NCBI GenBank assembly: GCA_902791475.1 | Contig: CADAWC010000002.1 | Coordinates: 1 to 64,000 of the forward strand | DNA from: Fibrobacter succinogenes | Lineage (GTDB): Bacteria; Fibrobacterota; Fibrobacteria; Fibrobacterales; Fibrobacteraceae | DNA: 64,000 nucleotides | Direction of reading: 5' to 3' | Part shown: piece after piece, positions 1 to 64,000 of the stretch | Layout: every line of letters begins with the position of its first letter | Position numbering within the stretch: the first letter of the stretch is position 1 | Position numbers and translations under genes: made by a program | Notes under the pieces: model-generated | What the model was told of the DNA's origin: nothing | Seen by the model: only the letters and a program-made list of their open reading frames with translations | Databases searched by the model: none

Positions 1-141
1 GTTCATGCCCGCGTTCGTGAACATGAGCGTCGGGTCGTCATGCGGAACCACCGGCGAAGAACGCACAAAGAGGTGGCCCTTGGATTCGAAGAACTTGATA
101 AAGGATTCGCGCACTTGCGCAGAAGTCATTTTTTCGGACAT
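1..141 (-). CDS. alaS: alanyl-tRNA synthetase, N-terminal fragment (cut by window edge)
   Basis: Only the first 47 codons are present; the gene runs off the left edge. The reading begins [20 protein letters not shown] and contains [20 protein letters not shown], the highly conserved start of class II AlaRS, which charges tRNA-Ala in the cytoplasm. An AAAGGA ribosome-binding site lies 6 nt before the ATG, and a TATCTTTG box (169-176) lies about 27 nt upstream, which supports this start. The family assignment rests on this short but very characteristic stretch. Confidence 0.93.
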
Positions 142-168
142 AGCTATTCCTTTGATTTTTTACGAGCG

Positions 169-176
169 CAAAGATA
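169..176 (-). promoter_or_regulatory. -7 box (TATCTTTG) for alaS
   Basis: On the minus strand this reads TATCTTTG, an exact match to the TAnnTTTG -7 element known from Bacteroidetes. It is 27 nt from the alaS ATG, leaving room for the visible Shine-Dalgarno. No clear TTTG -33 element is seen. That Fibrobacter uses this promoter type is inferred from its recurrence in this window. Confidence 0.55.
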
Positions 177-217
177 GAAAAAAAGAAACGCCCGCTCAAT
201 GGCGAGCATGACAATGT

Positions 218-258
218 ACCAATAACTAATAGCTAATGACCAATGACCAACAACTAAT
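218..258. repeat. heptanucleotide tandem repeat (ATTRG type)
   Basis: On the minus strand about six successive 7-mers of the form NNATTRG or close variants (TTATTAG, TTGTTGG, TCATTGG, TCATTAG, CTATTAG, TTATTGG) run without gaps after the lipoprotein stop codon. A degenerate REP-like palindrome (about 188-213) lies beside it. These resemble the short tandemly repeated heptamers (STRR) known from other bacteria and carry no ORF. Confidence 0.6.
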
Positions 259-739
259 AAATCTTCTTCATGTCGGTGAGATGCCCTTCTTTTTCGTGGA
301 AGAGCGTGAGCGACCCACCTTGAATCTTCTGGAAAATCTTGGTGAGTTTTGCAACGGCAGCAGCCTCGTCAAAGCCGATTTCATTGTAAGCCGTTTCTCC
401 AATCACGATGCCCACGTTCATCAAGTCTGGGGCCTTGCGACGCAAGTAATTCAAGAATTCCTCATCGCTATTGAGCACGTCTGTCGGCGTAAGCTTTTCG
501 AATTCCGACGGATCGCGCGTGCTCGCATGCAGCGGGAACATGTCATCGGCCACAATCTGCCTAGAGTTCAAATAGAAAACGTTTCCAACATACAAACTAA
601 TAGAATCATTCAGTACCTGACGCACTTCAATCAGCACATCGCTCGTAATCGAGGCCTCCTGAATGTCAAGCTTAGAAGGGGCGCAAGCCATAAAAGCGAG
701 CGAAATTGCGGCAATAGCCGTAAGGAAAAATTTTTTCAT
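254..739 (-). CDS. hypothetical lipoprotein
   Basis: A 161-residue protein with a lipoprotein signal: positive start MKKFF, hydrophobic core, then FMAC with the Cys at about residue 19 as the lipid-attachment site. The mature part is charged and helical, with no motif I recognise. It is probably an envelope-anchored protein of unknown role. The start is supported by a GAGG site 6 nt before the ATG. It stands alone between alaS and the GH16 gene, with a heptamer repeat directly after its stop codon. Confidence 0.75.
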   Translation of the reverse strand: MKKFFLTAIAAISLAFMACAPSKLDIQEASITSDVLIEVRQVLNDSISLYVGNVFYLNSRQIVADDMFPLHASTRDPSEFEKLTPTDVLNSDEEFLNYLRRKAPDLMNVGIVIGETAYNEIGFDEAAAVAKLTKIFQKIQGGSLTLFHEKEGHLTDMKKIY

Positions 740-820
740 GATTACCTCTTTTTATCCCAATATACAATCATTTACATTCCAAAAAAAGCAAAAAAACTTT
801 CATAAAACAAATTAATCAAG

Positions 821-866
821 GAGATTCCCTCCCGGAACGGAGTCCGGGATGACAGGCGGGAATGAC
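821..866. repeat. REP-like palindromic repeat
   Basis: Contains GGAGATTCCC, an inner CCCGGA/TCCGGG pair and GGCGGGAATGACA, the arms of a palindrome that recurs near 25.6, 26.8, 31.8 and 47.4 kb. It is non-coding and lies in the gap between the lipoprotein and GH16 genes. Confidence 0.6.
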
Positions 867-870
867 ATAC

Positions 871-900
871 AAAAAAACCTCCCAGATTGCTCCAGGAGGC
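871..900 (-). terminator. terminator of the GH16 gene
   Basis: On the minus strand a CCTCC...GGAGG hairpin is followed by seven T. It begins 23 nt after the GH16 stop codon. Confidence 0.7.
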
Positions 901-922
901 TTGTTTCTATACACCAAACTTT

Positions 923-1963
923 TTAGTTCGCTTCGTAGTCCAGGATAATACGGCAAACACCTTGTTCAACGACGATGTTGCTCGGACGGTACATCACGCG
1001 TTCCATTTCCCAGTCGCCTGCGGTCCAACGATTCGGATCGATATCTTCGCCATCGAAATCGTCTTGCCAAGACAGCGTAAAGCCTTTAGTTGCCGGGTCG
1101 TAAGCATAGACGCGAACGTAGTCGATTTGCTGTTCAACCGGGAGACCAATGCCATTGTTCCACTTGCCCGTCCAAGAAGCAGTTTTAGACACCCAGAGAT
1201 TGAAGCGGAGAGTTTCCTTTTCAGTCAAGAAAGCAACCTGATCTGCATCGGCATGCTTGCCACGGCTCATGCCAAGCGTATCGCGACGGATTTCGACACT
1301 GTCGATTTCCCAAGCCACATATTCCGGAGTCCAGACGATAGCATACAGATGAAAGTCCTGCGTAGCGTCAAAGCCAAATGCATGCAGCGGCTTGCTTTCG
1401 GAGGCTGTAAGAGCATTGATGGAAGGATTGGCTTCGCGGGTAAGAATGTTGGACTGCCAAGCAGTCGGATCCTTGCCAAGCACTTCAATATCGATTTCGT
1501 TCCATGGTTCTTCCCCCTTCATCCAGGAATTGTCATAGTTCAAGAACATGGAACTCACGGAACCGGAGATTGCAGCCATTTTCATGCGGGCTTCGAAACG
1601 GCCGTACTTAAACTGTTCCACACCAGTGAGTTCAGCACCGTAGAACGTGTATTCTTTAGACGGATCGATGGCAGTCAGAGGTGGCACAGCGTAGGTGAAC
1701 TGAGCAGCGCCATTCGAGCTGGAAGAAACTGCCGGGAGGGCATCCACAGAGCTGGAGGATACGCCAAGAACATCGACAGAGCTAGAAGAAACTCCTGCAA
1801 CCGGAGCAACAGAGCTGGAAGATTCACCAACCGGAAGGAGAGCTTCGGAGCTGGAGGATGAACCCGCAGTCGGATTAGAAGCAACCGGGTAGGTGGGGGC
1901 GTTGGTATCAGAGCAAGCGGCGAAGAATGCCATTGCAACCATAGGGATGAGAATCTTTTTCAT
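923..1963 (-). CDS. GH16 beta-glucanase lipoprotein, circularly permuted (licheninase-like)
   Basis: A 346-residue lipoprotein (MKKILIPMVAMAFFAAC; Cys about 17) that should hydrolyse 1,3-1,4-beta-glucan at the cell surface. A Ser-rich linker (about 35-85) with repeated SSSSV blocks precedes the catalytic part. The GH16 signature WNEIDIEVLG (about residues 154-163) supplies the two catalytic Glu and the middle Asp. The strand with FDGEDIDPNRW, normally N-terminal to the catalytic motif in GH16 enzymes, lies here near the C terminus, after RFNLWVS and YVRVYAY. This is the permuted order known from the F. succinogenes 1,3-1,4-beta-glucanase. GAGG before the ATG supports the start. Substrate is inferred from family; laminarinase activity is the alternative. 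Confidence 0.88.
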   Translation of the reverse strand: MKKILIPMVAMAFFAACSDTNAPTYPVASNPTAGSSSSSEALLPVGESSSSVAPVAGVSSSSVDVLGVSSSSVDALPAVSSSSNGAAQFTYAVPPLTAIDPSKEYTFYGAELTGVEQFKYGRFEARMKMAAISGSVSSMFLNYDNSWMKGEEPWNEIDIEVLGKDPTAWQSNILTREANPSINALTASESKPLHAFGFDATQDFHLYAIVWTPEYVAWEIDSVEIRRDTLGMSRGKHADADQVAFLTEKETLRFNLWVSKTASWTGKWNNGIGLPVEQQIDYVRVYAYDPATKGFTLSWQDDFDGEDIDPNRWTAGDWEMERVMYRPSNIVVEQGVCRIILDYEAN

Positions 1964-2330
1964 AATTACCTCGTTCTTTCTGTCTATAAGATAGCTTCTG
2001 AAAACGTAGAGCGTATGACTAGCGAGAGTATTTTTAAAATCATCTGTATCAACCGTATTTTACATATTTTTGAAGCGTTTTTACATAAAAAACACGACTT
2101 TTTCAAAAATCGGTCATGTAAGATTTCCGTAAGTATTTTAAGGAGTCCGATTTGAATAAAATGGTTCATTTTATACCTTGCCCGCCCCTTTTTTAATATG
2201 TATATTGCGTTTTACAAAAAAAATCGATAGAAAAAAGCACAAATTCGGGCCCACCTTTTTCTACAACGCTTAAAAGTTAAACAACTTTTTAATTGTATTG
2301 ACAGCAGGGTTCGAGACAAAAGAGGTTACT

Positions 2331-4586
2331 ATGCAGGAAGCATGGCTTGGCTTTAGAGGCGGTCGCTGGCAGGAAGAAATCAATGTCCGCGACTTCATCC
2401 AAAAGAACTATACTCCATACGATGGCGACAAATCGTTCTTACAAGGTCCGACCGAAGCTACGAACAAACTCTGGGCTGAACTCCAGGACTTACAGAAGAG
2501 AGAAATTGCAAAGGGTGGCGTCCTCGACATGGACACAGACGTTGTCTCCACTCTTACAAGCCATCAGGCAGGCTATATTGCCGAAGAAACTAAGGATCTC
2601 GAAAAGATCGTAGGTCTTCAGACCGACAAGCCGCTCAAGCGCGCATTCATGCCGTTCGGCGGCATCAAGATGGCTGAAGAATCTTGCAAGAACTACGGTT
2701 ACACACCGAGCGAAGAACTTCACCGCATCTTTACGGAATTCCACAAGACTCACAACCAGGGTGTTTTCGACGCCTACACGCCTGCAATGCGTATGGCTCG
2801 TAAGGCCCACATCATTACGGGTCTTCCGGACACTTACGGCCGTGGCCGTATCGTCGGTGACTACCGCCGCGTTGCTCTTTACGGTATCGATTACCTCATC
2901 GCCCAGAAGAAGGCCGACAAGGCTCTGACCGATGAAACGGATATGCGCGAACACGTTATCCGCGAACGTGAAGAACTTGCCGAACAAATTAAGGCTCTCG
3001 AAGGCATGAAGGCCATGGCCAAGATTTACGGCTATGACATTTCTAAGCCGGCTATGAACGCCCGCGAAGCTGTGCAGTGGCTCTACTTCGGTTACCTCGC
3101 TGCCATCAAGACGCAGAACGGTGCCGCTATGAGCGTTGGCCGTGTTTCGACCTTCATCGATATTTACATGACGCGTGACTTGCAGAACGGCACGCTCACC
3201 GAAGTCGAAGCTCAGGAAATCATCGACCACTTTGTGATGAAGCTTCGCATGGTGAAGTTCGCTCGTATCACAAGCTACAACGAACTCTTCAGCGGTGACC
3301 CGGTGTGGGCTACACTCGAAGTTGCTGGCCTCGGCCAGGACGGTCGCCATCAGGTGACCAAGAACGACTACCGTTTCTTGCACACGCTCGTGAACATGGG
3401 ACCGGCTCCGGAACCGAACCTCACGATTCTCTACAGCCCGCGCCTCCCGGCCAGCTTCAAGAAGTTCGCTGCGGAAATCTCCGTGAAGACCAGCGCCATC
3501 CAGTACGAAAACGATGACACGATGCGCCCGATTTGGGGTGACGACTACAGCATCTGCTGCTGCGTCTCTGCAACCCAGACCGGTAAGGAAATGCAGTTCT
3601 TCGGCGCCCGCGCAAACCTCGCCAAGACTCTCCTCTACGCCATCAACGGCGGTAAGGATGAATGCCTCGTGAAGGGTACGCAGGTTGGCCCGGAATATCC
3701 GCCTATCACTAGCGAATACCTCAACTACGATGAAGTCGTCCACAAGTTTGAACTCTACATGGATTGGCTCGCTCACTTGTACGTGAATACTTTGAACTTA
3801 ATCCACTACATGCACGACAAGTACTACTATGAAGCCGCCGAAATGGCCCTCATCGATACCAACGTCCGCCGCACATTTGCAACGGGTATCGCAGGCTTCA
3901 GCCACGTTGTCGACTCCCTTTCTGCAATCAAGTACGCAAAGGTCAAGGTCATCCGTGACCCAGCTACGGGCCTTGCCGAAGACTTCCAGATCGAAGGCGA
4001 CTTCCCGCGTTATGGAAACGACGACGACCGCGCAGACAGCATCGCCGTTTGGCTCCTCAAGACGTTCATGGCCAAGATTAAGCAGACGCCGACTTACCGC
4101 AATTCTGAACCGACCACTTCTATCCTTACCATTACAAGCAACGTTGTTTACGGTAAGGCAACGGGTGCACTCCCGGATGGTCGTAAGCAGGGTGAACCGT
4201 TCTCTCCGGGTGCAAGCCCGAGCTACGGTGCCGAAAAGAACGGCCTCTTGGCATCTCTCAACTCTGTCGCGAAGATTCCGTACGAATACGCTCTCGACGG
4301 TATCAGCAACACGCAGACGATCAACCCGGATGCTCTCGGTCACGACGACGAAGAACGCACCAACAAGCTCGTGCAGGTTCTCGACGGTTACTTCGGCCAA
4401 AGCAGCCACCACTTGAACGTGAACGTATTCGGTGTCGAAAAGCTCAAGGACGCTATGGAACATCCGGAGAAGGAAGAATACCAGAACTTCACGATCCGCG
4501 TTTCTGGCTACGCGGTGCGCTTCATCAAGCTCACTCGCGAACAGCAGCTCGACGTGATTGCCCGCCAGGCACACGGCGTGCTCTAA
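2331..4586 (+). CDS. pflB: formate C-acetyltransferase (pyruvate formate-lyase)
   Basis: Converts pyruvate and CoA to acetyl-CoA and formate by a glycyl-radical mechanism in anaerobic mixed-acid fermentation. The 751-residue protein is full length. Near the N terminus it has [15 protein letters not shown], then the active-site Cys pair in [16 protein letters not shown] (three Cys in a row here), [13 protein letters not shown], and the C-terminal glycyl-radical loop [13 protein letters not shown]. The ATG at 2331 is preferred over an in-frame TTG at 2298 because AGAGG lies 5 nt upstream and the protein then aligns with PFL N termini. The radical-activating partner pflA lies 3.9 kb downstream on the same strand, not adjacent. 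A strong terminator follows. Confidence 0.97.
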
Positions 4587-4633
4587 TTCGTTTGGAAAAG
4601 CGACACGATTGCGAAAGTCGCAAAATTTAACAG

Positions 4634-4658
4634 GGTTCCCGAAAGGGAACCTTTTTTT
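4634..4658 (+). terminator. terminator of pflB
   Basis: GGTTCCC-GAAA-GGGAACC hairpin followed by seven T, 47 nt after the pflB stop codon. Confidence 0.9.
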
Positions 4659-4740
4659 GTTATTGGGGGAATGCCGATTTATGAGGAAATGCGCGCGTTG
4701 AGATGCGACGAAAAGCCGCGGAAATGGGAAGGCGACGGTT

Positions 4741-5439
4741 CTATGCCACGATGTAATTTTCGTTCTTCTGGCGGCGAGCGTAAACGGATTCTAAGAACAT
4801 GAGGACTGAGGTTTTGTCACGCACAAGCCCACGCTTATGGCTCAAGCAAAAACGCGTTGGCGTGAGCGTTTTCAATAGCTTTATCTGCTCACCCAAAATT
4901 TGCACATTATAGACGTCTGGCGAGCCATGACCTACCATCGGGTACGTTGCATCACCCAAAAAAACATAATCATCCACAATGAGCGCAAGCGAGCCTTTAG
5001 CATGGCTATTGGGCATCGGCAAGATTTGAATCTGCACGCCATCGTCAAACGCAAGCGGTTCCATCACAACGTTCTTTGCAACGCCCTCAATTTCACCGAA
5101 CGTTTTTGAAGTGTAGGCACCCACGTAAAGCGCATCAATGTCTAACGAAATCTCGCCACCGCACATGCGCTGGACATTCAGCAAATGGTCCCGATGAAAA
5201 TGCGATATGACGACGTTTTTCGCAAGACGCACACCATTGTCACGCTTTGCAAGATTCGCCGCATCGTCTACGAGAATGTGCGGCAGCTCGTTGATAAACT
5301 GCGCCGCATCATCGCACGCGCCCACGTCAAAAATCCACCACGCGCTATCGCCACGCACAGCGATGACATCCGCACTCAGCGGGTCATTCGACATCTGCAA
5401 ATAATGGATTCTATCGGTAAGTTTAACAATCTTGGGCAC
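4741..5439 (-). CDS. metallo-beta-lactamase-fold hydrolase
   Basis: A 232-residue soluble MBL-fold protein. The metal ligands are visible: HFHRDH (the HxHxDH motif), a His in NSHAKG, the Asp in LGDATYP, and a late His in LSHKRG. No signal peptide is seen, so it acts in the cytoplasm; substrate unknown (thioesterase/glyoxalase II-like chemistry is usual). The GTG at 5439 is preferred because TATCTTTG, an exact -7 box, lies 5 nt upstream (5445-5452) and similarity-like sequence begins there. The longer reading from 5499 would overlap the end of the upstream lipoprotein gene. GTG start and leaderless mRNA are inferences. Confidence 0.8.
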   Translation of the reverse strand: MPKIVKLTDRIHYLQMSNDPLSADVIAVRGDSAWWIFDVGACDDAAQFINELPHILVDDAANLAKRDNGVRLAKNVVISHFHRDHLLNVQRMCGGEISLDIDALYVGAYTSKTFGEIEGVAKNVVMEPLAFDDGVQIQILPMPNSHAKGSLALIVDDYVFLGDATYPMVGHGSPDVYNVQILGEQIKLLKTLTPTRFCLSHKRGLVRDKTSVLMFLESVYARRQKNENYIVA

Positions 5440-5458
5440 GGCGCCAAAGATAGAATAT

Positions 5459-6313
5459 TTATTTCGCACTAGACGCACGTGAATACGGAGCGTCAACAAT
5501 ACGAGCTATCGTATCGCCATCCGCCAAGATTTCCTTGGTAGTATAAGAAATACACGGCATCAATTTTACACTCGAACCCAGTTCACTTTCGCAATACGCA
5601 TCGGCAACTCCTGTGACAATCACCTCATTTATTTGGACTTCTTTTTTACCGCTTTCGCACATACTGCAAACAGTAACCGAATAGGAATTGTCTCTATAAA
5701 TCGAATCAAGAGATGTTTTATATTCGTCAAGATTACTTTCTACAGCCACGGTCTCCGCAGTCGTCTTTAAGTCTTGTATAGCAACATCACCACTTTTAAA
5801 GAAACCATTCGCATCGACATAAATACTCAGATTGTTTTTATTATTGCGAATGACGCGACCTTCAAAAACACGCACATAATTAAAGGTGTATTCCGTAATT
5901 CGTGATTCTTCATCAATGGAGATAATCCTGTACTGGTCCACGTATTGGCTCGGCATTACAGCTGCCAAAATTCCCTTAGCCCACTTGTCTCTATCAGATT
6001 CCAATTCTGAAAGATCGACCTGCACACTATCTTTTTCAAACCAAATTTCATCGACATAAGAACGAGATTCCTTGACATTATACTTTTCGCTCAAAAGAAG
6101 TTTCATTTCCTTGAACGTCTCATTCGTAGACTCTTCAATTACAGCAACCGAAGACGATGCAGAACGTGGCGAACTCAGATAATTTACGATTTTATCATCG
6201 AATACAATTGGAGATTCCGTGTCTGCACTAGTGCCTGAATCCGCAGAACAGGCAACAAAAAAGCCAAAACATGCAGCAATCGCCAAAGAGTTAAGTAAAA
6301 CAAATCTCATCAT
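5459..6313 (-). CDS. hypothetical lipoprotein
   Basis: A 284-residue lipoprotein: hydrophobic segment ending FFVAC, with Cys about residue 22 as the lipidation site, then a low-complexity Ser/Thr/Asp stretch. The rest is rich in beta-strand-like sequence. A CSMCESGKK motif and two more Cys (YCESELG, MPCISY) near the C terminus could form disulfides. No known family recognised. GAGGAG lies 4 nt before the first of two tandem ATG codons. It lies upstream of the MBL gene on the same strand, and the upstream 290 bp are AT-rich with no other gene. Confidence 0.75.
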   Translation of the reverse strand: MMRFVLLNSLAIAACFGFFVACSADSGTSADTESPIVFDDKIVNYLSSPRSASSSVAVIEESTNETFKEMKLLLSEKYNVKESRSYVDEIWFEKDSVQVDLSELESDRDKWAKGILAAVMPSQYVDQYRIISIDEESRITEYTFNYVRVFEGRVIRNNKNNLSIYVDANGFFKSGDVAIQDLKTTAETVAVESNLDEYKTSLDSIYRDNSYSVTVCSMCESGKKEVQINEVIVTGVADAYCESELGSSVKLMPCISYTTKEILADGDTIARIVDAPYSRASSAK

Positions 6314-6603
6314 TCATCTCCTCAAAATTTATTCACCTTATAAAATGTAGATGAAAAATCGAGACTGAAAAAGATGTTTTTTTCAACAAAAAAATGCAGA
6401 TTTACGGGCTATAAGCAACGCAATTTTGGCATTTTGTATTAATATAGAGCACAAATCATGCTTTTAACTCCATTATTTACACACAATTCCATCATTTTTT
6501 ACAAATATTTACAACAAATTCAATAATTAATACAAATTATTTCATATTATTTATTATATTATTCATACAAAAGAACAAAACCTAACACAATCAGGAGAAA
6601 GAA

Positions 6604-8421
6604 ATGAAATCAAAAACAATAGCGCTGCTTGCCAGCAGCGTCATGGCGATCTGTACCCACGCCGCAGACAACGCGATAGCCGTATCTAGCGCCCAGTTGC
6701 ACAAAGGCTATGCAAAAGTAGACGTTTTAGGGCGTCACAACCCTAATGTTCGTAACACAACACCAATCGTCTATGCGAAAAAGTCTATCAAAGACAAGCC
6801 CATGCTCGCCAAACAATACTCTGTGCCCAACTACCCGTACCAAAGTACAGAACCGAGAATCAACACGTTCTCTGGTGAATACTCTAACCTCAAAAACGCA
6901 AACAACAACCAATTCACCGAAACTTATAAATGGTGCGGTTCAACAAAGACTAAAACAGAGTACGCACAAACCACAAGCACTTTTGAATCAGGACGCCGCA
7001 TTCGCGAATATTACGCCGCAGGAACAATGGAAGGGTTAACCGGCTTTAATGGCTCTACAGACAAACGTAAAGTAGGACCGGACATTTATTTAAATCAGAG
7101 CACCTACACTCAAAATTACATGGATGGTCCGCAAACAGCAAACATCGGCAACATCGATGATGAAAACAGTTTAAGGAACATCGCAATTTCACATAGCAAA
7201 ACAGGTAACGGCATCGGCATTTACGTCCAACAAAAGGCAATTCCTTCCGACGGACTCGGCTTACAGTTCGAACAACTAAACGGATGCAACGGCAGTCGTG
7301 GCACAATAAATATGTACAGAGAAATGTACTATGCCAGTGAACCCATCCGCATTTTGAATTCTGCCTCCGCAAAGGCCAAAGTTTACGTCATGGACTCAGA
7401 TTGTGGAGAATATGGTTCTATCACAAATCTCAGATCTGGAGCAAGACAACCGAACAACCCGCAAACAAAAAACAACAATTACAGTGTTCCGCTTTACGTC
7501 GGTTTACATACAAACGGTCGAGGAACCGACTACAACTACAACCTTATCGCCCAAGATATCGACGACTACGTTTACTTCAACGGAGTTGTTCAAATTGCAG
7601 CTGCAGGCAATACCAGTGGCGAAAATTCATTTATCAGCGACTACGCCAAGGGTGCAAATGTCATTTCCGTTGGAGCAATCAAGCCTGTTCATTACGGAAG
7701 TTCTTATCTAGCAAATTCCGATTGGAACAACACCATCTTAACAAGCTCATTGAAGATGGAAAAGCCCGAAATTGCAAATATTTCAAACATTTACTTGAAA
7801 TCGGCAAAAGGTGGTCTTTTCACCGACGGAATCAATCAGAGATACCGATTCGACTTCCCTGCAGTAACAGGAACCGAAGGTGCCGCCACATTGACTGCCG
7901 CCCAAGTCGTCGACCTCATGGACACAATTCCATTCTACAAGTGGCATCCAGAAGTAATCAAGGCACTGTTAATTTCCGCAAGCACATACGAAATCAGCGG
8001 AGGCTCCTCTTACGACAACGACAGAATGTCCTATTACGATGTCGCGACAAAATATCCAACTTTGAAAAGCATGGTTAGAGGAAATAGATCGCGTTTCTGG
8101 GTCGGCAACAACGCCGATCACTTCAGCTCCGAAAAAATTACATTCCAAGAAACCGGCATCGTCGATGGCAGAAAATACCGTATTGCCATTGCATGGACTT
8201 CTCGTGGCAAGTTCATCAAAGAAAAGAACAAACTCCCGCAGGATATCGATTTGAAAGTTTGCCAAGGAAGCAAATGCGAAACATCTAGATCCAGTGCCAA
8301 TCCGTTTGAAGTCGTGAATTTCACAGCCTCAGGCACAGCCCCGATAACAATCGAAATCGAACGTTACAGAAACGATGGCGGCTACGTGATTTTGGGCTAC
8401 AACATGCACGAGACCTACTAG
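6604..8421 (+). CDS. secreted subtilase-like (S8) protein lacking the catalytic triad
   Basis: A 605-residue protein with a signal peptide (about 1-20, ending CTHA). The fold landmarks of a subtilisin-family protease are present in order: GNGIGIYV (about 200), the region that normally holds HGT reading GSRGT (about 229), AKAKVYVMD (about 257), VQIAAAGNTSGEN (about 328-340, oxyanion Asn), and GTEGAATLTAAQVVDLM followed by WHPEVIKALLISAS. The catalytic Ser position reads Glu (GTE, residue 425), the His is missing, and no Asp is seen at the first position. A C-terminal beta-sandwich (about 490-605; IAIAWTSRG, LPQDIDLKV, NPFEVVNF) follows. Probably a non-catalytic, carbohydrate- or protein-binding relative. 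AGGAG 8 nt before the ATG supports the start. Confidence 0.7.
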   Translation: MKSKTIALLASSVMAICTHAADNAIAVSSAQLHKGYAKVDVLGRHNPNVRNTTPIVYAKKSIKDKPMLAKQYSVPNYPYQSTEPRINTFSGEYSNLKNANNNQFTETYKWCGSTKTKTEYAQTTSTFESGRRIREYYAAGTMEGLTGFNGSTDKRKVGPDIYLNQSTYTQNYMDGPQTANIGNIDDENSLRNIAISHSKTGNGIGIYVQQKAIPSDGLGLQFEQLNGCNGSRGTINMYREMYYASEPIRILNSASAKAKVYVMDSDCGEYGSITNLRSGARQPNNPQTKNNNYSVPLYVGLHTNGRGTDYNYNLIAQDIDDYVYFNGVVQIAAAGNTSGENSFISDYAKGANVISVGAIKPVHYGSSYLANSDWNNTILTSSLKMEKPEIANISNIYLKSAKGGLFTDGINQRYRFDFPAVTGTEGAATLTAAQVVDLMDTIPFYKWHPEVIKALLISASTYEISGGSSYDNDRMSYYDVATKYPTLKSMVRGNRSRFWVGNNADHFSSEKITFQETGIVDGRKYRIAIAWTSRGKFIKEKNKLPQDIDLKVCQGSKCETSRSSANPFEVVNFTASGTAPITIEIERYRNDGGYVILGYNMHETY

Positions 8422-8440
8422 TTTTTTCTCTCAATCAACC

Positions 8441-8475
8441 AAAGGTTCCCCAACGCAAGGAGGGGGACCTTTTTA
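8441..8475 (+). terminator. terminator of the subtilase-like gene
   Basis: Hairpin AAAGGTTCCCC / GGGGGACCT with a T-run, 20 nt after the stop codon. Confidence 0.85.
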
Positions 8476-8500
8476 TTTTGCAAAAGCGATAGGACTTTTT

Positions 8501-8508
8501 TATTTTTG
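8501..8508 (+). promoter_or_regulatory. promoter of pflA (TATTTTTG with TTTG -33)
   Basis: TATTTTTG matches TAnnTTTG exactly and ends 4 nt before the pflA ATG. A TTTG at 8477-8480 is 20 nt upstream, the usual -33/-7 spacing of Bacteroidetes housekeeping promoters. The transcript would start at or next to the ATG. Confidence 0.6.
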
Positions 8509-8512
8509 CATC

Positions 8513-9298
8513 ATGACTCTCGGAAGAATCAACAAGCTCGAAACGTTCGGATCGGTCGACGGACCGGGAATCCGCTTTGTCGTATTTACGCAGGGTTGCC
8601 CCATGCGCTGCAAGTTCTGCCACAACCCGGAAACATGGGATTTCGGCACAAAAAGCGCAAACGGAACAGAGAACGGATCGTTCGAAATAAGCACCGAAGA
8701 CTTGCTGAAAAAAGCGGTGCGCTACAAGCCCTACTGGGGAACCGATGGTGGCATCACCGTAAGCGGCGGCGAACCTCTTGCACAAATCGACTTCATGATT
8801 GAATTTTTCGAAGCCGCAAAAGCAGCGGGAGTCCACACGTGCGTCGACACAAGCGGTGTTACCTTCAGGCCCACAGGCGAACCGTTTGCTAAGTTCGAAC
8901 GGTTGATGAAATCCACTGACCTCTTGCTCGTGGACATCAAGCACATCGATGCAAAAGCCCACAAAGAACTCACGGGCCACGAAAACGACAACATCATCGA
9001 ATTTTTCCGTTACCTCGACCGTATCCAAAAGCCCATCTGGATCCGCCACGTACTCGTGCCAGGCATTAGCGATAACGACGAAGCGCTCACACGCACCCGC
9101 GACTTCATCCGCACATTAAGCAACGTCAAGCGCGTCGAAGTCCTCCCCTACCACGCATTCGCTCTCAGCAAGTACCAAGAACTCGGTATTGATTACGCCC
9201 TTAAAGACACGCAAACGCCCACCGCCGAACGCGTCCAAAACGCCAACGAGATTCTCGAAACCGCCAAATATACCGGCTGGAAAAGCAGTAGGCAGTAG
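8513..9298 (+). CDS. pflA: pyruvate formate-lyase activating enzyme
   Basis: A 261-residue radical-SAM enzyme that installs the glycyl radical on PflB. The cluster motif is CPMRCKFCHNPETW (CxxxCxxC, about residues 27-34). TVSGGEPL (SAM-binding GGE) and the later HVLVPGISD, YHAFALSKYQELG are typical of PflA. Length fits the family. The start directly follows a -7 box with no Shine-Dalgarno, suggesting a leaderless mRNA. It stands downstream of the subtilase-like gene, after that gene's terminator, and so is a separate unit from pflB. Confidence 0.95.
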   Translation: MTLGRINKLETFGSVDGPGIRFVVFTQGCPMRCKFCHNPETWDFGTKSANGTENGSFEISTEDLLKKAVRYKPYWGTDGGITVSGGEPLAQIDFMIEFFEAAKAAGVHTCVDTSGVTFRPTGEPFAKFERLMKSTDLLLVDIKHIDAKAHKELTGHENDNIIEFFRYLDRIQKPIWIRHVLVPGISDNDEALTRTRDFIRTLSNVKRVEVLPYHAFALSKYQELGIDYALKDTQTPTAERVQNANEILETAKYTGWKSSRQ

Positions 9299-9428
9299 GA
9301 AGGAATCGTTATACGAGATGGCGATCCCGGCACAAGGCCGGGATGACAGCGCAAAAAAGGAGATGCCCGCTCGTCCCCGTCATCCCCGTCAAGCGAGGAC
9401 AGGCGCGAGGACAGGTAGGCGGGCATGG
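9283..9428. repeat. heptamer repeat plus REP-like palindromes
   Basis: Directly at the pflA stop codon two GCAGTAG heptamers occur. Then come a CCCGGCacaagGCCGGG hairpin with ATGACA, a GGAGATGCCCGCTC arm and a distant GGCGGGCATGGCA arm. The rest of the gap to 9748 holds no credible gene; I see only degenerate palindromes (TTCCCGCGCTAAAGCGCGGAG, 9579-9600). Confidence 0.55.
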
Positions 9429-9748
9429 CAATGCAAAAAGACGAGGCGCGTAGCGTATCCCGCATATTTCAGCAAGGGATAAGAAACAAGTAAGGTCACA
9501 AGCTACATCTTGACACGAAAACAAGTTTCCGACAAGATATGTTTGCGACATCCTTCGACGAACAACGGACTACGTCCATTTCCCGCGCTAAAGCGCGGAG
9601 TCTCAGTAACGAGGCGTCGAATCCCCGAAGCATTCAGCTTTCCAAATTTTGCTCAAAACCGAGCGAGACAAAGAACGCTTTGGCGTAGCGTATAATAATA
9701 CGTGAGCCAAAGCGTGATACCGTATCGCGATGTGTTTTCAGCGAAATT

Positions 9749-10951
9749 TTAGCCCTTGATGGCGTCGCCCATCGAGAACATCGGCATATACATTGCAATG
9801 AGGAGGCCACCGACGGCGCCACCCAAGAACACAATGATAATCGGTTCGATCATACTCACGACGGCATCAACTGCGGCGTCCACTTCTTCGTCGTAGAAGT
9901 CCGCAAGCTTCAAAAGCATACCGCCCAAGTTACCAGTCTTTTCACCAACGCCCGTCATCTGGATCACCATGGGCGGGAAAATGCCCACTTCTTCCATCGG
10001 CTCGGCAATTGACTTACCGCCTGCAATACCAATCGATATCTTATAAATAGCCTTTTCAACGACTTTGTTACCAGCAGTTGACGCAACGACCTTCAACGCA
10101 TCCATCACAGAGACACCGGCATTCAAAAGCGTTCCGAGCGTTCTCGAGAAGCCAGCCGTAGCAGACTTAATCTGCAAATCACCTAGCTTTGGCAACTTCA
10201 ACGTAAACTTATCCATTGCAAATTGCGCTTGCGGTATTCGCATAATCATCTTATAAGCAAAGATGACAATGATAAGCCCGATAAAGATGAACGCGCCGTT
10301 GTTTCGTATAAAATCAGATATATTCATCACAACCTGCGTCGGAGCAGGGAGTTCAGCATCAAGGGCGGCAAACTGTTCAGCAAACGTCGGCACCACGAAC
10401 GTCATAAGGGCAATCACAACGAGAATACCCACAATGATAACCATGATCGGGTATGTCAAAGCTTTTTTCACCTTGCGTTTGAGGCGCTGGTTGTTTTCGA
10501 GAGTTTCGGCCAGACGAGCCAAGATGCCTTCGAGAATACCACCCGCTTCACCGGCGGCCACCATGTTGCAATACAGGGAGTCAAAAACCTTCGGATGCTG
10601 CGCCAATGCATCAGCCAAAGAAGAACCGCCGTTAATCGACTGCGTGAGTTTATGCACAACGCTCTTGAGTTCCGGGTTTTCGCACTGCGCTTCGAGAATG
10701 TTCAAGCACTGAAGCATCGGAAGACCTGCCGAGCACATAGACGAGAACATACGCGTAAAACGAGTGATGTCTTCGGTCTTGATGCCAGAACCAATCTTAA
10801 TCTTGATTTCAGTAGGCTTCTTTTTGAGGCTTGTAATAATCAGTCGACGACGGAGCAAGAGAGCTTCGGCTTCGGCCTTGTCCTTTGCTTCGAGCGTACC
10901 TTCAAAGTTATTGCCCTGCGAATTCTGGGCCTTGTACAAAAATTCAGCCAT
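9749..10951 (-). CDS. pilC: type IV pilus / type II secretion inner-membrane platform protein
   Basis: A 400-residue GspF/PilC-family protein of the inner membrane that anchors the pilus motor. It begins MAEFLYKAQNSQG, typical of the family, with two repeated T2SSF helical domains (about 65-190 and 270-395). Hydrophobic segments lie near 165-190, 215-240 and 370-392. The motifs VAAGEAGGILEGILARLA and TGVGEKTGNLGGMLLKLA are the two matching copies of the GE.G.L motif. It lies 3 nt downstream of pilT on the same strand, so the two are co-transcribed. Whether the system serves pili, DNA uptake or secretion cannot be told from these two genes. Confidence 0.93.
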   Translation of the reverse strand: MAEFLYKAQNSQGNNFEGTLEAKDKAEAEALLLRRRLIITSLKKKPTEIKIKIGSGIKTEDITRFTRMFSSMCSAGLPMLQCLNILEAQCENPELKSVVHKLTQSINGGSSLADALAQHPKVFDSLYCNMVAAGEAGGILEGILARLAETLENNQRLKRKVKKALTYPIMVIIVGILVVIALMTFVVPTFAEQFAALDAELPAPTQVVMNISDFIRNNGAFIFIGLIIVIFAYKMIMRIPQAQFAMDKFTLKLPKLGDLQIKSATAGFSRTLGTLLNAGVSVMDALKVVASTAGNKVVEKAIYKISIGIAGGKSIAEPMEEVGIFPPMVIQMTGVGEKTGNLGGMLLKLADFYDEEVDAAVDAVVSMIEPIIIVFLGGAVGGLLIAMYMPMFSMGDAIKG

Positions 10952-10954
10952 CGA

Positions 10955-12022
10955 TTACACCCCTTCCTTTACGAACAACTGTTCCAACTGATCCGGGCTC
11001 GACGAACGAGCAAGCGCATCGAAACGGTCCACCTTGTGATTCTTGACGAGATCGCACAAGCACATGTTCATCGTGTTCATGCCGAACTTCTGGCCAATTT
11101 CAATCATGGATTCAATCTGGTGCACCTTGTCATCGCGGATCAAAGCACGGATACCCGGTGTCACGTTCATGACTTCGTACGCCATCACGCGGCCACCGCC
11201 AATCTTTGGCAAAAGGGTCTGGCAGATGACGCCTTGCAGCACAAACGAGAGCTGCGTACGCACGGTCTGCTGTTCACCCTTCGGGAAAGCGTCGACCACA
11301 CGGTTAATCGTCTGCACGCAAGAGTTTGTATGAAGTGTGGCAAAAGTCAAGTGACCCGTTTCGGCAATCGTAAGTGCCGAGCGGATTGTTTCCAAGTCAC
11401 GCATTTCGCCGATAAGCACCACATCAGGATCCTGACGGAGGGCCATCTTGAGGGCCTGGGCAAAGCTGTGCGTATCGCTACCGACTTCGCGCTGGTTGAT
11501 CATACAGCCCTGATGCTTGTGCAAAAATTCGATCGGATCTTCGACCGTCAAAATGTGATCGTGACGTTCCTTATTAATCTTGTCGATCATGGCAGCCAAG
11601 GTCGTGGACTTACCAGAACCGGTAGCACCCGTCACGAGCACGAGGCCAGAGGGACGTGTCGTAAATTCGGCCATAATCTTCGGGAGGCCGAGGTCCTTGA
11701 ACGTCTTGATATCAAGCGGAATAATACGGAGGGCAAGCGCCACGCAGCCACGCTGCAAGTAGGCGTTCGCACGGAAACGCGCAAGATTTGCTATACCGAA
11801 TGAAAAGTCGCATTCCTTTTGCTGTTCAAAAGTCTTTTTCTGGGCTTCATTCATCAAGCTGTAAGTCATACGCATGGTTTCGTCGGGCTTGAGCTTGTTC
11901 TCCCCGATGGGAGTAAGCTTGCCGGAAAGACGAATAAGAGGGGGTGCGCCGGCTGTAATATGCAAGTCGGACGCCCCACGTTTGACCATTTCTGCTAAAA
12001 GATCTTGAATGTTATATGCCAT
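10955..12022 (-). CDS. pilT: twitching motility / pilus retraction ATPase
   Basis: A 355-residue hexameric ATPase that disassembles type IV pili. Visible features: N-terminal GASDLHITAGAPPLIRL, Walker A GATGSGKST (132-140), the Asp box HDHILTVEDPIEF, Walker B DPDVVLIGEMRD and the His box ETGHLTFATLHTNS. These match PilT rather than PilB. The ATG is 5 nt from TATATTCT (12028-12035), a probable -7 box, with no Shine-Dalgarno, so the mRNA may be leaderless. pilC follows after 3 nt. Confidence 0.95.
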   Translation of the reverse strand: MAYNIQDLLAEMVKRGASDLHITAGAPPLIRLSGKLTPIGENKLKPDETMRMTYSLMNEAQKKTFEQQKECDFSFGIANLARFRANAYLQRGCVALALRIIPLDIKTFKDLGLPKIMAEFTTRPSGLVLVTGATGSGKSTTLAAMIDKINKERHDHILTVEDPIEFLHKHQGCMINQREVGSDTHSFAQALKMALRQDPDVVLIGEMRDLETIRSALTIAETGHLTFATLHTNSCVQTINRVVDAFPKGEQQTVRTQLSFVLQGVICQTLLPKIGGGRVMAYEVMNVTPGIRALIRDDKVHQIESMIEIGQKFGMNTMNMCLCDLVKNHKVDRFDALARSSSPDQLEQLFVKEGV

Positions 12023-12073
12023 GCTCTAGAATATAATTTAAAAAGCCCAAAAATTTCATAAATTCTTTATGCA

Positions 12074-12592
12074 ATGCGTTCATCCACTTATAAAATACTC
12101 GCATGGGTAGGGGCAATCATTTTCCTCGGCTTCGCGTTTTATGCGTTCGAGGCCAAGTCCCGCTACAACCTGAGCTTCCCAGAGACCGTCGTGAACTTCG
12201 CAGCCGACGATGTAATGGGGGGCAAATCGGACTATGCCAGTGAAAAGGGGACCGCAACACTTATTGTTCTAACCGCATCCTGGTGCCCATCCTGCCGGGC
12301 GGAACTTCCGATACTCAAGCAGTTCAACGAGGAATTCGGACCAAAGGGTCTCAAGATTCTGATGATTGACGAGGACGATTCCAAGAAGGTCGCCCGCAAG
12401 TACAAGAAGAGCATGGACATTCCATGGACGATGCTCCACTGGAACTACGACGCGCTCAAGGCGCTAGGGAGTCCAGGAGTGATTCCCGTAAGCTTTGTGG
12501 TCGACAAGGACGACAAGATCCAGCACGTCGATGTCGGAGCGCTCAACGAGCTAAGAGTCCGGCACGAACTGAAGAGACTGCTGGGGAAGTAG
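12074..12592 (+). CDS. membrane-anchored thioredoxin-like (TlpA/ResA type) protein
   Basis: A 172-residue protein with an N-terminal membrane anchor (about 7-27) and a periplasmic thioredoxin fold. The redox motif is ASWCPSCRAELPILKQF (CxxC about 73-76), followed by LKILMIDEDD and the cis-Pro region GVIPVSFVVDKD. It probably reduces or exchanges disulfides in the envelope, as in cytochrome c maturation or oxidative repair. The ATG lies 7 nt after TAAATTCT, a possible -7 box, with no Shine-Dalgarno. It is divergent from pilT, with promoters in the 51-bp gap. Confidence 0.85.
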   Translation: MRSSTYKILAWVGAIIFLGFAFYAFEAKSRYNLSFPETVVNFAADDVMGGKSDYASEKGTATLIVLTASWCPSCRAELPILKQFNEEFGPKGLKILMIDEDDSKKVARKYKKSMDIPWTMLHWNYDALKALGSPGVIPVSFVVDKDDKIQHVDVGALNELRVRHELKRLLGK

Positions 12593-12594
12593 GT

Positions 12595-12708
12595 TTTAGG
12601 TTACAGGTTGTAGGTATTAGGAATAGTATCACATGCTTCGCATGTTATTATAAGATGGCGAATCCATGATTATTCACCTAAAACCTAATCCCTAAAGCCT
12701 ATCACCTA
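12595..12708. repeat. inverted pair of heptanucleotide tandem repeats
   Basis: Left arm (12595-12623): 7-mers GGTTTTA, GGTTACA, GGTTGTA, GGTATTA. Right arm (12677-12708) on the minus strand has TTAGGTT-type 7-mers. The two arms are inverted and converge on a small ACATGCTTCGCATGT hairpin (12631-12645). It fills the gap between the thioredoxin-like gene and epmA; no ORF. Confidence 0.6.
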
Positions 12709-12709
12709 C

Positions 12710-13681
12710 TCACGCTATCGGGCTTGGGAAGAGGATCACGTCGGCGATTTCTTCTTTGCCGAGGGCGAGCATGAACAGGCGGTCGAGCCCAAGTGCCACG
12801 CCTGAGCAAGCAGGCATACCCGATTCAAGAGCGGCGAGAAAACGCTCGTCGATAGGCGGTAAGGGCTTGTTCATGGAGCGACGGATGTCCAAATCCGCAT
12901 AGAAACGGCGACGTTGCTCCACAGGATCCGTAAGCTCCGTATAACCGTTGCAGAGTTCCACCTGATTCACGAACAGTTCAAAGCGACGAGCCCACGTGTA
13001 ACCATCCGCATCCACGTAAGTCTGCGCCAGTGCCGCCTGCGATGGCGGATAATCCAAGATGAACTCGGGACCGTTACTAGCGAGTGCAGGTTCCACCAAG
13101 AAAACCATGAGGTAATCCCACCAGTCTTCGCGCGTGAGCGTCTCGCTCTTTTCGGGCACAGGAATTTCGCGAGCGCGGCAAGCATCCGCAAAGTCTGTAA
13201 GCTTTTCACAGAACGGATTCACGCCAGCGTAATTCTTGAACGCATCAATCCAGCGGGTGCGGCGGGCATTTAGTTTGGTCCCAATGATTTCGCTCACAAG
13301 GTCTTCGACTTCGTCCATGAGTTTGTCCTGAATCATACCCACGCGGTACCATTCCACCATTGAGAACTCGTTATTGTGGTGACCGCCAAATTCATCCTTG
13401 CGGAACGACTTTGTAATCTGGAAAATGTCACCGAACTTTGCCGCAAGCAAGCGCTTCATGTGAAATTCCGGGCTCGTCATCATGAACCGCTTCGGGTCTT
13501 CGATTTCAAAGTAATCGAGCTGCGGATCCGTTCCGCCGTATGCAGAAAGCACAGGCGTCTCGACTTCGAGCGCATTACGACGAACAAAGAAATCACGGAC
13601 TTTGGCCATCAGCGCCTGGCGCTTGACCCAAGTTTCACGCGTGCAAGTGGGCGCAAATGCGCCCGAGTTCAAATTTTCCAT
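12710..13681 (-). CDS. epmA: EF-P lysine ligase (EpmA/PoxA/GenX)
   Basis: A 323-residue class II LysRS-like enzyme without the anticodon-binding domain. It attaches beta-lysine to elongation factor P, relieving ribosome stalling at polyproline. Visible class II motifs: EVETPVLSAYGGTDPQLDYF, TSPEFHMKRLLAAKFGDIFQI, FRKDEFGGHHNNEFSMVEWYR (motif 2) and GVALGLDRLFMLALG (motif 3). The length fits EpmA and is too short for LysRS. The ATG shares 1 nt with the stop of the upstream FISUMP gene (TAATG), so translation is probably coupled. Confidence 0.95.
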   Translation of the reverse strand: MENLNSGAFAPTCTRETWVKRQALMAKVRDFFVRRNALEVETPVLSAYGGTDPQLDYFEIEDPKRFMMTSPEFHMKRLLAAKFGDIFQITKSFRKDEFGGHHNNEFSMVEWYRVGMIQDKLMDEVEDLVSEIIGTKLNARRTRWIDAFKNYAGVNPFCEKLTDFADACRAREIPVPEKSETLTREDWWDYLMVFLVEPALASNGPEFILDYPPSQAALAQTYVDADGYTWARRFELFVNQVELCNGYTELTDPVEQRRRFYADLDIRRSMNKPLPPIDERFLAALESGMPACSGVALGLDRLFMLALGKEEIADVILFPSPIA

Positions 13682-15057
13682 TACTCAGCTCCGGCTACAC
13701 AACGGACCGCAAGATAGAAACTCGGGTCCACGGAGATGGAGCCGACATCCTTATCGGAGCTGAACATTGTGCGAGCCTTGCCACGAGAATCCTCTTCGGA
13801 ATCGGCAGTCCAGAAATAGGCGCCCTCGCCCATCGTCGTGCAGACGCCGGTCTTGTTGGCGTAACCACCGAACATGGCCGTGAAGGCATAATCGTCGCTG
13901 CCGTTGCTCTTGAGTTTGAGTGCAGCAGAGCGTGCGCCACCGGCGTATTCTTCAAGCTTTTTCCAGTCCGCATCCGTGGCGAGATGGTAGCCTGCCGGGC
14001 AAGCCTTCTTGGCGGCTTCTTGCGTGTAGAGACGGCCGAACGTCTTGCAGTTTGCATCGTCGCGGTCATAGCACATCGAGCCTTCCGGATCGTTGTAGTT
14101 CAAGTTCTCAACGAACCAGTCCACGCCACCGATTTCCTTGACCTTGTAAACTTGTTTGTCACGCTTGTCCACAAAGTTCTTGAACACCGGGCAGCGAGTG
14201 CTGAAGCCTGCTTCAGAAAGAATCGGATCGACCTTGCCCTTCCAAGCCGTGCAGAAGCGGAACAACTGACCGCCCGGAAGCGAAGCGCCCTTATGCTTGG
14301 CGGCCCAAGTTTTCACGTAATGGAGGCCCGTTACAGCGGTATCTGGAATCGAGAGCACCTTGGCATACTTGCCAGCGAGTGCGGCATACGTACCGGCAAC
14401 AGACATCGGAGCTTTCCAGAAGCCTTCGGAAAGACCTTTGCGCAAGCTTGCAAAAACCGGAGACGGCTTGTAAACCCTAATTGTCTTATCGACCATCTGT
14501 TCTGGTTTCGTCTTGCAGTTGACATCGTGGTCAATCGCCATCAGGGAATTGGCATCCACCTTGCACTGGGCTATGCACTTTGTTCGTGCAGCACCTTTCT
14601 TGGGGCACGGTTTCCAGACCGTCGTATCAACACTCACGAGCGACTGCTTTCCAAAAGCCTTCGTCTTCGTTGCAGCCTTAGCCACCTCGTCAAGCGTCTT
14701 AAGGGCCTTTGCACTCCCCTTTTCGCCATCGGCGAGCAAATACTTGATGACACCCGAGCAGGCATTCGCGGCATTCGCCATCGAGCAAACCTTCGGACCA
14801 AAGCCATACGCAAACTGGGACGGGCAAGCAGCAAACGCTTCATCCGGCATCTGCTTAAAATGCTTGCCATAAATGTTTGTCGCATTCTTTGCCGACATCT
14901 TGCCGCAATAGATTTCTTCGAGTTCGCCGGAATTGACAATCTTTTTCACCTTTTTCCAGTTATTGGAATCGACGGCCTTGCGGAGCGCTTCCTGAGCAAA
15001 ACTACCCTGCGCCAAAATTGCAGAACAAATCAAACTTGCTATAAAAAGATTCTTCAT
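13681..15057 (-). CDS. FISUMP-domain secreted protein
   Basis: A 458-residue protein with a signal peptide (about 1-21, ending SFA). The C-terminal domain (about 310-458) is the Fibrobacter major paralogous (FISUMP) domain: DKRDKQVYKVKEIGGVDWF, ENLNY, CYDRDDANCKTFGRLYT, AAKKACPAGYHLATDADWKKL, with a final VRCVAG. The N-terminal 300 residues are Cys-rich and Lys-rich and I do not recognise them. FISUMP proteins are cell-envelope proteins of unknown role, related to formylglycine-enzyme/C-lectin-type folds. It overlaps epmA by 1 nt; a shared role is not obvious. The 179-bp gap upstream holds no other gene. Confidence 0.88.
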   Translation of the reverse strand: MKNLFIASLICSAILAQGSFAQEALRKAVDSNNWKKVKKIVNSGELEEIYCGKMSAKNATNIYGKHFKQMPDEAFAACPSQFAYGFGPKVCSMANAANACSGVIKYLLADGEKGSAKALKTLDEVAKAATKTKAFGKQSLVSVDTTVWKPCPKKGAARTKCIAQCKVDANSLMAIDHDVNCKTKPEQMVDKTIRVYKPSPVFASLRKGLSEGFWKAPMSVAGTYAALAGKYAKVLSIPDTAVTGLHYVKTWAAKHKGASLPGGQLFRFCTAWKGKVDPILSEAGFSTRCPVFKNFVDKRDKQVYKVKEIGGVDWFVENLNYNDPEGSMCYDRDDANCKTFGRLYTQEAAKKACPAGYHLATDADWKKLEEYAGGARSAALKLKSNGSDDYAFTAMFGGYANKTGVCTTMGEGAYFWTADSEEDSRGKARTMFSSDKDVGSISVDPSFYLAVRCVAGAE

Positions 15058-15236
15058 CTAAACCTCTTTTAAAACTTAACTGGACCCTCAACTTCACAGG
15101 GGTATACTCAATGAATAGTTTTAATATATAACGAAGTATAAACAATCCCTAATGAATAATCAAAAAAAATCTTGAACCCTAATAATATTTTACTTGAATT
15201 TGACTCCGGCTATAGAGGATTTCTATCTTTTGGCGC

Positions 15237-16460
15237 ATGAACGCAGAAGTCTTACGCAATGAATTCCCGATGTTGGTCGCAGGCGACAAAGAATCAAAAC
15301 CGCTTGCCTTTTTGGACAGCACCGCCACGACCCAGAAGCCCGCAAGCGTCATCGACGCCATGGACGATTTTTACCGCGAGCACTACAGCTCCGTGAAGCG
15401 CGGAGTTTACCGCCTGAGCGCACGCACTACCGAAGCCTTTGAAAAGACCCGCAAAGACGTTGCGAAGTTCATCAACGCAAAATCCGAAGACGAAATCGTC
15501 TTTACTCGCGGCACCACCGAAAGCATCAATCTCGTTGCCTGGAGCTACGGACGCAAGTTCTTCGAAGCGGGCGATGAAATTTTAATCAGCGGTTTGGAAC
15601 ACCACGCGAACATTGTGAGCTGGCAGCTCGTCGCCGAAATGAAGGGCGCAAAGATCAAGGTCATTCCCGTCCGCGATGACGGCGATTTGGACTTGAGCAA
15701 GCTCCCCGAGCTCCTCACGCCGCGCACCAAAATGGTCGCCGTTACCCACGTGAGCAACTCCGTCGGCACAGTGAACCCGATTGCAGAAATCATTGCAACC
15801 GTCCGCAAGCTTGCTCCGCAAGCAAAAGTTTTGATAGACGCCGCCCAGAGCTCTAGCCACATCAAGATTGACGTGCAGAAGCTCGACTGCGATTTTCTCG
15901 CATTCAGCGGCCACAAGATGTACGGCCCGACCGGAATCGGCGTTCTTTACGGCAAGTACGACGTGCTCGACCGCATGCCGCCTTGGCATGGCGGCGGCGA
16001 AATGATCAAGAACGTCACGTTCGAAAAAACGACTTATGCGGATGTTCCTGCACGCTTTGAAGCAGGCACGCCTGCCATTGCCGAAGTCATCGGTCTCGGA
16101 AAAGCTATCGAATGGCTGAACAACGTCGGCCTCGACAACATCCGCAAGCACGAAGAACAAATTACGCAGTACGCATTGAAGCAGCTCGCCGAAATCCCGC
16201 AAGTGAAAGTCCTCGGCAACCCGAAGGAACGCGGCGCGCTCATCAGCATTACATTGGACGGGATTGCCGTCGGTGATGCCGCCATGATTCTCGACGAAGA
16301 AAACGTCGCAGTACGTAGCGGGCACCACTGCGCACAACCGGTGATGGACCGCTTTGGGCTGGACGCCACGCTCCGCCTGAGCTTTGGCGTTTACACACTC
16401 GAACGCGACATTGACCGTTTTGTTGCCGGCGTCAAGCGCGTCGTCCGTCTGTTCGCCTAA
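15237..16460 (+). CDS. sufS: cysteine desulfurase, SufS/CsdA type
   Basis: A 407-residue PLP enzyme that takes sulfur from cysteine for Fe-S clusters. Features: AFLDSTATTQKPASVIDAM at the N terminus, the PLP-binding LDAAQSSSH-type region, the Schiff-base Lys in SGHKMYGPTGIGVLYG, and the active Cys in VRSGHHCAQPVMDRFG. The length and RSGHHCA motif point to the group II (SufS) enzymes. The start follows TATCTTTT (15224-15231) by 5 nt, with a TTTG 21 nt further up, so the mRNA is probably leaderless. No sufBCD or sufU neighbours are seen; tcdA follows, like the csdA-csdL pairing in other bacteria. Confidence 0.94.
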   Translation: MNAEVLRNEFPMLVAGDKESKPLAFLDSTATTQKPASVIDAMDDFYREHYSSVKRGVYRLSARTTEAFEKTRKDVAKFINAKSEDEIVFTRGTTESINLVAWSYGRKFFEAGDEILISGLEHHANIVSWQLVAEMKGAKIKVIPVRDDGDLDLSKLPELLTPRTKMVAVTHVSNSVGTVNPIAEIIATVRKLAPQAKVLIDAAQSSSHIKIDVQKLDCDFLAFSGHKMYGPTGIGVLYGKYDVLDRMPPWHGGGEMIKNVTFEKTTYADVPARFEAGTPAIAEVIGLGKAIEWLNNVGLDNIRKHEEQITQYALKQLAEIPQVKVLGNPKERGALISITLDGIAVGDAAMILDEENVAVRSGHHCAQPVMDRFGLDATLRLSFGVYTLERDIDRFVAGVKRVVRLFA

Positions 16461-16485
16461 ATTCCGCCAGTTTTGCAGGATTCTC

Positions 16486-17319
16486 ATGGGAATTGAAAAA
16501 GGCATTTTCAACCGCACATCGCTCCTTCTCGGAGACGATGTTATGGACTGTATCTACCAAAAACGCGTCATCATTTTTGGACTCGGCGGAGTCGGCAGCT
16601 GGTGTGCCGAAAGCCTGGTGCGCTCCGGCATCAAGGAACTCGTGCTCGTCGATTCTGACCGCGTGTGCGTCACCAACGTAAACCGCCAGCTGATGGCCAC
16701 CACCAAAACCGTGGGCCAAGTCAAAGTCGAAGTGCTTAAAAACCGCTTGTTAGAAATCAATCCGCACGCAAACGTCGTCGCACTGCAGGACATCTACGAA
16801 GAAGCGAATACGGACAAGTTCCAGCTAGACACATTCGATTACATCATTGACGCTATCGACAGCCTCGAAAACAAGATGCAGTTGCTTTGGCACGCCACGC
16901 ACACCAAGGCAACCGTATTCTCGTCGATGGGAGCCGCCCTCAAGATGGACCCCACGCGAATCAAGGTCGCCGAATTCTGGAAGGTTACAGGTTGCCCGCT
17001 CGCACGCGCACTTCGCGACAAGTTCAAGCGAAAAAAATTGTGGCTCAAGAAAAAAGTACTTTGCGTTTATAGCGACGAACTCTTGAAAAATCGCGGTCAA
17101 AATTCTTCTTGCGGAACCGCCGCCTGCATGTGTCCTAAAGTCCGCCAAGAACGCAGCGAAGCGGAACTCAAGAACGCCGAACTTGTCAATCACGAATGGT
17201 GTAGCAGCAAGGCTCAAATCAACGGCACCATGGCACATGCCACGGCCATTTTCGGCTTTATGATTGCAGGTCTTGTGATGAACGACATTTATCAGAAAGC
17301 ACTAACGCAAGCTGAGTGA
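16486..17319 (+). CDS. tcdA: tRNA threonylcarbamoyladenosine dehydratase (TcdA/CsdL)
   Basis: A 277-residue E1-like (ThiF/MoeB fold) enzyme that cyclises t6A37 of tRNA to ct6A. The nucleotide-binding GLGGVGSWCAESLVRSG (about 32-48), LVDSDRVCVTNVNRQ and DAIDSLENK are visible. A CGTAACMCPKVRQ segment near the C terminus supplies Cys residues. The ATG at 16486 is chosen because AGGA lies 5 nt upstream and MGIEKGIFNRTSLLLG matches the usual N terminus; a longer reading would run back into sufS. It follows sufS after 25 nt, so the pair is co-transcribed, matching the functional link of TcdA to a cysteine desulfurase system. Confidence 0.92.
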   Translation: MGIEKGIFNRTSLLLGDDVMDCIYQKRVIIFGLGGVGSWCAESLVRSGIKELVLVDSDRVCVTNVNRQLMATTKTVGQVKVEVLKNRLLEINPHANVVALQDIYEEANTDKFQLDTFDYIIDAIDSLENKMQLLWHATHTKATVFSSMGAALKMDPTRIKVAEFWKVTGCPLARALRDKFKRKKLWLKKKVLCVYSDELLKNRGQNSSCGTAACMCPKVRQERSEAELKNAELVNHEWCSSKAQINGTMAHATAIFGFMIAGLVMNDIYQKALTQAE

Positions 17320-17347
17320 TTTAACTTGCTCTTGACTTTTGAGACAA

Positions 17348-18280
17348 TCACTTACTTGACGCTTTTTCTTGCATCGCCTTCGCTTCCTGAATTTTTTCTT
17401 CAGGAATTCCAAGCTTGCGCATGACCTCCAAGGCATTGTCGAAGCCCTTTTCGAGACCTTCTTCAAGACCTTTTTTCATGCCATCTTCCCGACCAGCTTT
17501 TTCAGCGGCACGGCGGGCATCCCCGGCGCTTACAAAGCCCATCCTCTGTCCGATACTTTTCCATGCCATCTGAAGTTCCTCCACGGTACTTTCGTCAATA
17601 TACTCTCCTAAATATAGTACGATTTTTTCAACAAGGGTAGCCTGCTCAGCGCTAGGCATTTTACGAAGAATAGTTTCGACATTCGGGATAGCCGACTTAA
17701 AGCCTTCAGGACTGAAAGCGTATTTCATCGCCATTACCCCGACAGCCGCCGCAGGGGATTCGGATTCAACACAGGCAACATCGTCAGCTGCGCCAAGATT
17801 CACAAGCACGCACTCAAAAGGAAGCTCATTCCCCTGGAATTTAGCGCGTGCCTTTTTGCGAAATTCTGCCAAAGGATCCCATCCGGTAGGACCATTATAA
17901 ATGATAATCGCCTTCGTCGGAATCCAGCTGAACACTTCGTCTTCGTGATCCAAGATGACTCGAAGAGCGTAACGCCCAACCTGATTAAGCACGCTCTTCT
18001 CCTGTTTGGACTTATGTTCCAAAAGAATGCCGACATTAATTTCACCGCCTCCCGAAAGATGCGCCTTGAACGCAATGTCCGCCTCGCCGCGCTCGCCAAC
18101 TTCGCTGTAGGTGTCCGGCAGACGCACAAGCGTATCCAAGTTTACACCTGCAAGAATCCTATCAAGATCGCTATTGTTTTTACTGCAGATGTTCAACAGC
18201 GCCTTGGCATTCTTGGGAATGCTATACACATAGCGGAAGAATCCATCGTGGTCACGCGAGCGTATTTTTTCTTGACTCAT
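17348..18280 (-). CDS. Rpn-family (YhgA-like) PD-(D/E)XK nuclease
   Basis: A 310-residue Rpn family 'recombination-promoting nuclease/putative transposase' protein. HDGFFRYVYS starts the domain, and GEADIAFKA followed by INVGILLEHKSKQE gives the D...ExK catalytic core (about residues 65-95). The C-terminal part has coiled, repeat-like GREDGMKKGLEEGLEKGF, typical of the family. Such proteins are present in many copies in some genomes and are linked to DNA cleavage and recA-independent recombination. GGAGGC lies close upstream of the ATG. It marks the left edge of the accessory stretch. Confidence 0.85.
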   Translation of the reverse strand: MSQEKIRSRDHDGFFRYVYSIPKNAKALLNICSKNNSDLDRILAGVNLDTLVRLPDTYSEVGERGEADIAFKAHLSGGGEINVGILLEHKSKQEKSVLNQVGRYALRVILDHEDEVFSWIPTKAIIIYNGPTGWDPLAEFRKKARAKFQGNELPFECVLVNLGAADDVACVESESPAAAVGVMAMKYAFSPEGFKSAIPNVETILRKMPSAEQATLVEKIVLYLGEYIDESTVEELQMAWKSIGQRMGFVSAGDARRAAEKAGREDGMKKGLEEGLEKGFDNALEVMRKLGIPEEKIQEAKAMQEKASSK

Positions 18281-18299
18281 TTAGCCTCCTAGTTTTGAA

Positions 18300-18332
18300 A
18301 AAAAGAAAAAGCATCCGATTTTTTTCGGATGC
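18300..18332 (-). terminator. terminator of the AAA+ gene
   Basis: GCATCCGA / TCGGATGC perfect 8-bp stem. On the minus strand it is followed by TTTTTCTTTTTTTC. It lies 88 nt after the AAA+ stop codon. Confidence 0.85.
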
Positions 18333-18419
18333 CTGAGGCCTTTTCAAGGGTCATGCATTAATGTATCAATATTTGAATATAGTGGCAAGCGGCGATTTGT
18401 AACTTTACTGTAAAATAAA

Positions 18420-20723
18420 TTACAGCCCCAATCTGCGTCCTTGATGGTCATCTTTGTTGGCGATTTCTTCAAGCATGTTCTGCATAATCAGTTCTCGCGT
18501 GCGCAAGTCAGCGGGAACGTAGACAAGTTTACGGCGAACATTCTGAAAATCGCTAATGGACACATTATCGCAAGCAAGAACTTCTCTTGGGCATTTATCC
18601 CCAAAAAACGATGTCCATGTTTTCGAAACCTGCTTAGAGTCCATATAGTCAAACGCCAGCTTCAGCTGAAAACGCCGACGGATTGCCCAATCCAAAACGT
18701 TCTCGTAATTCGTGGCTGCAATAAGCATTCCGTTGAACGAATCCATTTGGCATATAAACTCATTTACCAAAGTCACTTCCCAGTGATTTTTTGCATTGCC
18801 TCGATTTTCAAAGAAACTATCAGCCTCGTCAATGAAAAGAATAGCATCACTCTGTTCAGCTTCTCTGAACATTTCACGAATGTTGCGTTCCGTATCGCCC
18901 ACAATTCCACCAAGAATATCACTTGCACGTTTCACAAGCAAATCACGACCAAGAACATCTTGAGCAATATGCTTTGCATAAGCCGACTTCCCTGTTCCCG
19001 GAGGACCGTACAAAAAGATGTTCAAGTTTTCTCTGCGTCCATTCAATTTTGAAGCACGCCATTGCGCATCGAAATTTTTGAGCATCGGAACGACATAGTC
19101 AATATTCTTTACATCCCCGCTAGAAATGCGGACACATTCCATATTATACTCGTTTCCTTTAGCCTCTTGCGAACCCATCGATATGCCCAAAAGTTTGGCA
19201 TGAGACGTCGCAATTTCACGAACCACATTCAACGGGGAAAAATCCACCGCCTGCATCCGCTGTGCCTGACGAACCGCCAAAGTAATGCTCCCCGCCATTA
19301 CAGGAATTTCCTTGGCAATATTCTCTATTTCGTCGTTGCACAAAATCGATTCCGCCTGTTGCGCTTTAAGAACAGACTGCCAAATCGCAACACGTTCCTT
19401 ATTACTGAACGTGAAAAATTCCAGCGAATAGTCAAACCGACGACGAGTACTATTTTCAATACACGCAATATTATTCGTAATCCAAATAACAGGTGTTTTC
19501 AGATTTTCAAAAATGATATTCAGCAAACCTTTCTCCGCCTGATTCAAAACCAAATCAGCCTCATCCATCAGGATTACGCCACCACTCCGTTCACATTCCC
19601 AATCAGCAAGCAACATAGAACGCAAACGAGTCTGCAAAAGGGATTCCTTATCCATAGATTCATCGCCCATGCCCACAGCAAGCAAAGGGACATTCAACTC
19701 CTGAGCAAGCGCTTTCGCAAGTTCCGTTTTTCCCGTTCCTTCACGACCATAAAAAAGGATATTGAGTGGCGAGCCCTTCTGATGAGTTTTCAGCATCTGC
19801 AAAACAAAGGACGCCTGCGGATTCGTCTTGGAAATTTGCGCATAATCGACACAAGGCTTTGGAGCGGTTTTCAAATCCATAATCCTCGACATATCCGAAA
19901 AACCGGACAGAAAATCGCTCACCTCGCTCGCCAAATACAGTTCACGCCGCTTGATTTTCAAATCTGCATTTCGATTCGTCTCCTCCATACGCACCAGCTG
20001 AAACTTGATAAGTGCGCTCTCCTTTGAACAGAGCTCATGCAACGTTTCCGGCTCCAATCCCGCAATCAAAGAAATTCGCCTAAACGATCCCCGTTCGGAC
20101 GGATCAAAGTAATCGAACATCTTTGAAATCTTTTCAACCTTAAAAAACATATTATGATGATCGCGAAGCCACAAGTACAGCACAAGATCCAAGGCTTCAT
20201 CCGAAAGATGGAAAAGACGTTTCAATTCAAAAGCCCTCTGCATCGACACATCACTTTCATCGCATCCGCCAGCAAGCCAGTTCACGGAACACTCTTGAAT
20301 TGACCGAGAAAGCAACAGGCGTGTATAAACATCACCATCGCCCCAATGAGCAACAAAGCTCAGGAAATGCTTAGCAAAAATGATTCTTCGGCTTTTATGG
20401 AATTCTTCAAGAAGATCCTTCGCCTTGTACCACTTATTCTCAATCTCCGTCGTAATTCCAGTAGGAAGTTCAATGCATTCACGGGATTCATACACTCTAT
20501 CCAAAAAAGTCGCAACGCATTCATCCGTCATATACTTGTCGCAAAAGACTCGACAATCCCCATCTGGATAATACCGCATAAAGCGGCTCCAAAATTCCAT
20601 GATTTTCAAGTCCATAAAAGTCGGCTGACCGCTCAAAGACTTTTCAGAGACACCCTCTTTACCAAGCATTTCGCGCTTATTTTTAAAGTAATTTTCGATT
20701 GTATTTTCGTAATGTAACTGCAT
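18420..20723 (-). CDS. AAA+ ATPase with two tandem AAA modules
   Basis: A 767-residue protein. The N-terminal 300 residues are helical and unrecognised. Module 1: Walker A YGREGTGKTELAK (about 322), Walker B VILMDEADL (about 384), then VIWITNN (sensor 1). Module 2: Walker A YGPPGTGKSAYAKH (about 571), Walker B ILFIDEADSFF (about 631), then MLIAATN and an Arg pair AIRRRF. Both modules look intact, so it is likely an active double-ring or paired remodelling ATPase, broadly like CDC48/FtsH-type AAA proteins; substrate unknown. The ATG at 20723 is chosen because GAGG lies 9 nt upstream; the longer reading from 20768 lacks a site. A terminator follows. It neighbours other accessory genes. Confidence 0.85.
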   Translation of the reverse strand: MQLHYENTIENYFKNKREMLGKEGVSEKSLSGQPTFMDLKIMEFWSRFMRYYPDGDCRVFCDKYMTDECVATFLDRVYESRECIELPTGITTEIENKWYKAKDLLEEFHKSRRIIFAKHFLSFVAHWGDGDVYTRLLLSRSIQECSVNWLAGGCDESDVSMQRAFELKRLFHLSDEALDLVLYLWLRDHHNMFFKVEKISKMFDYFDPSERGSFRRISLIAGLEPETLHELCSKESALIKFQLVRMEETNRNADLKIKRRELYLASEVSDFLSGFSDMSRIMDLKTAPKPCVDYAQISKTNPQASFVLQMLKTHQKGSPLNILFYGREGTGKTELAKALAQELNVPLLAVGMGDESMDKESLLQTRLRSMLLADWECERSGGVILMDEADLVLNQAEKGLLNIIFENLKTPVIWITNNIACIENSTRRRFDYSLEFFTFSNKERVAIWQSVLKAQQAESILCNDEIENIAKEIPVMAGSITLAVRQAQRMQAVDFSPLNVVREIATSHAKLLGISMGSQEAKGNEYNMECVRISSGDVKNIDYVVPMLKNFDAQWRASKLNGRRENLNIFLYGPPGTGKSAYAKHIAQDVLGRDLLVKRASDILGGIVGDTERNIREMFREAEQSDAILFIDEADSFFENRGNAKNHWEVTLVNEFICQMDSFNGMLIAATNYENVLDWAIRRRFQLKLAFDYMDSKQVSKTWTSFFGDKCPREVLACDNVSISDFQNVRRKLVYVPADLRTRELIMQNMLEEIANKDDHQGRRLGL

Positions 20724-20814
20724 GGTTTTAACCTCAATTTTGCACCATGCAATATAAAAGAAACGCACGACAATTAATGTCGTGCGCAGGGGGAAGAATT
20801 ATTTAATAAGTTCG

Positions 20815-21900
20815 CTATATCAAGCTATTCCGATAATCGTTCATCGCATGCAATATTCTCAAAATAGCCGATACAAAATCTTCATCACAAGCATTTGAAT
20901 CAAATGAACATAATTCAAAAACACCATCTTCATTCAAACAACGATTCTGATCAAATGCATCAAAAAAAGGATGACTAACTATTTTTTTCGTTTCTTCAAC
21001 CGATTCTCGTCTTGTTGAAAGCGTCACACTCATCTTTCCTAATTCATCCATAGTTGCAAGCATAACCATTGCATTTGGTACATTCGTATTTAAATCCAAT
21101 TTAAACCCTATAGATCGTTCACTATACCATTTAGGAACAGATTTTAAACTTCCCAACTGTTGTTTCACATTTCCAAAAAGTTTTTCTATTTTTGCATAAA
21201 ATGGATGATGAGTAGCATATTTCTCTGAAATATTCCCTTTTTTCACAAAATCATTCCATTTTTCAATATATGTCCGCCATATATTACGAGAAGGATGATT
21301 AATAGGGAAAAATACTACATCAGGATATAAAGAGTTTTTATTAGCAGGAAGCCATTTTTTATCTAAATTCCCTTTACCCCATATAATAACAATATCTGGC
21401 GTTAACTTTTCCATCACTTTTTCAAAAGCTACCCTAGATATGTCAATATAGTTATCATAATCAGCATTAAGCCATTCATGACTTCCTGGACGGGACGCAA
21501 CTGGTTTTTGAAAAAAATTAAAAAATGCTAAATTTTCCCATACATAGTCAGAGCACCACTTTCCTGAATGCGCAAGCATTTTAGCAGTATTTCGAAAACC
21601 TTTAAGAAAAGAATTCCTTGGCAATTTCATCAATTTGGGAAAATCTGCAAATGAACTAAAACTTTGAGTGTAATTTTGATCCAAATAATCACCAACAAGA
21701 ACATCATTGGTCAAAAAATGATCGTTCTCTTTTTCCTCCCTCAGCTTTGGATCCGTAAGATAATGTGATTCGCCTAAAACAAGAATTTTTTCTGGGCATT
21801 TAAAATAACCTTTTCCAATATAAGGCCAATAAGTAACATCGTTAAGGCCTTCAAAAATATTTTTGGTTTCACGCATCATTTCAGCATAAACGACACCCAT
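20815..21900 (-). CDS. uracil-DNA-glycosylase-superfamily-like protein
   Basis: A 361-residue protein of AT-rich composition. ILVLGESHYLTDP (about 40-52) and PDIVIIWGKGNLDK followed by FFPINHPSRN resemble motif 1 and the HPS motif of the UDG superfamily, as seen in distant 'GESHY' proteins. A second, C-terminal part (about 260-361) is unrecognised. Start at 21900 is set by AAGGAGTG 4 nt before the ATG. Activity on uracil in DNA is not established; this could be another hydrolase on the same fold. The low GC content compared with core genes suggests transfer. The small gene at 21919-22155 lies 18 nt upstream, so they form an operon. Confidence 0.6.
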   Translation of the reverse strand: MGVVYAEMMRETKNIFEGLNDVTYWPYIGKGYFKCPEKILVLGESHYLTDPKLREEKENDHFLTNDVLVGDYLDQNYTQSFSSFADFPKLMKLPRNSFLKGFRNTAKMLAHSGKWCSDYVWENLAFFNFFQKPVASRPGSHEWLNADYDNYIDISRVAFEKVMEKLTPDIVIIWGKGNLDKKWLPANKNSLYPDVVFFPINHPSRNIWRTYIEKWNDFVKKGNISEKYATHHPFYAKIEKLFGNVKQQLGSLKSVPKWYSERSIGFKLDLNTNVPNAMVMLATMDELGKMSVTLSTRRESVEETKKIVSHPFFDAFDQNRCLNEDGVFELCSFDSNACDEDFVSAILRILHAMNDYRNSLI

Positions 21901-21918
21901 AAGCACTCCTTAAAAAGG

Positions 21919-22155
21919 TCATTCATTCAGTTTTTTTACAAAATCCGACATCGAAAGTAAATTCAGTCTTTCATTATTTGAAAATGTCGAAAAATTTATT
22001 AGTTGCTTGTCGTCCCCACAATCATATAGTACAACTTCTTTTTTCTCTTTACGACAAGTCCAAGATTCAACAAAACCAAATCCTGTATCTATCATACATG
22101 TTGTAACTTCATATTTTTCATTAACAAGATAATCTAAGGCTTCATGTATAGTCAT
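21919..22155 (-). CDS. small hypothetical protein
   Basis: A 78-residue protein, start MTIHEALDYLVNEKYE, with several aromatic residues (GFGFVESWTC) and no signal or membrane segment. It is upstream of the UDG-like gene by 18 nt and in the same AT-rich context, so a linked role is likely (partner or regulator), but nothing in the sequence shows it. AAGG lies about 11 nt before the ATG, a weak site. Confidence 0.55.
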   Translation of the reverse strand: MTIHEALDYLVNEKYEVTTCMIDTGFGFVESWTCRKEKKEVVLYDCGDDKQLINFSTFSNNERLNLLSMSDFVKKLNE

Positions 22156-22232
22156 ATTATAGAACCTTTTAAAAATTCATGATATAAAAATAAATACGGA
22201 ACCAAGAACATGCAATAATTATTAATTAAAAG

Positions 22233-22580
22233 CTAAAATTTCGCAATTTTTTCAATTCGCTCTTCTACATAAAGACCTTTTTGGACAGCGACACACATCA
22301 ATGCTCCATAAATTTCCCAAAATTGCGGTCCATGGGGGCGCTCTCCATGAGCCTTCGAACCGTATTCAGTATAATGAATATGATGGGCATATTCATGTAT
22401 AGCCGTTTCTTTTAAATGTCCCCAAGGAGCATATATACGAATTCTATGCGTATCAAAGATATAAACGCCAGCCCTTGTTTTCGGTTTCTTTTCAATAACA
22501 AATAATTCAAACGGTTCCTTGCAAGGATAAATTTTATGCAAGAATTCCTTGAAATAATCTGCACTAGGGTAATTCGCCAT
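22233..22580 (-). CDS. SprT-like / zinc metallopeptidase-like protein
   Basis: A 115-residue protein with a zinc-metallopeptidase core: TAIHEYAHHIHY (HExxHH, about 56-66) and downstream HGPQFWEIYGALM, matching the HExxH...H(G)xxFW arrangement of SprT/WSS1-like proteins. It is short, so it is essentially only the catalytic domain. The ATG at 22580 (MANYPSADYF) is chosen because the frame upstream of it belongs to the preceding, broken gene, whose stop lies within 2 nt (TAATATGG). Role unknown; SprT relatives act in DNA-protein crosslink repair or as toxins. Confidence 0.7.
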   Translation of the reverse strand: MANYPSADYFKEFLHKIYPCKEPFELFVIEKKPKTRAGVYIFDTHRIRIYAPWGHLKETAIHEYAHHIHYTEYGSKAHGERPHGPQFWEIYGALMCVAVQKGLYVEERIEKIAKF

Positions 22581-22858
22581 ATTACATTCCCAGTTCTTTA
22601 AGTTCATCTTCGGTAAGCTTTCTTTGTCCGACAATATCGCCCTTTTCATTGTACGCAAAGAGCTTTTTTTCTTTAGCAACGCAAAAATAAGTCTTGTTCA
22701 CAGAAACAAGCTGCCCCAATTCAACATTCAATGTGGTTAGAAGCACCCCTGGATTCTGAATAAACCAAATAATCGTTGCCTGCCCAAACCACAACAAAAT
22801 TTTCCGCAGTAGCAATTCCCTTATAATTTTTCTTCGTGACCTTACTTTCGTCAAGCAT

Positions 22859-23977
22859 CACTGCTGTCCACTAAAAAATAAGGCCATCCGTCCAGAATCC
22901 GCATAAATAAAGGGTTGCAGACGATTTGATTAGCCAACGGATTTGAATTCGTGCAGGACAAAAAAGCGTATTTTTAGGCTATATGCACGAAAATCCGTAT
23001 ATTTTTGCTCAACTGGTTTCTTTCCTAGACCGAAATCACTTCAACTATCTCGTCAGAAAGTACAGCGGAGACCGCTACGTCAAGCATTTTACCTGCTGGA
23101 ACCAGCGGCTGGTGCAGATGTTCGGGCAACTTTCCAACCATGAGGGGTTACGAGCCCTGATTGTCACATTCGATGCGCACCGCTCCAAATGTTACCATCT
23201 CGGTGTCGGTCGACATGTAACCAGAAGCAACCTTGCTAAGGCTAACGAAAACAGGGATTTTCGCATCTTCAAAGATTTCGCTTATCACATGATCGAACTC
23301 GCCCGAAAAAAAACGGGAAAAGAAAATTTTCGGGTTCAAGGGGCACGTCTATGCATTTGACTCGACGACGATTAATCTCTGTTTGGAGCTTTTCGAATGG
23401 GCGATGTTTCGCTCGACAAAAAGTGGCGTCAAGATTCATACGCTTCTCGATGTCGAGACTCAAGTTCCCTCGTTCCTGTTGATTACGGAGGCCAAGGTGA
23501 ACGACGTGAATGCCATGGATTCCATTCCTTACGAAGCTCGTTCCTATTATGTATTTGACAGGGCCTACAATGATTTCGAACGTCTTGCATGGATTGATTC
23601 CATAGGCAGTTTCTTTGTCGTCAGGGCCAAGACAAATATGCTGTACGAAATTATCGAAACGAAGGAAAAACTTGCAGACAACATCCTGAAAGACTGTAGG
23701 ATAACCCTGACAGGACTCAAGACGAAAAAACTTTACAGTAAGCCAATCCGTATGGTGGAATACTACGATACGAAAGACAAACGAACATTCACCTATCTGA
23801 CAAATTCGAACAAGATTTCTGCAAGCCGGGTAGCCGAACTCTACAAGAACCGTTGGCTAGTGGAGCTGTTTTTTAAATGGCTGAAACAGCACCTGAAAAT
23901 CAAGAAAAAGTTGAGAATGAGTCCCTCGACCTTTTTGACAATCTCTTTTTATGTTAAATTTTTAGTGGACACTAGTG
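22859..23977 (+). mobile_element. IS4-family-like insertion sequence, defective, with 9-bp target duplication
   Basis: A 1,119-bp element. Ends are imperfect inverted repeats: left CACTGCTGTCCACTAAAAA, right (reversed) CACTAGTGTCCACTAAAAA. The 9-bp GTCAAGCAT stands immediately outside both ends (22850-22858 and 23978-23986), so insertion was by normal transposition. The transposase matches IS4-type DDE enzymes but is frameshifted and truncated (see next entry). It inserted in the 5' region of the hypothetical gene. Confidence 0.88.
22983..23957 (+). pseudogene. IS4-type DDE transposase, frameshifted and internally deleted
   Basis: First part (22983-23360) carries FAQLVSFLDRNHFNYLVRKY, HFTCWNQRLVQMFGQLSNHEGL, YHLGVGRHVTRSNLAKANENRDFRIFKDFA. 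It ends early because one base is gained near 23330; the +1 frame continues with GHVYAFDSTTINLCLELFEW (first catalytic Asp), then VKIHTLLDVETQVPSF, YYVFDRAYNDFERL (second Asp) and LYKNRWLVELFFKWLKQHLKIK (the YREK-like Glu). After that the usual C-terminal 50-60 residues are missing and another frame gives a short ESLDLFDNLFLC ending. Two lesions make the protein non-functional unless frameshifting is used for the first. Confidence 0.85.
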
Positions 23978-24439
23978 GTCAAGCATAAAGGAACCCTTTT
24001 TTCCGCCCCTTTTCCATATAGGATATTTCAAGGCTTGGAAAATAAATCGCCTTTGGTAACGATAGGGAACAACCCAAAGCATGCATACCTAACCGCATGA
24101 ATCTTACTTTTACATCTTTGATAGCCATAATTAACTCCTCTATGTTTTTTGACTATCAAGAATGTAAATCTCTTGCACGACAATTACCGTCGCCATCTTA
24201 TGTGTTTTTAGCTACTCCAAGTTATAATGCTACCGAAACGCTCCCCAGAAGCACTATTTTTGAACATTCCCAAAACTACATAACCTTTTTCGTATTTAAA
24301 AACGGAAAATTTCTTTAAATGCGACATCCGTTTTGCTTTATTTTCCCCCAATGCTAGAGCCCTTGCGACCACAAACTGAATAAGGTAGATTAATAAAAAA
24401 AACGCCTTACAGGAACACAAATAAGTCAAGGAGAAAAAC

Positions 24440-24988
24440 ATGTCTTGGAATATATCTGTATTTGCAGAAAAGTATGTAGATGGTTCATGGCATTATGTCA
24501 TGTCTTTACACGACAATTTTAAATGGCTGATTAGCGACGAATATTTTGATAATCTTCGCAATCTATCTGCCGATGATTGTAAAAATGTATCTAGCGAACT
24601 GAAATCTCAATATAAGGATCCTAATACTGATGGTTTATTTAGATTCTATACAGTCAAAGTAACAACACCGACAGAAATGCAGACCTACGCGCGTACACTT
24701 ATAGATAAGTGTACAGCCATCAAGAAGACAATTTGGGCAGCACTCGGTCTTCCTGAATACACTGATGACGAATATGATGATATCAATGATGACAAGTATG
24801 ATGCTGACGGCAATATTGACCCTAATTGGAACCCGTTGACTCATCCAGTCGATAAAAGACTTTTCTCCAAACGGCAAGACGCTGACTTTGGCATGGCAAA
24901 GGGATACAGGATCCTAGGAATGCTAGATGTATTGGACACTAGAAGTGATTTTTCCGACAACATTCGCCTCATCTTAATAAAGTGCTAA
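24440..24988 (+). CDS. hypothetical protein
   Basis: A 182-residue acidic protein (MSWNISVFAEKYVDGSWHYV) with an Asp-rich stretch (YTDDEYDDINDDKYDADG, about 111-128) that looks like a metal-binding or spacer loop. No signal, membrane segment or known motif. AAGGAG 6 nt before the ATG gives a firm start. AT-rich, on the right side of the insertion sequence, in its own orientation; no operon partner. Between 24130 and 24430 I see no other convincing gene. Confidence 0.6.
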   Translation: MSWNISVFAEKYVDGSWHYVMSLHDNFKWLISDEYFDNLRNLSADDCKNVSSELKSQYKDPNTDGLFRFYTVKVTTPTEMQTYARTLIDKCTAIKKTIWAALGLPEYTDDEYDDINDDKYDADGNIDPNWNPLTHPVDKRLFSKRQDADFGMAKGYRILGMLDVLDTRSDFSDNIRLILIKC

Positions 24989-25023
24989 AAAGATGTAGCA
25001 AATTACGACTATAACAGGATTTT

Positions 25024-25545
25024 CTACTTTATCCTATCTCCGCAGAATTCCTGGCGGCCGCATTTTTCGCAGTGGGCGCCCATCCAAAGCGTGTCAAATT
25101 GTTCTATAGCGGGTTCGACGATTTGCGGGTCGTTCGTGAGGATTCCCGCTTCGAAGTTGCGACGGAGCGAGCTTTTCATGCCGATGCCGGCTCCAGTCAC
25201 GTTTGCAGAGCCGATGTAAGCGGTTTCAAGGTCGAATATCATCATCTTGAAATGCACTCGCGGACACATGACGCGTTCGAGGTCGGTCGCGAGAATCTTA
25301 TAGCGGTCGAAATCTTCGCGGAAGTTCGGGCCGGGTTCTTTTGCGTGAATGAGCCGCACGCCCACGCCGCGCTTGAGGAGTCCTGCGAGTTGTCCAAGCA
25401 ACGGTATTGATTCACCGTTCTGCTTCACGTAAACGTCCTTGATGTCGGCGGTGCCGATCCAGAGCGTTTCGCGGACTGTCGCGATACGGGAAATCACTTC
25501 GGAATAGTGTTCTTCGTTTTGGATGTACTTGGTGAAGGTCGGCAT
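25024..25545 (-). CDS. phospholipase D-fold (HKD) protein
   Basis: A 173-residue protein with one HKD motif, HFKMMIFDLETAYIGSANVTGAG (about 104-126), as in PLD-superfamily nucleases and phosphatidyl transferases. A single motif implies it works as a dimer, as bacterial Nuc-type endonucleases do. A Cys pair plus another (CEKCGRQEFCG) near the C terminus may bind zinc. Start at 25545 (MPTFTKYIQ) is preferred, since TATATTTC ends 5 nt upstream as a -7 box; the longer reading from 25575 has no support. Substrate unknown; DNA or phospholipid are both possible. Confidence 0.75.
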   Translation of the reverse strand: MPTFTKYIQNEEHYSEVISRIATVRETLWIGTADIKDVYVKQNGESIPLLGQLAGLLKRGVGVRLIHAKEPGPNFREDFDRYKILATDLERVMCPRVHFKMMIFDLETAYIGSANVTGAGIGMKSSLRRNFEAGILTNDPQIVEPAIEQFDTLWMGAHCEKCGRQEFCGDRIK

Positions 25546-25608
25546 AGAAAGAAATATAGTATTGTAGCACGACAATAAATGTCGTCGGATTTATATATAT
25601 TAGAAAAA

Positions 25609-25722
25609 GGAGATTCCCGCTCGGAGGCGGGAATGACAAAGGAGCCGAGTGACGCAGAAACATGCTTGCATGTTTCTATATCCGAGGCGAACTAGTCAGG
25701 CCCCGTTAGGGGAATGACATGT
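25609..25722. repeat. REP-like palindromes
   Basis: GGAGATTCCCGCTCGGAGGCGGGAATGACA (split as arms GATTCCCGC / GGCGGGAATGACA) at 25611-25636 and a second CCCCGTTAGGGG-ATGACAT copy at 25698-25719. The first is nearly identical to one at 26757-26782 on the other side of the WYL gene. Confidence 0.6.
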
Positions 25723-25736
25723 TTTAGCGAGGTCTT

Positions 25737-26750
25737 ATGGAAAATCTTGGGCGCGGTGAACGCATGGTGCGAATTTTTGTGTACCTGATGGCACACTATA
25801 ACAATCGTTATAGCGTTACGGATATCATGCAGCATTTGGATATTCCCGCAAGTGAATTGCGAAGCGTGCAGCGCGATATGCAGGCATTGACAAATCTCGA
25901 AAGCCATTACATCCAACGCATTACCGACAGCGGTAAGACTTATTACCAGGCGGCGCTCGAACGTGCGAGCAAGCTCGTATTCCCTGAGTTTGGTGACATG
26001 GTTTTGCATTTCGTCTTTTTACAGCGCATCGCGAACTTGTACCCGGCAACAGCTAGCCTTCTCGATGACCTTACCAGAAGAATTACGCAGGATTTGCCCG
26101 CGAAGCAGCAAGACATTCTGAAGAGCTATTCAAAAGAATTGAGCGGGCGCATTCTCTTCATGGGGACTCCGCCCAATTACGACGAAGACGTGAGCAAGCA
26201 CCTGCCGACTATTCTGAACGCGATTCGTCAAAAGCGGAAAGTACAGATAAAATATATAGACAACTGGGGAACGCCATCGGATAAGCCACGCGTTCCGCTG
26301 ATGGTTGCCATAAGTCATGGAGACATTTATATCGGTTGCGTTTCGCAGCACCACCCCGACAAAACTTACGCGTTAAAATTGCAGCGCATCGAGTCGGTAA
26401 AATTGCTGAAGGAAACCTTTGAAGAAGACTCGAAGGTGGTCGAATCGTTGCGCAAGCGCATCCGCATGGGCTCATTGCTTTTGGGCGACCAGAATCCGCA
26501 AGAAGAAAAGGTCGTCATTTACTTTCCGAAATACGCCAAGAATTTTTTGAAGGAACGTCCGTACCACCGCTCCATGAAAATGGAAGACGCGCCAGGCGGC
26601 GAAATCCGCGTGACGATGAAAGTCGAGGTGAACGAATTACTCAAGCAGTGGATTATGTATTACGGGAACATCGCGACGGTCCAACAGCCGAAAAAACTGA
26701 GGCAGATGATACTGGAAACGGCTAAAAAGCTGGTGGAAAAGTACGAATGA
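25737..26750 (+). CDS. WYL-domain transcriptional regulator
   Basis: A 337-residue regulator. N-terminal helix-turn-helix (RMVRIFVYLMAHYNNRYSVTDIMQHL, then SELRSVQRDMQAL, about 8-55), middle WYL domain (about 165-245; RKVQIKYIDNWG and PLMVAISHGDIYIGC, ALKLQRIESVKLL), and C-terminal WCX domain (about 255-337). Members bind nucleic acid ligands through WYL and often control DNA repair or defence genes. The start is supported by GCGAGG 4-6 nt upstream. REP-like repeats flank it on both sides, so it is its own unit. Target unknown; being beside an accessory stretch is suggestive only. Confidence 0.9.
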   Translation: MENLGRGERMVRIFVYLMAHYNNRYSVTDIMQHLDIPASELRSVQRDMQALTNLESHYIQRITDSGKTYYQAALERASKLVFPEFGDMVLHFVFLQRIANLYPATASLLDDLTRRITQDLPAKQQDILKSYSKELSGRILFMGTPPNYDEDVSKHLPTILNAIRQKRKVQIKYIDNWGTPSDKPRVPLMVAISHGDIYIGCVSQHHPDKTYALKLQRIESVKLLKETFEEDSKVVESLRKRIRMGSLLLGDQNPQEEKVVIYFPKYAKNFLKERPYHRSMKMEDAPGGEIRVTMKVEVNELLKQWIMYYGNIATVQQPKKLRQMILETAKKLVEKYE

Positions 26751-26756
26751 TAAGGG

Positions 26757-26910
26757 AGATTCCCGCTCGGAGGCGGGAATGACAAAGCTCCCAAAATAGG
26801 TGACCCCGGAACTAGTCCGGGGTAACAGTGTAAAAAAAATGGCGGCCCGAGGGTCGCCATTTTTAGATCCTTCGACTTCGAGGCTACGCCTCTTCGCTCA
26901 GGATGACACT
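26757..26910. repeat. cluster of REP-like palindromes
   Basis: Three different palindromes in a row: GATTCCCGC / GGCGGGAATGACA (26761-26782), CCCCGGA / TCCGGGG-TAACA (26804-26827), and a TCCTTCGA...GAGGC/GCCTC...CGCTCAGGATGACA unit (26869-26908). They fill the gap between the convergent WYL and GH43 genes. The middle one can also act as a hairpin terminator. Confidence 0.6.
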
Positions 26911-26938
26911 GCACAGCACTTCGGCTGTCTCAGCGTCT

Positions 26939-29011
26939 TTACTTCACCAACACGCGGAAGGTCTTGGACTGACCAACGCTGCGGACCATGTACACACCCG
27001 GCGTAAAGCCTGCGGCGCGGATGGACTTGGCTACGCTCTGACCGTTGACTTCGACGTTGCCGAGGAACTTGCCCGTCATGCCAAAGACTGCGTAAATCTT
27101 TTCAGGAATCTGGAGTTCCACGCGAGTCTTCTGGAGTGCAATCGGGCTTTCTTCGCAATCAAAGCCCATGCAGAACTTGAACCAGTCTACGTTCACGAAG
27201 TTCCCGACAATCAGCATTCTGAGTACATGTTCGCCCTTCGGGATTTCCTTGGTCTTTGCTTCAACCGTAGAATAATGATCCCAATCTTCGCCCTTTTCGG
27301 CCTTGATGACATCGGTAATTTCCTTGCCATCAACGTAGAACTGGACGCCGACATCATCAGATGCCGTAGCCATGTTCAAACGAACCGTGTATTCAGACGC
27401 AATCTGGTTATCGATAGTGTATTCCACCCATTCGCCATCTTCGGTGTAACCGAGAGCGAAGCCCTTAGACTTGTCCGCAGAGTCAATTTGCACGATGTCC
27501 ACTTCATCTTCGCGATAGGCGCCGCCCTTGTTTTCGCGGTCGTTATCGTAGAAGGCCTTGTTGTGACCGCCGACATCGTAATCTTCCGCTTCAATCTTGC
27601 CCGGGATTGCAGATGCGACTTCCTTGAACGGGGTCTGCGGAACAGCAGTCTTTTCGCTTTCCATATACCAATAGTCAAAATCGAAACCACCCTGCTTGAC
27701 TACGAAGAACAAGTCTTCAACGCCTGCAGCATCACTCAAGTCGAAGGTGTTTTCTTGCCAGCTGGAGCTTGCCGGGATGTTCATCGTTGCAAGCGTTGCA
27801 CCTGTTTCGGACTTGGCGTGGAGTTCAATCTTACCGCCATTACCTCTCGTGCAAACGATGATGCGGTCTGCGCCATCACCCATGTCCACAGAGCGAACCT
27901 TTGTATAGAAGTTCGAACCCATGTTGGTGAGGTAGACGTTATCGCCCTGCTTTGCCACATGCTTGATGATGGTATATCCACCGCTCTTATCGACATTGAT
28001 GCCACCGACCCAAGACTTCGTTTCGGCTTCAACGCGCGTGAACGGGTCAAGGTTCTTAATCGGCTTCTTGACGCCATCATTCGTAGACTTGATGGTCGGA
28101 ATTGAACCGTCAGCATTCCAGGTAAATTCTTCAACTGCAGTAGAACGGCTATAGCCACCGCCACTCACGTTCTTCTGGTTGTGATAGAAGAAGAAGCTAC
28201 GCCCCTTGAAGTCAATGAGACCGGAATGGTTTGTGAACGCAGTCCCGTTACCCTGATCCATGATGACGCCGCCCCACTTCCACGGACCCGTCGGAGAATC
28301 ACTTGTCGAATATGAAATCTTTTCGGGCACGCCATGGGAAGCGTAAATCATATAATATTTCTTGTCGCGCTTGTGGATCCACGGACCTTCAGTGTAAACG
28401 GAGTTGCCGCTCGGAGAGAATCCGCGACTCATGTCCGTCACCTTGATATCGCCATCGAACTCAATCATGTTTTCTTTGAGCTTGGCGTAATAAAGCTTCG
28501 GGTTGCCCCAGTAAAGCCAAGCCTGGCCATCGTCATCAATCCAAACGGTCGGGTCAATGTAATCCCAGTTCGGGCCTGCGAGATGCTGTCCATTGCGCGC
28601 ATCCTTGAACGGGCCTTCGGGCTTGTCTGCCACGGCAACGTTGATAGCGCGGCCACCGCGAGTCGATTCTACAGTCACGTAGTAGTAATACTTGCCATTG
28701 CGACGAACAACTTGAGCAGCCCAGTCACCGTTTTTCTTGGCATTGCCACCAAAGCTTTCATTCGTGAGGATGAGTTCGCCCATATCGGTCCAGTTCACCA
28801 TATCGGTGGTGCAAGAGACGCGCCAGCCGTGCATGGTAAAGAAGGAACCGCCTTCGTCGTTTCCCGTGTACACGCAAACGGTATCGCCAAACACGACCGG
28901 AGCCGGGTCCGGCGAATAATACGTCTGGATAATCGGATTTTCAGCAAGCGCATTGGACGCAAAACCAAGTCCAAACGCGAGCAAAAGTTTATTTGTAAGT
29001 TTCATAGTCAT
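26939..29011 (-). CDS. GH43 arabinoxylan-active glycosidase with two CBM6-type domains
   Basis: A 690-residue secreted enzyme (signal peptide about 1-23). Five-blade propeller GH43 domain (about 24-330): catalytic base Asp in YYSPDPAPVV, pKa Asp in WDYIDPTVWIDDDG, acid Glu in YTEGPWIHKRD. Two CBM6-like beta-sandwiches follow: about 335-465 (RVEAETKSWVGGI) and about 478-610 (IPGKIEAEDYDVGGHNKAF). The C-terminal module (about 620-690) ends GVYMVRSVGQSKTFRVLVK. Arabinofuranosidase or xylosidase on arabinoxylan is likely. It starts 12 nt after the beta-helix gene stop, so the two are one operon. A GGAG precedes both the 29011 ATG and an in-frame ATG at 29005; either could be used. Confidence 0.9.
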   Translation of the reverse strand: MTMKLTNKLLLAFGLGFASNALAENPIIQTYYSPDPAPVVFGDTVCVYTGNDEGGSFFTMHGWRVSCTTDMVNWTDMGELILTNESFGGNAKKNGDWAAQVVRRNGKYYYYVTVESTRGGRAINVAVADKPEGPFKDARNGQHLAGPNWDYIDPTVWIDDDGQAWLYWGNPKLYYAKLKENMIEFDGDIKVTDMSRGFSPSGNSVYTEGPWIHKRDKKYYMIYASHGVPEKISYSTSDSPTGPWKWGGVIMDQGNGTAFTNHSGLIDFKGRSFFFYHNQKNVSGGGYSRSTAVEEFTWNADGSIPTIKSTNDGVKKPIKNLDPFTRVEAETKSWVGGINVDKSGGYTIIKHVAKQGDNVYLTNMGSNFYTKVRSVDMGDGADRIIVCTRGNGGKIELHAKSETGATLATMNIPASSSWQENTFDLSDAAGVEDLFFVVKQGGFDFDYWYMESEKTAVPQTPFKEVASAIPGKIEAEDYDVGGHNKAFYDNDRENKGGAYREDEVDIVQIDSADKSKGFALGYTEDGEWVEYTIDNQIASEYTVRLNMATASDDVGVQFYVDGKEITDVIKAEKGEDWDHYSTVEAKTKEIPKGEHVLRMLIVGNFVNVDWFKFCMGFDCEESPIALQKTRVELQIPEKIYAVFGMTGKFLGNVEVNGQSVAKSIRAAGFTPGVYMVRSVGQSKTFRVLVK

Positions 29012-29023
29012 CCCACTCCAAAA

Positions 29024-31621
29024 TTATTTTACCTGAATCATCTTGCCAAAGGTCTTGTTCTTACTCTGGACAAAGTAGACTCCAGACCCAAAGTTCTTTG
29101 TCTGCATAGCTTGCATCACAGAGTTTGTCGTAGGCATACCCATCACACGGATGACGCCCAAGTGCTGACCGCGGATATCAAACACGTTCAACGTAGAGCT
29201 GCGAGAGATATCCATGTTCAAACCGTAACGGATGCTCGGCTTGATGGAAATGATTTCATCCTTGGACTTGCCGAACTTGATCCAGTCGATGTTCAGGTAA
29301 GCACCCGTGATAGCCACGCGAAGCACATGTTCACCAGCTTCGAGAGCGGTCGTCTTGCCTTCAACCGTGCCATAAGTATTCCAGTCTTCGCCCTTCGGGG
29401 CAACAATTGTATCGCTAATCGCCTTTCCATCCAAAAAGAGCTGGAAGCTAGAGCCTTCAAGACCAGAAGCCACGTTTGCAAGAAACACGTATTCACCAGC
29501 TGTGACATTCACGGTGTATTCCATCCATTCACCAGCTTGCGTGTAACCCACAGCGTAGCCCTTAGACTTGTCCGTAGAATCAATCTGAGTGATGTCCACG
29601 CCATCTTCGCGGTAGGCGCCGCCTTCGTTCACAAAGTCCTTGTCGTTGAAGGAAACGCTCTGGCCACCTTCATCGTAGTTTTCCATTTCGATGGTGCCCG
29701 GGATTGTCATGTTGTCGACAAACGGAGCCTGCGGAACCACGTTGGAGAAATCCGGAAGCGGGATAGTGTTGATGCGATCCCCGATGTTCTTGAATTCGCC
29801 CTGAAGGCCAGCAGCTTCGGCAACAGAAGCGATGTAGCCACCGTTGTTCTTTTCGGTAAACTGACCCGGAGCGTTACGGCCAACGCCGCTCGGAGCATTC
29901 TTGTAAGAGTTGTTTTCGACAGCAAAGCCACTAGAGCCTTCGTCAAGATAAATCGGCAAAATCCAGTAATCCGACCACTTGGACTGGGACATATCATGGA
30001 TGTAGTTTTCCTTGATTTCGCTACCCGTGCCCTGGTTGCTCAATGTATAAATCGGACCGGAGTCGCAAAGCAAACGGGCAATGTGGTGGATGTTGTTCTT
30101 ATTAATTTTGTTGTTCGTCATGGCCGTTTCGCTCTTGGTCCAGCCATAACCCACAGAGATACCGGAATAGTTTGTATAGGACACTTCGTTATTTTCGATG
30201 ACGACATAACGCGGATACCCGGCGGCAATGCCCACAGCGCCCTGATGTTCATTCGTCACATTCGTCACGAGGTTGTAACGGATTGTATCGCGGGTACTGA
30301 TTTCGTCCTTGTCCTTCGGATTGTACGGGATGTGAATTTCGGTCGTGGAGTCTTGAGAGAACTTGCCGAGCATAATGCCGCAGCCGCCGATTTCATAGAA
30401 TACGTTGCCTTCAATCACGTCATCATTTGTACCAGAGACAAAGTCAAGACCAGTTGCAGCCATCTGCGTGAACGTGCAATTCTTGATTTTGAAATGGTGC
30501 GCATTTTCGACGCGGAAACCAGCATCCGGACGCCAGAGGAGGAACTTATTGCTGCCGAGGCGGCCATTTTCCGGGAGCACGTCAATGTTGAACATACTTG
30601 CCTGCAAATCCAGGAAGCCCTCTTCGCTCGGACGCAAGAAATTGGAGTTTGCAAAGGTTAAGCCTTCAAAAGACATGTAACCAACTTTGTTCTTAGTATC
30701 CTTACCGAGAATGCTGAAGAGCGTATTGACGCGCGGAACGACAACATTTGCGGTCGCCATGTTTTCGCCTGCGCGGGCCTTGTAATAAAGCGTACCGGTC
30801 GATTCGTCCAAATACCATTCGCCCGGCTGGTCGATAAATTCGTAAGCATTTTCAAGGTAGTAAACCTGCTGCTTCGGCGGATTGCTCATGAAAGCCGTGC
30901 CAAGCATCGGGTATTTGCGCTTAAAGAGCTTTGTTCTTTCAGGGTCGCGCGGTTCAAGCTTTGTGACATTGCCGTTCTTTGTAGCCGATTCAAGGCGCAA
31001 AATGCTTTCGGCCCAGGCAATCATCAAGTGGATTTCAACTTTGTTCAAATTCTTCCAGTTGGCTTCGCCAATATCGCTGTTGTTGACGAGGAAGGCGCTG
31101 CCGGCAGAGTCCACTTTGTTCAAGCGGAAGAAGTTATGGTCGCCGTTATCGAGCAAGTTCGGCATACGCGCGCGAATTGCCTTTTTGCCGTTCACGTACA
31201 TCTGGCGGAAACGGGCATCGACACCTTCGACCTTCCAGATGTTGTTCTTTTCATCGTGAATCGTCCAGCCAGACATCGGGATACCGCCCGTAATAAGCGG
31301 AGTTTCGTTCGGATAGGCTTTATAGCGGACGTAGAAACCATCCTTACCGCCATCAGCCTCAGTAAAATTGACCGTAGACGAAAGCTGGTAGGTACCGCCA
31401 CGGAGAATGACCGAAATATCGCCCGTCATGGTGCCGTTGATGGCGCGCACAGCCTTTTGTGCCTGCGTAATGGTCTTGAACGGGGCCTCTTCGGTACCCT
31501 TGTTGGAATCGCTACCATTGGGAGCGACATAGAAAGTAGCCTGATCAGCGGCGGTAGCAACAGTAACACCCAGGAAGAGTGCAGAAACTGCGGCAAGATG
31601 ACCAATTGTTTTGAAGCTCAT
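29024..31621 (-). CDS. secreted beta-helix glycosidase (GH141/GH120-like) with CBM6
   Basis: An 865-residue secreted enzyme (signal peptide about 1-25, ending ATAA). The catalytic part (about 28-640) is a right-handed parallel beta-helix. It begins TFYVAPNGSDSNKGTEEAPFKTI, as in GH120/GH141-type enzymes and many polysaccharide lyases, and contains repeated IKNCTF/IEGNVF/IENNEVSYTNYSGIS rungs. CBM6 about 660-785 (IPGTIEMENYDEGG), then the basic C-terminal module ending GVYFVQSKNKTFGKMIQVK. GH141 members include fucosidases and xylanases, so a side-chain or backbone xylan role is inferred. The ATG at 31621 follows GAGG by 6 nt; the GTG further up is rejected. It carries the regulon dyad about 100 bp upstream. 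Confidence 0.8.
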   Translation of the reverse strand: MSFKTIGHLAAVSALFLGVTVATAADQATFYVAPNGSDSNKGTEEAPFKTITQAQKAVRAINGTMTGDISVILRGGTYQLSSTVNFTEADGGKDGFYVRYKAYPNETPLITGGIPMSGWTIHDEKNNIWKVEGVDARFRQMYVNGKKAIRARMPNLLDNGDHNFFRLNKVDSAGSAFLVNNSDIGEANWKNLNKVEIHLMIAWAESILRLESATKNGNVTKLEPRDPERTKLFKRKYPMLGTAFMSNPPKQQVYYLENAYEFIDQPGEWYLDESTGTLYYKARAGENMATANVVVPRVNTLFSILGKDTKNKVGYMSFEGLTFANSNFLRPSEEGFLDLQASMFNIDVLPENGRLGSNKFLLWRPDAGFRVENAHHFKIKNCTFTQMAATGLDFVSGTNDDVIEGNVFYEIGGCGIMLGKFSQDSTTEIHIPYNPKDKDEISTRDTIRYNLVTNVTNEHQGAVGIAAGYPRYVVIENNEVSYTNYSGISVGYGWTKSETAMTNNKINKNNIHHIARLLCDSGPIYTLSNQGTGSEIKENYIHDMSQSKWSDYWILPIYLDEGSSGFAVENNSYKNAPSGVGRNAPGQFTEKNNGGYIASVAEAAGLQGEFKNIGDRINTIPLPDFSNVVPQAPFVDNMTIPGTIEMENYDEGGQSVSFNDKDFVNEGGAYREDGVDITQIDSTDKSKGYAVGYTQAGEWMEYTVNVTAGEYVFLANVASGLEGSSFQLFLDGKAISDTIVAPKGEDWNTYGTVEGKTTALEAGEHVLRVAITGAYLNIDWIKFGKSKDEIISIKPSIRYGLNMDISRSSTLNVFDIRGQHLGVIRVMGMPTTNSVMQAMQTKNFGSGVYFVQSKNKTFGKMIQVK

Positions 31622-31670
31622 ACCTAACCTCACGTTTAAAAACCAAACATAGTTTGCCCTAACAACACTT

Positions 31671-31678
31671 TAAAATTA
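31671..31678 (-). promoter_or_regulatory. -7 box TAATTTTA of the beta-helix operon
   Basis: Minus strand TAATTTTA. It lies exactly 43 nt downstream of the dyad at 31722-31736 and 49 nt before the ATG. Confidence 0.65.
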
Positions 31679-31721
31679 TTCTCGAAAATGCGTTTTTTTC
31701 ATGTTTTAAGGCGAGATATTG

Positions 31722-31736
31722 TGGACTGTTTATCCA
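31722..31736 (-). promoter_or_regulatory. CAZyme regulon dyad, beta-helix operon
   Basis: TGGACTGTTTATCCA, a 15-bp imperfect palindrome of the TGGAC/TTGAC family shared by the cluster promoters. Its edge is 43 nt above the -7 box and 101 bp above the start codon. Confidence 0.75.
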
Positions 31737-31792
31737 TAGCTATGGGAGTGTGGAATATTCCGTTTTAGAGGAGTAATGTAAAGGGAGATGCC

Positions 31793-31850
31793 CGCTCGGT
31801 GGCGGGCATGACAAAAGCACAAAATGCCCCGCGGGAGTGCGGGGCATTTT
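31793..31850. terminator. REP-like palindrome and terminator of the GH27 gene
   Basis: A GGAGATGCCCGCTC/GGCGGGCATGACA palindrome (31793-31813) adjoins AAAATGCCCCGC / GCGGGGCATTTT (31821-31850), a perfect 12-bp stem. The stem has T-runs on both strands and lies 53 nt after the GH27 stop codon. Confidence 0.85.
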
Positions 31851-31903
31851 GAATGTGTGAGGCGAAATTTCGCGAGAGGGCGGCGCCCTCCCTAGTCTTT
31901 TAC

Positions 31904-33808
31904 TTAGCGAACGTTCACACGCTGAATTTGGTTACCCTTGACGGAGCGCACCATGTACGTGCCACGTGCATACCCAGCGTTCTTGAGCGCCTGCGGCATG
32001 CTAGCGCCATTCAAGTCCACGCGGCCGAGGTGCTTACCCGTAGCGCTGAACACGTTATAGGAGTTTTCGGATTCAAACGACGTGAGATGAACCTTTGCAA
32101 GCCCAACCTTTTCATCGCAAGTTTCTTCGCAGAACTTAATCCAGTCAATGTCCATCCAGTCGCCGGTTACCGTAAAGCGGAGGATGTGTTCGCCTTCGGT
32201 CAGCTTCACGTCAGCCTTAACTACGTTGTATTCATCGTAGTTGTCTTCGCCTTCGCTTGCAGCAGGTACTGCAATTTCTTCAGTAATATCCTTGCCATCC
32301 ATGGAGAGTTTGAAGCTAGAAGTACTGTTGGCAGAAGCCACAGAAGCATTCATGGCATAAGTTCCCGTCGAAGCCACCTTCACGGTGTATTCGAGCCATT
32401 CGCCAGCCTGGTTGTAGCCAACAATAATGCCTGTCGCCTTCTTGTAAAGGTCCACGCCAGTACCCGGGCGGTAATCGGAATCGCCGTGGTTTTCTGTATC
32501 GCTTTCGTTGTAAGTGGTGTTGCCCTGACCCACGCCGTTCACATCGAAATCTTCCACTTCGATCTTACCCGGAATGTCAAGAGGCTTGCCCTTGAACGGT
32601 GCGCGCGGAACCGGTTTGAGAACCAAGCGGAGCAGTGCAGAACCGTGAGCCGGAAGTTCAATAGAAACACTAGAGACCGGTCCCAAATCCTTCTTTTTCC
32701 AGGCATCGCGGACTTCTACTTCGCCTTCTACGCCAATGTCTTTAAAGTTGCATTCGACGGTCTGGGTAGAATTGTTATTGTTGAGAAGAGCCACGGCGAT
32801 GTCACCATTCTTCAAAGGCTTGGTCCAAACTTGCTTGCCGTTCTTATCGGAGATGCGGTGGCCCTGAACACCCAGGGAGTCCTGGTTAATGGCAATCATG
32901 TCCTTGTTCAGGTAGAGTTCCTTGGTCTCGTTGCTCATGTTGCGCACATCGGAACTGATCATGATGGGAGCAGCCATGATGGACCACATCGTCATCTGGG
33001 AGCGCTGTTCCTCGTAAGAGAGGCCTCTGTTACCTACTTCGAGCATGTCCGGGTCATTCCAGTGACCGGGCTTTGCAATCTGCCAATACTTGTTGTTCGC
33101 ATCGATAATTTCGTAGACGCCGCGGTACCACGAAGTCGAAATCCATTCGGGACCAATGTCGAAAGTGGTGCGCCAGAGGTTAGCAATTTTCGGCATCCAG
33201 TCCTTGTATTCCCACATGCAAATGCTGAACACGATGTCGCGTCCGGAATTGCGGAGAGCGTTGGACATTGCAGTGTAATCTTTTTCCTGCGTTCTCGGAT
33301 CCGAGTCGCAGTTATCGTACTTCCAGTAGTCAACGCCCCATTCAGCAAGCTTCTTGGCGTCCTGAACTTCGTGGCCGTTGGAACCACTTTCGCTTTGCCA
33401 GTTGCTATTGTAATGGTGGCAGGTGCGTTTGCCACGGTCGCCGTAAAGACCGAACTTGAGGCCCTTCTTATGCACGTAATCAGCGATGGCCTTCATGCCA
33501 CTCGGGAAAGTCTTCGGGTTGTTCTGGAGGTTGCCCTGGGCATCGCGCTTGGTGTCCATCCAGTTGTCGTCAAGGTTCAGGTAGATGTAGCCCGCATCCT
33601 TCAGGCCGGAATTGACCATCGCGTCGGCAATTTCCTGAATCTGCTTTTCGTTGATGTTTTCGTGGAAAACGTTCCAGCTGTTCCACCCGAGCGGGGGCGT
33701 AAGCACCAGGCTATCCGGATGCGCAAAGGCCTGGGAAACCAATCCCGCTAAAGCCAAAGAAGCCAGCACTCCAAACTTGCGACCATTTTTTTTGTTCAAA
33801 CCAAACAT
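31904..33808 (-). CDS. GH27 alpha-galactosidase with CBM6
   Basis: A 634-residue secreted enzyme (signal peptide about 1-29, ending QAFA). GH27 barrel (about 30-335): PPLGWNSWNVFHENI, YIYLNLDDNWM, the nucleophile Asp in DYWKYDNCD, the acid/base Asp in PGHWNDPDML. A C-terminal beta domain runs to about 425, CBM6 to about 565 (IPGKIEVEDFDVNGV), then the basic C-terminal module ending GTYMVRSVKGNQIQRVNVR. It should remove alpha-galactosyl side chains, for example from hemicellulose (beta-L-arabinopyranosidase activity also occurs in GH27). Start at 33808 is set by AGGAG 5 nt upstream. Confidence 0.93.
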   Translation of the reverse strand: MFGLNKKNGRKFGVLASLALAGLVSQAFAHPDSLVLTPPLGWNSWNVFHENINEKQIQEIADAMVNSGLKDAGYIYLNLDDNWMDTKRDAQGNLQNNPKTFPSGMKAIADYVHKKGLKFGLYGDRGKRTCHHYNSNWQSESGSNGHEVQDAKKLAEWGVDYWKYDNCDSDPRTQEKDYTAMSNALRNSGRDIVFSICMWEYKDWMPKIANLWRTTFDIGPEWISTSWYRGVYEIIDANNKYWQIAKPGHWNDPDMLEVGNRGLSYEEQRSQMTMWSIMAAPIMISSDVRNMSNETKELYLNKDMIAINQDSLGVQGHRISDKNGKQVWTKPLKNGDIAVALLNNNNSTQTVECNFKDIGVEGEVEVRDAWKKKDLGPVSSVSIELPAHGSALLRLVLKPVPRAPFKGKPLDIPGKIEVEDFDVNGVGQGNTTYNESDTENHGDSDYRPGTGVDLYKKATGIIVGYNQAGEWLEYTVKVASTGTYAMNASVASANSTSSFKLSMDGKDITEEIAVPAASEGEDNYDEYNVVKADVKLTEGEHILRFTVTGDWMDIDWIKFCEETCDEKVGLAKVHLTSFESENSYNVFSATGKHLGRVDLNGASMPQALKNAGYARGTYMVRSVKGNQIQRVNVR

Positions 33809-33846
33809 AAGCACTCCTGTATCCTAAGTATTAATCATCCCCAAAC

Positions 33847-33854
33847 TAAAAATA
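33847..33854 (-). promoter_or_regulatory. -7 box TATTTTTA of the GH27 gene
   Basis: Minus strand TATTTTTA preceded by GGGGG, exactly 43 nt downstream of the dyad at 33898-33912. Confidence 0.65.
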
Positions 33855-33876
33855 CCCCCTAAAAAACAAAAAAATT

Positions 33877-33899
33877 AAAGGAATTACACATGTTCCTTT
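33877..33899 (-). other. hairpin between activator site and core promoter (GH27)
   Basis: AAAGGAA / TTCCTTT 7-bp stem followed on the minus strand by a T-rich run. It overlaps the edge of the dyad by 2 nt and lies upstream of the -7 box. It may be a terminator or a cruciform element; terminators hold the same position in two other promoters. Confidence 0.5.
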
Positions 33900-33912
33900 G
33901 ACATTTTATCCA
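33898..33912 (-). promoter_or_regulatory. CAZyme regulon dyad, GH27
   Basis: TTGACATTTTATCCA (plus strand), 15 bp, edge 90 bp above the start codon and 43 nt above the -7 box. Confidence 0.75.
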
Positions 33913-33922
33913 CGATGGATAA

Positions 33923-33976
33923 TTAGTGATTATTTATTAGTCAAGAGTCATTGGTTTTTAGTGGTTAGTTATTGAG
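33923..33976. repeat. heptanucleotide tandem repeat
   Basis: TTATTAG, TCAAGAG, TCATTGG, TTTTTAG, TGGTTAG, TTATTGA in 7-nt register, the same type as at 218-258. Between the GH27 promoter and the CE1 terminator. Confidence 0.5.
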
Positions 33977-33982
33977 AGATGT

Positions 33983-34017
33983 AAAAAAGAGCGTCCCCGA
34001 AGCCAGGGAGCGCTCTT
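33983..34017 (-). terminator. terminator of the CE1 gene
   Basis: AGAGCG(TCCC) / (GGGA)GCGCTCT stem with six T on the minus strand, 19 nt after the CE1 stop codon. Confidence 0.85.
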
Positions 34018-34035
34018 GGTGAGAGAGAGTTTTTT

Positions 34036-35523
34036 TTAACGGTCAACGGGCAACATGAACGAACGCGTTTTATCGCGCAAGATGTAAACGCCCTTGCCAA
34101 AGCCAGCGTTTTTCATCGTTTTTTGCATGTTCGGCACATCGTTTTCGATGATTTCGACAAATCCGAGACGCTTGCCCGCAAGGTTATAGACATTGTACTT
34201 GCCAGCGGTAGTTGAGAGGCGAAGTGCCGTCGTTAAACCAACTGAGGGTTCCGCAATTTTCTTGAGCGTGACATTATCGAGCGTGAGCGTACCCGTCGAG
34301 GCGCCCGCATTAAAGCTCAAACGAGAATCCTTGTCCGTTGCGGCGGTCATCTGGAACTGGAAGGAATACTTCTTGGATTCCGTGCCAAGTTCAAAATTTG
34401 CCTTTTCGGTGAGGTAGCTTGCCCACGGATCGACGTGCTGTTCCACATTCACTTCGAGCGTGCGGGAGGCGCCGGCACTAGCATCAAAGCTCACTTCGTA
34501 CCACTGACCTTTTTCAAGATGCAAATCGTGCTGGATGAGCTGCACTTGGTAATTCTCCGTGCCGACTGCAGAAATGTCGAGCTGATACTTGCCATTTTTC
34601 ACATCGCCTGTTGCGGCGGCGCTGCCGTGAGTCTGCAAAGTCCAAGCGACATCGGTCGAATCAAAGCCGCCGTTGAAAATGCTGTCGCGATCGGTCGGAA
34701 CTTGAATTGCGGGCGCAAGCGTGGAACCGTCCAAGGAATAATTCTTGACAAAGTTCCAAATTTCAACACTCGTATTGACACTGACAGCCTCGTCCATGGA
34801 ATACCAGTGACCCTTGCCAGCAATCGTGAGCAAACGGACTTCGACGTTATCCTTGCAGCCGCTCCAGACTTCGAGAGAAGCGGCAGAACCCGGCTTGCTC
34901 GCCGGATAAGGCTTTGTAACCTTGGAACTCGAAGAGCATTTTTGCGCAGAGACCCAGCCCTTGAGGGTATTCACGGTGCTGTTGTAATTCACCACGTCAT
35001 CGGAAGTGCCGTGCGTATGCATAATCGGCATCGCGCGCTTGGGCGAGTTCACCCCGCCGCCACCAGAAACAGGCGCAATGGCCGCAATCATGTCGCCCAT
35101 CTTGTTTGCCGCATGGTAGCTCATCATGCCGCCCATCGAAAATCCCGAAACATACACGCGATTTTTGTCAATGCCGTACTTGTTGTACATTTCATTGATA
35201 ATCGCCTTGAGGAAATTGATGTCCTTGTCGCCACCGATGTCCCAGGCCTTGTTTTGACCGTTCGGGAACACGACCACAAATCGTGCGGTATCGGCAATCG
35301 GTTCCCACTTGGCAGCGTTCTGCTGATACGGGGCATCCTGATTCATGCCGTGCATTTGGATAATGAGCGGACGGCCCTTTTCGATATTTTTCGGCGCATA
35401 CACATTCATGGTACGGTTCGTGCCGTTCACGTTAATGTTGTCTGCAAAAGAAAATGTTGCAAGGCTTGCTAGAACAGCAAGCGAAAGCAATCCATGAGCT
35501 TTTTTGAAGATTTTACCAAACAT
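34036..35523 (-). CDS. secreted CE1-type feruloyl/acetyl xylan esterase with CBM and C-terminal module
   Basis: A 495-residue secreted protein (signal peptide about 1-27, ending SFA). An alpha/beta-hydrolase domain of the PHB-depolymerase/CE1 group (about 28-265): oxyanion region IIQMHGMNQDAP, nucleophile Ser in VSGFSMGGMMSY, Asp in THGTSDDVV, His in AGKGHWYSMDEA. A carbohydrate-binding beta-sandwich of CBM4_9 type (about 283-425; SIFNGGFDSTDVAWTLQTHG...LDNVTLKKI) follows, and then the basic C-terminal module ending GVYILRDKTRSFMLPVDR. It should release ferulate or acetate from arabinoxylan. GGGAT-like Shine-Dalgarno only weak; the start is the only ATG before the signal peptide. Confidence 0.88.
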   Translation of the reverse strand: MFGKIFKKAHGLLSLAVLASLATFSFADNINVNGTNRTMNVYAPKNIEKGRPLIIQMHGMNQDAPYQQNAAKWEPIADTARFVVVFPNGQNKAWDIGGDKDINFLKAIINEMYNKYGIDKNRVYVSGFSMGGMMSYHAANKMGDMIAAIAPVSGGGGVNSPKRAMPIMHTHGTSDDVVNYNSTVNTLKGWVSAQKCSSSSKVTKPYPASKPGSAASLEVWSGCKDNVEVRLLTIAGKGHWYSMDEAVSVNTSVEIWNFVKNYSLDGSTLAPAIQVPTDRDSIFNGGFDSTDVAWTLQTHGSAAATGDVKNGKYQLDISAVGTENYQVQLIQHDLHLEKGQWYEVSFDASAGASRTLEVNVEQHVDPWASYLTEKANFELGTESKKYSFQFQMTAATDKDSRLSFNAGASTGTLTLDNVTLKKIAEPSVGLTTALRLSTTAGKYNVYNLAGKRLGFVEIIENDVPNMQKTMKNAGFGKGVYILRDKTRSFMLPVDR

Positions 35524-35558
35524 ACCTTATCCCTTAGAGATATCCATTTCACCTAAAG

Positions 35559-35566
35559 ACAAAATA
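35559..35566 (-). promoter_or_regulatory. -7 box TATTTTGT of the CE1 gene
   Basis: Minus strand TATTTTGT, exactly 43 nt downstream of the dyad at 35610-35624. Confidence 0.6.
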
Positions 35567-35609
35567 CATTTGGAAGCGTAATTTATCGCATGCGGATTAT
35601 TATTTTCCA

Positions 35610-35624
35610 TTGCTCTTTTGACAA
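35610..35624 (-). promoter_or_regulatory. CAZyme regulon dyad, CE1
   Basis: TTGCTCTTTTGACAA inside the wider palindrome CCATTG...CAATGG (35607-35627). Edge 87 bp above the start codon; 43 nt above the -7 box. Confidence 0.7.
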
Positions 35625-35672
35625 TGGGTTGAGGGGATAAAATGTGTAATAGGGAGTGTTTAGAGAACAACC

Positions 35673-35730
35673 AAAAACGGCTTGGATATACCCGCAGGAA
35701 AGCAAGCTTTCCGCGGGTGCATCCAAGCCT
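35673..35730 (-). terminator. terminator of the GH43 (xylosidase-type) gene
   Basis: Long hairpin: GGCTTGGAT / ATCCAAGCC outer stem with an inner CCCGC/GCGGG and GGAAAGC/GCTTTCC stem, five T on the minus strand. 38 nt after the stop codon. Confidence 0.88.
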
Positions 35731-35767
35731 TGGGGGTGTTTGAGGAACTATGAATAAACTATAGAAA

Positions 35768-38104
35768 TTACTTTGTTACGGATAGGCGAAGGGTGTTGCC
35801 GGTGGTGAGGGACTTGACGACGTACACGCCGCTTTCCTTCACGAGGCTGTTCACCTTGCTGCGCACATCAAAGTTGCTGGATGCATCCACACGACCGATG
35901 AACTTACCGTTCAAGCCATAGACGCTATAAGACTGTACGCCTTGCACATTATGGAGAACGCCCTTTGCCAAGCCAACAATGGGATCCGGATCCGTTGCAT
36001 TTGCACCCTTCACGAACGTAAAGTAGTCGATATCAAGCCAAGAGCCGACAACCGTGAAGCGGAGTACATGATCGCCTTCCGGGAGTTTTACGTTTGCTTT
36101 TACCTTGTTATAATCGTCATAATTTTCTTCGCCAGAACTTGCCGCCGGCACAGAGAGTTCTTCAGTAATGTCCTTGCCATCCAAGGAGAGCTTAAAGCTC
36201 GAGGTAGAGCCCGCAGCAGCAACCGCAGCAAACATGGTGTAATCTCCCGCTTCCTTTACGTTCACGGTATATTCGAGCCAGTCGCCTTCACTGTTATAGC
36301 CGACAATGACACCAGTGGCCTTTTCGTAGAGGTCCACGGGTGTACCCTTGCGGTAGTCGCTATCGCCATGGTTTTCGGAATCGCCGTCATAGTAAGAGGA
36401 ACCATCTTTGCCCTTGCCCGGCACGTCGAAGTTTTCGGCCTCAATCTTGCCCGGGATTGCATTTGCAGGGCAGTTTTCGCCAGCAGCACAGAACGGAGTC
36501 TGCGGAACAGGTTCAGAACCGGCGCCGTCGAGGTAAATTTCATCGTTCACATCGGTACCGACCTTGAACCAGTCAAAGTCCGCATAGCCGCCCGCCTGCT
36601 TGGTCGCAAAGTTGAAGAGGCCCCAGCGCACGCCTACAAACATGTGGAGGTCGTAATTGAGCTTCACTTCGCTACCAATCTTTGTCCAAGTGTCGCCATC
36701 GGTGCTGTAATAGAAATATGCAGTACCACGGTCAATCGGCAGGTCAAAATCAATTCGCAGATAAACCTTGGAACCCGAAATCGACTTGCTTTCCTTCTGG
36801 CTTTCACCATTCTTGTTTCCGGTGTACATCACCACCTTGTAGCTGCCGCTTTCCTTAGCCAGAGCCACAAAACCCTTGTCATCCTGCAAAGCAACGAGAC
36901 CTGCAAAGTCACCATCCTTCATGCCGGTGCCATCGACAAGCGTACGGCCAGAGCACTTGGGACCAAAGGAGCGCTGGGTCAAAGTATTCTTTGCGTTCAC
37001 CACGCGAGAATCGGTGCGGCTCGTGGTAATGCGATAGAAGCCCGGATTTGCAGACAAGCTCCAGTTCTTGTTATCAGGGTTATGGTTGAACTGCCATTCG
37101 AGAGCCAGTTCGCCAGATTCAAAATCATCGCTGGTCACCATGCCGTAGCCCGGGAGCGGGGATTCCGGCAAGTCAATCGTCGAGGGAGCCTTGGATCCGC
37201 TCGTCGGAACCGGCCAACCATCCTTCCATTCCATCGGCACCAAGTGCGACATACGGCCAACCGGGCCGGAATCGCGGAACAAAAGTGCATACCACTTGCC
37301 ATCCGGCGTATCGAAAATGCCACCCTGGGCAACACCGTTATCTGAGAGGAAATACCTTCCGCTAAATCCAGAAAGCAAGTTCTTGGAACGGTAAACAATT
37401 TCGCTACGGCTCTTGCCAGCCGGCCAAGAAATCGTGAACAGGTAGTATTCGCCGTTCACCTTTTCCATGTGCGAGCCTTCCTGCTGCACGTAGTAGTTGC
37501 TGGTTCCAGTCACCTGGTTCACGCTCACGCCGCCGAGCTTACCGCTCTTGCCACCGGCCTTCACGCCAGAAGCATCGTCGTTCAACTGCACGTAGCTAAT
37601 CTGGTCGCCACTGCCGTAGAACACCCACACGGAGCCATCGTCATCAAAGAACAAAGAAGGGTCATGGTAGAACGGGAGCTGCACTTCGGACCACTGGCCA
37701 CTTTCCACATCGGCGGTTTTGTACAAATGAGTCTTGCCTGTCGTGTACGACGGAGTCAGCACGTAGAAAAATCCCTTGTGGTAACGGATGCTCGAAGCCC
37801 AAGAGCCCTTACCGTAGGCGTCCTTGCCGCCATTCAGGTTCTGCTGGTCGTTGTTGGTGAGCGTCTGGTAGGCATAACCCACCGTGCGCCACTGGGCCAA
37901 ATCCGTGCTCTTGAAAACAGGCACGCCAGGCGCAAAATGCATGGTCGTCGTGACCATGTAATAAGCATCGTCAACACGGACAATCGAGGGGTCCGGGCTA
38001 TCGACATACATGATCGGGTTATTGACCTTAACGGCTGCACTATTCACTACAGCAAAAGCAGCCAAAACCACAGCCGACTTCGCCATCTTACTAAACAATC
38101 CCAT
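35768..38104 (-). CDS. GH43 beta-xylosidase/arabinofuranosidase with beta-sandwich and CBM6
   Basis: A 778-residue secreted enzyme (signal peptide about 1-24). GH43 propeller (about 25-315): VDSPDPSIVRVDDAYYMV (base Asp), FYHDPSLFFDDDG (pKa Asp), VQQEGSHMEKVNGEYYL (acid Glu). A second beta-sandwich (about 325-520; ALEWQFNHNPDN...ADFDWFKVG) resembles the accessory domain of GH43 xylosidases. CBM6 about 545-680 (IPGKIEAENFDVPGKG), C-terminal module ending GVYVVKSLTTGNTLRLSVTK. It should trim xylo-oligosaccharides or arabinose. Start at 38104 (MGLFSK) is fixed by AGGAG 5 nt upstream; the upstream reading from 38143 has no site. Confidence 0.9.
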   Translation of the reverse strand: MGLFSKMAKSAVVLAAFAVVNSAAVKVNNPIMYVDSPDPSIVRVDDAYYMVTTTMHFAPGVPVFKSTDLAQWRTVGYAYQTLTNNDQQNLNGGKDAYGKGSWASSIRYHKGFFYVLTPSYTTGKTHLYKTADVESGQWSEVQLPFYHDPSLFFDDDGSVWVFYGSGDQISYVQLNDDASGVKAGGKSGKLGGVSVNQVTGTSNYYVQQEGSHMEKVNGEYYLFTISWPAGKSRSEIVYRSKNLLSGFSGRYFLSDNGVAQGGIFDTPDGKWYALLFRDSGPVGRMSHLVPMEWKDGWPVPTSGSKAPSTIDLPESPLPGYGMVTSDDFESGELALEWQFNHNPDNKNWSLSANPGFYRITTSRTDSRVVNAKNTLTQRSFGPKCSGRTLVDGTGMKDGDFAGLVALQDDKGFVALAKESGSYKVVMYTGNKNGESQKESKSISGSKVYLRIDFDLPIDRGTAYFYYSTDGDTWTKIGSEVKLNYDLHMFVGVRWGLFNFATKQAGGYADFDWFKVGTDVNDEIYLDGAGSEPVPQTPFCAAGENCPANAIPGKIEAENFDVPGKGKDGSSYYDGDSENHGDSDYRKGTPVDLYEKATGVIVGYNSEGDWLEYTVNVKEAGDYTMFAAVAAAGSTSSFKLSLDGKDITEELSVPAASSGEENYDDYNKVKANVKLPEGDHVLRFTVVGSWLDIDYFTFVKGANATDPDPIVGLAKGVLHNVQGVQSYSVYGLNGKFIGRVDASSNFDVRSKVNSLVKESGVYVVKSLTTGNTLRLSVTK

Positions 38105-38145
38105 AATCACTCCTTTCCAACCAAGGCTAGATAAGATTAACAATC

Positions 38146-38153
38146 ATAATTTA
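38146..38153 (-). promoter_or_regulatory. -7 box TAAATTAT of the GH43 (xylosidase-type) gene
   Basis: Minus strand TAAATTAT, exactly 43 nt downstream of the dyad at 38197-38211. Confidence 0.6.
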
Positions 38154-38196
38154 TCCCATTTACATGGTTTTAACCCGCAATCGCACGCCCTTTTTA

Positions 38197-38211
38197 TGGA
38201 TTTTTTATCAA
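38197..38211 (-). promoter_or_regulatory. CAZyme regulon dyad, GH43 (xylosidase-type)
   Basis: TGGATTTTTTATCAA, 15 bp, edge 93 bp above the start codon; 43 nt above the -7 box. No matching box exists in the other direction, so it does not seem to serve the plus-strand esterase. Confidence 0.7.
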
Positions 38212-38425
38212 TAACACCCCATTACGGCCCCGAAAACCGCGCCTCTTTTGTAAAAAATCCTTTTCGCAATTTTCACAACGCTTTATAATTTTTCACAACA
38301 CCATTTCGCAACACCTAAGAAACTTCCATCTATATTTTGTACAGGTCTAGCGAAGATCGTGGGGATTTGGTTGGACCGGGTGGATGAATAGAGTTTGGAA
38401 TGTTTAACTATAAAAAGGAGTCGCT

Positions 38426-39904
38426 ATGACCATGTTTAAATCCATGGCATTCGCAGGAACAGTAGCAGCACTCAGCTCACTGTCTTTCGCTTGGAGTATC
38501 GATGGCGTCGTATCATCGAAGGCCGGACAACCTCTTTCCGGTGTAAAAATTTCATCTTTCAACTATGCTGGCTTAGAAACCGTTTCGGCAGCTGATGGCA
38601 AATTCGCCCTCTCCTATGACGACGGTGTCGGTTTGCAGATGCTCAAGTCTGTTCAGGCTCACGTCGGTTTCAACCACAATGTTATTACCATTTCGGGCAT
38701 CAAGGCCCAGACGCTTACCGTTTCTGTCATGGACGCTCTTGGCAAGGTCGCTTTCTCCAGAACGCTCCACAACGTTTTTGGTCTCGCCACGTTCGACTTG
38801 AACAAGACAAATGCTAGAGGCGCCAAATACATCCGCATCAATGCCGATGGCAACCGCGACACTTATCAGCTCGGCAAGAACGTGACCCTCATGAAGGATG
38901 GCGACCCGCTGCCGACCATCATGTTTACCAAGGATGGCTACAACAACTTCACCTACACGATGAAAAGCTTTACCGAAAGCAACGTCCAGATTACGATGGA
39001 TGTCGCTTCCGCTCAGCAGTCCAGCTCCAGCCAGGCAATCGCATCGAGTTCTTCTGCCAAGCCGGAATCTAGCGCAGCCTCTTCCAGCAGCGCGAAAATT
39101 GAAGAAGTCATCAACTGCACTGGCAAGACTTACCAGGCTGGCGACCACAAGATGTCTGTGAATGTCGACGGCAAGAATCGCACGTTCATCATGCACGTTC
39201 CGAGCGCCTACAAGGGCGACAAGCCGGTACCACTCGTTGTGGACTATCACCCGATTGGAGGTAGCGGTCAGGGCCAGCTCCAGGGTACGACTTACAAGTC
39301 CCAGACAGACCCCGAAGGCGTCATCTCCCTCTACCCGGATGGCACTGGTGGAAAGTCCATGATGGGTGCTGGCTGGAACGTAGGTCCGTGCTGCTCTAAC
39401 GATGACGACGTCAAGTTCTCTCGCGAAATGATCAAGTCTGTCGAAGAAAAGGTCTGCATCGATACCAAGCGTGTTTACGCAACCGGTTTCTCGATGGGTG
39501 GCGGTATGAGTAACCATGTGGCATGCTACATGTCCGACATTTACGCCGCAGTAGCCCCGGCCGCTATGGACTTGAACAAGACCAACAGCGCCACCTGCAA
39601 CCCCGATCGTCCGATTTCGATCATCATGTTCCGCGGCACAAACGACCCGGTCTGCAAATACCAAGGTGGCGATAGCGGATTCAACGACGGTTTGAACTTC
39701 CTCGGTGCCGAAGGCAACTTCAATTTCTGGAAAGAAAAGAACGGCTGCTCGGGTTCTCCGTCCAAGAACTCCAACGGCTGCGACGAATACTCCAACTGCA
39801 AGGACGGCACGAAGGTTGTGCTCTGCACCAAGCAGGGAGGCGGTCACGACCAGGGCGATGGCAAGGTCGGCTGGCCGTTCCTGAAGTCCTTCACGTTGCC
39901 GTAA
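38426..39904 (+). CDS. secreted CE1-type esterase with N-terminal CarbopepD-like domain
   Basis: A 492-residue secreted protein (signal peptide about 1-22, ending SFA). N-terminal carboxypeptidase-regulatory-like beta domain (about 24-70; SIDGVVSSKAGQPLSGVKI, TVSAADGKFAL), a further beta domain, a Ser-rich linker (about 193-225), then an alpha/beta-hydrolase of the CE1/PHB-depolymerase type (about 230-492): nucleophile Ser in YATGFSMGGGMSNH, Asp in FRGTNDPVC, His in QGGGHDQGD, several Cys likely in disulfides. A feruloyl or acetyl esterase is expected. It is the only plus-strand enzyme of the cluster, lacks CBM6 and the C-terminal module, and has no regulon dyad at the fixed spacing. AGGAG 5 nt before the ATG. 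Confidence 0.88.
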   Translation: MTMFKSMAFAGTVAALSSLSFAWSIDGVVSSKAGQPLSGVKISSFNYAGLETVSAADGKFALSYDDGVGLQMLKSVQAHVGFNHNVITISGIKAQTLTVSVMDALGKVAFSRTLHNVFGLATFDLNKTNARGAKYIRINADGNRDTYQLGKNVTLMKDGDPLPTIMFTKDGYNNFTYTMKSFTESNVQITMDVASAQQSSSSQAIASSSSAKPESSAASSSSAKIEEVINCTGKTYQAGDHKMSVNVDGKNRTFIMHVPSAYKGDKPVPLVVDYHPIGGSGQGQLQGTTYKSQTDPEGVISLYPDGTGGKSMMGAGWNVGPCCSNDDDVKFSREMIKSVEEKVCIDTKRVYATGFSMGGGMSNHVACYMSDIYAAVAPAAMDLNKTNSATCNPDRPISIIMFRGTNDPVCKYQGGDSGFNDGLNFLGAEGNFNFWKEKNGCSGSPSKNSNGCDEYSNCKDGTKVVLCTKQGGGHDQGDGKVGWPFLKSFTLP

Positions 39905-39940
39905 TGAATTTGATTTCATAATTCATCCTATATACACCAA

Positions 39941-39976
39941 AATCGCTCTGGGCAACCGGAGCGATTCTTTTTTTGC
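39941..39976 (+). terminator. terminator of the plus-strand esterase gene
   Basis: AATCGCTC / GAGCGATT stem with a T-run (CTTTTTTTTG), 36 nt after the stop codon. Confidence 0.9.
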
Positions 39977-40021
39977 ATTTGGTTTTAACTTTTGGCTTTT
40001 GATTTTTGAAAAGAAGCCCGT

Positions 40022-40067
40022 TTTTTACGTGAATAAATTGAAACTCCTCGAACTTTTCACGTAATTT
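40022..40067. repeat. paired ACGTGAA/TTCACGT element, copy 1
   Basis: TTTTTACGTGAA, then a 19-nt spacer, then CTTTTCACGTAATTT: an inverted pair with the same geometry as three further copies (40201, 54489, 54679). Copy 1 lacks the inner TTTTTCA. No ORF. The gap 39977-40370 holds only copies 1 and 2 and AT-rich sequence. Confidence 0.7.
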
Positions 40068-40200
40068 TTCGTACAAAAGAAACAATTTTCAGGCATTTTC
40101 CACCAAAAACTCATCGGGAACACCCCTTTCTACAGCCTTTATCAAAAAAAACAGCTCAAAATCAGCTTTTTAGGCATCAAAACTACAGACAACGTTTGAA

Positions 40201-40245
40201 TTTTACGTGAATGCCGCGTATTTTTCAAACTTTTTCACGTAAATT
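40201..40245. repeat. paired ACGTGAA/TTCACGT element, copy 2
   Basis: TTTTACGTGAA, 9 nt, TTTTTCA, 3 nt, TTTTTCACGTAAATTT. Same layout as copies 3 and 4 more than 14 kb away. Confidence 0.75.
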
Positions 40246-40370
40246 TCAGCATTTTCTAAAAAATTTCATTTTTTGACCGCTCCTACATTCCCCGGACAAG
40301 TTGCCGCACATATCTAATAACAAACGCTTAAAAACGAGTGCGCCGAGCGCCGCCCCTGCACACTGCACAG

Positions 40371-40397
40371 AAAAAGCCCCGGCTTTCGCCGGAGCCC
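40371..40397 (-). terminator. terminator after the CE6/small-peptide pair
   Basis: GGGCTCCGGC-GAAA-GCCGGGGC hairpin on the minus strand followed by five T; about 50 nt after the small ORF. Confidence 0.85.
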
Positions 40398-40446
40398 TTG
40401 TAGGAGTCACTCTAATCTTCCCGTATTTATTCTCTCATTTTATTTA

Positions 40447-40530
40447 TTAGCCGTACACAAGCCCAAGGGCAACAGCGACGACAAAGAAGAAAGCAATTTG
40501 CTTTACGATTACCAACTCGTTTTTATTCAT
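40447..40530 (-). CDS. 27-residue membrane peptide, overlapping the CE6 stop
   Basis: A tiny ORF of 27 codons plus TAA. It starts MNKNELVIVK and continues as one hydrophobic helix (AFFFVVAVALGLVYG), i.e. a single-pass membrane peptide with a short charged head. Its ATG lies inside the last codons of the CE6 gene (ATGAATAA: the TAA is the CE6 stop), and AAGGTGGTG stands 4 nt upstream. Translation would be coupled to the esterase, and a shared terminator follows. Nothing known resembles it. It might be a chance ORF, but start site, overlap and composition argue for a real gene. Confidence 0.6.
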   Translation of the reverse strand: MNKNELVIVKQIAFFFVVAVALGLVYG

Positions 40531-42181
40531 GTATCACCACCTTCTTGGTTAGAGATTTACTTCCGTTTTTGCGGACAAAGAACACGCCCTTTGCCTGCTT
40601 ACGGAGTTTTGCGTTTTCCCTCACTACATTCACGGCGTCGGCCATGCCCTTTGCGGTAAACGAGCCGAGCTTTACCCCCTGCATGTCGAACACGCTAAAG
40701 TTGCTTTCGGCCTCAGTCATACCAAAGCGGATATTCTTAATTCCAATGGGCGGCTGAGCGCTGATTTCCTTGAATTCGATATAGTCAATATCAATCCAGT
40801 CGTTTGCAATTTCAATCTTCAGTTCGTGTTCGCCAGCCTTCAGGGAAACCTTGCCACCATCGACGATAGAGAACGTGTCAAAGCCCTTGCCTTCGTTCAC
40901 CATTTCATCGCCAATGCGCTTGTCATCCATGTAGAGCACAATGCTACCGGTCGCATTGTCACCGGCTACGTTCGCTGTAATCCCGTAATCGCCATCGGCC
41001 TTGACATTTACGGTGTACTTGAGCCATTCAGACTTTTGGCAGTGACCGACGACAATGCCCATGTTCGGCTGGTAAATATCGACATCGTTCTTGCGGAGCT
41101 TACCGCCTTCGTTGCCCTTGCTCAAATCGTAATAGGCCTTGTCGGCGCCGCCCTTGTTGTAGTTTTCAGCTTCGACCTTGCCAGGGATTTCAATCGGGTC
41201 CGTGTACGGGCCATATTCCTCGGGCGGTTCATCCGGAACCGTAGACTGGCTCGGGTCCACAAGGTTTACCGGCGGAGCATCCGGATCAATCGTCTTGTCG
41301 ATAAGCTTGAGCATTTCGGAGCAGTAGCGCTTGCCAAGTTCAATCACGCCCGCACGGCCAAAGTGGTACGGATCCTTGCCGTTACCCTGCAAGCCCTTGG
41401 AAGAGGCAAGTCCGAACTTCTTGAAATTTTGCTTGAGCTGGGCAATGCCGCCGTTTTTGCTAGAGCAGCAGTTCTGGCCTTCCTGGAGGAGTTCGCCCGC
41501 CACAAACGGCACTTCGTTTTCGTCCAAGCCAAGCGCATCAATCACGTCCTTGTAGGTCTTGTAAACGGTCTTGCGCCAGTTGGCATCGGTACCGTCACTT
41601 TCGCCCTGGTGGAAGATGAAGCCCTTGATGACGCCCACTTCCTTTGCCTTCTTGGCAAGTTCCAGAATGCGTCCCGGAGGGTTGTTGTCGTAATCCTTGG
41701 GCCAGCCCCAGTTCATGATGTCCTTGCCATCGCCCCTGAAATAAGCTTCGTACTGGTCCTTGTCGAAGGCGCGGATGCTCACAGCACCGATGGCAACCGG
41801 GATAATGCCCACGGTCACGCCCGGCAAGGAATCGGCCATAGCGCGGCCAAAGTAGTCCGCCGGGGAGAGGTTTTCGAACGGATGGAACATCGGAGGAATT
41901 GCCGGGTACCATTCGCCCGTCTTGATAGACTGATTCGTCTTGCCGCTGCGTTGGCTTGCATTTGCATTGTGCGAAGCAAGCATGATAAAGTTCTTGGGCG
42001 GATTTGCCTGGTCCTCAGACGGTACGATATCGCCGTTGCCCGCCATGTTGGACTGCCCGTAAGCAATGTAAATATGGAAGTTCGGGTTCGGAGCCGCATT
42101 CGCCCCCACCGCAAACATAGAAAGCCCTGCAACAACACCTGCATAGGCCAGGATTTTTTTCAATTCTCTTTCCACGCTCAT
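40523..42181 (-). CDS. CE6 acetyl xylan esterase with CBM6
   Basis: A 552-residue secreted enzyme (signal peptide about 1-29, ending ANA). SGNH-hydrolase fold of family CE6 (about 32-295): block I YIAYGQSNMAGNGD (nucleophile Ser), IIPVAIGAVSIRAF, GFIFHQGESDG, and PYHFGRAGVIELG with the catalytic His. CBM6 about 333-460 (IPGKVEAENYNKGGADKAYY) and a C-terminal module ending GVFFVRKNGSKSLTKKVVIHE. It removes acetyl groups from xylan; F. succinogenes has characterised CE6 esterases of this kind. AAGGGAT is about 7 nt before the ATG. The 27-residue ORF overlaps its 3' end. Confidence 0.9.
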   Translation of the reverse strand: MSVERELKKILAYAGVVAGLSMFAVGANAAPNPNFHIYIAYGQSNMAGNGDIVPSEDQANPPKNFIMLASHNANASQRSGKTNQSIKTGEWYPAIPPMFHPFENLSPADYFGRAMADSLPGVTVGIIPVAIGAVSIRAFDKDQYEAYFRGDGKDIMNWGWPKDYDNNPPGRILELAKKAKEVGVIKGFIFHQGESDGTDANWRKTVYKTYKDVIDALGLDENEVPFVAGELLQEGQNCCSSKNGGIAQLKQNFKKFGLASSKGLQGNGKDPYHFGRAGVIELGKRYCSEMLKLIDKTIDPDAPPVNLVDPSQSTVPDEPPEEYGPYTDPIEIPGKVEAENYNKGGADKAYYDLSKGNEGGKLRKNDVDIYQPNMGIVVGHCQKSEWLKYTVNVKADGDYGITANVAGDNATGSIVLYMDDKRIGDEMVNEGKGFDTFSIVDGGKVSLKAGEHELKIEIANDWIDIDYIEFKEISAQPPIGIKNIRFGMTEAESNFSVFDMQGVKLGSFTAKGMADAVNVVRENAKLRKQAKGVFFVRKNGSKSLTKKVVIHE

Positions 42182-42212
42182 TTTTATATCCCTTAATCCA
42201 AAATTTCTATAA

Positions 42213-42220
42213 AAAATTTA
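42213..42220 (-). promoter_or_regulatory. -7 box TAAATTTT of the CE6 gene
   Basis: Minus strand TAAATTTT, preceded by AGGG, 44 nt downstream of the dyad (the only promoter not at 43). Confidence 0.6.
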
Positions 42221-42264
42221 CCCTAAAATTGATGAAAAAGCTCAAACATAAGCTCCATATAATA

Positions 42265-42279
42265 TGGACGTTTTGTCAA
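42265..42279 (-). promoter_or_regulatory. CAZyme regulon dyad, CE6
   Basis: TGGACGTTTTGTCAA, edge 84 bp above the start codon. It overlaps another dyad, TCCATATAATATGGA (42254-42268), which shares the TGGA half-site. Confidence 0.75.
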
Positions 42280-42311
42280 TGATTTGCGAAATTCGCTCAA
42301 AAACCGCATTT

Positions 42312-42346
42312 TACAAAAAAAACAGGAGCCAATTGTTCGGCTCCCG
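42312..42346 (-). terminator. terminator of the GH30 gene
   Basis: GGAGCCG / TGGCTCC-type stem (GGGAGCC-GAACAATT-GGCTCC) with eight T on the minus strand; 18 nt after the stop codon. Confidence 0.88.
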
Positions 42347-42363
42347 CTTTTAGGAATATGAAG

Positions 42364-44439
42364 TTATTTCGTCACAGAAATGCGGTAAGCATTGCCTGAC
42401 TTGAGAGATTTCACGAAGTAAATGCCATTCTGACGCACTGTGCTCTTGGTCATGCGCTGGACATCGGCCTTGGTCGTAGCCATGAACTTGCCCACGAGCA
42501 CGCCGTTCACGTCAAAGACGCTGTAATTTTCGGCTTCGGTCGGCAAGCGGAAATTAGCACCACGCAAACCAATCGTCTTATCGTCCGGATCGGCGGCGTC
42601 CTTGCCCTTTGCAAAGTTGAAGTAGTCGATATCGAACCAGGAACCGGTCACCGTCATGCGGAGGATATGTTCGCCAGCCGGGAGCGCTACGTTGGCCTTG
42701 ACCTTCACAAAGTCATCGAAGCTCGTTCCCGAAAGAGCAACATTTTCTACAAGAGTTTTTCCATCCAAGGAGAGCGAGAAACCAGACGTCGAATTGCTCG
42801 TAGCGACAGAAGCAAACATCGTGTAGTCGCCCGCTTCTTTCACGTTCACGGAGTATTCGAGCCATTCGCCTTCTTCGTTATAGCCGACCACATAGCCAGT
42901 AGCCTTCTTGTAAATGTCAACGCCCGTACCTTCGCGGTAGTTCGTTTCGCCACGGTCTTCGGAATCGTTTTCGCTATAAGACTTGTTGCCCTTGCCCGTA
43001 CCCGGAATGTCGAAGTTTTCGGCTTCAATCTTGCCCGGGATTTCAGCAATCTTGCCGCCAAACGGTTCGCGAGGAACAGGGTCTGCCGGAGTGCCAACGC
43101 CCACGAGCGTCACGATGCAGTCCTTGTTGCTTGAATTGCCGGCATCCATGGTAATCGTCACGGAGCCATTCTTGACTTCGACTTCGCCTTCGTACTTTGC
43201 ATTTTTCGCTTCGCTAGTGGTGTACACATGGAAAGTTTCCACATCGGCACCCTTCACATTGACGGTCACAGTCTTGCTATTCTTGTAGTCGCGGTTCACG
43301 AGCACCACGATAACGCTATCGCCATCTTTGCTCTTGTAAGCACTTGCAAAGACTTCCTTTTCGGGGTTTGCTGTAGCGCCCACGCGGACAGCACCCGGGC
43401 GGACAAAGCGCGCAAACTGGCTCATCACGTAACCGCGCTTAGAAATCTTGCCGATTTCATTCTGCGGAATCTGGAGCTTGTTGCCAAAATCCTTTTCCAT
43501 AATCAAGCCATAGCAGCGACGGATGTACCACCAGGTGTACTGATTGAAATTGCCTACGACCATGGCGCGGTGGATTTCGTAAGCTACGTCCATGGCGTTC
43601 ACGGTATCACGCTTGTTGGCGTTCGCCTGGTCACCCGTATTCGTAATCGTGCGCCAGTAGTTACCGCTACCCTGGCTTTCGGTGTAGTGTTCCGTCATCC
43701 AGCGTTCGACTTTTTTCTGGTCAGCAAGGCTGTACTGGAAGAAGTTGTCCCCAGTCCTTCGGTCACTCGCGTAAAAATGCGCGCCGAGAATGTCCCAGTT
43801 CTTGAGGGCATTGGCATCGTTCAAGACCTTGTTGTAGAGGTTCTTGTCATAACGAAACGATTCCGTCGAAATCACCTTGACCCCGTTCTTGCGCATTTTG
43901 TCGGCGTAACCCTTGGTGAAGTTGTAGATTTCGTCGGCACTCCAGCAAGCCCATTCATGGCACCAGTCCGGTTCGTTACTGATGGAGATGGCGTACAGGG
44001 GAACGCCCTGATTCTTCATGTAATCGTTAAAGCTATTCAGGTGGTCCACATACTTCTGGTAATTCGAAGAAGCCATGTGCTGGTTCGCCCCTGCGTACGG
44101 CGATGTCCACGGAGTCGCATAAAGGATAAAGTCATCGCCGGCGTACTTTTTGGCATACTTTGCGGCCTGAACTTCCTTGTTGAAGTCATTGGAATTGGCG
44201 TAAACCGGAATACGGAGCGTGTTGAGGCCGATTGTGCCATCGCCCGTACCAAAAGCAATCTTCGCATCGGCTTCGGAAAGGCCTCCACCGCCCTGCCACT
44301 GGTTATGCACCATGCCGCCAAACCCGCGGATAACCTGGTGTTCTTCGGTCACGTCAACGTTGACCGTCGAGGCAAAAGCAGGTATAGCAAAAACCAAACC
44401 GTAAGCGGCAGCCTTCAAGACTTCACCCATACACTTCAT
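42364..44439 (-). CDS. GH30 (subfamily 8-like) glucuronoxylanase with CBM6
   Basis: A 691-residue secreted enzyme (signal peptide about 1-23). GH30 barrel and side beta domain (about 24-460): IRGFGGMVHNQWQ, YATPWTSPYAG, acid/base Glu in ISISNEPDWCHEW, nucleophile Glu in ERWMTEHYTES. WWYIRRCYGLIMEKD contains the Arg pair that reads the glucuronate side chain in subfamily 8 enzymes. Against the usual AEDGxISKRGY there is an extra loop (about FGNKLQIPQNEIG) before KISKRGYVMSQFARFVRPG. CBM6 about 488-615 (IPGKIEAENFDIPGTGKG); module ending GIYFVKSLKSGNAYRISVTK. AGGAG 7 nt before the ATG. Cuts xylan at glucuronate-marked sites. Confidence 0.9.
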   Translation of the reverse strand: MKCMGEVLKAAAYGLVFAIPAFASTVNVDVTEEHQVIRGFGGMVHNQWQGGGGLSEADAKIAFGTGDGTIGLNTLRIPVYANSNDFNKEVQAAKYAKKYAGDDFILYATPWTSPYAGANQHMASSNYQKYVDHLNSFNDYMKNQGVPLYAISISNEPDWCHEWACWSADEIYNFTKGYADKMRKNGVKVISTESFRYDKNLYNKVLNDANALKNWDILGAHFYASDRRTGDNFFQYSLADQKKVERWMTEHYTESQGSGNYWRTITNTGDQANANKRDTVNAMDVAYEIHRAMVVGNFNQYTWWYIRRCYGLIMEKDFGNKLQIPQNEIGKISKRGYVMSQFARFVRPGAVRVGATANPEKEVFASAYKSKDGDSVIVVLVNRDYKNSKTVTVNVKGADVETFHVYTTSEAKNAKYEGEVEVKNGSVTITMDAGNSSNKDCIVTLVGVGTPADPVPREPFGGKIAEIPGKIEAENFDIPGTGKGNKSYSENDSEDRGETNYREGTGVDIYKKATGYVVGYNEEGEWLEYSVNVKEAGDYTMFASVATSNSTSGFSLSLDGKTLVENVALSGTSFDDFVKVKANVALPAGEHILRMTVTGSWFDIDYFNFAKGKDAADPDDKTIGLRGANFRLPTEAENYSVFDVNGVLVGKFMATTKADVQRMTKSTVRQNGIYFVKSLKSGNAYRISVTK

Positions 44440-44481
44440 AATAAATCTCCTAAAAAAGTAATCCCATATTTTTTCGTAATT

Positions 44482-44489
44482 TAAATTTA
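44482..44489 (-). promoter_or_regulatory. -7 box TAAATTTA of the GH30 gene
   Basis: Minus strand TAAATTTA preceded by GGGGTA, exactly 43 nt downstream of the dyad at 44533-44547. Confidence 0.65.
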
Positions 44490-44532
44490 TACCCCTCGCG
44501 CAATCATTTTACACCCCCAGAATAATTTTCCA

Positions 44533-44547
44533 TTGTCATTTTGGTAA
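44533..44547 (-). promoter_or_regulatory. CAZyme regulon dyad, GH30
   Basis: TTGTCATTTTGGTAA (plus strand), edge 94 bp above the start codon. A hairpin AAAGACTCT/AGAGTCTTT (44555-44579) lies just above it. Confidence 0.7.
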
Positions 44548-44746
44548 TGAACTAAAAGACTCTGTAACAAGAGTCTTTTTTATTCATAAATGAACTTCAT
44601 GCGGGCGGGGCCCCAGCTCGGAGTTGCGAAGGCCGCACGGGCCCCTCCCTGCACCCTCCCCATCCTTGGCCGACGCTTTATTCTCTCGACGATTAGATTT
44701 TTTCTGTTTTTTCATTAAATTACACGCATTGTATTAGGAGATGCAA

Positions 44747-44921
44747 ACAAAACACCTCGGAACGTTCGTCCCGAGGTGTAATGACGCCATTCAGCGCCAT
44801 TAGGGTGTGTGGTTTAGGAGGATCGTTTGGGCTTCAGGCGCCCTACAAGGCCGTAAACAATAGCCTATCGCAAACTCAAAAACATCCCAAATTTTTCGCC
44901 TGCAAAACAGCAAGGCTTTCC
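44747..44921 (-). ncRNA. candidate small RNA of the CAZyme regulon
   Basis: An orphan dyad (44978-44992) has TAAATTCC at the regulon spacing of 43 nt (44927-44934). Transcription from there would start near 44921 and reach a perfect hairpin ACACCTCGG / CCGAGGTGT (44752-44779) with a modest T-run. No ORF longer than a few codons starts inside. The predicted RNA of about 175 nt contains GCCTTGC/GCAGGC and GGGCGCC/GGGC pairings and a CCTCCT stretch able to pair with GGAGG sites. It may instead be the remains of a lost gene. No homologue recognised. Confidence 0.35.
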
Positions 44922-44977
44922 AATATGGAATTTAGAAACTCCAGACGCCCAAAAGGCATTTTCCCAAATATTTATCA

Positions 44978-44992
44978 TTGACATTTTGGTAA
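44978..44992 (-). promoter_or_regulatory. orphan CAZyme regulon dyad
   Basis: TTGACATTTTGGTAA, differing at one base from the GH30 dyad. No gene starts within 500 bp below it on the minus strand; see the candidate small RNA. Confidence 0.6.
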
Positions 44993-45025
44993 TGGGGGGG
45001 GATTAGGAAAGTTGCGAGTCATTTG

Positions 45026-45053
45026 CAAAAACACCCCGGGGTGCCCGAGGTGT
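45026..45053 (-). terminator. terminator of the first tandem GH43 gene
   Basis: ACACCTCGGG-CACC-CCGGGGTGT hairpin and TTTTTG on the minus strand, 33 nt after the stop codon. Confidence 0.85.
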
Positions 45054-45085
45054 TCCTGTTATTTGGTTTCGGAATTATATGAATT

Positions 45086-47278
45086 TTATCTAGCGACAGA
45101 AGTCATGAAAGTCTTGCGGCCGTCAATGCTCTTGAGCATGTAAACGCCCTTGGTAAAACCAGCACTCTGGAGGGCTTCGCCAGCCTTCTTTCCGGCGAGA
45201 TCCACCGTGCCCATGAGCTTTCCGCTCACGCTATACACGCGGTAGGTGCTCGGGGCTTTCGCCTGGAACATCAGAGCCGGCTTGAGACCCACTTTTTCCA
45301 CATCGCCAAGGGAGAACCAATCGACGTTTACGTTGTCGCCAGTAATCACGAGACGGATTACATGAGTGCCCTTAGTAAGTTTCGCCTTGCCACCATCGAA
45401 TTCCTTGTAGACGCTCCAGTCTTCACCTGTCTGCGGAACCGTAATGGTATCGCCAATTGCCTTGCCATCGGCCAAGAAGCAGAAGCTTGCGCTTTCCATG
45501 CCAGTAGAAGCTGAGGCCTTGATGGCATAATCGCCATCTTCCGGGACTTCGACCGTATATTCGAGCCATTCGCCAGAAGCCGTGTAGCCAATAGCCATGC
45601 CCGTGCCACCTTCAACAATGTCAACGCCCAAATCTTCGCGGAACTTGGCATCGCCCTGATTTTCAGAATCGTTATCGCTGTAAGAATCCACATCGCCACC
45701 GCGACCCGTGCCCGGGATGTCGTACTTTTCAGCTTCAATCTTTGCCGGGAGCTTCACGGCGACGCTATCGTAGGGAACTTGCGGAGTCGGCGGAGTTGTG
45801 CCGCTACCTTCAAAGCCCCATGCCTTAATTGCCATGGTGGAGTCCTGAGAGCCCTTGAACACGAGGAAAATTTCATCTACGATGCCCTTGAGGCCGGTCA
45901 CTTCGCAGGAATTTTCTGCAAAAGTGTTCTTGTTGCCGGTATTCTTGAGCGTACAAGTGCCAGCGAGCGTACCTGTAGCGGAGCCCGAATGAATTTCAAT
46001 CTTGTTGCCATCAGCAGCGCTTGCCGCCTGAACCACAAAGCCCGTTGCCGCCGTGCCAAAGTCCACGCCACTCACGCGAATCCAGGATTCCTTCGTGGAA
46101 AGCGGGAGCAAGAGGTGTTCTGCGACCTTGCCCGGAGCCCAGTTCGAACGGCTGCGGATGCCCTTCTGCTTGGAGCTCGTCAAAGCCGGGTACCAGTCAT
46201 ACGGATCGAAGTTTTCAATCTGCTTCGGACCTTCCTTCGTGAAGGTCAGCGACTTCATGGTACCGTCATTGTTGTAGAAAAACTCGTCAACGCTTACGCT
46301 GCGGTGGAAAGCCGGCACCGGATTCGGCTTGCCATCGTCTGCCGGGATTTTTTCGAGGCCGTCATAACCGTTTGCAATGCGGCGGTCATGGTAAGCCACG
46401 TACCAGTGGCCCTTGAATTCTGCAATGCCATGGTGGTTATTATTGTTCGCATTGATGTTCTGGCCGTTAATATTCGGGTTCCCCATGAAGATACCCTTGT
46501 ATTCGTAAGGACCCATCGGGTTCTTGGACATGCCGTATGCAATGCGCAAGTCGGCCGTACTATAAGAGAGATAGTAATTACCCTTATACTTATGGATGTA
46601 TGATGCTTCCATCGCCTTCGGACCGCCAATTTTCAGGTTGGTCTTGGAGCTCACATCGAAGCCCTTCATATCCTTGTTGAACTTGTAAATATTGAAGATG
46701 TTATTGTTGTTGTCGTTTGCCGGGCGGGAATTGCTACTACCGCCACCGAACGTGAAATAGCCCGTGCCATCGTCATCGAAGAAGATTGCCGGGTCAAAGC
46801 ACCAACCGATACCGTCGCAGTCTGCAAGACCGCCACCCCAGTTGTTGATGAGCTTCTTGTTGCCAGAGACCGGGTTTGTCCACGGGCCTGCAATGCTGTC
46901 GGCACCGATAAGGCCGACACCGCCACCACCGCCATCCGGGAACACAATGTAAAGTCTGTGGTCATTCGGGTTCACCGCAATGCCAGACGCCCAGATATCG
47001 CCAATGCCATCGACCTTGCGGGCATCGTAAATGATACCGAAGTCGGTCCAGTTCTTCATATCCTTCGTGCGGAAACCGTAAAGGGCCTTGATATTATAGC
47101 CATTGGCATTCGATGCAGCAGGGTCATCCGAGTCGGTTATGACATAGAAATAAGTATCATCGGCAGCGGCACCCGGGTCCGCCAAATAGTGGTAACTCGA
47201 AATCGGGTTGTCTGCAAGCGCGCCCACACCAAAGCCCGCCAGCAAGCCAGCCATCGTTAAACGTTTCAGTAATCTCAT
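45086..47278 (-). CDS. GH43 enzyme with two CBM6-type domains, tandem paralogue 1
   Basis: A 730-residue secreted enzyme (signal peptide about 1-22, ending GALA). GH43 propeller (about 23-335): base Asp in YHYLADPGAAADDTYFY, pKa Asp in WCFDPAIFFDDDG, acid Glu in KAMEASYIHKYKG, and the HHGIAEFKGHWYVAYHDRR blade. First CBM6-type domain about 340-495 (SSKQKGIRSRSNW to MAIKAWGFEG), second about 508-640 (LPAKIEAEKYDIPGTG), module ending GVYMLKSIDGRKTFMTSVAR. Arabinofuranosidase-like activity on arabinoxylan is likely. AAGGAG 6 nt before the ATG. Closely similar to the next two genes upstream; each has its own promoter. Confidence 0.9.
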   Translation of the reverse strand: MRLLKRLTMAGLLAGFGVGALADNPISSYHYLADPGAAADDTYFYVITDSDDPAASNANGYNIKALYGFRTKDMKNWTDFGIIYDARKVDGIGDIWASGIAVNPNDHRLYIVFPDGGGGGVGLIGADSIAGPWTNPVSGNKKLINNWGGGLADCDGIGWCFDPAIFFDDDGTGYFTFGGGSSNSRPANDNNNNIFNIYKFNKDMKGFDVSSKTNLKIGGPKAMEASYIHKYKGNYYLSYSTADLRIAYGMSKNPMGPYEYKGIFMGNPNINGQNINANNNNHHGIAEFKGHWYVAYHDRRIANGYDGLEKIPADDGKPNPVPAFHRSVSVDEFFYNNDGTMKSLTFTKEGPKQIENFDPYDWYPALTSSKQKGIRSRSNWAPGKVAEHLLLPLSTKESWIRVSGVDFGTAATGFVVQAASAADGNKIEIHSGSATGTLAGTCTLKNTGNKNTFAENSCEVTGLKGIVDEIFLVFKGSQDSTMAIKAWGFEGSGTTPPTPQVPYDSVAVKLPAKIEAEKYDIPGTGRGGDVDSYSDNDSENQGDAKFREDLGVDIVEGGTGMAIGYTASGEWLEYTVEVPEDGDYAIKASASTGMESASFCFLADGKAIGDTITVPQTGEDWSVYKEFDGGKAKLTKGTHVIRLVITGDNVNVDWFSLGDVEKVGLKPALMFQAKAPSTYRVYSVSGKLMGTVDLAGKKAGEALQSAGFTKGVYMLKSIDGRKTFMTSVAR

Positions 47279-47325
47279 TGTTCACTCCTTGGGATCGACC
47301 AAACACACCGCCATCCCGTTTTTTA

Positions 47326-47333
47326 TAAAACTA
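47326..47333 (-). promoter_or_regulatory. -7 box TAGTTTTA of GH43 paralogue 1
   Basis: Minus strand TAGTTTTA preceded by GAGGG, exactly 43 nt downstream of the dyad at 47377-47391. Confidence 0.65.
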
Positions 47334-47349
47334 CCCTCAAAAACACCAA

Positions 47350-47375
47350 AAGACCCACGAAAAATCGTAGGTCTT
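47350..47375 (-). terminator. hairpin terminator between activator site and core promoter (GH43 paralogue 1)
   Basis: AAGACC(C)ACGA / TCGT(A)GGTCTT stem with TTTT on the minus strand. It lies between the dyad and the -7 box, so it can stop read-through from GH43 paralogue 2 without touching the new transcript. Confidence 0.7.
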
Positions 47376-47376
47376 A

Positions 47377-47391
47377 TGGATAAAAAATCCA
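47377..47391 (-). promoter_or_regulatory. CAZyme regulon dyad, GH43 paralogue 1
   Basis: TGGATAAAAAATCCA, a near-perfect 15-bp palindrome; edge 99 bp above the start codon. Confidence 0.75.
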
Positions 47392-47395
47392 AAAC

Positions 47396-47477
47396 TGTCA
47401 TTCCCGCCTCCGAGCGGGAATCACCCTCTTGAAAGGAGATGCCCGATCAAGTCGGGCATGACATTAAAGCTTGTCAG
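47396..47477. repeat. REP-like palindromes
   Basis: CTGTCATTCCCGCC/GAGCGGGAAT (47397-47421) and GGAGATGCCCGATC/GTCGGGCATGACA (47436-47463), the second followed by a partial third copy (GTCAGGCATGACA). In the gap after the GH43 paralogue 2 stop codon. Confidence 0.6.
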
Positions 47478-47488
47478 GCATGACATCC

Positions 47489-49714
47489 TTAGCGAGTGGT
47501 GCGAACTCTTGCGACTGCGCCGTTGTGACGGTTACGGATGATACAAACGCCCTGCACGCTCTTGGACATGGCGTTATCGCGCCAGAGCTTCTTAGCTTCG
47601 TGGATGTGGCGAGCCGTGAAGCTCGTAATCTTCTTGCCGTTCAGATCGAACACGTCGAACGTGGCGACAGAATTTGCACCAAGCACCCTGAAGCCCTTGA
47701 TACCAATCGTTTCGTCGTCCGGATCCGTAGCATTCTTGCCAGCAGCAAACTGCATGTAGTCGATATCGAACCAGTCGCCCGTAACAGTGAAGCGCAGGAC
47801 ATGTTCACCGGCCGGGAGCGTCACGTTAGCCTTGACCTTGATAAAGTCATCCCAGCTATCGCCAGCAACCGGAACTTCAGCAACAGACTTGCCATCAATG
47901 GAAAGCGTAAAGCTAGCCGTGGAATTGTCCGTTGCCACAGAGGCAAACATCGTGTAGTCGCCATCTTCCTTGACGTTCACGGTATATTCGAGCCATTCGC
48001 CGGACTGGTTGTAGCCCACGACATAGCCTGTAGCCTTCTTGTAGATATCCACGCCGGTGTCTTCGCGGTAGCTCTTGCCGCCGTTGCTTTCGGCACCGTG
48101 GTCTTCGGAATCGTTTTCGCTGTAGGACTTGATTTCGCTACCGCGGCCAGAGCCCGGAATGTCAAAGTCTTCCATTTCAATCTTGCCCGGAATATCCCAA
48201 GCCTTGCCGCTAAACGGCTTCTGCGGTTCCGGCGGAGTCGTGCCACTGCCTTCGAAGCCCCAAGCCTTGACTGCCATGGTCGAATCCTGATTACCCTTGA
48301 ACACGAGGAACAGCTGCTTTACGACGCCCGAGAGGCCTTCGACATCGCACTTGTTTTCCACAAAGGTGTTCTTGTTGCCGGTATTCTTGATGGTGCAAGT
48401 ACCCGCAAGCGTACCCGTTGCAGAACCCGAGCGGATTTCGACCTTGTTACCATCAGCCGTGCTTGCGGCTTCAACGGTAAAGCCCGTTGCGCCAGCGCCA
48501 AAGTCCACGCCCGACACGCGGAGCCAAGCTTCCTTGCTCGAAAGCGGGAGCATCACATGTTCGGCAGCCTTGCCCTGCACAAAGTTAGAGCGGCTGCGGA
48601 TGCCCTTCTGCTTGGAGCTCGTGAGTGCCGGATACCAATCGTACGGGTCAAAGTTTTCAATCTGCGCCGGGCCTTCATCCGTCACCTTCACCGTCTGAAT
48701 GGTGCCGTCAGCATTGTAGAACATTTCATCAACAGAAACGCTACGGTGGTAACCTTCGTTTGGTTTTGCCTTGCCATCATCTGCCGGGATAATTTCCAAG
48801 CCGTTGTGGCCCTTCGCGATACGGCGGTCATGATAGACAACGTAAGAATGGCCCTTGAATTCGGCAATACCATGATGGTTGTTGTTGCCGTTGATGCTAC
48901 GGCCGTTCATGCTCGGGTCGCCAAGAATCGTACCCTTCCAGGTGTACGGGCCCATAACGTTATTCGATATACCGTAGTCAATCGTCGGAGCGCCCTGCTG
49001 CCAACCGGTACTGTAAGAGAAGTAGTAAGTACCCTTGTGCTTGTGGATGTAAGAAGCTTCGAGCATCTTGCGGGTCGGCAAGTTGTTCACCTTCACATGG
49101 GAACCGTTGCCCACCGGGGCGTTCTTGGCATCGTTCAATTTCACAATGTCAAAGTTGTCTGTATTCGGGCGGCTGTTGCTTTCGCCACCGCCCCACGTCA
49201 CGTAGGTCGTGCCGTCGTCATCAATGAAGATGCCCGGGTCAAAGCACCACGAAACGCCATCGCAACCGATGATACCGCGACCACCGACAAGCTTATCCTT
49301 GCCCTGGCCCACAGCGTTTGTCCACGGGCCTTCAATTGCAGGCGCCTTGATGTAGCCAATGCCGCCACCACCGCCATCCGGGAACACGATGTAGAACGTG
49401 CCGTTGTGGACAGCAATGCCAGAAGCCCAAATGTCGTTAATGCCGTTCACCTTGCGGGCATCGTAAATAATGCCGAAGTCGGTCCAGTTCTGCATATCCC
49501 TACTGCGGAATGCATAAAGGGCGTAAATCTTGTAACCGTTAGAATTGTACGGAGCCGGGTCATCGGAGTCCGTGATGATGTAGAAGTAATCATCGTCAGC
49601 GGCTGCACCCGGGTCAGCCAAGTAGTGGTAAGTAGAAATCGGGTTGTCAGCGAGAGCGCTTACTCCAAAGCCCGCCAAGAGTCCAAACATCGTTGCTTTC
49701 TTAAGTAGTTTCAT
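47489..49714 (-). CDS. GH43 enzyme with two CBM6-type domains, tandem paralogue 2
   Basis: A 741-residue secreted paralogue (signal peptide about 1-22, ending SALA). Catalytic Asp in YHYLADPGAAADDDYFY, pKa Asp in WCFDPGIFIDDDG, acid Glu in RKMLEASYIHKHKG. First CBM6-type domain about 345-500 (SSKQKGIRSRSNFVQG to MAVKAWGFEG), second about 515-655 (IPGKIEMEDFDIPGSGRG). The C-terminal module ends QGVCIIRNRHNGAVARVRTTR; Cys replaces the usual Tyr of GVY, as in paralogue 3. Likely arabinofuranosidase, perhaps with shifted side-chain preference. AGGAG 4 nt before the ATG. Own promoter with regulon dyad. Confidence 0.9.
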   Translation of the reverse strand: MKLLKKATMFGLLAGFGVSALADNPISTYHYLADPGAAADDDYFYIITDSDDPAPYNSNGYKIYALYAFRSRDMQNWTDFGIIYDARKVNGINDIWASGIAVHNGTFYIVFPDGGGGGIGYIKAPAIEGPWTNAVGQGKDKLVGGRGIIGCDGVSWCFDPGIFIDDDGTTYVTWGGGESNSRPNTDNFDIVKLNDAKNAPVGNGSHVKVNNLPTRKMLEASYIHKHKGTYYFSYSTGWQQGAPTIDYGISNNVMGPYTWKGTILGDPSMNGRSINGNNNHHGIAEFKGHSYVVYHDRRIAKGHNGLEIIPADDGKAKPNEGYHRSVSVDEMFYNADGTIQTVKVTDEGPAQIENFDPYDWYPALTSSKQKGIRSRSNFVQGKAAEHVMLPLSSKEAWLRVSGVDFGAGATGFTVEAASTADGNKVEIRSGSATGTLAGTCTIKNTGNKNTFVENKCDVEGLSGVVKQLFLVFKGNQDSTMAVKAWGFEGSGTTPPEPQKPFSGKAWDIPGKIEMEDFDIPGSGRGSEIKSYSENDSEDHGAESNGGKSYREDTGVDIYKKATGYVVGYNQSGEWLEYTVNVKEDGDYTMFASVATDNSTASFTLSIDGKSVAEVPVAGDSWDDFIKVKANVTLPAGEHVLRFTVTGDWFDIDYMQFAAGKNATDPDDETIGIKGFRVLGANSVATFDVFDLNGKKITSFTARHIHEAKKLWRDNAMSKSVQGVCIIRNRHNGAVARVRTTR

Positions 49715-49757
49715 AACACTCCTTAGGATCGACCATACACTGCCAATCCATCCAATC

Positions 49758-49765
49758 TAAAAGTA
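49758..49765 (-). promoter_or_regulatory. -7 box TACTTTTA of GH43 paralogue 2
   Basis: Minus strand TACTTTTA, exactly 43 nt downstream of the dyad at 49809-49823. Confidence 0.65.
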
Positions 49766-49808
49766 TGTCCAAAATCACAAAATAGCCCTGAACACGCCAA
49801 AAGATTTA

Positions 49809-49823
49809 TGGACAAAACGTCAA
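49809..49823 (-). promoter_or_regulatory. CAZyme regulon dyad, GH43 paralogue 2
   Basis: TGGACAAAACGTCAA, edge 95 bp above the start codon. Confidence 0.75.
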
Positions 49824-49845
49824 CGAGTCCGTAAAAATTTGGATG

Positions 49846-49878
49846 CAAAAAAGGCCCCTCTTGCGAGAAACCTTTTTT
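49846..49878 (-). terminator. terminator of GH43 paralogue 3
   Basis: GGTTTCTC-GCAA-GAGGGGCC hairpin (with G-U pairs) and six T on the minus strand, 27 nt after the stop codon. Confidence 0.8.
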
Positions 49879-49904
49879 AGATGGATGTGTGTTTCTTGGA
49901 GATT

Positions 49905-52136
49905 CTAGCGGGTCATGCGGACCTTAGCCATCATGCCAGTGCCACGGTTGCGGATGATGCACACGCCCTGCACATTAGCCTGGGCGCCACCACGAAGCAT
50001 GTTCTTCGCTTCGTCCATGCTATGGGCCGTGAAGCTAGAGACCTTCTTACCGGTCAAGTCAAACACGTCGTAAGTTGCAGCAGTGATTGCATTCATGCGA
50101 ACCATCTGACGGATACCCACTTCGCCACCTTCATCCGGGTCCTTGGCATCCTTGCCTGCTGCAAACTGGATGTAGTCGATGTCCATCCAGTCGCCAGTCA
50201 CGGTAAAGCGGAGGATATGCTTACCCGACGGGAGCTTCACATTAGCCTTCACCTTGCTGTAGTCGTCATAGTTTTCTTCGCCATCGTTCTTCGGGACAGA
50301 AATCGATTCCGTAATATCGTCACCATCGATGGAGAGCTTAAAGCCAGAGGTCGCATTGGCAGAAGCCACCGCCGCAAACATCGTGTAGTCGCCTTCCTTT
50401 TCGACATTCACAGTATATTCCAGCCATTCATCGGCCTGGTTGTAACCGACAACGTAACCCGTCGCCTTCTTGTAGATATCGACGCCGGTACCTTCGCGGT
50501 AGCTCTTGCCGCCATTGCTTTCGGCACCGTGGTCATCGGAATCGTTTTCGCTATAAGAATCGTTGCCTGCGCCATAGCCCGGTTCATCGAAGTTTTCCAT
50601 TTCGATCTTGCCCGGGATCGCCCAAGCCTTGCCGCCAAACGGAGTCTGCGGTTCAGGTTCGCGCTTCGTACCCTGGAATTCCCATTCAAGAACGCCCATG
50701 GTAGAATCCTTGCCATTATTCTTGAACACGAAGAACACCTGGTCGACAACGCCGGTGAGGCCCTTCATTGCGCAATCGTTATCCACGAAGGTCATGTTAT
50801 TGGCTGTCTTCGCCAGTTCGCAAGTACCGGCGAGCGTACCTGTCGCACTACCCGTATGAATTTCAATCTTGTTGCCATCGCCCACGTTTGCGGCCTTGAT
50901 GCGGAGGTTTTCAGCACCTTTACCGAAGTCCACACCAGTCACGCGGATCCAGGATTCGCTACGGCTCGTAAGCGGCAAGAGCACGTGCTTGACCGGCTGC
51001 CCCTTAGTCCAGTCCGTACGGCTACGGATGTTCATCTGCTTGGAGCTCGTCGTTGCCTTGTATGTCTTGTACGGGTCAAAGTTCTTGATTTGCTTCGGTC
51101 CTTCACGTGTGAAGGTGAGCTTGTTCATCTTGTCGCCATTCCACGTGAGTTCGTCGATGGACACGCTTCTGTGGTTTTCGTAGTTCGGGTTTTCGGAGCG
51201 CACGCCCTGCTGCGTCGTTGCAGCCGGATGGTTGTCAGAAGTCACCAAGCGACGGTCGTGGTAAACGGCATACCACTTGTCCTTGAACGGAGCAAAGCCC
51301 TGGTGGTTGTTACCACCTTCGCCGTGCGCATCAGGCACGGAGCCAATTCCCGGAATAACCGTACCTACGAAGGTATAAGGCCCCCAAATATTGTTGGACA
51401 TACCATAGTCAATCACCTGGCTACGGTTGTTGAAGCTCAAGTAATAAGTGCTACCCTTCTTGTGCAGGTAAGGAGCTTCAAAAGAGTTCGGCAAAGAAAC
51501 CTTCTTCAAGGAGTTCTTGTCGAAAGTAATCTTGCCATTGCTTTCGGTAAAGCTGATAATGTCAAAGTTGTTGCCATACGGGCGGCTGGAGCTTTCGCCA
51601 CCACCGAAAATCACGTAACCCTTGCCGTCGTCATCAATCAAGATGCCCGGGTCAAAGCAGTGCGCAATGCCGTCGCAGCTACCAATCAAGCTACCGCCAC
51701 CTGCAATTCTATTGACGCCATGGGTTTCCTTGACCGGGTCGGTATAAGGACCATCGATAGCCGGGGCGGTAATCATACCCACGCCGCTTGCACCATCAGG
51801 GTAAACAATGTAAACCTTGCCGTTTTTCACGGCAATGCCCGAAGCCCAGGTGTTGTTCGGATAGTTCCCGAATTCACGCCTGGAGCGGAAAATCATGCCG
51901 TGATCAGTCCAGTTCTTCATGTCTTCAGACGTGAAGGCGTAAAGGCCGACAATATCGTAGTTCCAGTTCGTCTGGTTGTTATAGTCATCCACATCGGTCA
52001 AGATGTAGAAGGTATCACCGTCAGAGGCGCAAGAAGGGTCCGCCAGATAGTGATAGCTAGAAATAGGGTTGTCAGCAAGCGCGCTTACACCAAAGCCAGC
52101 AATTAAGCCCAGTGCAGCCAAACGTTTCATGTTCAT
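49905..52136 (-). CDS. GH43 enzyme with two CBM6-type domains, tandem paralogue 3
   Basis: A 743-residue secreted paralogue (signal peptide about 1-23). Base Asp in YHYLADPSCASDGDTFY, pKa Asp in HCFDPGILIDDDGKG, acid Glu in NSFEAPYLHKKGS. The most diverged of the three in the propeller (HGVNRIAGGGSLIG, PGIGSVPDAHGEGGNNHQG). First CBM6-type domain about 355-505, second about 520-655 (IPGKIEMENFDEPGYGAG), C-terminal module ending QGVCIIRNRGTGMMAKVRMTR. The ATG at 52136 is chosen because AAGGAG lies 5 nt upstream; a longer in-frame reading to 52232 would begin before the promoter. Arabinofuranosidase-like. Confidence 0.9.
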   Translation of the reverse strand: MNMKRLAALGLIAGFGVSALADNPISSYHYLADPSCASDGDTFYILTDVDDYNNQTNWNYDIVGLYAFTSEDMKNWTDHGMIFRSRREFGNYPNNTWASGIAVKNGKVYIVYPDGASGVGMITAPAIDGPYTDPVKETHGVNRIAGGGSLIGSCDGIAHCFDPGILIDDDGKGYVIFGGGESSSRPYGNNFDIISFTESNGKITFDKNSLKKVSLPNSFEAPYLHKKGSTYYLSFNNRSQVIDYGMSNNIWGPYTFVGTVIPGIGSVPDAHGEGGNNHQGFAPFKDKWYAVYHDRRLVTSDNHPAATTQQGVRSENPNYENHRSVSIDELTWNGDKMNKLTFTREGPKQIKNFDPYKTYKATTSSKQMNIRSRTDWTKGQPVKHVLLPLTSRSESWIRVTGVDFGKGAENLRIKAANVGDGNKIEIHTGSATGTLAGTCELAKTANNMTFVDNDCAMKGLTGVVDQVFFVFKNNGKDSTMGVLEWEFQGTKREPEPQTPFGGKAWAIPGKIEMENFDEPGYGAGNDSYSENDSDDHGAESNGGKSYREGTGVDIYKKATGYVVGYNQADEWLEYTVNVEKEGDYTMFAAVASANATSGFKLSIDGDDITESISVPKNDGEENYDDYSKVKANVKLPSGKHILRFTVTGDWMDIDYIQFAAGKDAKDPDEGGEVGIRQMVRMNAITAATYDVFDLTGKKVSSFTAHSMDEAKNMLRGGAQANVQGVCIIRNRGTGMMAKVRMTR

Positions 52137-52180
52137 ACACACTCCTTCGGACCAGCCATACACCGCCAATCCATCCATTA

Positions 52181-52188
52181 TTAATCTA
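52181..52188 (-). promoter_or_regulatory. -7 box TAGATTAA of GH43 paralogue 3
   Basis: Minus strand TAGATTAA preceded by GGAGG, exactly 43 nt downstream of the dyad at 52232-52246. Confidence 0.6.
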
Positions 52189-52200
52189 CCTCCAAACAAC

Positions 52201-52229
52201 AAAAAAAGACCTGCAATGCGATGCAGGTC
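52201..52229 (-). terminator. terminator of the lipoprotein gene, nested in the next promoter
   Basis: GACCTGCA / TGCAGGTC perfect 8-bp stem and seven T on the minus strand, 30 nt after the lipoprotein stop. It lies between the dyad (52232-52246) and the -7 box (52181-52188). Confidence 0.85.
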
Positions 52230-52231
52230 CA

Positions 52232-52246
52232 TTGATAAAATGTCAA
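52232..52246 (-). promoter_or_regulatory. CAZyme regulon dyad, GH43 paralogue 3
   Basis: TTGATAAAATGTCAA, a near-perfect 15-bp palindrome, edge 96 bp above the start codon. Confidence 0.75.
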
Positions 52247-52258
52247 TAGTGGATAAAT

Positions 52259-53479
52259 CTACTCTTCTTTCCGGACAACGCTCTTCTTCACAACCGGGGC
52301 GTACGGGTCAAAGATACCGTAGCCAAAGACTTCGATATCGTCCACCCAGACTTCCGTATCCATAGCGCCGAAGATGCCAATCTTTGTGACACTGTCCTTC
52401 ACCGCTTCCCAACCGTAGTTACCGCCATTGCTGTCAGCCGTATCCAGTTCCGCCGGAATCACGGTAAACTGCGTCCAGACCGTATCCGCCTCGAAATGGC
52501 GCCAAGACTTGATATTATCGGAACTCGTCACGGAATCGTCATTCACGAACCTGTCGAACGAGAACGAAATTCTCGACGGAGTCGAGACGCGGACCCAGAA
52601 GCGGATAGAATCCAGATCGCTCAAGTTGACATAGCCACCCAGTTCACGACCGATAAGCGCCCAGTCCCACTGAGCCGCAGAATCGCGTTTACAGATAAAG
52701 TGTGCAGCCTTGCCTTCGCGACCAAGACCTGCCGATTCAATATTAAAGGTGACCTCCGCGTTGAGCGATGCAGCAGCTTCCCACGCACCGGCGCCATTTT
52801 CAAAGTCATCAAATACAAAATATTTCTTGACGTATGCAGAGTCACCAAGGTAAAGGGCGCCTTCGCCAGATGGCGCACCAACGTCAGCCTCAATGCGGCC
52901 ATATTCCGTGACCGAGTCAGCATCAGCTTCGTTCACGAAAGCGACAATTTCGACATTGCCGTTCGGGAGCGATTCAAATTCAAAGTAACCGGTAGAATCC
53001 ATCGGGACCTGATAGTCCAAGCCCTGCACAGAAACTGTTGCAGAACGGCGGACCAACTGCGGAAGACCGACACGACCGGAGACCTTGGTCGGTTCCGAGA
53101 CTTCTACTGTCAAAGGTGTCGTGGAATCAGATTCGACGTATGCAATCTTTACAAAGCCCTTCAAATTCAAGGAATCACTGCGGGCTTCAATTATATAAGA
53201 ACCAGTCGGGACATCAGACAGAACCACTCGGCCCTGTTCGTCGGTTTCAAAGTGCAACTGGTAAAGGGAGTCCGAACCCAGTTCGGTTGCACCCGACAAA
53301 TAAGATTCAGGGCGGACAATAACGTCCATACGTGCAGCAGGCGTGCCATCGGCCAATTGAGTAAGCACCGCGATGGAATTTTCCGTTTCCATCGACGATC
53401 CTGCGGTACGACCGCTATCGCAGGCGACATTGCACAGTGCCAACATCGCCAATCCGTATGTCCACGCCCGTTTAATCAT
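52259..53479 (-). CDS. lipoprotein with carbohydrate-binding-type C-terminal domain
   Basis: A 406-residue lipoprotein (LCNVAC; Cys about 20). Two Ig-like/carboxypeptidase-regulatory beta domains (about 35-125, with RVVLSDVPTGSYIIEARSD, and about 128-190, with STGYFEFESLPNGNVEIVAF). A C-terminal jelly roll (about 225-395; YFVFDDFENGAGAWEAA, DSIRFWVRVS, VWVDDIEVFG) resembles CBM11/CIA30-type sugar-binding folds. Its ATG overlaps the stop of the TIGR02147 gene (ATGA), so the pair is translated together. A surface carbohydrate sensor or binding protein that works with that regulator is a plausible inference, not shown. AGGAG 6 nt before the ATG. Confidence 0.8.
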   Translation of the reverse strand: MIKRAWTYGLAMLALCNVACDSGRTAGSSMETENSIAVLTQLADGTPAARMDVIVRPESYLSGATELGSDSLYQLHFETDEQGRVVLSDVPTGSYIIEARSDSLNLKGFVKIAYVESDSTTPLTVEVSEPTKVSGRVGLPQLVRRSATVSVQGLDYQVPMDSTGYFEFESLPNGNVEIVAFVNEADADSVTEYGRIEADVGAPSGEGALYLGDSAYVKKYFVFDDFENGAGAWEAAASLNAEVTFNIESAGLGREGKAAHFICKRDSAAQWDWALIGRELGGYVNLSDLDSIRFWVRVSTPSRISFSFDRFVNDDSVTSSDNIKSWRHFEADTVWTQFTVIPAELDTADSNGGNYGWEAVKDSVTKIGIFGAMDTEVWVDDIEVFGYGIFDPYAPVVKKSVVRKEE

Positions 53480-54342
53480 TTTTTTACTCCTGCACCTTCC
53501 CCTTTTATTATAGTATTTTCCGACGCCCCTCCTTTACGGGCAACCGGATAAAAAGCCATAGAAAGCTGCATAACACGATCAGGATTCTTGGCTCCGTCTA
53601 CTCTTTTTTGGACTAGACGGCGGAATTCCCTCAACATGTCGCCCAAATCCTCGAAGCAGGACTGGTCTACAGATAGGGTCAGTGTAGAAATATTACGTTC
53701 ATTGACGGGGACGTTTTCGAGCGCATCGCTCGCAAGGCTCAACACCTGGCGCTGGAAATTGCGCACAGCCTTCGCCTTTTCGGGGCCCCCTACTGTCAAA
53801 TGGGCTTCGGTGAGTGCGAGCTTGCCCGAGGCAAGTTTCTTCACGAGACCGACGCTCTTCAAAGTTTCAATGGCTTCGAGAGCCTGTTCCTCAGTGATCG
53901 GCGGGCAGATGTCCTTTGCAATCTGCTTGACGTTTACAACGCCACCGTTCAATTCCAGGTAGGCGCGTACCGCAGGAATCCACCAGTTTTCGAGGAGTTT
54001 AAGTTCAGCAGCCTGCAAAGAATGGCGTTCCACGTCGCGCAGCGAGAGTGCTTTCGCCATGAGTTCTTCGCGCTTGGTCTTATCCTTGCTGACAGCAGCA
54101 GAATACAGGAGGTCGAAGTATTCGGCCTCGCGACCACTCAGCGCAAGGATTTCCTTTGCCGCAGGTAATGCATGAGCAGGCAAGTGCTGCTTCTTTTGCA
54201 ATACGCGATAGAGATAGCTGGAGTCTAGCCCGAGCTTGTCACCCATCATGCGGTAGCTGTAGAAGGGCATCTCGACCTTGCGCCTGTCGTAGAATTCCTT
54301 CAAGAAGTCGCGGTAATCCGCTATGTCAGAAAAAGTAACCAT
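53476..54342 (-). CDS. TIGR02147-family (DUF4423) protein, candidate regulator of the cluster
   Basis: A 288-residue soluble protein of the TIGR02147 family, known mainly from Fibrobacter and a few other phyla. YRDFLKEFYDRRKVEMPFYSYRMMGDKLGLDSSYLYRVL (about 8-45) looks like a helix-turn-helix (MGDKLGLDSSYLYRVL). IRPITEEQALEAIETLKSVGLVKKL-type residues (about 145-170) look like a second winged helix; the C-terminal part (about 190-275) has RNFQRQVLSLASDAL and TLTLSVDQSCFEDLGDML. DNA binding is inferred. Its own promoter carries the regulon dyad at the standard 43-nt spacing, and it is overlapped by the lipoprotein gene. The ATG at 54342 is 6 nt below the -7 box, so the mRNA is nearly leaderless. 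Confidence 0.82.
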   Translation of the reverse strand: MVTFSDIADYRDFLKEFYDRRKVEMPFYSYRMMGDKLGLDSSYLYRVLQKKQHLPAHALPAAKEILALSGREAEYFDLLYSAAVSKDKTKREELMAKALSLRDVERHSLQAAELKLLENWWIPAVRAYLELNGGVVNVKQIAKDICPPITEEQALEAIETLKSVGLVKKLASGKLALTEAHLTVGGPEKAKAVRNFQRQVLSLASDALENVPVNERNISTLTLSVDQSCFEDLGDMLREFRRLVQKRVDGAKNPDRVMQLSMAFYPVARKGGASENTIIKGEGAGVKK

Positions 54343-54348
54343 CAATAT

Positions 54349-54356
54349 CTAAAATA
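54349..54356 (-). promoter_or_regulatory. -7 box TATTTTAG of the TIGR02147 gene
   Basis: Minus strand TATTTTAG, exactly 43 nt downstream of the dyad at 54400-54414 and 6 nt before the ATG. Confidence 0.65.
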
Positions 54357-54399
54357 TTTAAAACAGAACACCGAAGACCTACAATGTAAACATTTGGTA

Positions 54400-54414
54400 T
54401 GGATATTTTGTCAA
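54400..54414 (-). promoter_or_regulatory. CAZyme regulon dyad, TIGR02147 gene (autoregulation)
   Basis: TGGATATTTTGTCAA, edge 58 bp above the start codon (short leader) but at the same 43 nt from the -7 box as in the enzyme genes. Confidence 0.75.
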
Positions 54415-54489
54415 TGGGATAGCCGATGGTCATAAGATAATAAATGCGCAGAATGGATTAAAATGGCGTTTTTTGAGAAAATGGCGAAA

Positions 54490-54542
54490 TTTACGTGAAC
54501 TCAGCTTATTTTTCACCATTTTTCACGTAAAATCATTACTTT
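54490..54542. repeat. paired ACGTGAA/TTCACGT element, copy 3
   Basis: TTTACGTGAA, 9 nt, TTTTTCA, 3 nt, TTTTTCACGTAAAA: the layout of copies 2 and 4. The gap 54415-54815 contains only copies 3 and 4 and AT-rich sequence; no gene seen. Confidence 0.75.
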
Positions 54543-54677
54543 ATACAAAATATTTTTGGTCTTTTTCATCATTTCGTCTTCTTTTTTGCGGAAATAAGGG
54601 CGTTTTATGAAGCAAATGGACCTATATAGGGGGTAAAAACAGGCTTTTTCAGAGAAAATCGATTACTTTGTGTGAAA

Positions 54678-54723
54678 TTTTACGTGAATACGAACAATTT
54701 TTCATCGTTTTTCACGTAAAAAA
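54678..54723. repeat. paired ACGTGAA/TTCACGT element, copy 4
   Basis: TTTTACGTGAA, 9 nt, TTTTTCA, 3 nt, TTTTTCACGTAAAA, nearly identical in its conserved parts to copy 3. Confidence 0.75.
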
Positions 54724-54811
54724 CAACCATTTTTCAATTTTTCGATTTTTAGTAGCAAGTTAGTTTATCCAAAACAGGCGTATTTACAACCGACGCCCTC
54801 ATTTTGCCCCA

Positions 54812-54840
54812 CAAAAAAAGTCCGCCGAAGCGGACTTTTC
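54812..54840 (-). terminator. terminator of the FKBP gene
   Basis: AAAAGTCCG-CTTCGG-CGGACTTTTTTT on the minus strand; 48 nt after the stop codon. Confidence 0.9.
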
Positions 54841-54886
54841 CTAACATTTTCCGATAGCAGTAATCCTGCCTACTGCGGCTCAGCCG

Positions 54887-56077
54887 CTAGTCTTCCCCGA
54901 GGTATTCCACAGCGAAGATGAGCGTTGCACCGCCCGGAATCGGGCCTGCGCCGCGGCTACCATAGCCAAGGCCTGGCGGCACCACGAGGATTCTCTTTTC
55001 GCCCGGGAGCATGCCCTGCACGCCAAGTTCCCAGCCGCGGATCACATTGCCCGCACCGAGTTCAAATGCAAACGGCTGTCCGCGGTCGCGGGAGCTGTCG
55101 AACTTGTAGCCGTTCACCATCCAGCCCGTGTAATGCACAATCGCGCGGTGACCAGAACGGGCCGGTTCGCCTTCGCCCTGCTTCACGACGGCATAACGCA
55201 AACCTTCAGGACCGTTTTCGTACTTGAGGAGCGTTGTGTCCGGGAAGAAGTCCATGTGCTTAGCAAGTTCCGGGTCCACTTCAGAAGAGACCATCTCGAC
55301 GCGGAACACGAGCGTGGAGTTCGGCGGAATCATCGAGAATGCCGTAGCGCCATAGCCCATCGCCGGAGACACGCGCAACCAGCGGACGCCACCTTCGCGC
55401 ATTCCTTCAAGGCCCGTTTCCCAACCCTTGATCATCTTGCCGGCGCCCATCACAGCTTCGAGCGGCTTGCCCAAATCCTTGGAGCTACCGAACTTGCGAC
55501 CAGAGAGGAGCCAGCCCGTGTAATGAACCTTTATTACGTTACCTGCAGCGTTCAGCTTACCGCTGCCCGCCTTTTCGTCGTAGACCTTGAGCCCGCGGCC
55601 CATGTCATGCCATTTTAATTTATCTACATCAGCAGGGAATTTGTCTGCTTCAAGCGGCTTTTCAGCATGGACAAGTTCAACGACGAACATCAAGTCGCTA
55701 TTAGGCGGAATGCCCTCGAGAGAGTTATCGCCATAAGCCATCACGGACGGCACCGAGAGCTTGCGGATTTCGCCAATCTTCATGCCGACAAGGCCCTTGT
55801 CCCAGCCTTCAATCACCTGGCCCACGCCCACCGTGAATTCCAGCGGCTGTTCGCTATAGTAGGAATTTGCAAAATAAGGAGCTTCGACCGTGGAATCCGT
55901 CGCCGCCTTGTTCACTGTAGCGCTATCGACAGCCAAGTAACCTTTATAATGAACCTTAATCAACTGACCTGCTCGAATAGCCTCTCCCGCGCCCTCCTTG
56001 AGCGTTTCAACCTTAAACGGGACGGCCCAGGCAGTACAACAAGCAAGCAACACAAGAAAAAACTTTAATTTTGACAT
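54887..56077 (-). CDS. secreted peptidyl-prolyl isomerase with three FKBP domains
   Basis: A 396-residue protein with a signal peptide (about 1-18). Three FKBP domains in a row: about 20-135 (IKVHYKGYL, VIEGWDKGLVGMKIGE, MAYGDNS), about 160-260 (IKVHYTGWLLSGRKFGSS, MIKGWETGLEGMREG, AMGYGA) and about 290-395 (AIVHYTGWMVNGYKFDSSRDRG, VIRGWELGVQGMLPGEKR, LGYGSRGAGPIPGGATLIF). Domain 3 has the most complete active-site set. It should speed proline isomerisation in periplasmic or exported proteins, useful for the many secreted enzymes next door, though it is not in their regulon (no dyad). The first domain carries an insert (TVNKAATDSTVEAP). Confidence 0.93.
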   Translation of the reverse strand: MSKLKFFLVLLACCTAWAVPFKVETLKEGAGEAIRAGQLIKVHYKGYLAVDSATVNKAATDSTVEAPYFANSYYSEQPLEFTVGVGQVIEGWDKGLVGMKIGEIRKLSVPSVMAYGDNSLEGIPPNSDLMFVVELVHAEKPLEADKFPADVDKLKWHDMGRGLKVYDEKAGSGKLNAAGNVIKVHYTGWLLSGRKFGSSKDLGKPLEAVMGAGKMIKGWETGLEGMREGGVRWLRVSPAMGYGATAFSMIPPNSTLVFRVEMVSSEVDPELAKHMDFFPDTTLLKYENGPEGLRYAVVKQGEGEPARSGHRAIVHYTGWMVNGYKFDSSRDRGQPFAFELGAGNVIRGWELGVQGMLPGEKRILVVPPGLGYGSRGAGPIPGGATLIFAVEYLGED

Positions 56078-56149
56078 AATATCTCCTGCCTTATAAAATA
56101 GAAAATGCTAGTTTTTCAGAGTAAGGATTTATCGTAAACGGATTTAAAT

Positions 56150-56713
56150 ATGCTATCAATCATCATCGTCATTGCGATTGTGCTATTGTCCATCGTCCTC
56201 GCCGGGATCGGAATTTATGTGGGCATGCACAATTCCGACGAAAAAGAAACGACAAAACCCATTATCGACGTATCGGGGCAATACGCAGCCATCGGCCGCC
56301 CCGCCCGCGAGACGCTTACCGCCGTGAAGCCGTCCGAAGCATCTATCAGGGCATGGCTCGAAACGCAGCCGCTCACTCCAGAACAAAGGTTAGCCTACAT
56401 CGATCAGTGGAACCGCACTCTGGAAGAAACGATCAAGACCATTGACGAAGGGGATAAGCAAGGGATCGCCACTTACAGAATTGTGATTGGTCCCAAAGGC
56501 AAGAATTATTGTAAATTCGTCAGTGAGGAAAATTTCATCACCCGCGAACAGATTCGCAATCACGCGGAAATTTTACCACCCTACGTATTGGGCTGCGACT
56601 GTAAGCTTTTACCGAAGCAGCCCTGGGAAAACCCGAGCAAATCCGGATGGAAGGCAGTGATCCCGACACACGGAAACACTTACAACGTCCCGGATTGGAG
56701 GCAACTTGCGTAA
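56150..56713 (+). CDS. membrane-anchored hypothetical protein
   Basis: A 187-residue protein with one N-terminal membrane helix (about 2-24) and a soluble domain. NYCKFVSEENFITREQIRNHAEILPPYVLGCDCKLLP holds three Cys (about 120-151). WENPSKSGWKAVIPTHGN closes it. No family recognised. Its last codons overlap the start of the PorV-like gene by 8 nt (TTGCGTAA), so they are coupled and may act together in the envelope. Confidence 0.7.
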   Translation: MLSIIIVIAIVLLSIVLAGIGIYVGMHNSDEKETTKPIIDVSGQYAAIGRPARETLTAVKPSEASIRAWLETQPLTPEQRLAYIDQWNRTLEETIKTIDEGDKQGIATYRIVIGPKGKNYCKFVSEENFITREQIRNHAEILPPYVLGCDCKLLPKQPWENPSKSGWKAVIPTHGNTYNVPDWRQLA

Positions 56714-58871
56714 GTCATTATTATCTGCTATTCTTTTGGCACCTGCCATGGCACTCGCCACAGGCTCGGCCATCATCACCCTCCAGATGCCTGTTGGCGC
56801 ACGCCAGCTAGGTATGGGCGAAGTCGGAGCTGCACTTGCCGATGACGCAACAGCCATGTACTACAACCCGGCAGGCCTCGCATTCGGACCGCTCGCCGAC
56901 GAATGGCGCAGCTCCTACAGTGCAGACGCCAAAAAGACACCGTTCTTCACGCACATGGCATCCCGCTCCAAGAACGGGTTCTTCGACAAGAGCGAACTCT
57001 GGGCAGGCACCACGCAGGGCATCCTCAAGTTCGACGGCGAACAGTGGGTCAACTACTATTCCGTCACCTTGCAAGGCAACGCCAAGATTAAGGACGCCGT
57101 CCGCACTTACGTGGGCACCGAACGCGGACTCGATGAATACACCCGAGTCGTGAAAGCATTCAATGACGTCAAGAACGCCGACGACGAATCGCACGTGGTC
57201 GAAGTCAAGATGCCCTGGGACCTCGTCGTCAAGGACACCATCACGGCCATTCTCTACGAAAGCCTCACCGAAAAGCTCTGGGTCGGTACACCCAAGGGCC
57301 TTTACCGCTTTGACGGCAAGGGCTGGAAGTCCTTTGAAACGGAACTCGGCGAACGTCGCGTGACAGCCCTTGCCAAGCAAGGCGCCTCCCTCTGGATCGG
57401 TACGGACAACGGCCTCTTTGTCTACCGCAATGGCGCCTTCGAACAGAAAGGCAAGGTTCTTCCGAGCCAAAAGATTAACGCTCTCGTCTGGGCCGAAAAC
57501 CGCAAGGAACTTTACGTGGCAGTCAACGGTGCAGGTGTCGCACGCCTCACCCCGAAAAAGAGCGCCAACGACAAGGACCGCTGGAGCCTGTTCAACCAGG
57601 AAGATGGCATCATAGACTTGAATCCGACCGCACTTGCAGTCGACAGTTCGGGTCACGTCTGGGCAACCCACAAGGGCGGTCTCTCGCACTTCACGCTCCG
57701 CAAGTGGGAACAGGTGCAGTTCGCCAACAACACTGTAAATGACGTTTCTGTGGACCGCAAGGGCGCTATCTGGATTGCAACCGACCTCGGCGTCTGGCGC
57801 CACATGCCGGACTACGCCACCGCTAGCGGACGTAAGGCCGAACTCGAACGCGGCTCCAAAGAAGACCCGACCATGACCAAGCGCGATGACGAATGGACGC
57901 ACTACCACCAGGGCAACGGCCTTTCGACCAACAAGGTCTGGGCAGTACTCCCCGAAGGCAACGACGTTTGGTTCAGCACAGCAAACGGCATGGAACAGTA
58001 CAAGGACGCCGACTACCAGCTCACCGCCTTCTACGAAAAGCTTTTGCCGGTTTTGAACATCCCGGACCTTTACCACCTCTACGGCGGCATGACCATTCCG
58101 CTGAACGACTGGGGAACGCTCGGTGTTTCCGTGAACTTCGTCTCGTTCGGTTCGACTGTCGCCTCGGGCGACCTCGACGCCGATGACCTCGTGGCTTACA
58201 ACAGTTCTGAAATTGTCGGTGGCGTGAGCTACGGCACTCGCTTCCCGAACGACTGGGGCCTCGGCCTCTCCATCAAGTTCTTCTACTCCGACCTGAGCTC
58301 CGGCGCTGCCGCAGGTGAAGAAGAAGCCACCACGTTCGGCTACGCATTCGACATCGGCGTTTTGAAAAAGAACTTCATTGTCCCGAAACTCAACATCGCA
58401 CTCGTGCTCGCCAACATCGGTCCGAGCGTGTACTACGTGGACAAGACCATCGAAGACCCGATTCCGTTGACTTGGCGCCTCGGACTTTCTTACGAAATTC
58501 TCAGCATGGCCGATTACAAGTGGACGGTCGCGTTCGACTACAACCGCGAAGTTGTGAAGGATGACGACAAGGGCAATCCGGAACCGTTCTACATCGCTTG
58601 CTGGAAGTCCATCGTTGATCCTGATGGCGACACGAACTCCTTCCTCCAAGGCGTATTCAACTTCGGTACAGAATTCATTTATTCTAACACGATTGCACTC
58701 CGACTCGGTTACTTGTACGACCGCGTGGGCAAGCGTAACGAAGTAGACTTCGGTGTGGGCGTGATGCTCTCCGACGTGCTGCAGTTCGACTGGGCAACCA
58801 TCAAGAACGTGGGCCGAGCAGACGGCGTACGCGATGGCCAGATGAGATTCGGTTTGCTGTTTAAGTTCTAG
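56706..58871 (+). CDS. PorV/PorQ-like outer-membrane protein with inserted beta-propeller
   Basis: A 721-residue protein. It starts with TTG, supported by GGAGG 5 nt upstream and by a good signal peptide (RKSLLSAILLAPAMALA). The mature start SAIITLQMPVGARQLGMGEVGAALADDATAMYYNPAGLAF is the PorV/PorQ (UPF0164) barrel hallmark. Then about residues 95-445 form repeated two-component-propeller blades (LWVGTPKGLYRFDGKGW, LWIGTDNGLFVYRNG, AVDSSGHVWATHKGGLSHF, AIWIATDLGVW, VWFSTANGMEQY). The barrel resumes at about 465 and ends MRFGLLFKF. PorV is a type IX secretion component that carries substrates to the surface; here a role in handling C-terminal-module proteins is inferred. Terminator follows. 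Confidence 0.82.
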   Translation: MRKSLLSAILLAPAMALATGSAIITLQMPVGARQLGMGEVGAALADDATAMYYNPAGLAFGPLADEWRSSYSADAKKTPFFTHMASRSKNGFFDKSELWAGTTQGILKFDGEQWVNYYSVTLQGNAKIKDAVRTYVGTERGLDEYTRVVKAFNDVKNADDESHVVEVKMPWDLVVKDTITAILYESLTEKLWVGTPKGLYRFDGKGWKSFETELGERRVTALAKQGASLWIGTDNGLFVYRNGAFEQKGKVLPSQKINALVWAENRKELYVAVNGAGVARLTPKKSANDKDRWSLFNQEDGIIDLNPTALAVDSSGHVWATHKGGLSHFTLRKWEQVQFANNTVNDVSVDRKGAIWIATDLGVWRHMPDYATASGRKAELERGSKEDPTMTKRDDEWTHYHQGNGLSTNKVWAVLPEGNDVWFSTANGMEQYKDADYQLTAFYEKLLPVLNIPDLYHLYGGMTIPLNDWGTLGVSVNFVSFGSTVASGDLDADDLVAYNSSEIVGGVSYGTRFPNDWGLGLSIKFFYSDLSSGAAAGEEEATTFGYAFDIGVLKKNFIVPKLNIALVLANIGPSVYYVDKTIEDPIPLTWRLGLSYEILSMADYKWTVAFDYNREVVKDDDKGNPEPFYIACWKSIVDPDGDTNSFLQGVFNFGTEFIYSNTIALRLGYLYDRVGKRNEVDFGVGVMLSDVLQFDWATIKNVGRADGVRDGQMRFGLLFKF

Positions 58872-58954
58872 GTGGCTTCGCCGCAGTAGAAAGTAGACAG
58901 TAGGCAGAAAAAATCGCGACTACGTCGCCTGTTAACATTCAGCGAAAAAAAGGA

Positions 58955-58986
58955 GATGCCCGCCAACGAGAGCGGGCATCTTTTTT
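58955..58986 (+). terminator. terminator of the PorV-like gene (REP-type arms)
   Basis: GATGCCCGC / GCGGGCATC stem and TTTTTT. The arms are those of the REP-like palindromes, here used as a terminator. Just before it AGTAGAA, AGTAGAC, AGTAGGC heptamers (58882-58904) occur. Confidence 0.85.
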
Positions 58987-59025
58987 ATACGATAACAGAA
59001 ATATTTTACGTCTATTCCACGAGCT

Positions 59026-59793
59026 TTACTCCACGCGTTCAAGAATAATCAGCGCGCGGTCCTGAGTGCTGTTCGGGATGGTGTAGAAATGCTTTCCGAC
59101 AAACTTGTAGCCGAAATCTTCAGGGTAGAAAGTCTTGAGTTCATCGGCTACTGCAGGGCCCTTCATGAAATACACACGGCCGCCGACCTTGAGTGAATTT
59201 GCGATACGCGGGAGCGTTTTTTCCATGAGTTCGAATGCACGGCTAATCACGCCATCGACCGGGATGGTCATGCTGCGACTCGTGACTTTATGACCGAACA
59301 CGTCAATTCCCTTGAGGCCCATCTTTTCGATGACCATGTTGAGGAAGTTGATGCGGTTCGGGCGAGGTTCGCACAACGTAAGTCGAATGGACGGATTCAC
59401 AATCTTAAGCGGGATTCCCGGGAAACCAGCACCGCTACCGACGTCAATCATGCGGGCTGGCCACTTAGGCACGTAAGCGTTGATGAGCGTACAGTCGGCA
59501 TAATGGCGTTCCACCATCGTCTCAAAAGCATTGAGGCGAGTCAAATCCTGGTCATCGTTATTCGCACGGAGCAGCTGATGGAATTCCCAAATCTGCTTGA
59601 GCGTCGGTTCCTGGAGTTCCACACCGTAGTAATGCAATAGCTTGTCGAGCCCTGCAAGCGAAGGCGTCACACGCTTTCCGTTGAAAAGCGGGAACTCCGT
59701 ACGCGGAGCTTTCATGTGCGGGATAAAATCCTTGCCAAGCGCACTGGCGCCACTGCGAGGTTTGGAATTTTTGGACCAAGATGAATTTGCCAT
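59026..59793 (-). CDS. rsmG: 16S rRNA m7G527 methyltransferase
   Basis: A 255-residue SAM methyltransferase (GidB/RsmG). RMIDVGSGAGFPGIPLKI (about 113-130, SAM-binding), LTLCEPRPNRINFLNMV, and SRAFELMEKTLP, YFMKGP are family features. The N terminus is longer than usual by about 25 basic residues. The ATG is 4 nt after TAAATTTG (59798-59805), an exact -7 box, with no Shine-Dalgarno, so the mRNA is probably leaderless. Confidence 0.95.
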   Translation of the reverse strand: MANSSWSKNSKPRSGASALGKDFIPHMKAPRTEFPLFNGKRVTPSLAGLDKLLHYYGVELQEPTLKQIWEFHQLLRANNDDQDLTRLNAFETMVERHYADCTLINAYVPKWPARMIDVGSGAGFPGIPLKIVNPSIRLTLCEPRPNRINFLNMVIEKMGLKGIDVFGHKVTSRSMTIPVDGVISRAFELMEKTLPRIANSLKVGGRVYFMKGPAVADELKTFYPEDFGYKFVGKHFYTIPNSTQDRALIILERVE

Positions 59794-59874
59794 ATTCCAA
59801 ATTTAAAAAAGTTTTTTCAATAAAAACTGAAACAAAAACGCCTCTCATGCGTGTATATATAGCGGAGGTTCCTT

Positions 59875-61218
59875 TTGTTCAGAATACTTTTAACTTTCGC
59901 GCTCACTTTTTTTACGGTCATTCATGCGCAGGCGCCATTTGACGAAGCCCAGGTTTTCGAATGGTGGGACGACGGCATCATCACGCCCGAAGAGGCCGAA
60001 GAAATTTTTTCGAGACTCGAAGAAGAAAACTACGACGAAGCGTGCCTGCTCGCTGAAGTATACGCGCAAGAGCCATGCCCAAAGCCCGCGCAGCCCAAAG
60101 CAAAACCTTCGCAAAATGCGCAGAAAATGCCAACTATAGTTCCGCACGGCTACGTTTCATGGAAAGGCAGGTACAATTCCGACGGGCACTTGAAAAAACA
60201 CCGCGAAGAATTGCAGCTTCAATTCTACTATTTCAAATTGAGGCTTGGTTCGCAAGAACTTTTGTCTTACCACCGAGACAACTTCGAAGCGCATTTCGGA
60301 CAAGTTTCCACAACGGAATTTCACAGCCACATTCCGCTAGACACGTTATGGGGCGCCACACTCCTCTACCCCATCAGCAAATTCAGGCTCGGAGCATTCA
60401 TCGACTCCAGCAAAACGTTCAACGCGCACGTAAGCTTTAAGCCCAACCGCGAAAACGAACTTAACGCCACATTCTGGAAATTCCCTGAAGCCTCCGCACT
60501 TGCGCTACAGGCCCGCACCATCCTCGGGCAAATCTCTGCATGGTACCAGTTCGGGCAAGACCGCCCACTCGTCAAAGTCCAACTGCAAAGCAGCAAGAAC
60601 TGGATTTCATGGAAGACCACCGCATACCTCCACGGCGACAGCATTCCGCAAGGACTCAACTTGAGCAAAGGCATCGCCGAAAACTGGCTTTGGGCATCAC
60701 AAACCGTTTCCGCAAAATGGCCCGAAGCATTGAACACAGCGTTTTCCATCAAGGCACGCATCTTAAGTCCCATTGCATCAGACTCCATAAAAAAAGACTC
60801 CGTGAGCGCCCGTTTCAAAGCAACATTTACCTCCGGTCCTGAACGATTCCGACCAAGCTTAAGCGCGACTTGCCTCGAAGCAAGCGACAACTGCCGCACA
60901 ACCGAATGGAAAGGCATCATCGAATCTACATGGGAGCAGTTTTCATTCAAAGCAGGCGCGAATTTGCGCTACGACCGCACCAACAGCACCAAACTCCCCA
61001 AAATCGAGCTCGGCGCCACCTACCACGCCAATTCCGCCACCGCCAAATTGACCGTTGCATTCCCCGAATCCACCCCTGTAAACGGCATTTTCGTCCAAAA
61101 CGAGGTCAAATTTGACGCCGAACCACTCGGCTGCGACTTCGTGTTTGCGTTCAAAAAGACCAAAACCAAGCCGTTCAAGCCAAATTTCGCCCACATCCAG
61201 GCCATCCTCAAATTTTGA
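59875..61218 (+). CDS. outer-membrane/secreted protein, beta-barrel-like, hypothetical
   Basis: A 447-residue protein with signal peptide (about 1-19, ending IHA). It starts at TTG with GGAGG 6 nt upstream. A short helical acidic region (about 20-65; VFEWWDDGIITPEEAEEIFSRLEE) is followed by a Pro/Lys/Gln spacer, then alternating strand-like sequence (about 90-447) with aromatic ends, as in outer-membrane barrels. It ends HIQAILKF (terminal Phe). The N-terminal helices resemble ComEA-type helix-hairpin sequence only loosely; role unknown. Divergent from rsmG. Confidence 0.65.
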   Translation: MFRILLTFALTFFTVIHAQAPFDEAQVFEWWDDGIITPEEAEEIFSRLEEENYDEACLLAEVYAQEPCPKPAQPKAKPSQNAQKMPTIVPHGYVSWKGRYNSDGHLKKHREELQLQFYYFKLRLGSQELLSYHRDNFEAHFGQVSTTEFHSHIPLDTLWGATLLYPISKFRLGAFIDSSKTFNAHVSFKPNRENELNATFWKFPEASALALQARTILGQISAWYQFGQDRPLVKVQLQSSKNWISWKTTAYLHGDSIPQGLNLSKGIAENWLWASQTVSAKWPEALNTAFSIKARILSPIASDSIKKDSVSARFKATFTSGPERFRPSLSATCLEASDNCRTTEWKGIIESTWEQFSFKAGANLRYDRTNSTKLPKIELGATYHANSATAKLTVAFPESTPVNGIFVQNEVKFDAEPLGCDFVFAFKKTKTKPFKPNFAHIQAILKF

Positions 61219-61341
61219 GACATTTTACCCCAAAACACCCCTTGTATACAAGCGTGGACACAATTGTAACCACAAATTTTTGGAATATTCTAATCTATTT
61301 GCTGTAAGAAATCTATTATTAATAATACCCAAACACTCTCA

Positions 61342-61388
61342 GACTCCTTTAGGTTACCTCCTTTGCCTGAAGGAGTCCTTTTTTTTAT
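61342..61388 (+). terminator. terminator of the barrel-like gene
   Basis: GACTCCTT / AAGGAGTC 8-bp stem with a 20-nt loop and eight T. It directly adjoins the next promoter (TATCTTAG). Confidence 0.85.
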
Positions 61389-61397
61389 CTTAGGGAT

Positions 61398-61787
61398 ATG
61401 TTCTACATTACCGCAATTATCGGATCTATCGTCTTTTTGCCCTCCATCGCACTGAATATCGCCCTTGCGCTTGGAGCACCGCTAGGCATGTACGCCATGA
61501 ACGGCCGCCACAAGGTCGTGCCGCAGGAGGTCCGCAAGGCCTTCATTTTGCCAATCATCATGCAATTTGTGGCGCTTTTTACGATTCTCAGTGCCGGGCA
61601 TGTGCTTCCGGAAACGATCCCGTTCGGGATTGTGCGCATCCTCGCCTTTTTCTACGCTGTTTACCTGACGTTTTACACCGCAACGGTATTCTTTAGCTTA
61701 AGCGCCCAGGAACGCCATGTGATGGGACCGCTCGCCATAGCCTCAACCATCTGCTTCTGGATTACTGCTGTCGGAACGCTTCAGTAG
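61398..61787 (+). CDS. small polytopic membrane protein
   Basis: A 129-residue protein with four hydrophobic segments (about 4-30, 47-68, 75-100, 106-127) and short loops (NGRHKVVPQEVRK, SAQERHVMGP). No known family recognised. The ATG lies 4 nt after TATCTTAG (61386-61393), a probable -7 box, so the mRNA is likely leaderless. Confidence 0.7.
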   Translation: MFYITAIIGSIVFLPSIALNIALALGAPLGMYAMNGRHKVVPQEVRKAFILPIIMQFVALFTILSAGHVLPETIPFGIVRILAFFYAVYLTFYTATVFFSLSAQERHVMGPLAIASTICFWITAVGTLQ

Positions 61788-61874
61788 GAAGCTTGTCGTA
61801 ATTTGGAGTTAAGAATTCGGGGAACACGCGGGAGACAAAAAAACGCGTCCATGTGCCGTTTTTTTTAAAGGCAT

Positions 61875-62078
61875 ACATATAAAACCTTAAAAAACAGCTT
61901 TTTATATGTACCTCTCGCCAATTTATTACTTTATACAAACCCTTTTCAATACAACCAAAGCATATAAAACGCAAAAAAATCCTTTTTTATATGTATTTTT
62001 GAGTCAAAAGCTTCCGTTTACAGCACAAACAAACTAAACACACACATATAAAAAATAAATATTTTGATTTTTATATGT
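61875..62078. repeat. three 35-bp palindromes at 84-85-bp intervals
   Basis: Copies at 61875-61909, 61960-61994 and 62044-62078. Each is ACATATAAAA (GCATATAAAA in copy 2), a 14-15-nt non-conserved middle, and TTTTATATGT. All are exactly 35 bp, and the starts are 85 and 84 bp apart (about eight helical turns). The sequence between copies is not conserved. No ORF of note in 61788-62204. They lie in the gap upstream of queH. Confidence 0.85.
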
Positions 62079-62204
62079 CACCTCACTCAAAAGCACGCAT
62101 TTTAAACGTAAGAAAATCCACAATTCACATAAAAAAGTGTTCCAAACAGGAAAGAAAGTCTTTTTTAAGGCAAAACCTTTTTCTAAAAATCTACATTTAC
62201 ACCA

Positions 62205-62870
62205 ATGGACATCGAAAAGCAACAACCGAAGCATAATTACCAAGTCGATTTAGACCGCATCATTCGCCGTCTCGAAAAGTCGGGCGAAGTGCCGACGCTC
62301 TTGTTGCATGCGTGCTGTGCACCGTGCAGCAGCTACACGATTGAATACCTTTCGCAGTATTTCAAGATTACGCTTTTCTATTACAACCCGAACATCGCTC
62401 CCGCCGAAGAATACCAGCATCGCGTGAACGAAATCAAACGCTTTGTCGCTGAGTTCAAGACAAAGTATCCGGTTACACTTGTCGAAGGCGAATACGACCC
62501 AAAAAAGTTCTACGATGTCGCCCGCGGACTCGAGAAAGAACCCGAAGGGGGCAAACGCTGCCGCAAATGCTTTGAGCTACGCCTTGCCGAATCGGCAAGA
62601 CTCGCCAAGGAACTGAACTGCGACTACTTCACGACGACGCTTACGATTAGCCCAATGAAGGACGCCCAGGTGCTCAACGAGGTCGTGCAGGAACAGTGTG
62701 ACCTCTACGGCATCAAACGCCTCCCGAGCGATTTCAAGAAAAAGGGCGGTTACAAGCGTTCCATCCAATTGTCGCACGAATACAACCTCTACCGCCAGAA
62801 TTTCTGCGGATGCGTCTACTCCATGCGCGAAGCTCTTGAACGCGAAGCGAAAAAAGAGCGTGACATTTAG
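62205..62870 (+). CDS. queH: epoxyqueuosine reductase, QueH type
   Basis: A 221-residue enzyme for the last step of queuosine tRNA modification (epoxyqueuosine to queuosine). The Cys set of QueH is complete: LLLHACCAPCSSY (about 36-48), RCRKCFELRL (about 118-127) and YRQNFCGCVYS (about 200-210). DQ/KDAQVLNEV and TLTISP also fit. The ATG is 5 nt after TACATTTA (62192-62199), a probable -7 box, with no Shine-Dalgarno. The palindromes upstream could affect it. Confidence 0.94.
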   Translation: MDIEKQQPKHNYQVDLDRIIRRLEKSGEVPTLLLHACCAPCSSYTIEYLSQYFKITLFYYNPNIAPAEEYQHRVNEIKRFVAEFKTKYPVTLVEGEYDPKKFYDVARGLEKEPEGGKRCRKCFELRLAESARLAKELNCDYFTTTLTISPMKDAQVLNEVVQEQCDLYGIKRLPSDFKKKGGYKRSIQLSHEYNLYRQNFCGCVYSMREALEREAKKERDI

Positions 62871-62896
62871 AGCGTTATTATATATACTTTTATAGA

Positions 62897-63940
62897 ATGC
62901 ACAGAATATGGATATACGTAGTAGTCGTCTTAGGGGCTATCGTCGCTAGCGCATGCAGTGACGACGTTACCGAAGCACATGACGAAACCGCCGATATCCA
63001 TGACGACCCGCCATCTGACGCCATCGAAATTATCGAAGTTACCGACAGCACGTCTAGCAAAAGTTCTTCTAGCATTTACCGTTCATCAAAAGCGAACCTT
63101 TATTTTTCAAATAAAGTTGAAATCAAGAGTTCATCAAGCGAACAGTCATCGGGCAAGGAAAAATCAAGTAGCTCCAAGCCCGCGCCAAAATCATCTAGTT
63201 CGCAACCAAAGTCCTCAAGCTCGGAGCCGCCCGCCAGTTCGAGCAGTGAAGAAAGTTCCAGTTCCGAGGCGCCAAAGTCCAGTGCCGAACTCCGCTTTTA
63301 CGATTGCGACCAATACGACTGCGTCACCATGGAATACCTGAATCCAGACATTTCTTACGGCGAAATGCTCGACAAACGCGACAACCAGGTTTACCGCACC
63401 CTCGTCATCAGCAACCATGTGTGGACCGCGCAAAACATGAACTATGAAATTGAGAGCGATGAGAACGACGAAATAAATAGTTGGTGCTACGACAACGAAC
63501 CAGAAAACTGTAAAAAATTCGGCAGGCTCTACACTTGGGAAGCGGCAAAAAAAGTTTGTCCTGAAGGTTGGCATTTACCCACCGAAGATGAATGGCAGGA
63601 ACTCATCGCAGAGCACTCTTGCGATATTGTGATAAAAGACGGAAATCCACCCGTATACCGTTGCGCAGGGACAACACTGAAAGCAATTGACAGCTGGGAA
63701 AAAAGCCTCGACAACACCAACGAATACGGATTTTCTATTGTTGCCGCAGGGATCGTAAACTCAGGGAAATTCATGAACCAGGGTATAACGGGCTACCTGT
63801 GGGCTTCAACAACACAATATGAATCTGAATCACTCGCAACCCTAGTCATATTTGAATATAACGAAGATTACACAAGATTCGTATTGACAAAACCAAACTC
63901 CGGGCTATCCGTCCGTTGCGTCAAAGGGGCCGCCGAGTAA
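62897..63940 (+). CDS. FISUMP-domain lipoprotein
   Basis: A 347-residue lipoprotein (IVASAC; Cys about 20), an acidic spacer, a long Ser-rich linker (about 50-130; repeated KSSSS/SSSE blocks), then a FISUMP domain (about 158-347): DKRDNQVYRTLVISNHVWTAQNMNY, WCYDNEPENCKKFGRLYTW, AKKVCPEGWHLPTEDEWQEL, GYLWASTTQ, SVRCVKG. Cell-surface protein of unknown role. The ATG is 6 nt after TATACTTT, a probable -7 box. It follows queH after 26 nt but probably has its own promoter. Confidence 0.9.
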   Translation: MHRIWIYVVVVLGAIVASACSDDVTEAHDETADIHDDPPSDAIEIIEVTDSTSSKSSSSIYRSSKANLYFSNKVEIKSSSSEQSSGKEKSSSSKPAPKSSSSQPKSSSSEPPASSSSEESSSSEAPKSSAELRFYDCDQYDCVTMEYLNPDISYGEMLDKRDNQVYRTLVISNHVWTAQNMNYEIESDENDEINSWCYDNEPENCKKFGRLYTWEAAKKVCPEGWHLPTEDEWQELIAEHSCDIVIKDGNPPVYRCAGTTLKAIDSWEKSLDNTNEYGFSIVAAGIVNSGKFMNQGITGYLWASTTQYESESLATLVIFEYNEDYTRFVLTKPNSGLSVRCVKGAAE

Positions 63941-63974
63941 GACGAAAATAAATTTCGCCCGCACTCGCGTTTTC

Positions 63975-63982
63975 TATCTTTA
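63975..63982 (+). promoter_or_regulatory. -7 box (TATCTTTA) for a gene beyond the window
   Basis: TATCTTTA in the context TTTCTATCTTTAGG, as in front of sufS. Its gene would start past the right edge. Confidence 0.4.
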
Positions 63983-64000
63983 GGTTTATAAACTTTTTAA

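Follow-up and report, generated by a model that had tools for sequence, protein, structure and literature searches.

A TIGR02147 regulator as the probable activator of fixed-register hemicellulase promoters in Fibrobacter succinogenes

Regulators of polysaccharide utilisation in Bacteroidota include the HTCS, SusR and sigma/anti-sigma pair systems, and activator sites that lie upstream of the polymerase footprint, in constant helical phase, act in the manner of CRP class I sites. For Fibrobacter succinogenes S85, passages of the genome paper treat the transcriptional control of cellulase genes as an unanswered question and report few regulators near these genes (PMC3079729). An S85 RNA-seq study showed that the hemicellulase genes move together and are raised during slow growth on soluble sugars, with CBM6, CE6, GH10, GH30 and PL1 in expression cluster 16 and CBM6, GH27, GH43, GH95 and GH141 in cluster 17, and the words 'regulator' and 'transcription factor' do not occur in its main text (PMC6204037).

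The window analysed here (the whole stretch of 64,000 nucleotides, positions 1 to 64,000 of contig CADAWC010000002.1) contained a hemicellulase cluster with a TIGR02147 (Fsuc_second)/DUF4423 gene at 53476-54342 on the minus strand, encoding 288 aa and proposed here as the activator. The protein scored 187.8 bits against TIGR02147 (cut-off 50) and 94 bits against PF14394 (DUF4423; cut-off 30), both models stating no function, and TIGR02147 had 35 matches in the genome. A full-text literature search on the three family names gave a single paper, in which a table of the Bdellovibrio proteome has Bd3700 entered as DUF4423. The neighbouring gene, 52259-53479 on the same strand, overlapped the regulator gene by 4 nt and coded for a lipoprotein (lipobox by eye) with an AG..ETEN.IA motif, a carboxypeptidase-regulatory-like stretch and a CBM4_9-like end, the last two under Pfam cut-offs. 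As in the Bacteroidota systems, the regulator was found inside a glycan cluster with surface-type proteins nearby; unlike them, only DUF4423 and weak HTH matches were of use, Pfam showed no histidine kinase, receiver or periplasmic sensor domain in the protein, the lipoprotein partner was separate, and promoters were numerous, with most enzyme genes having their own.

The N-terminal domain model (pLDDT 92, pTM 0.84) was predicted to have the lambda-repressor-like fold of XRE regulators, with SinR, lambda cI, C.AhdI and P22 c2 as the nearest Foldseek entries (probability 0.84-0.99, all E above 0.1); nearly all of the best matches had this fold, none with E below 0.1. The protein differed from SinR, lambda cI and C.AhdI in about 180 further residues with DUF4423 and in HTH scores below cut-off (HTH_31 15.5 bits against 27, HTH_3 likewise below); at E up to 5, HTH_31 matched 10 of 45 members and HTH_3 matched 3. 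By eye, the HTH was placed in residues 30-48, followed by a weak winged-helix-like middle part. The RRNPPA regulators PrgX and ElrR were alike in an N-terminal XRE-like domain, a longer C-terminal part and an adjoining lipoprotein gene, but the C-terminal part here was DUF4423, and full-length Foldseek matches to ElrR and PrgX were weak (E 0.33-0.56, TM about 0.2). The full-length model reached pTM 0.53, and the full-length fold search was set aside as a membership test, having given MarR-like and mixed matches with high rmsd. Compared with CRP at class I sites, the dyad centre near -62, the fixed helical phase and an alternative register about 10 bp further were shared, whereas none of the three Pfam families that matched the protein at E up to 5 was cyclic-nucleotide-binding or a Crp-type HTH, and the promoter was of TAnnTT type.

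Ten 15-bp dyads listed in a preliminary description of the window were all found, on the minus strand like the genes behind them, and its claim of a constant distance from dyad edge to TAnnTT box was borne out, with 43 nt at nine sites and 44 nt at 42265. The palindrome itself was better described as 17 bp, ATKGAY-N5-RTCMAT, with TTACC as a further half-site type. The dyad at 31722-31736 with its box at 31671-31678 (promoter 31671..31736) preceded a GH141-type protein with CBM6 (frame 29024-31633, ATG about 31621), and this promoter would also serve the GH43-CBM6 gene 26939-29011 behind it. Promoter 33847..33912 (dyad 33898-33912, box 33847-33854) preceded a Melibiase_2 protein with CBM6 (31904-33814), which we take to be GH27; promoter 35559..35624 (weak dyad 35610-35624, box 35559-35566) an esterase-like protein with CBM4_9 (34036-35523); promoter 42213..42279 (dyad 42265-42279, box 42213-42220, 44 nt) a SASA esterase with CBM6 (40523-42181), presumably CE6, as the preliminary description named it; and promoter 44482..44547 (weak dyad 44533-44547, box 44482-44489) a GH30-type protein with CBM6 (42364-44439). 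Enzymes of the GH43-CBM6 type stood behind promoters 38146..38211 (dyad 38197-38211, box 38146-38153; gene 35768-38143), 47326..47391 (dyad 47377-47391, box 47326-47333; gene 45086-47278), 49758..49823 (dyad 49809-49823, box 49758-49765; gene 47489-49714) and 52181..52246 (dyad 52232-52246, box 52181-52188; frame 49905-52232). The likely start codon of this last frame lies below its box. The regulator gene had its own promoter at 54349..54414 (dyad 54400-54414, box 54349-54356); its ATG (54342) lay 14 nt past the box's first base, and the predicted transcript would thus have almost no leader.

Leave-one-out matrix scans across all 64 kb of the window placed the ten sites at ranks 1, 1, 3, 3, 6, 7, 7, 12, 12 and 15, the rank being the number of windows scoring higher than the site. 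The weakest were 35610 (rank 12) and 44533 (rank 15), both of which kept the 43-nt box; the background frequency of TAnnTT in the window was 0.0033 per position per strand. The ten-site matrix showed that the original set was incomplete: at scores above 9, a box at 42-44 nt was found only at the ten sites and at an eleventh on the minus strand, 44927..44992 (dyad 44978-44992, ATTACCAAAATGTCAAT; box 44927-44934, 43 nt). No ORF of 100 aa lay behind this box before 44439, and a strong terminator-like hairpin was present at 44779-44752. A small RNA was considered and rejected despite the hairpin, as two relatives, G072 and G040, have a GH43-CBM6 gene behind the corresponding site (Pfam run on the G040 copy). 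With this gene in the relatives, and with matches only at the stretch ends in most of 20 matching genus genomes, an orphan promoter left after gene loss would fit better.

The register was then examined box-blind, the whole genome being searched by the dyad pattern alone and the offsets to TAnnTT counted afterwards. TKGAYN5RTCMA gave 73 matches against 19 for the reversed pattern (31 against 4 when restricted to an A/T centre). Of the 73, 8 were in the window, where 35610 and 44533 miss the strict pattern, and 65 outside. Among 32 of the 65 outside dyads, chosen by list order and A/T-looking centre before the flanks were seen, 11 had TAnnTT at exactly 43 nt, which upheld the proposed dyad-plus-43/44-nt rule; one had it at 42 nt and one at 44, with a mean of 0.42 at the other 97 offsets. 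In 62 related loci with 318 dyad orientations, TAnnTT stood at 43 nt in 114, at 42 in 22 and at 44 in 11, against a mean of 2.0 at each of 82 other offsets. Loose boxes of four fixed bases and AT-rich upstream regions could produce a chance pattern in intergenic DNA, but the offset counts, 11 of 32 and 114 of 318 at one distance, refute a chance origin, which is left with next to no probability.

Eight of the 11 outside 43-nt sites preceded genes with signal-peptide-like starts. The targets were GH2, GH95-CBM6, two GH10-CBM6, two PETase-like (esterase-like) and two carboxypeptidase-regulatory-like genes, and the dyad with its box at 42 nt preceded a GH5 gene. C26:58497, C28:14411 and C84:4083 were rejected as targets, having no convincing gene, and none was seen behind the 44-nt site on C10. 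The regulon thus defined from sequence probably reaches beyond the window cluster, with its probable regulator encoded in the cluster. Its make-up resembled the published expression clusters 16 and 17, although none of the targets read was a PL1 gene, and the split of the published families over two expression clusters rather than one speaks against a single regulon (PMC6204037).

The dyad is, at roughly 80% probability, the operator of the 53476-54342 protein; a dimer of this protein is predicted to sit on it with its centre near -62 and would turn on the regulator's own gene, the overlapping lipoprotein gene and a genome-wide set of hemicellulase genes. Transcripts are predicted to begin some 12 nt downstream of the box's first base, and the co-encoded lipoprotein might, speculatively, supply the signal. 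We infer from these sites that the TIGR02147 member of the window runs the hemicellulase regulon. The exact box distance supports the earlier proposal, which named no regulator, of one activator-type site before the hemicellulase cluster, its centre now placed near -62: the same exact distance was seen at window sites, at sites in the rest of the genome and in the 62 related loci, and the register shifted by about one turn in two sister lineages. Activation is suggested by a site that lies upstream of the polymerase footprint at a fixed helical phase, as at CRP class I sites, which are centred near -61.5 or whole turns upstream at fixed positions; counted from the predicted transcript start, the dyad centre falls in this register.

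The regulator's own promoter was conserved. Among 50 homolog loci, 48 had the dyad without mismatch and 45 had TAnnTT at 42-44 nt, while the two most distant dyad-bearing homologs (55% and 53% identity) had no TAnnTT at 42-44; among 61 named loci (the fragment L317 dropped), 60 had the dyad with TA..T[TC] at 42-44 nt. In 48 promoters of this lineage, one possibly counted twice, the dyad centre lay 50.5 nt above the box in 36, 49.5 in 8 and 51.5 in 2. Five other TIGR02147 lineages had their own, differing dyads, with patterns chosen by eye. The centre stood 49-50.5 nt above the box in three of them (L001, 50.0 in 30/30; L003 type, 49.0 in 13/17; L035, 49.5 or 50.5 in 13/13, and 49.5 in 12/16 of a second L035 branch) and about one helical turn further, at 58.5-60.5, in two (L002, 58.5-60.5 in 25/25; L004, 59 in 6/9 with an imperfect dyad). 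The survey left out L088 (misplaced start), L117 (sister type), L134, the group A clade and the deep paralogs L005, L009, L016, L021, L026, L029, L031 and L033. A letter-blind palindrome scan, with L134 restored, clearly agreed with the by-eye distances for three of the five sister lineages. Its top-ranked distance was the by-eye one in L019 (50.5), L035 (49.5), L001 (50.0; 0.84 against a mean of 0.36, sd 0.08), L002 (59.5) and L003 (49.0); the second L035 branch peaked at 46.0 with 49.5 third, and L004 gave a tie among 59.0, 57.5 and others.

The HTH stretch was DSSYLYR or a near variant in the lineage with TKGAY dyads and different in the other lineages; L003 and L004 had the KDFISRVM stretch and GACAACG half-sites in common. 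The 20-row group A clade of paralogs had promoters that looked different, with TTG plus TATATTTG and upstream GTATCAT-like elements. At zero mismatches the L001 dyad had one genome copy and was rejected, at that stringency, as a wide regulon. From these registers we infer that TIGR02147 proteins may be class-I-like, self-activating regulators with private operators. If instead the dyads were bound by some unrelated protein, either a response regulator from the cluster or a regulator whose gene lies elsewhere, with the TIGR02147 pair simply one of its targets, a separate unrelated regulator would be needed for each of the five other lineages with their different dyads and like registers. Such a reading is improbable, even though regulators often act in trans and the S85 cellulase/hemicellulase cluster Fisuc_1762-1804 is described in the genome paper as likely under two metal-dependent response regulators (PMC3079729); among the 14 main ORFs scanned in 26939-54342 no other Pfam-recognised regulator was found. 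The ten flanking ORFs scanned included one WYL protein, 25737-26750.

Binding of the TIGR02147 protein with repression or mere modulation as the outcome was judged very improbable. Lambda-repressor-like proteins are often repressors, but with its centre some 50 nt above the box the dyad falls outside the region where repressors usually block, the spacing is exact with a shift of about one helical turn in L002 and L004, and the boxes mostly have no TTTG partner.

It is unlikely, though less so, that the sites are common to two or three sister regulators, namely the 53476-54342 protein, L035 (G000:C40:15066-15914) and L013 (G000:C28:11787-12587), with different promoters dominated by different members. 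All three fall in a single supported clade, in which L013 and L035 are close sisters, and the L035 promoter has a near-identical dyad, ATTGTCAATTCGTCAAT 42 nt above TATTTCAT, so that the regulon may be shared. At 1.8 kb from L013 there is also a dyad whose box stands at 43 nt; the L013 promoter itself showed no clear dyad. Set against this, the HTH residues differ (DSSYLYR, ETSQVFR and DSSHAYY), and, at E 1e-90, 59 of the 111 genomes lack L035, some of them dyad-rich (G038 with 20, G030 with 19).

Across genomes, the 91 with an ortholog of the 53476-54342 protein had a mean of 18.9 dyads against 3.9 for the reversed pattern, while the 17 without had 8.4 against 4.5 (G070, G016 and G107, with intermediate E, left out); over 111 genomes the excess tracked the ortholog with p 1e-8, kinship not corrected. 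Genus g4 had no ortholog; its 12 genomes nonetheless carried 121 dyads against 63 for the reversed pattern. Of five ortholog-less genomes, four (G046, G044, G105 and G001) also missed the GH43-CBM6 enzyme at E 1e-40, so co-occurrence shows that the system is lost together, not who binds, and its value in identifying the binding protein was weakened. In the fifth, G023 (65% complete), relatives of the enzyme were present and there were 10 dyads against 2.

The lipoprotein motif recurred in 31 of 61 related loci by a strict expression and in 57 by a relaxed one (L317 again dropped), and at 15 and 29, respectively, of the 35 TIGR02147 loci of this genome; at least two of these 29 rows are doubtful (L008, L018), and the set misses L005, L019 and L032, where a similar motif was visible by eye, and the call was ambiguous at L003, L006 and L007. 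Tentatively, and with rather less than even confidence, the regulator with its overlapping AG..E..N lipoprotein may be a Fibrobacter-wide signalling module, some 35 per genome, in which each surface lipoprotein would sense a single polymer of the plant wall, or one state of the surface, and an HTH protein dedicated to it would respond through an operator of its own in a class-I-like switch. Such a module would add a third type of glycan-sensing circuit to HTCS/SusR and the sigma/anti-sigma pairs. If the activator reading is true, Fibrobacter hemicellulases would have one testable regulator, one operator and one target list, TIGR02147/DUF4423 (35 members in this genome) would have a first function, and operators of other members could be sought by looking, in each member's own promoter, for a dyad some 50 or 60 nt upstream of the box.

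In the promoter context, 24 rows were aligned, 3-4 of them likely chance matches. The preliminary view that the spacer is not conserved largely held, apart from some signal at -24 (T) and -23 (G) from the box, 16 of 24 each; positions -5 to -1 were often G/A. The statement that no TTTG element stands at the -33 place was roughly right, with TTTG nearby in 3 of 24 promoters and a weak TG at -24/-23 common. In the L019 lineage TA..T[TC] was also seen at 68.5-69.5 in up to 32 promoters, a signal that we attribute to the beginning of the reading frame (ATGGTTACTTTT).

All ten 15-bp imperfect palindromes (dyads) that the preliminary description had claimed (31722, 33898, 35610, 38197, 42265, 44533, 47377, 49809, 52232 and 54400) were found in place, on the minus strand and upstream of minus-strand genes. 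The fixed spacing claimed for them was borne out, and the distance from the dyad edge to the first base of a promoter-like TAnnTT box was 43 nt in nine sites and 44 nt in one (42265). When the window was scanned with a matrix of the ten sites, positions scoring above 9 had a box at 42-44 nt only at these ten and at an eleventh, previously missed site, 44978 (dyad and 43-nt box, 44927-44992, minus strand). By leave-one-out score, 35610 and 44533 were weak. No ORF of 100 aa was found behind 44978. In two family genomes (G072 and G040) the counterparts of this site keep the 43-nt spacing to a box and are followed by a gene for a 721-aa protein, the G040 copy being GH43-CBM6 by Pfam; the gene has thus probably been lost from this lineage, leaving an orphan promoter, and the relatives' gene independently hints that promoters bearing the site belong to hemicellulase genes. 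Hairpins resembling intrinsic terminators were seen by eye between dyad and box at 47377, 52232 and site 4939 of an extracted locus (L052), so that a single 43-nt spacer may be both the terminator of the upstream gene and part of a promoter. Two features precede the TAnnTT box in the compared promoters: TG, as a weak signal, at -24/-23, and a stretch of G/purine from -5 to -1.

Across the 3.86-Mb genome, the dyad pattern TKGAYN5RTCMA had 73 matches against 19 for the reversed pattern, while A/T-centred dyads numbered 31 against 4. The spacing also held outside the window: among 32 distinct dyads of the 65 there, selected by list order and an A/T-looking centre, 11 had TAnnTT at 43 nt, and one each had it at 42 and 44 nt; 97 other offsets gave a mean of 0.42. 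Downstream of eight of these 11 lie genes for proteins that start, by eye, like signal peptides (GH2, GH95-CBM6, two GH10-CBM6, two PETase-like and two weakly carboxypeptidase-regulatory-like), and three had no convincing gene downstream. The 42-nt site lies upstream of a GH5 gene and the 44-nt site had no clear target. The C18 cluster may have a fifth site at G000:C18:45188 (contig C18 of this genome; L051:12189), where a dyad with one mismatch, TTGATAAATTGACAA, stands 43 nt from a box.

The dyad at 54400 precedes the gene of the proposed binder (53476-54342), a protein assigned to TIGR02147/DUF4423, a family with 35 matches in this genome. Its ATG is only 14 nt from the first box base, so the mRNA would be all but leaderless; as in Bacteroidota-type promoters, transcripts of the regulon presumably start about 12 nt below the first base of the box. 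The predicted model of the N-terminal 108 residues (pLDDT 92, pTM 0.84) resembles lambda-repressor-like domains with no E below 0.1, and matches to Pfam HTH models were under cut-off. Among 50 homolog loci, the dyad was present without mismatch in 48 and TAnnTT at 42-44 nt in 45; two distant homologs (55% and 53%) had the dyad and no TAnnTT at that distance. Dyad plus TA..T[TC] at 42-44 nt was found in 60 of 61 named loci. In 62 loci around the regulator from named related records (mutually kin, two from one genome, many perhaps the same as our family genomes), 114 of 318 distinct dyad orientations had TAnnTT at 43 nt, 22 had it at 42 nt and 11 at 44 nt, with a mean of 2.0 at 82 other offsets.

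Co-occurrence fails to single out the binder. In 111 family genomes (ortholog at E 1e-90 or better, three intermediate genomes set aside), the 91 with the ortholog had a mean of 18.9 A/T-centred dyads vs 3.9 reversed, and the 17 without it 8.4 vs 4.5 (Mann-Whitney p 1e-8, uncorrected for kinship); inside the genus, the comparison was 76 vs 3 genomes (p 0.003). The GH43-CBM6 enzyme is also missing from four of five ortholog-less genomes checked, and genus g4, which has no ortholog, carries dyads at about twice the reversed count.

Other TIGR02147 genes are preceded by arrangements alike in kind and different in letters. The lineages compared were near relatives or leaderless-looking, the 20-row group-A clade being left out; patterns were chosen by eye and distances run from dyad centre to box. 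The L001 lineage has GKTTAC-N4-GTAAMC centred 50.0 nt above the box (30/30), the L003 type GTTGT-N6-ACAAC at 49.0 nt (13/17), the L035 lineage a centre at 49.5 (9) or 50.5 (4) in 13 promoters, and a second L035 branch the loose pattern TTG-N9-CAA at 49.5 (12/16). In 25 L002 promoters, TTG-N9-CAA is centred at 59.5 (12), 60.5 (8) or 58.5 (5), and L004 has an imperfect dyad at 59 in six of nine, with 57 also in five; the two registers are about ten base pairs apart. A letter-blind palindromy scan over about 35-75 nt, used as control, ranked the by-eye distance first in L019 (the regulator's own lineage, 50.5 nt), L035, L001, L002 and L003; in the second branch of L035 the peak was at 46.0, with 49.5 third, and L004 was tied. 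On this outcome, L001, L002, L003 and one branch of L035 are clear among the five other lineages. Members with the TKGAY dyad read DSSYLYR in the HTH stretch, in some DASYLYR, DASYLFR or DASQLFR, and other members differ; L003 and L004 have in common KDFISRVM and GACAACG half-sites. Group A paralogs have an upstream arrangement unlike the class-I-like one: TTG together with TATATTTG, and GTATCAT/GTATAAT elements that recur.

The gene after the regulator (52259-53479) overlaps it by 4 nt; its product is by eye a lipoprotein, with AG..ETEN.IA behind the lipobox and carboxypeptidase-regulatory-like and CBM4_9-like matches, both under Pfam cut-offs. With a relaxed expression, 57 of 61 loci have a similar motif downstream of the regulator (31 with a strict one), and 29 of this genome's 35 TIGR02147 genes are followed by one (strict, 15). 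In loci L001-L035, many TIGR02147 genes have behind them a gene for a lipoprotein whose AG..E..N-like motif comes directly after the lipobox Cys, and several of these pairs overlap by 4 nt. That the lipoprotein acts as sensor is our conjecture.

In the mechanism proposed, a predicted dimer would sit on the dyad near -62 and switch on weak TAnnTT promoters through polymerase contact from upstream. The regulator would raise its own expression (positive autoregulation) via a near-leaderless message, and the enzyme genes would mostly have one promoter each. The preliminary description knew of no such site in Fibrobacter, and none appears in titles and abstract openings of the mostly open-access literature on Fibrobacter regulators, promoters and xylanase regulation; among 5.39 million open papers, a search for TIGR02147, DUF4423 and Fsuc_second yielded a single one, with a passage in a proteome table. 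For Fibrobacter succinogenes S85, the available sections of the genome paper call cellulase-gene regulation unanswered and consider control of the Fisuc_1762-1804 cluster by two response regulators likely (PMC3079729). The regulon's families are over-represented in expression clusters 16 and 17 of the RNA-seq paper on S85, a match by family only (PMC6204037). A WYL/WCX-domain protein (25737-26750, plus strand) adjoins the far end of the cluster, and an AAA ATPase (18420-20768, minus strand) has anti-phage IteA as its best NCBIfam match, far under the model cut-off.
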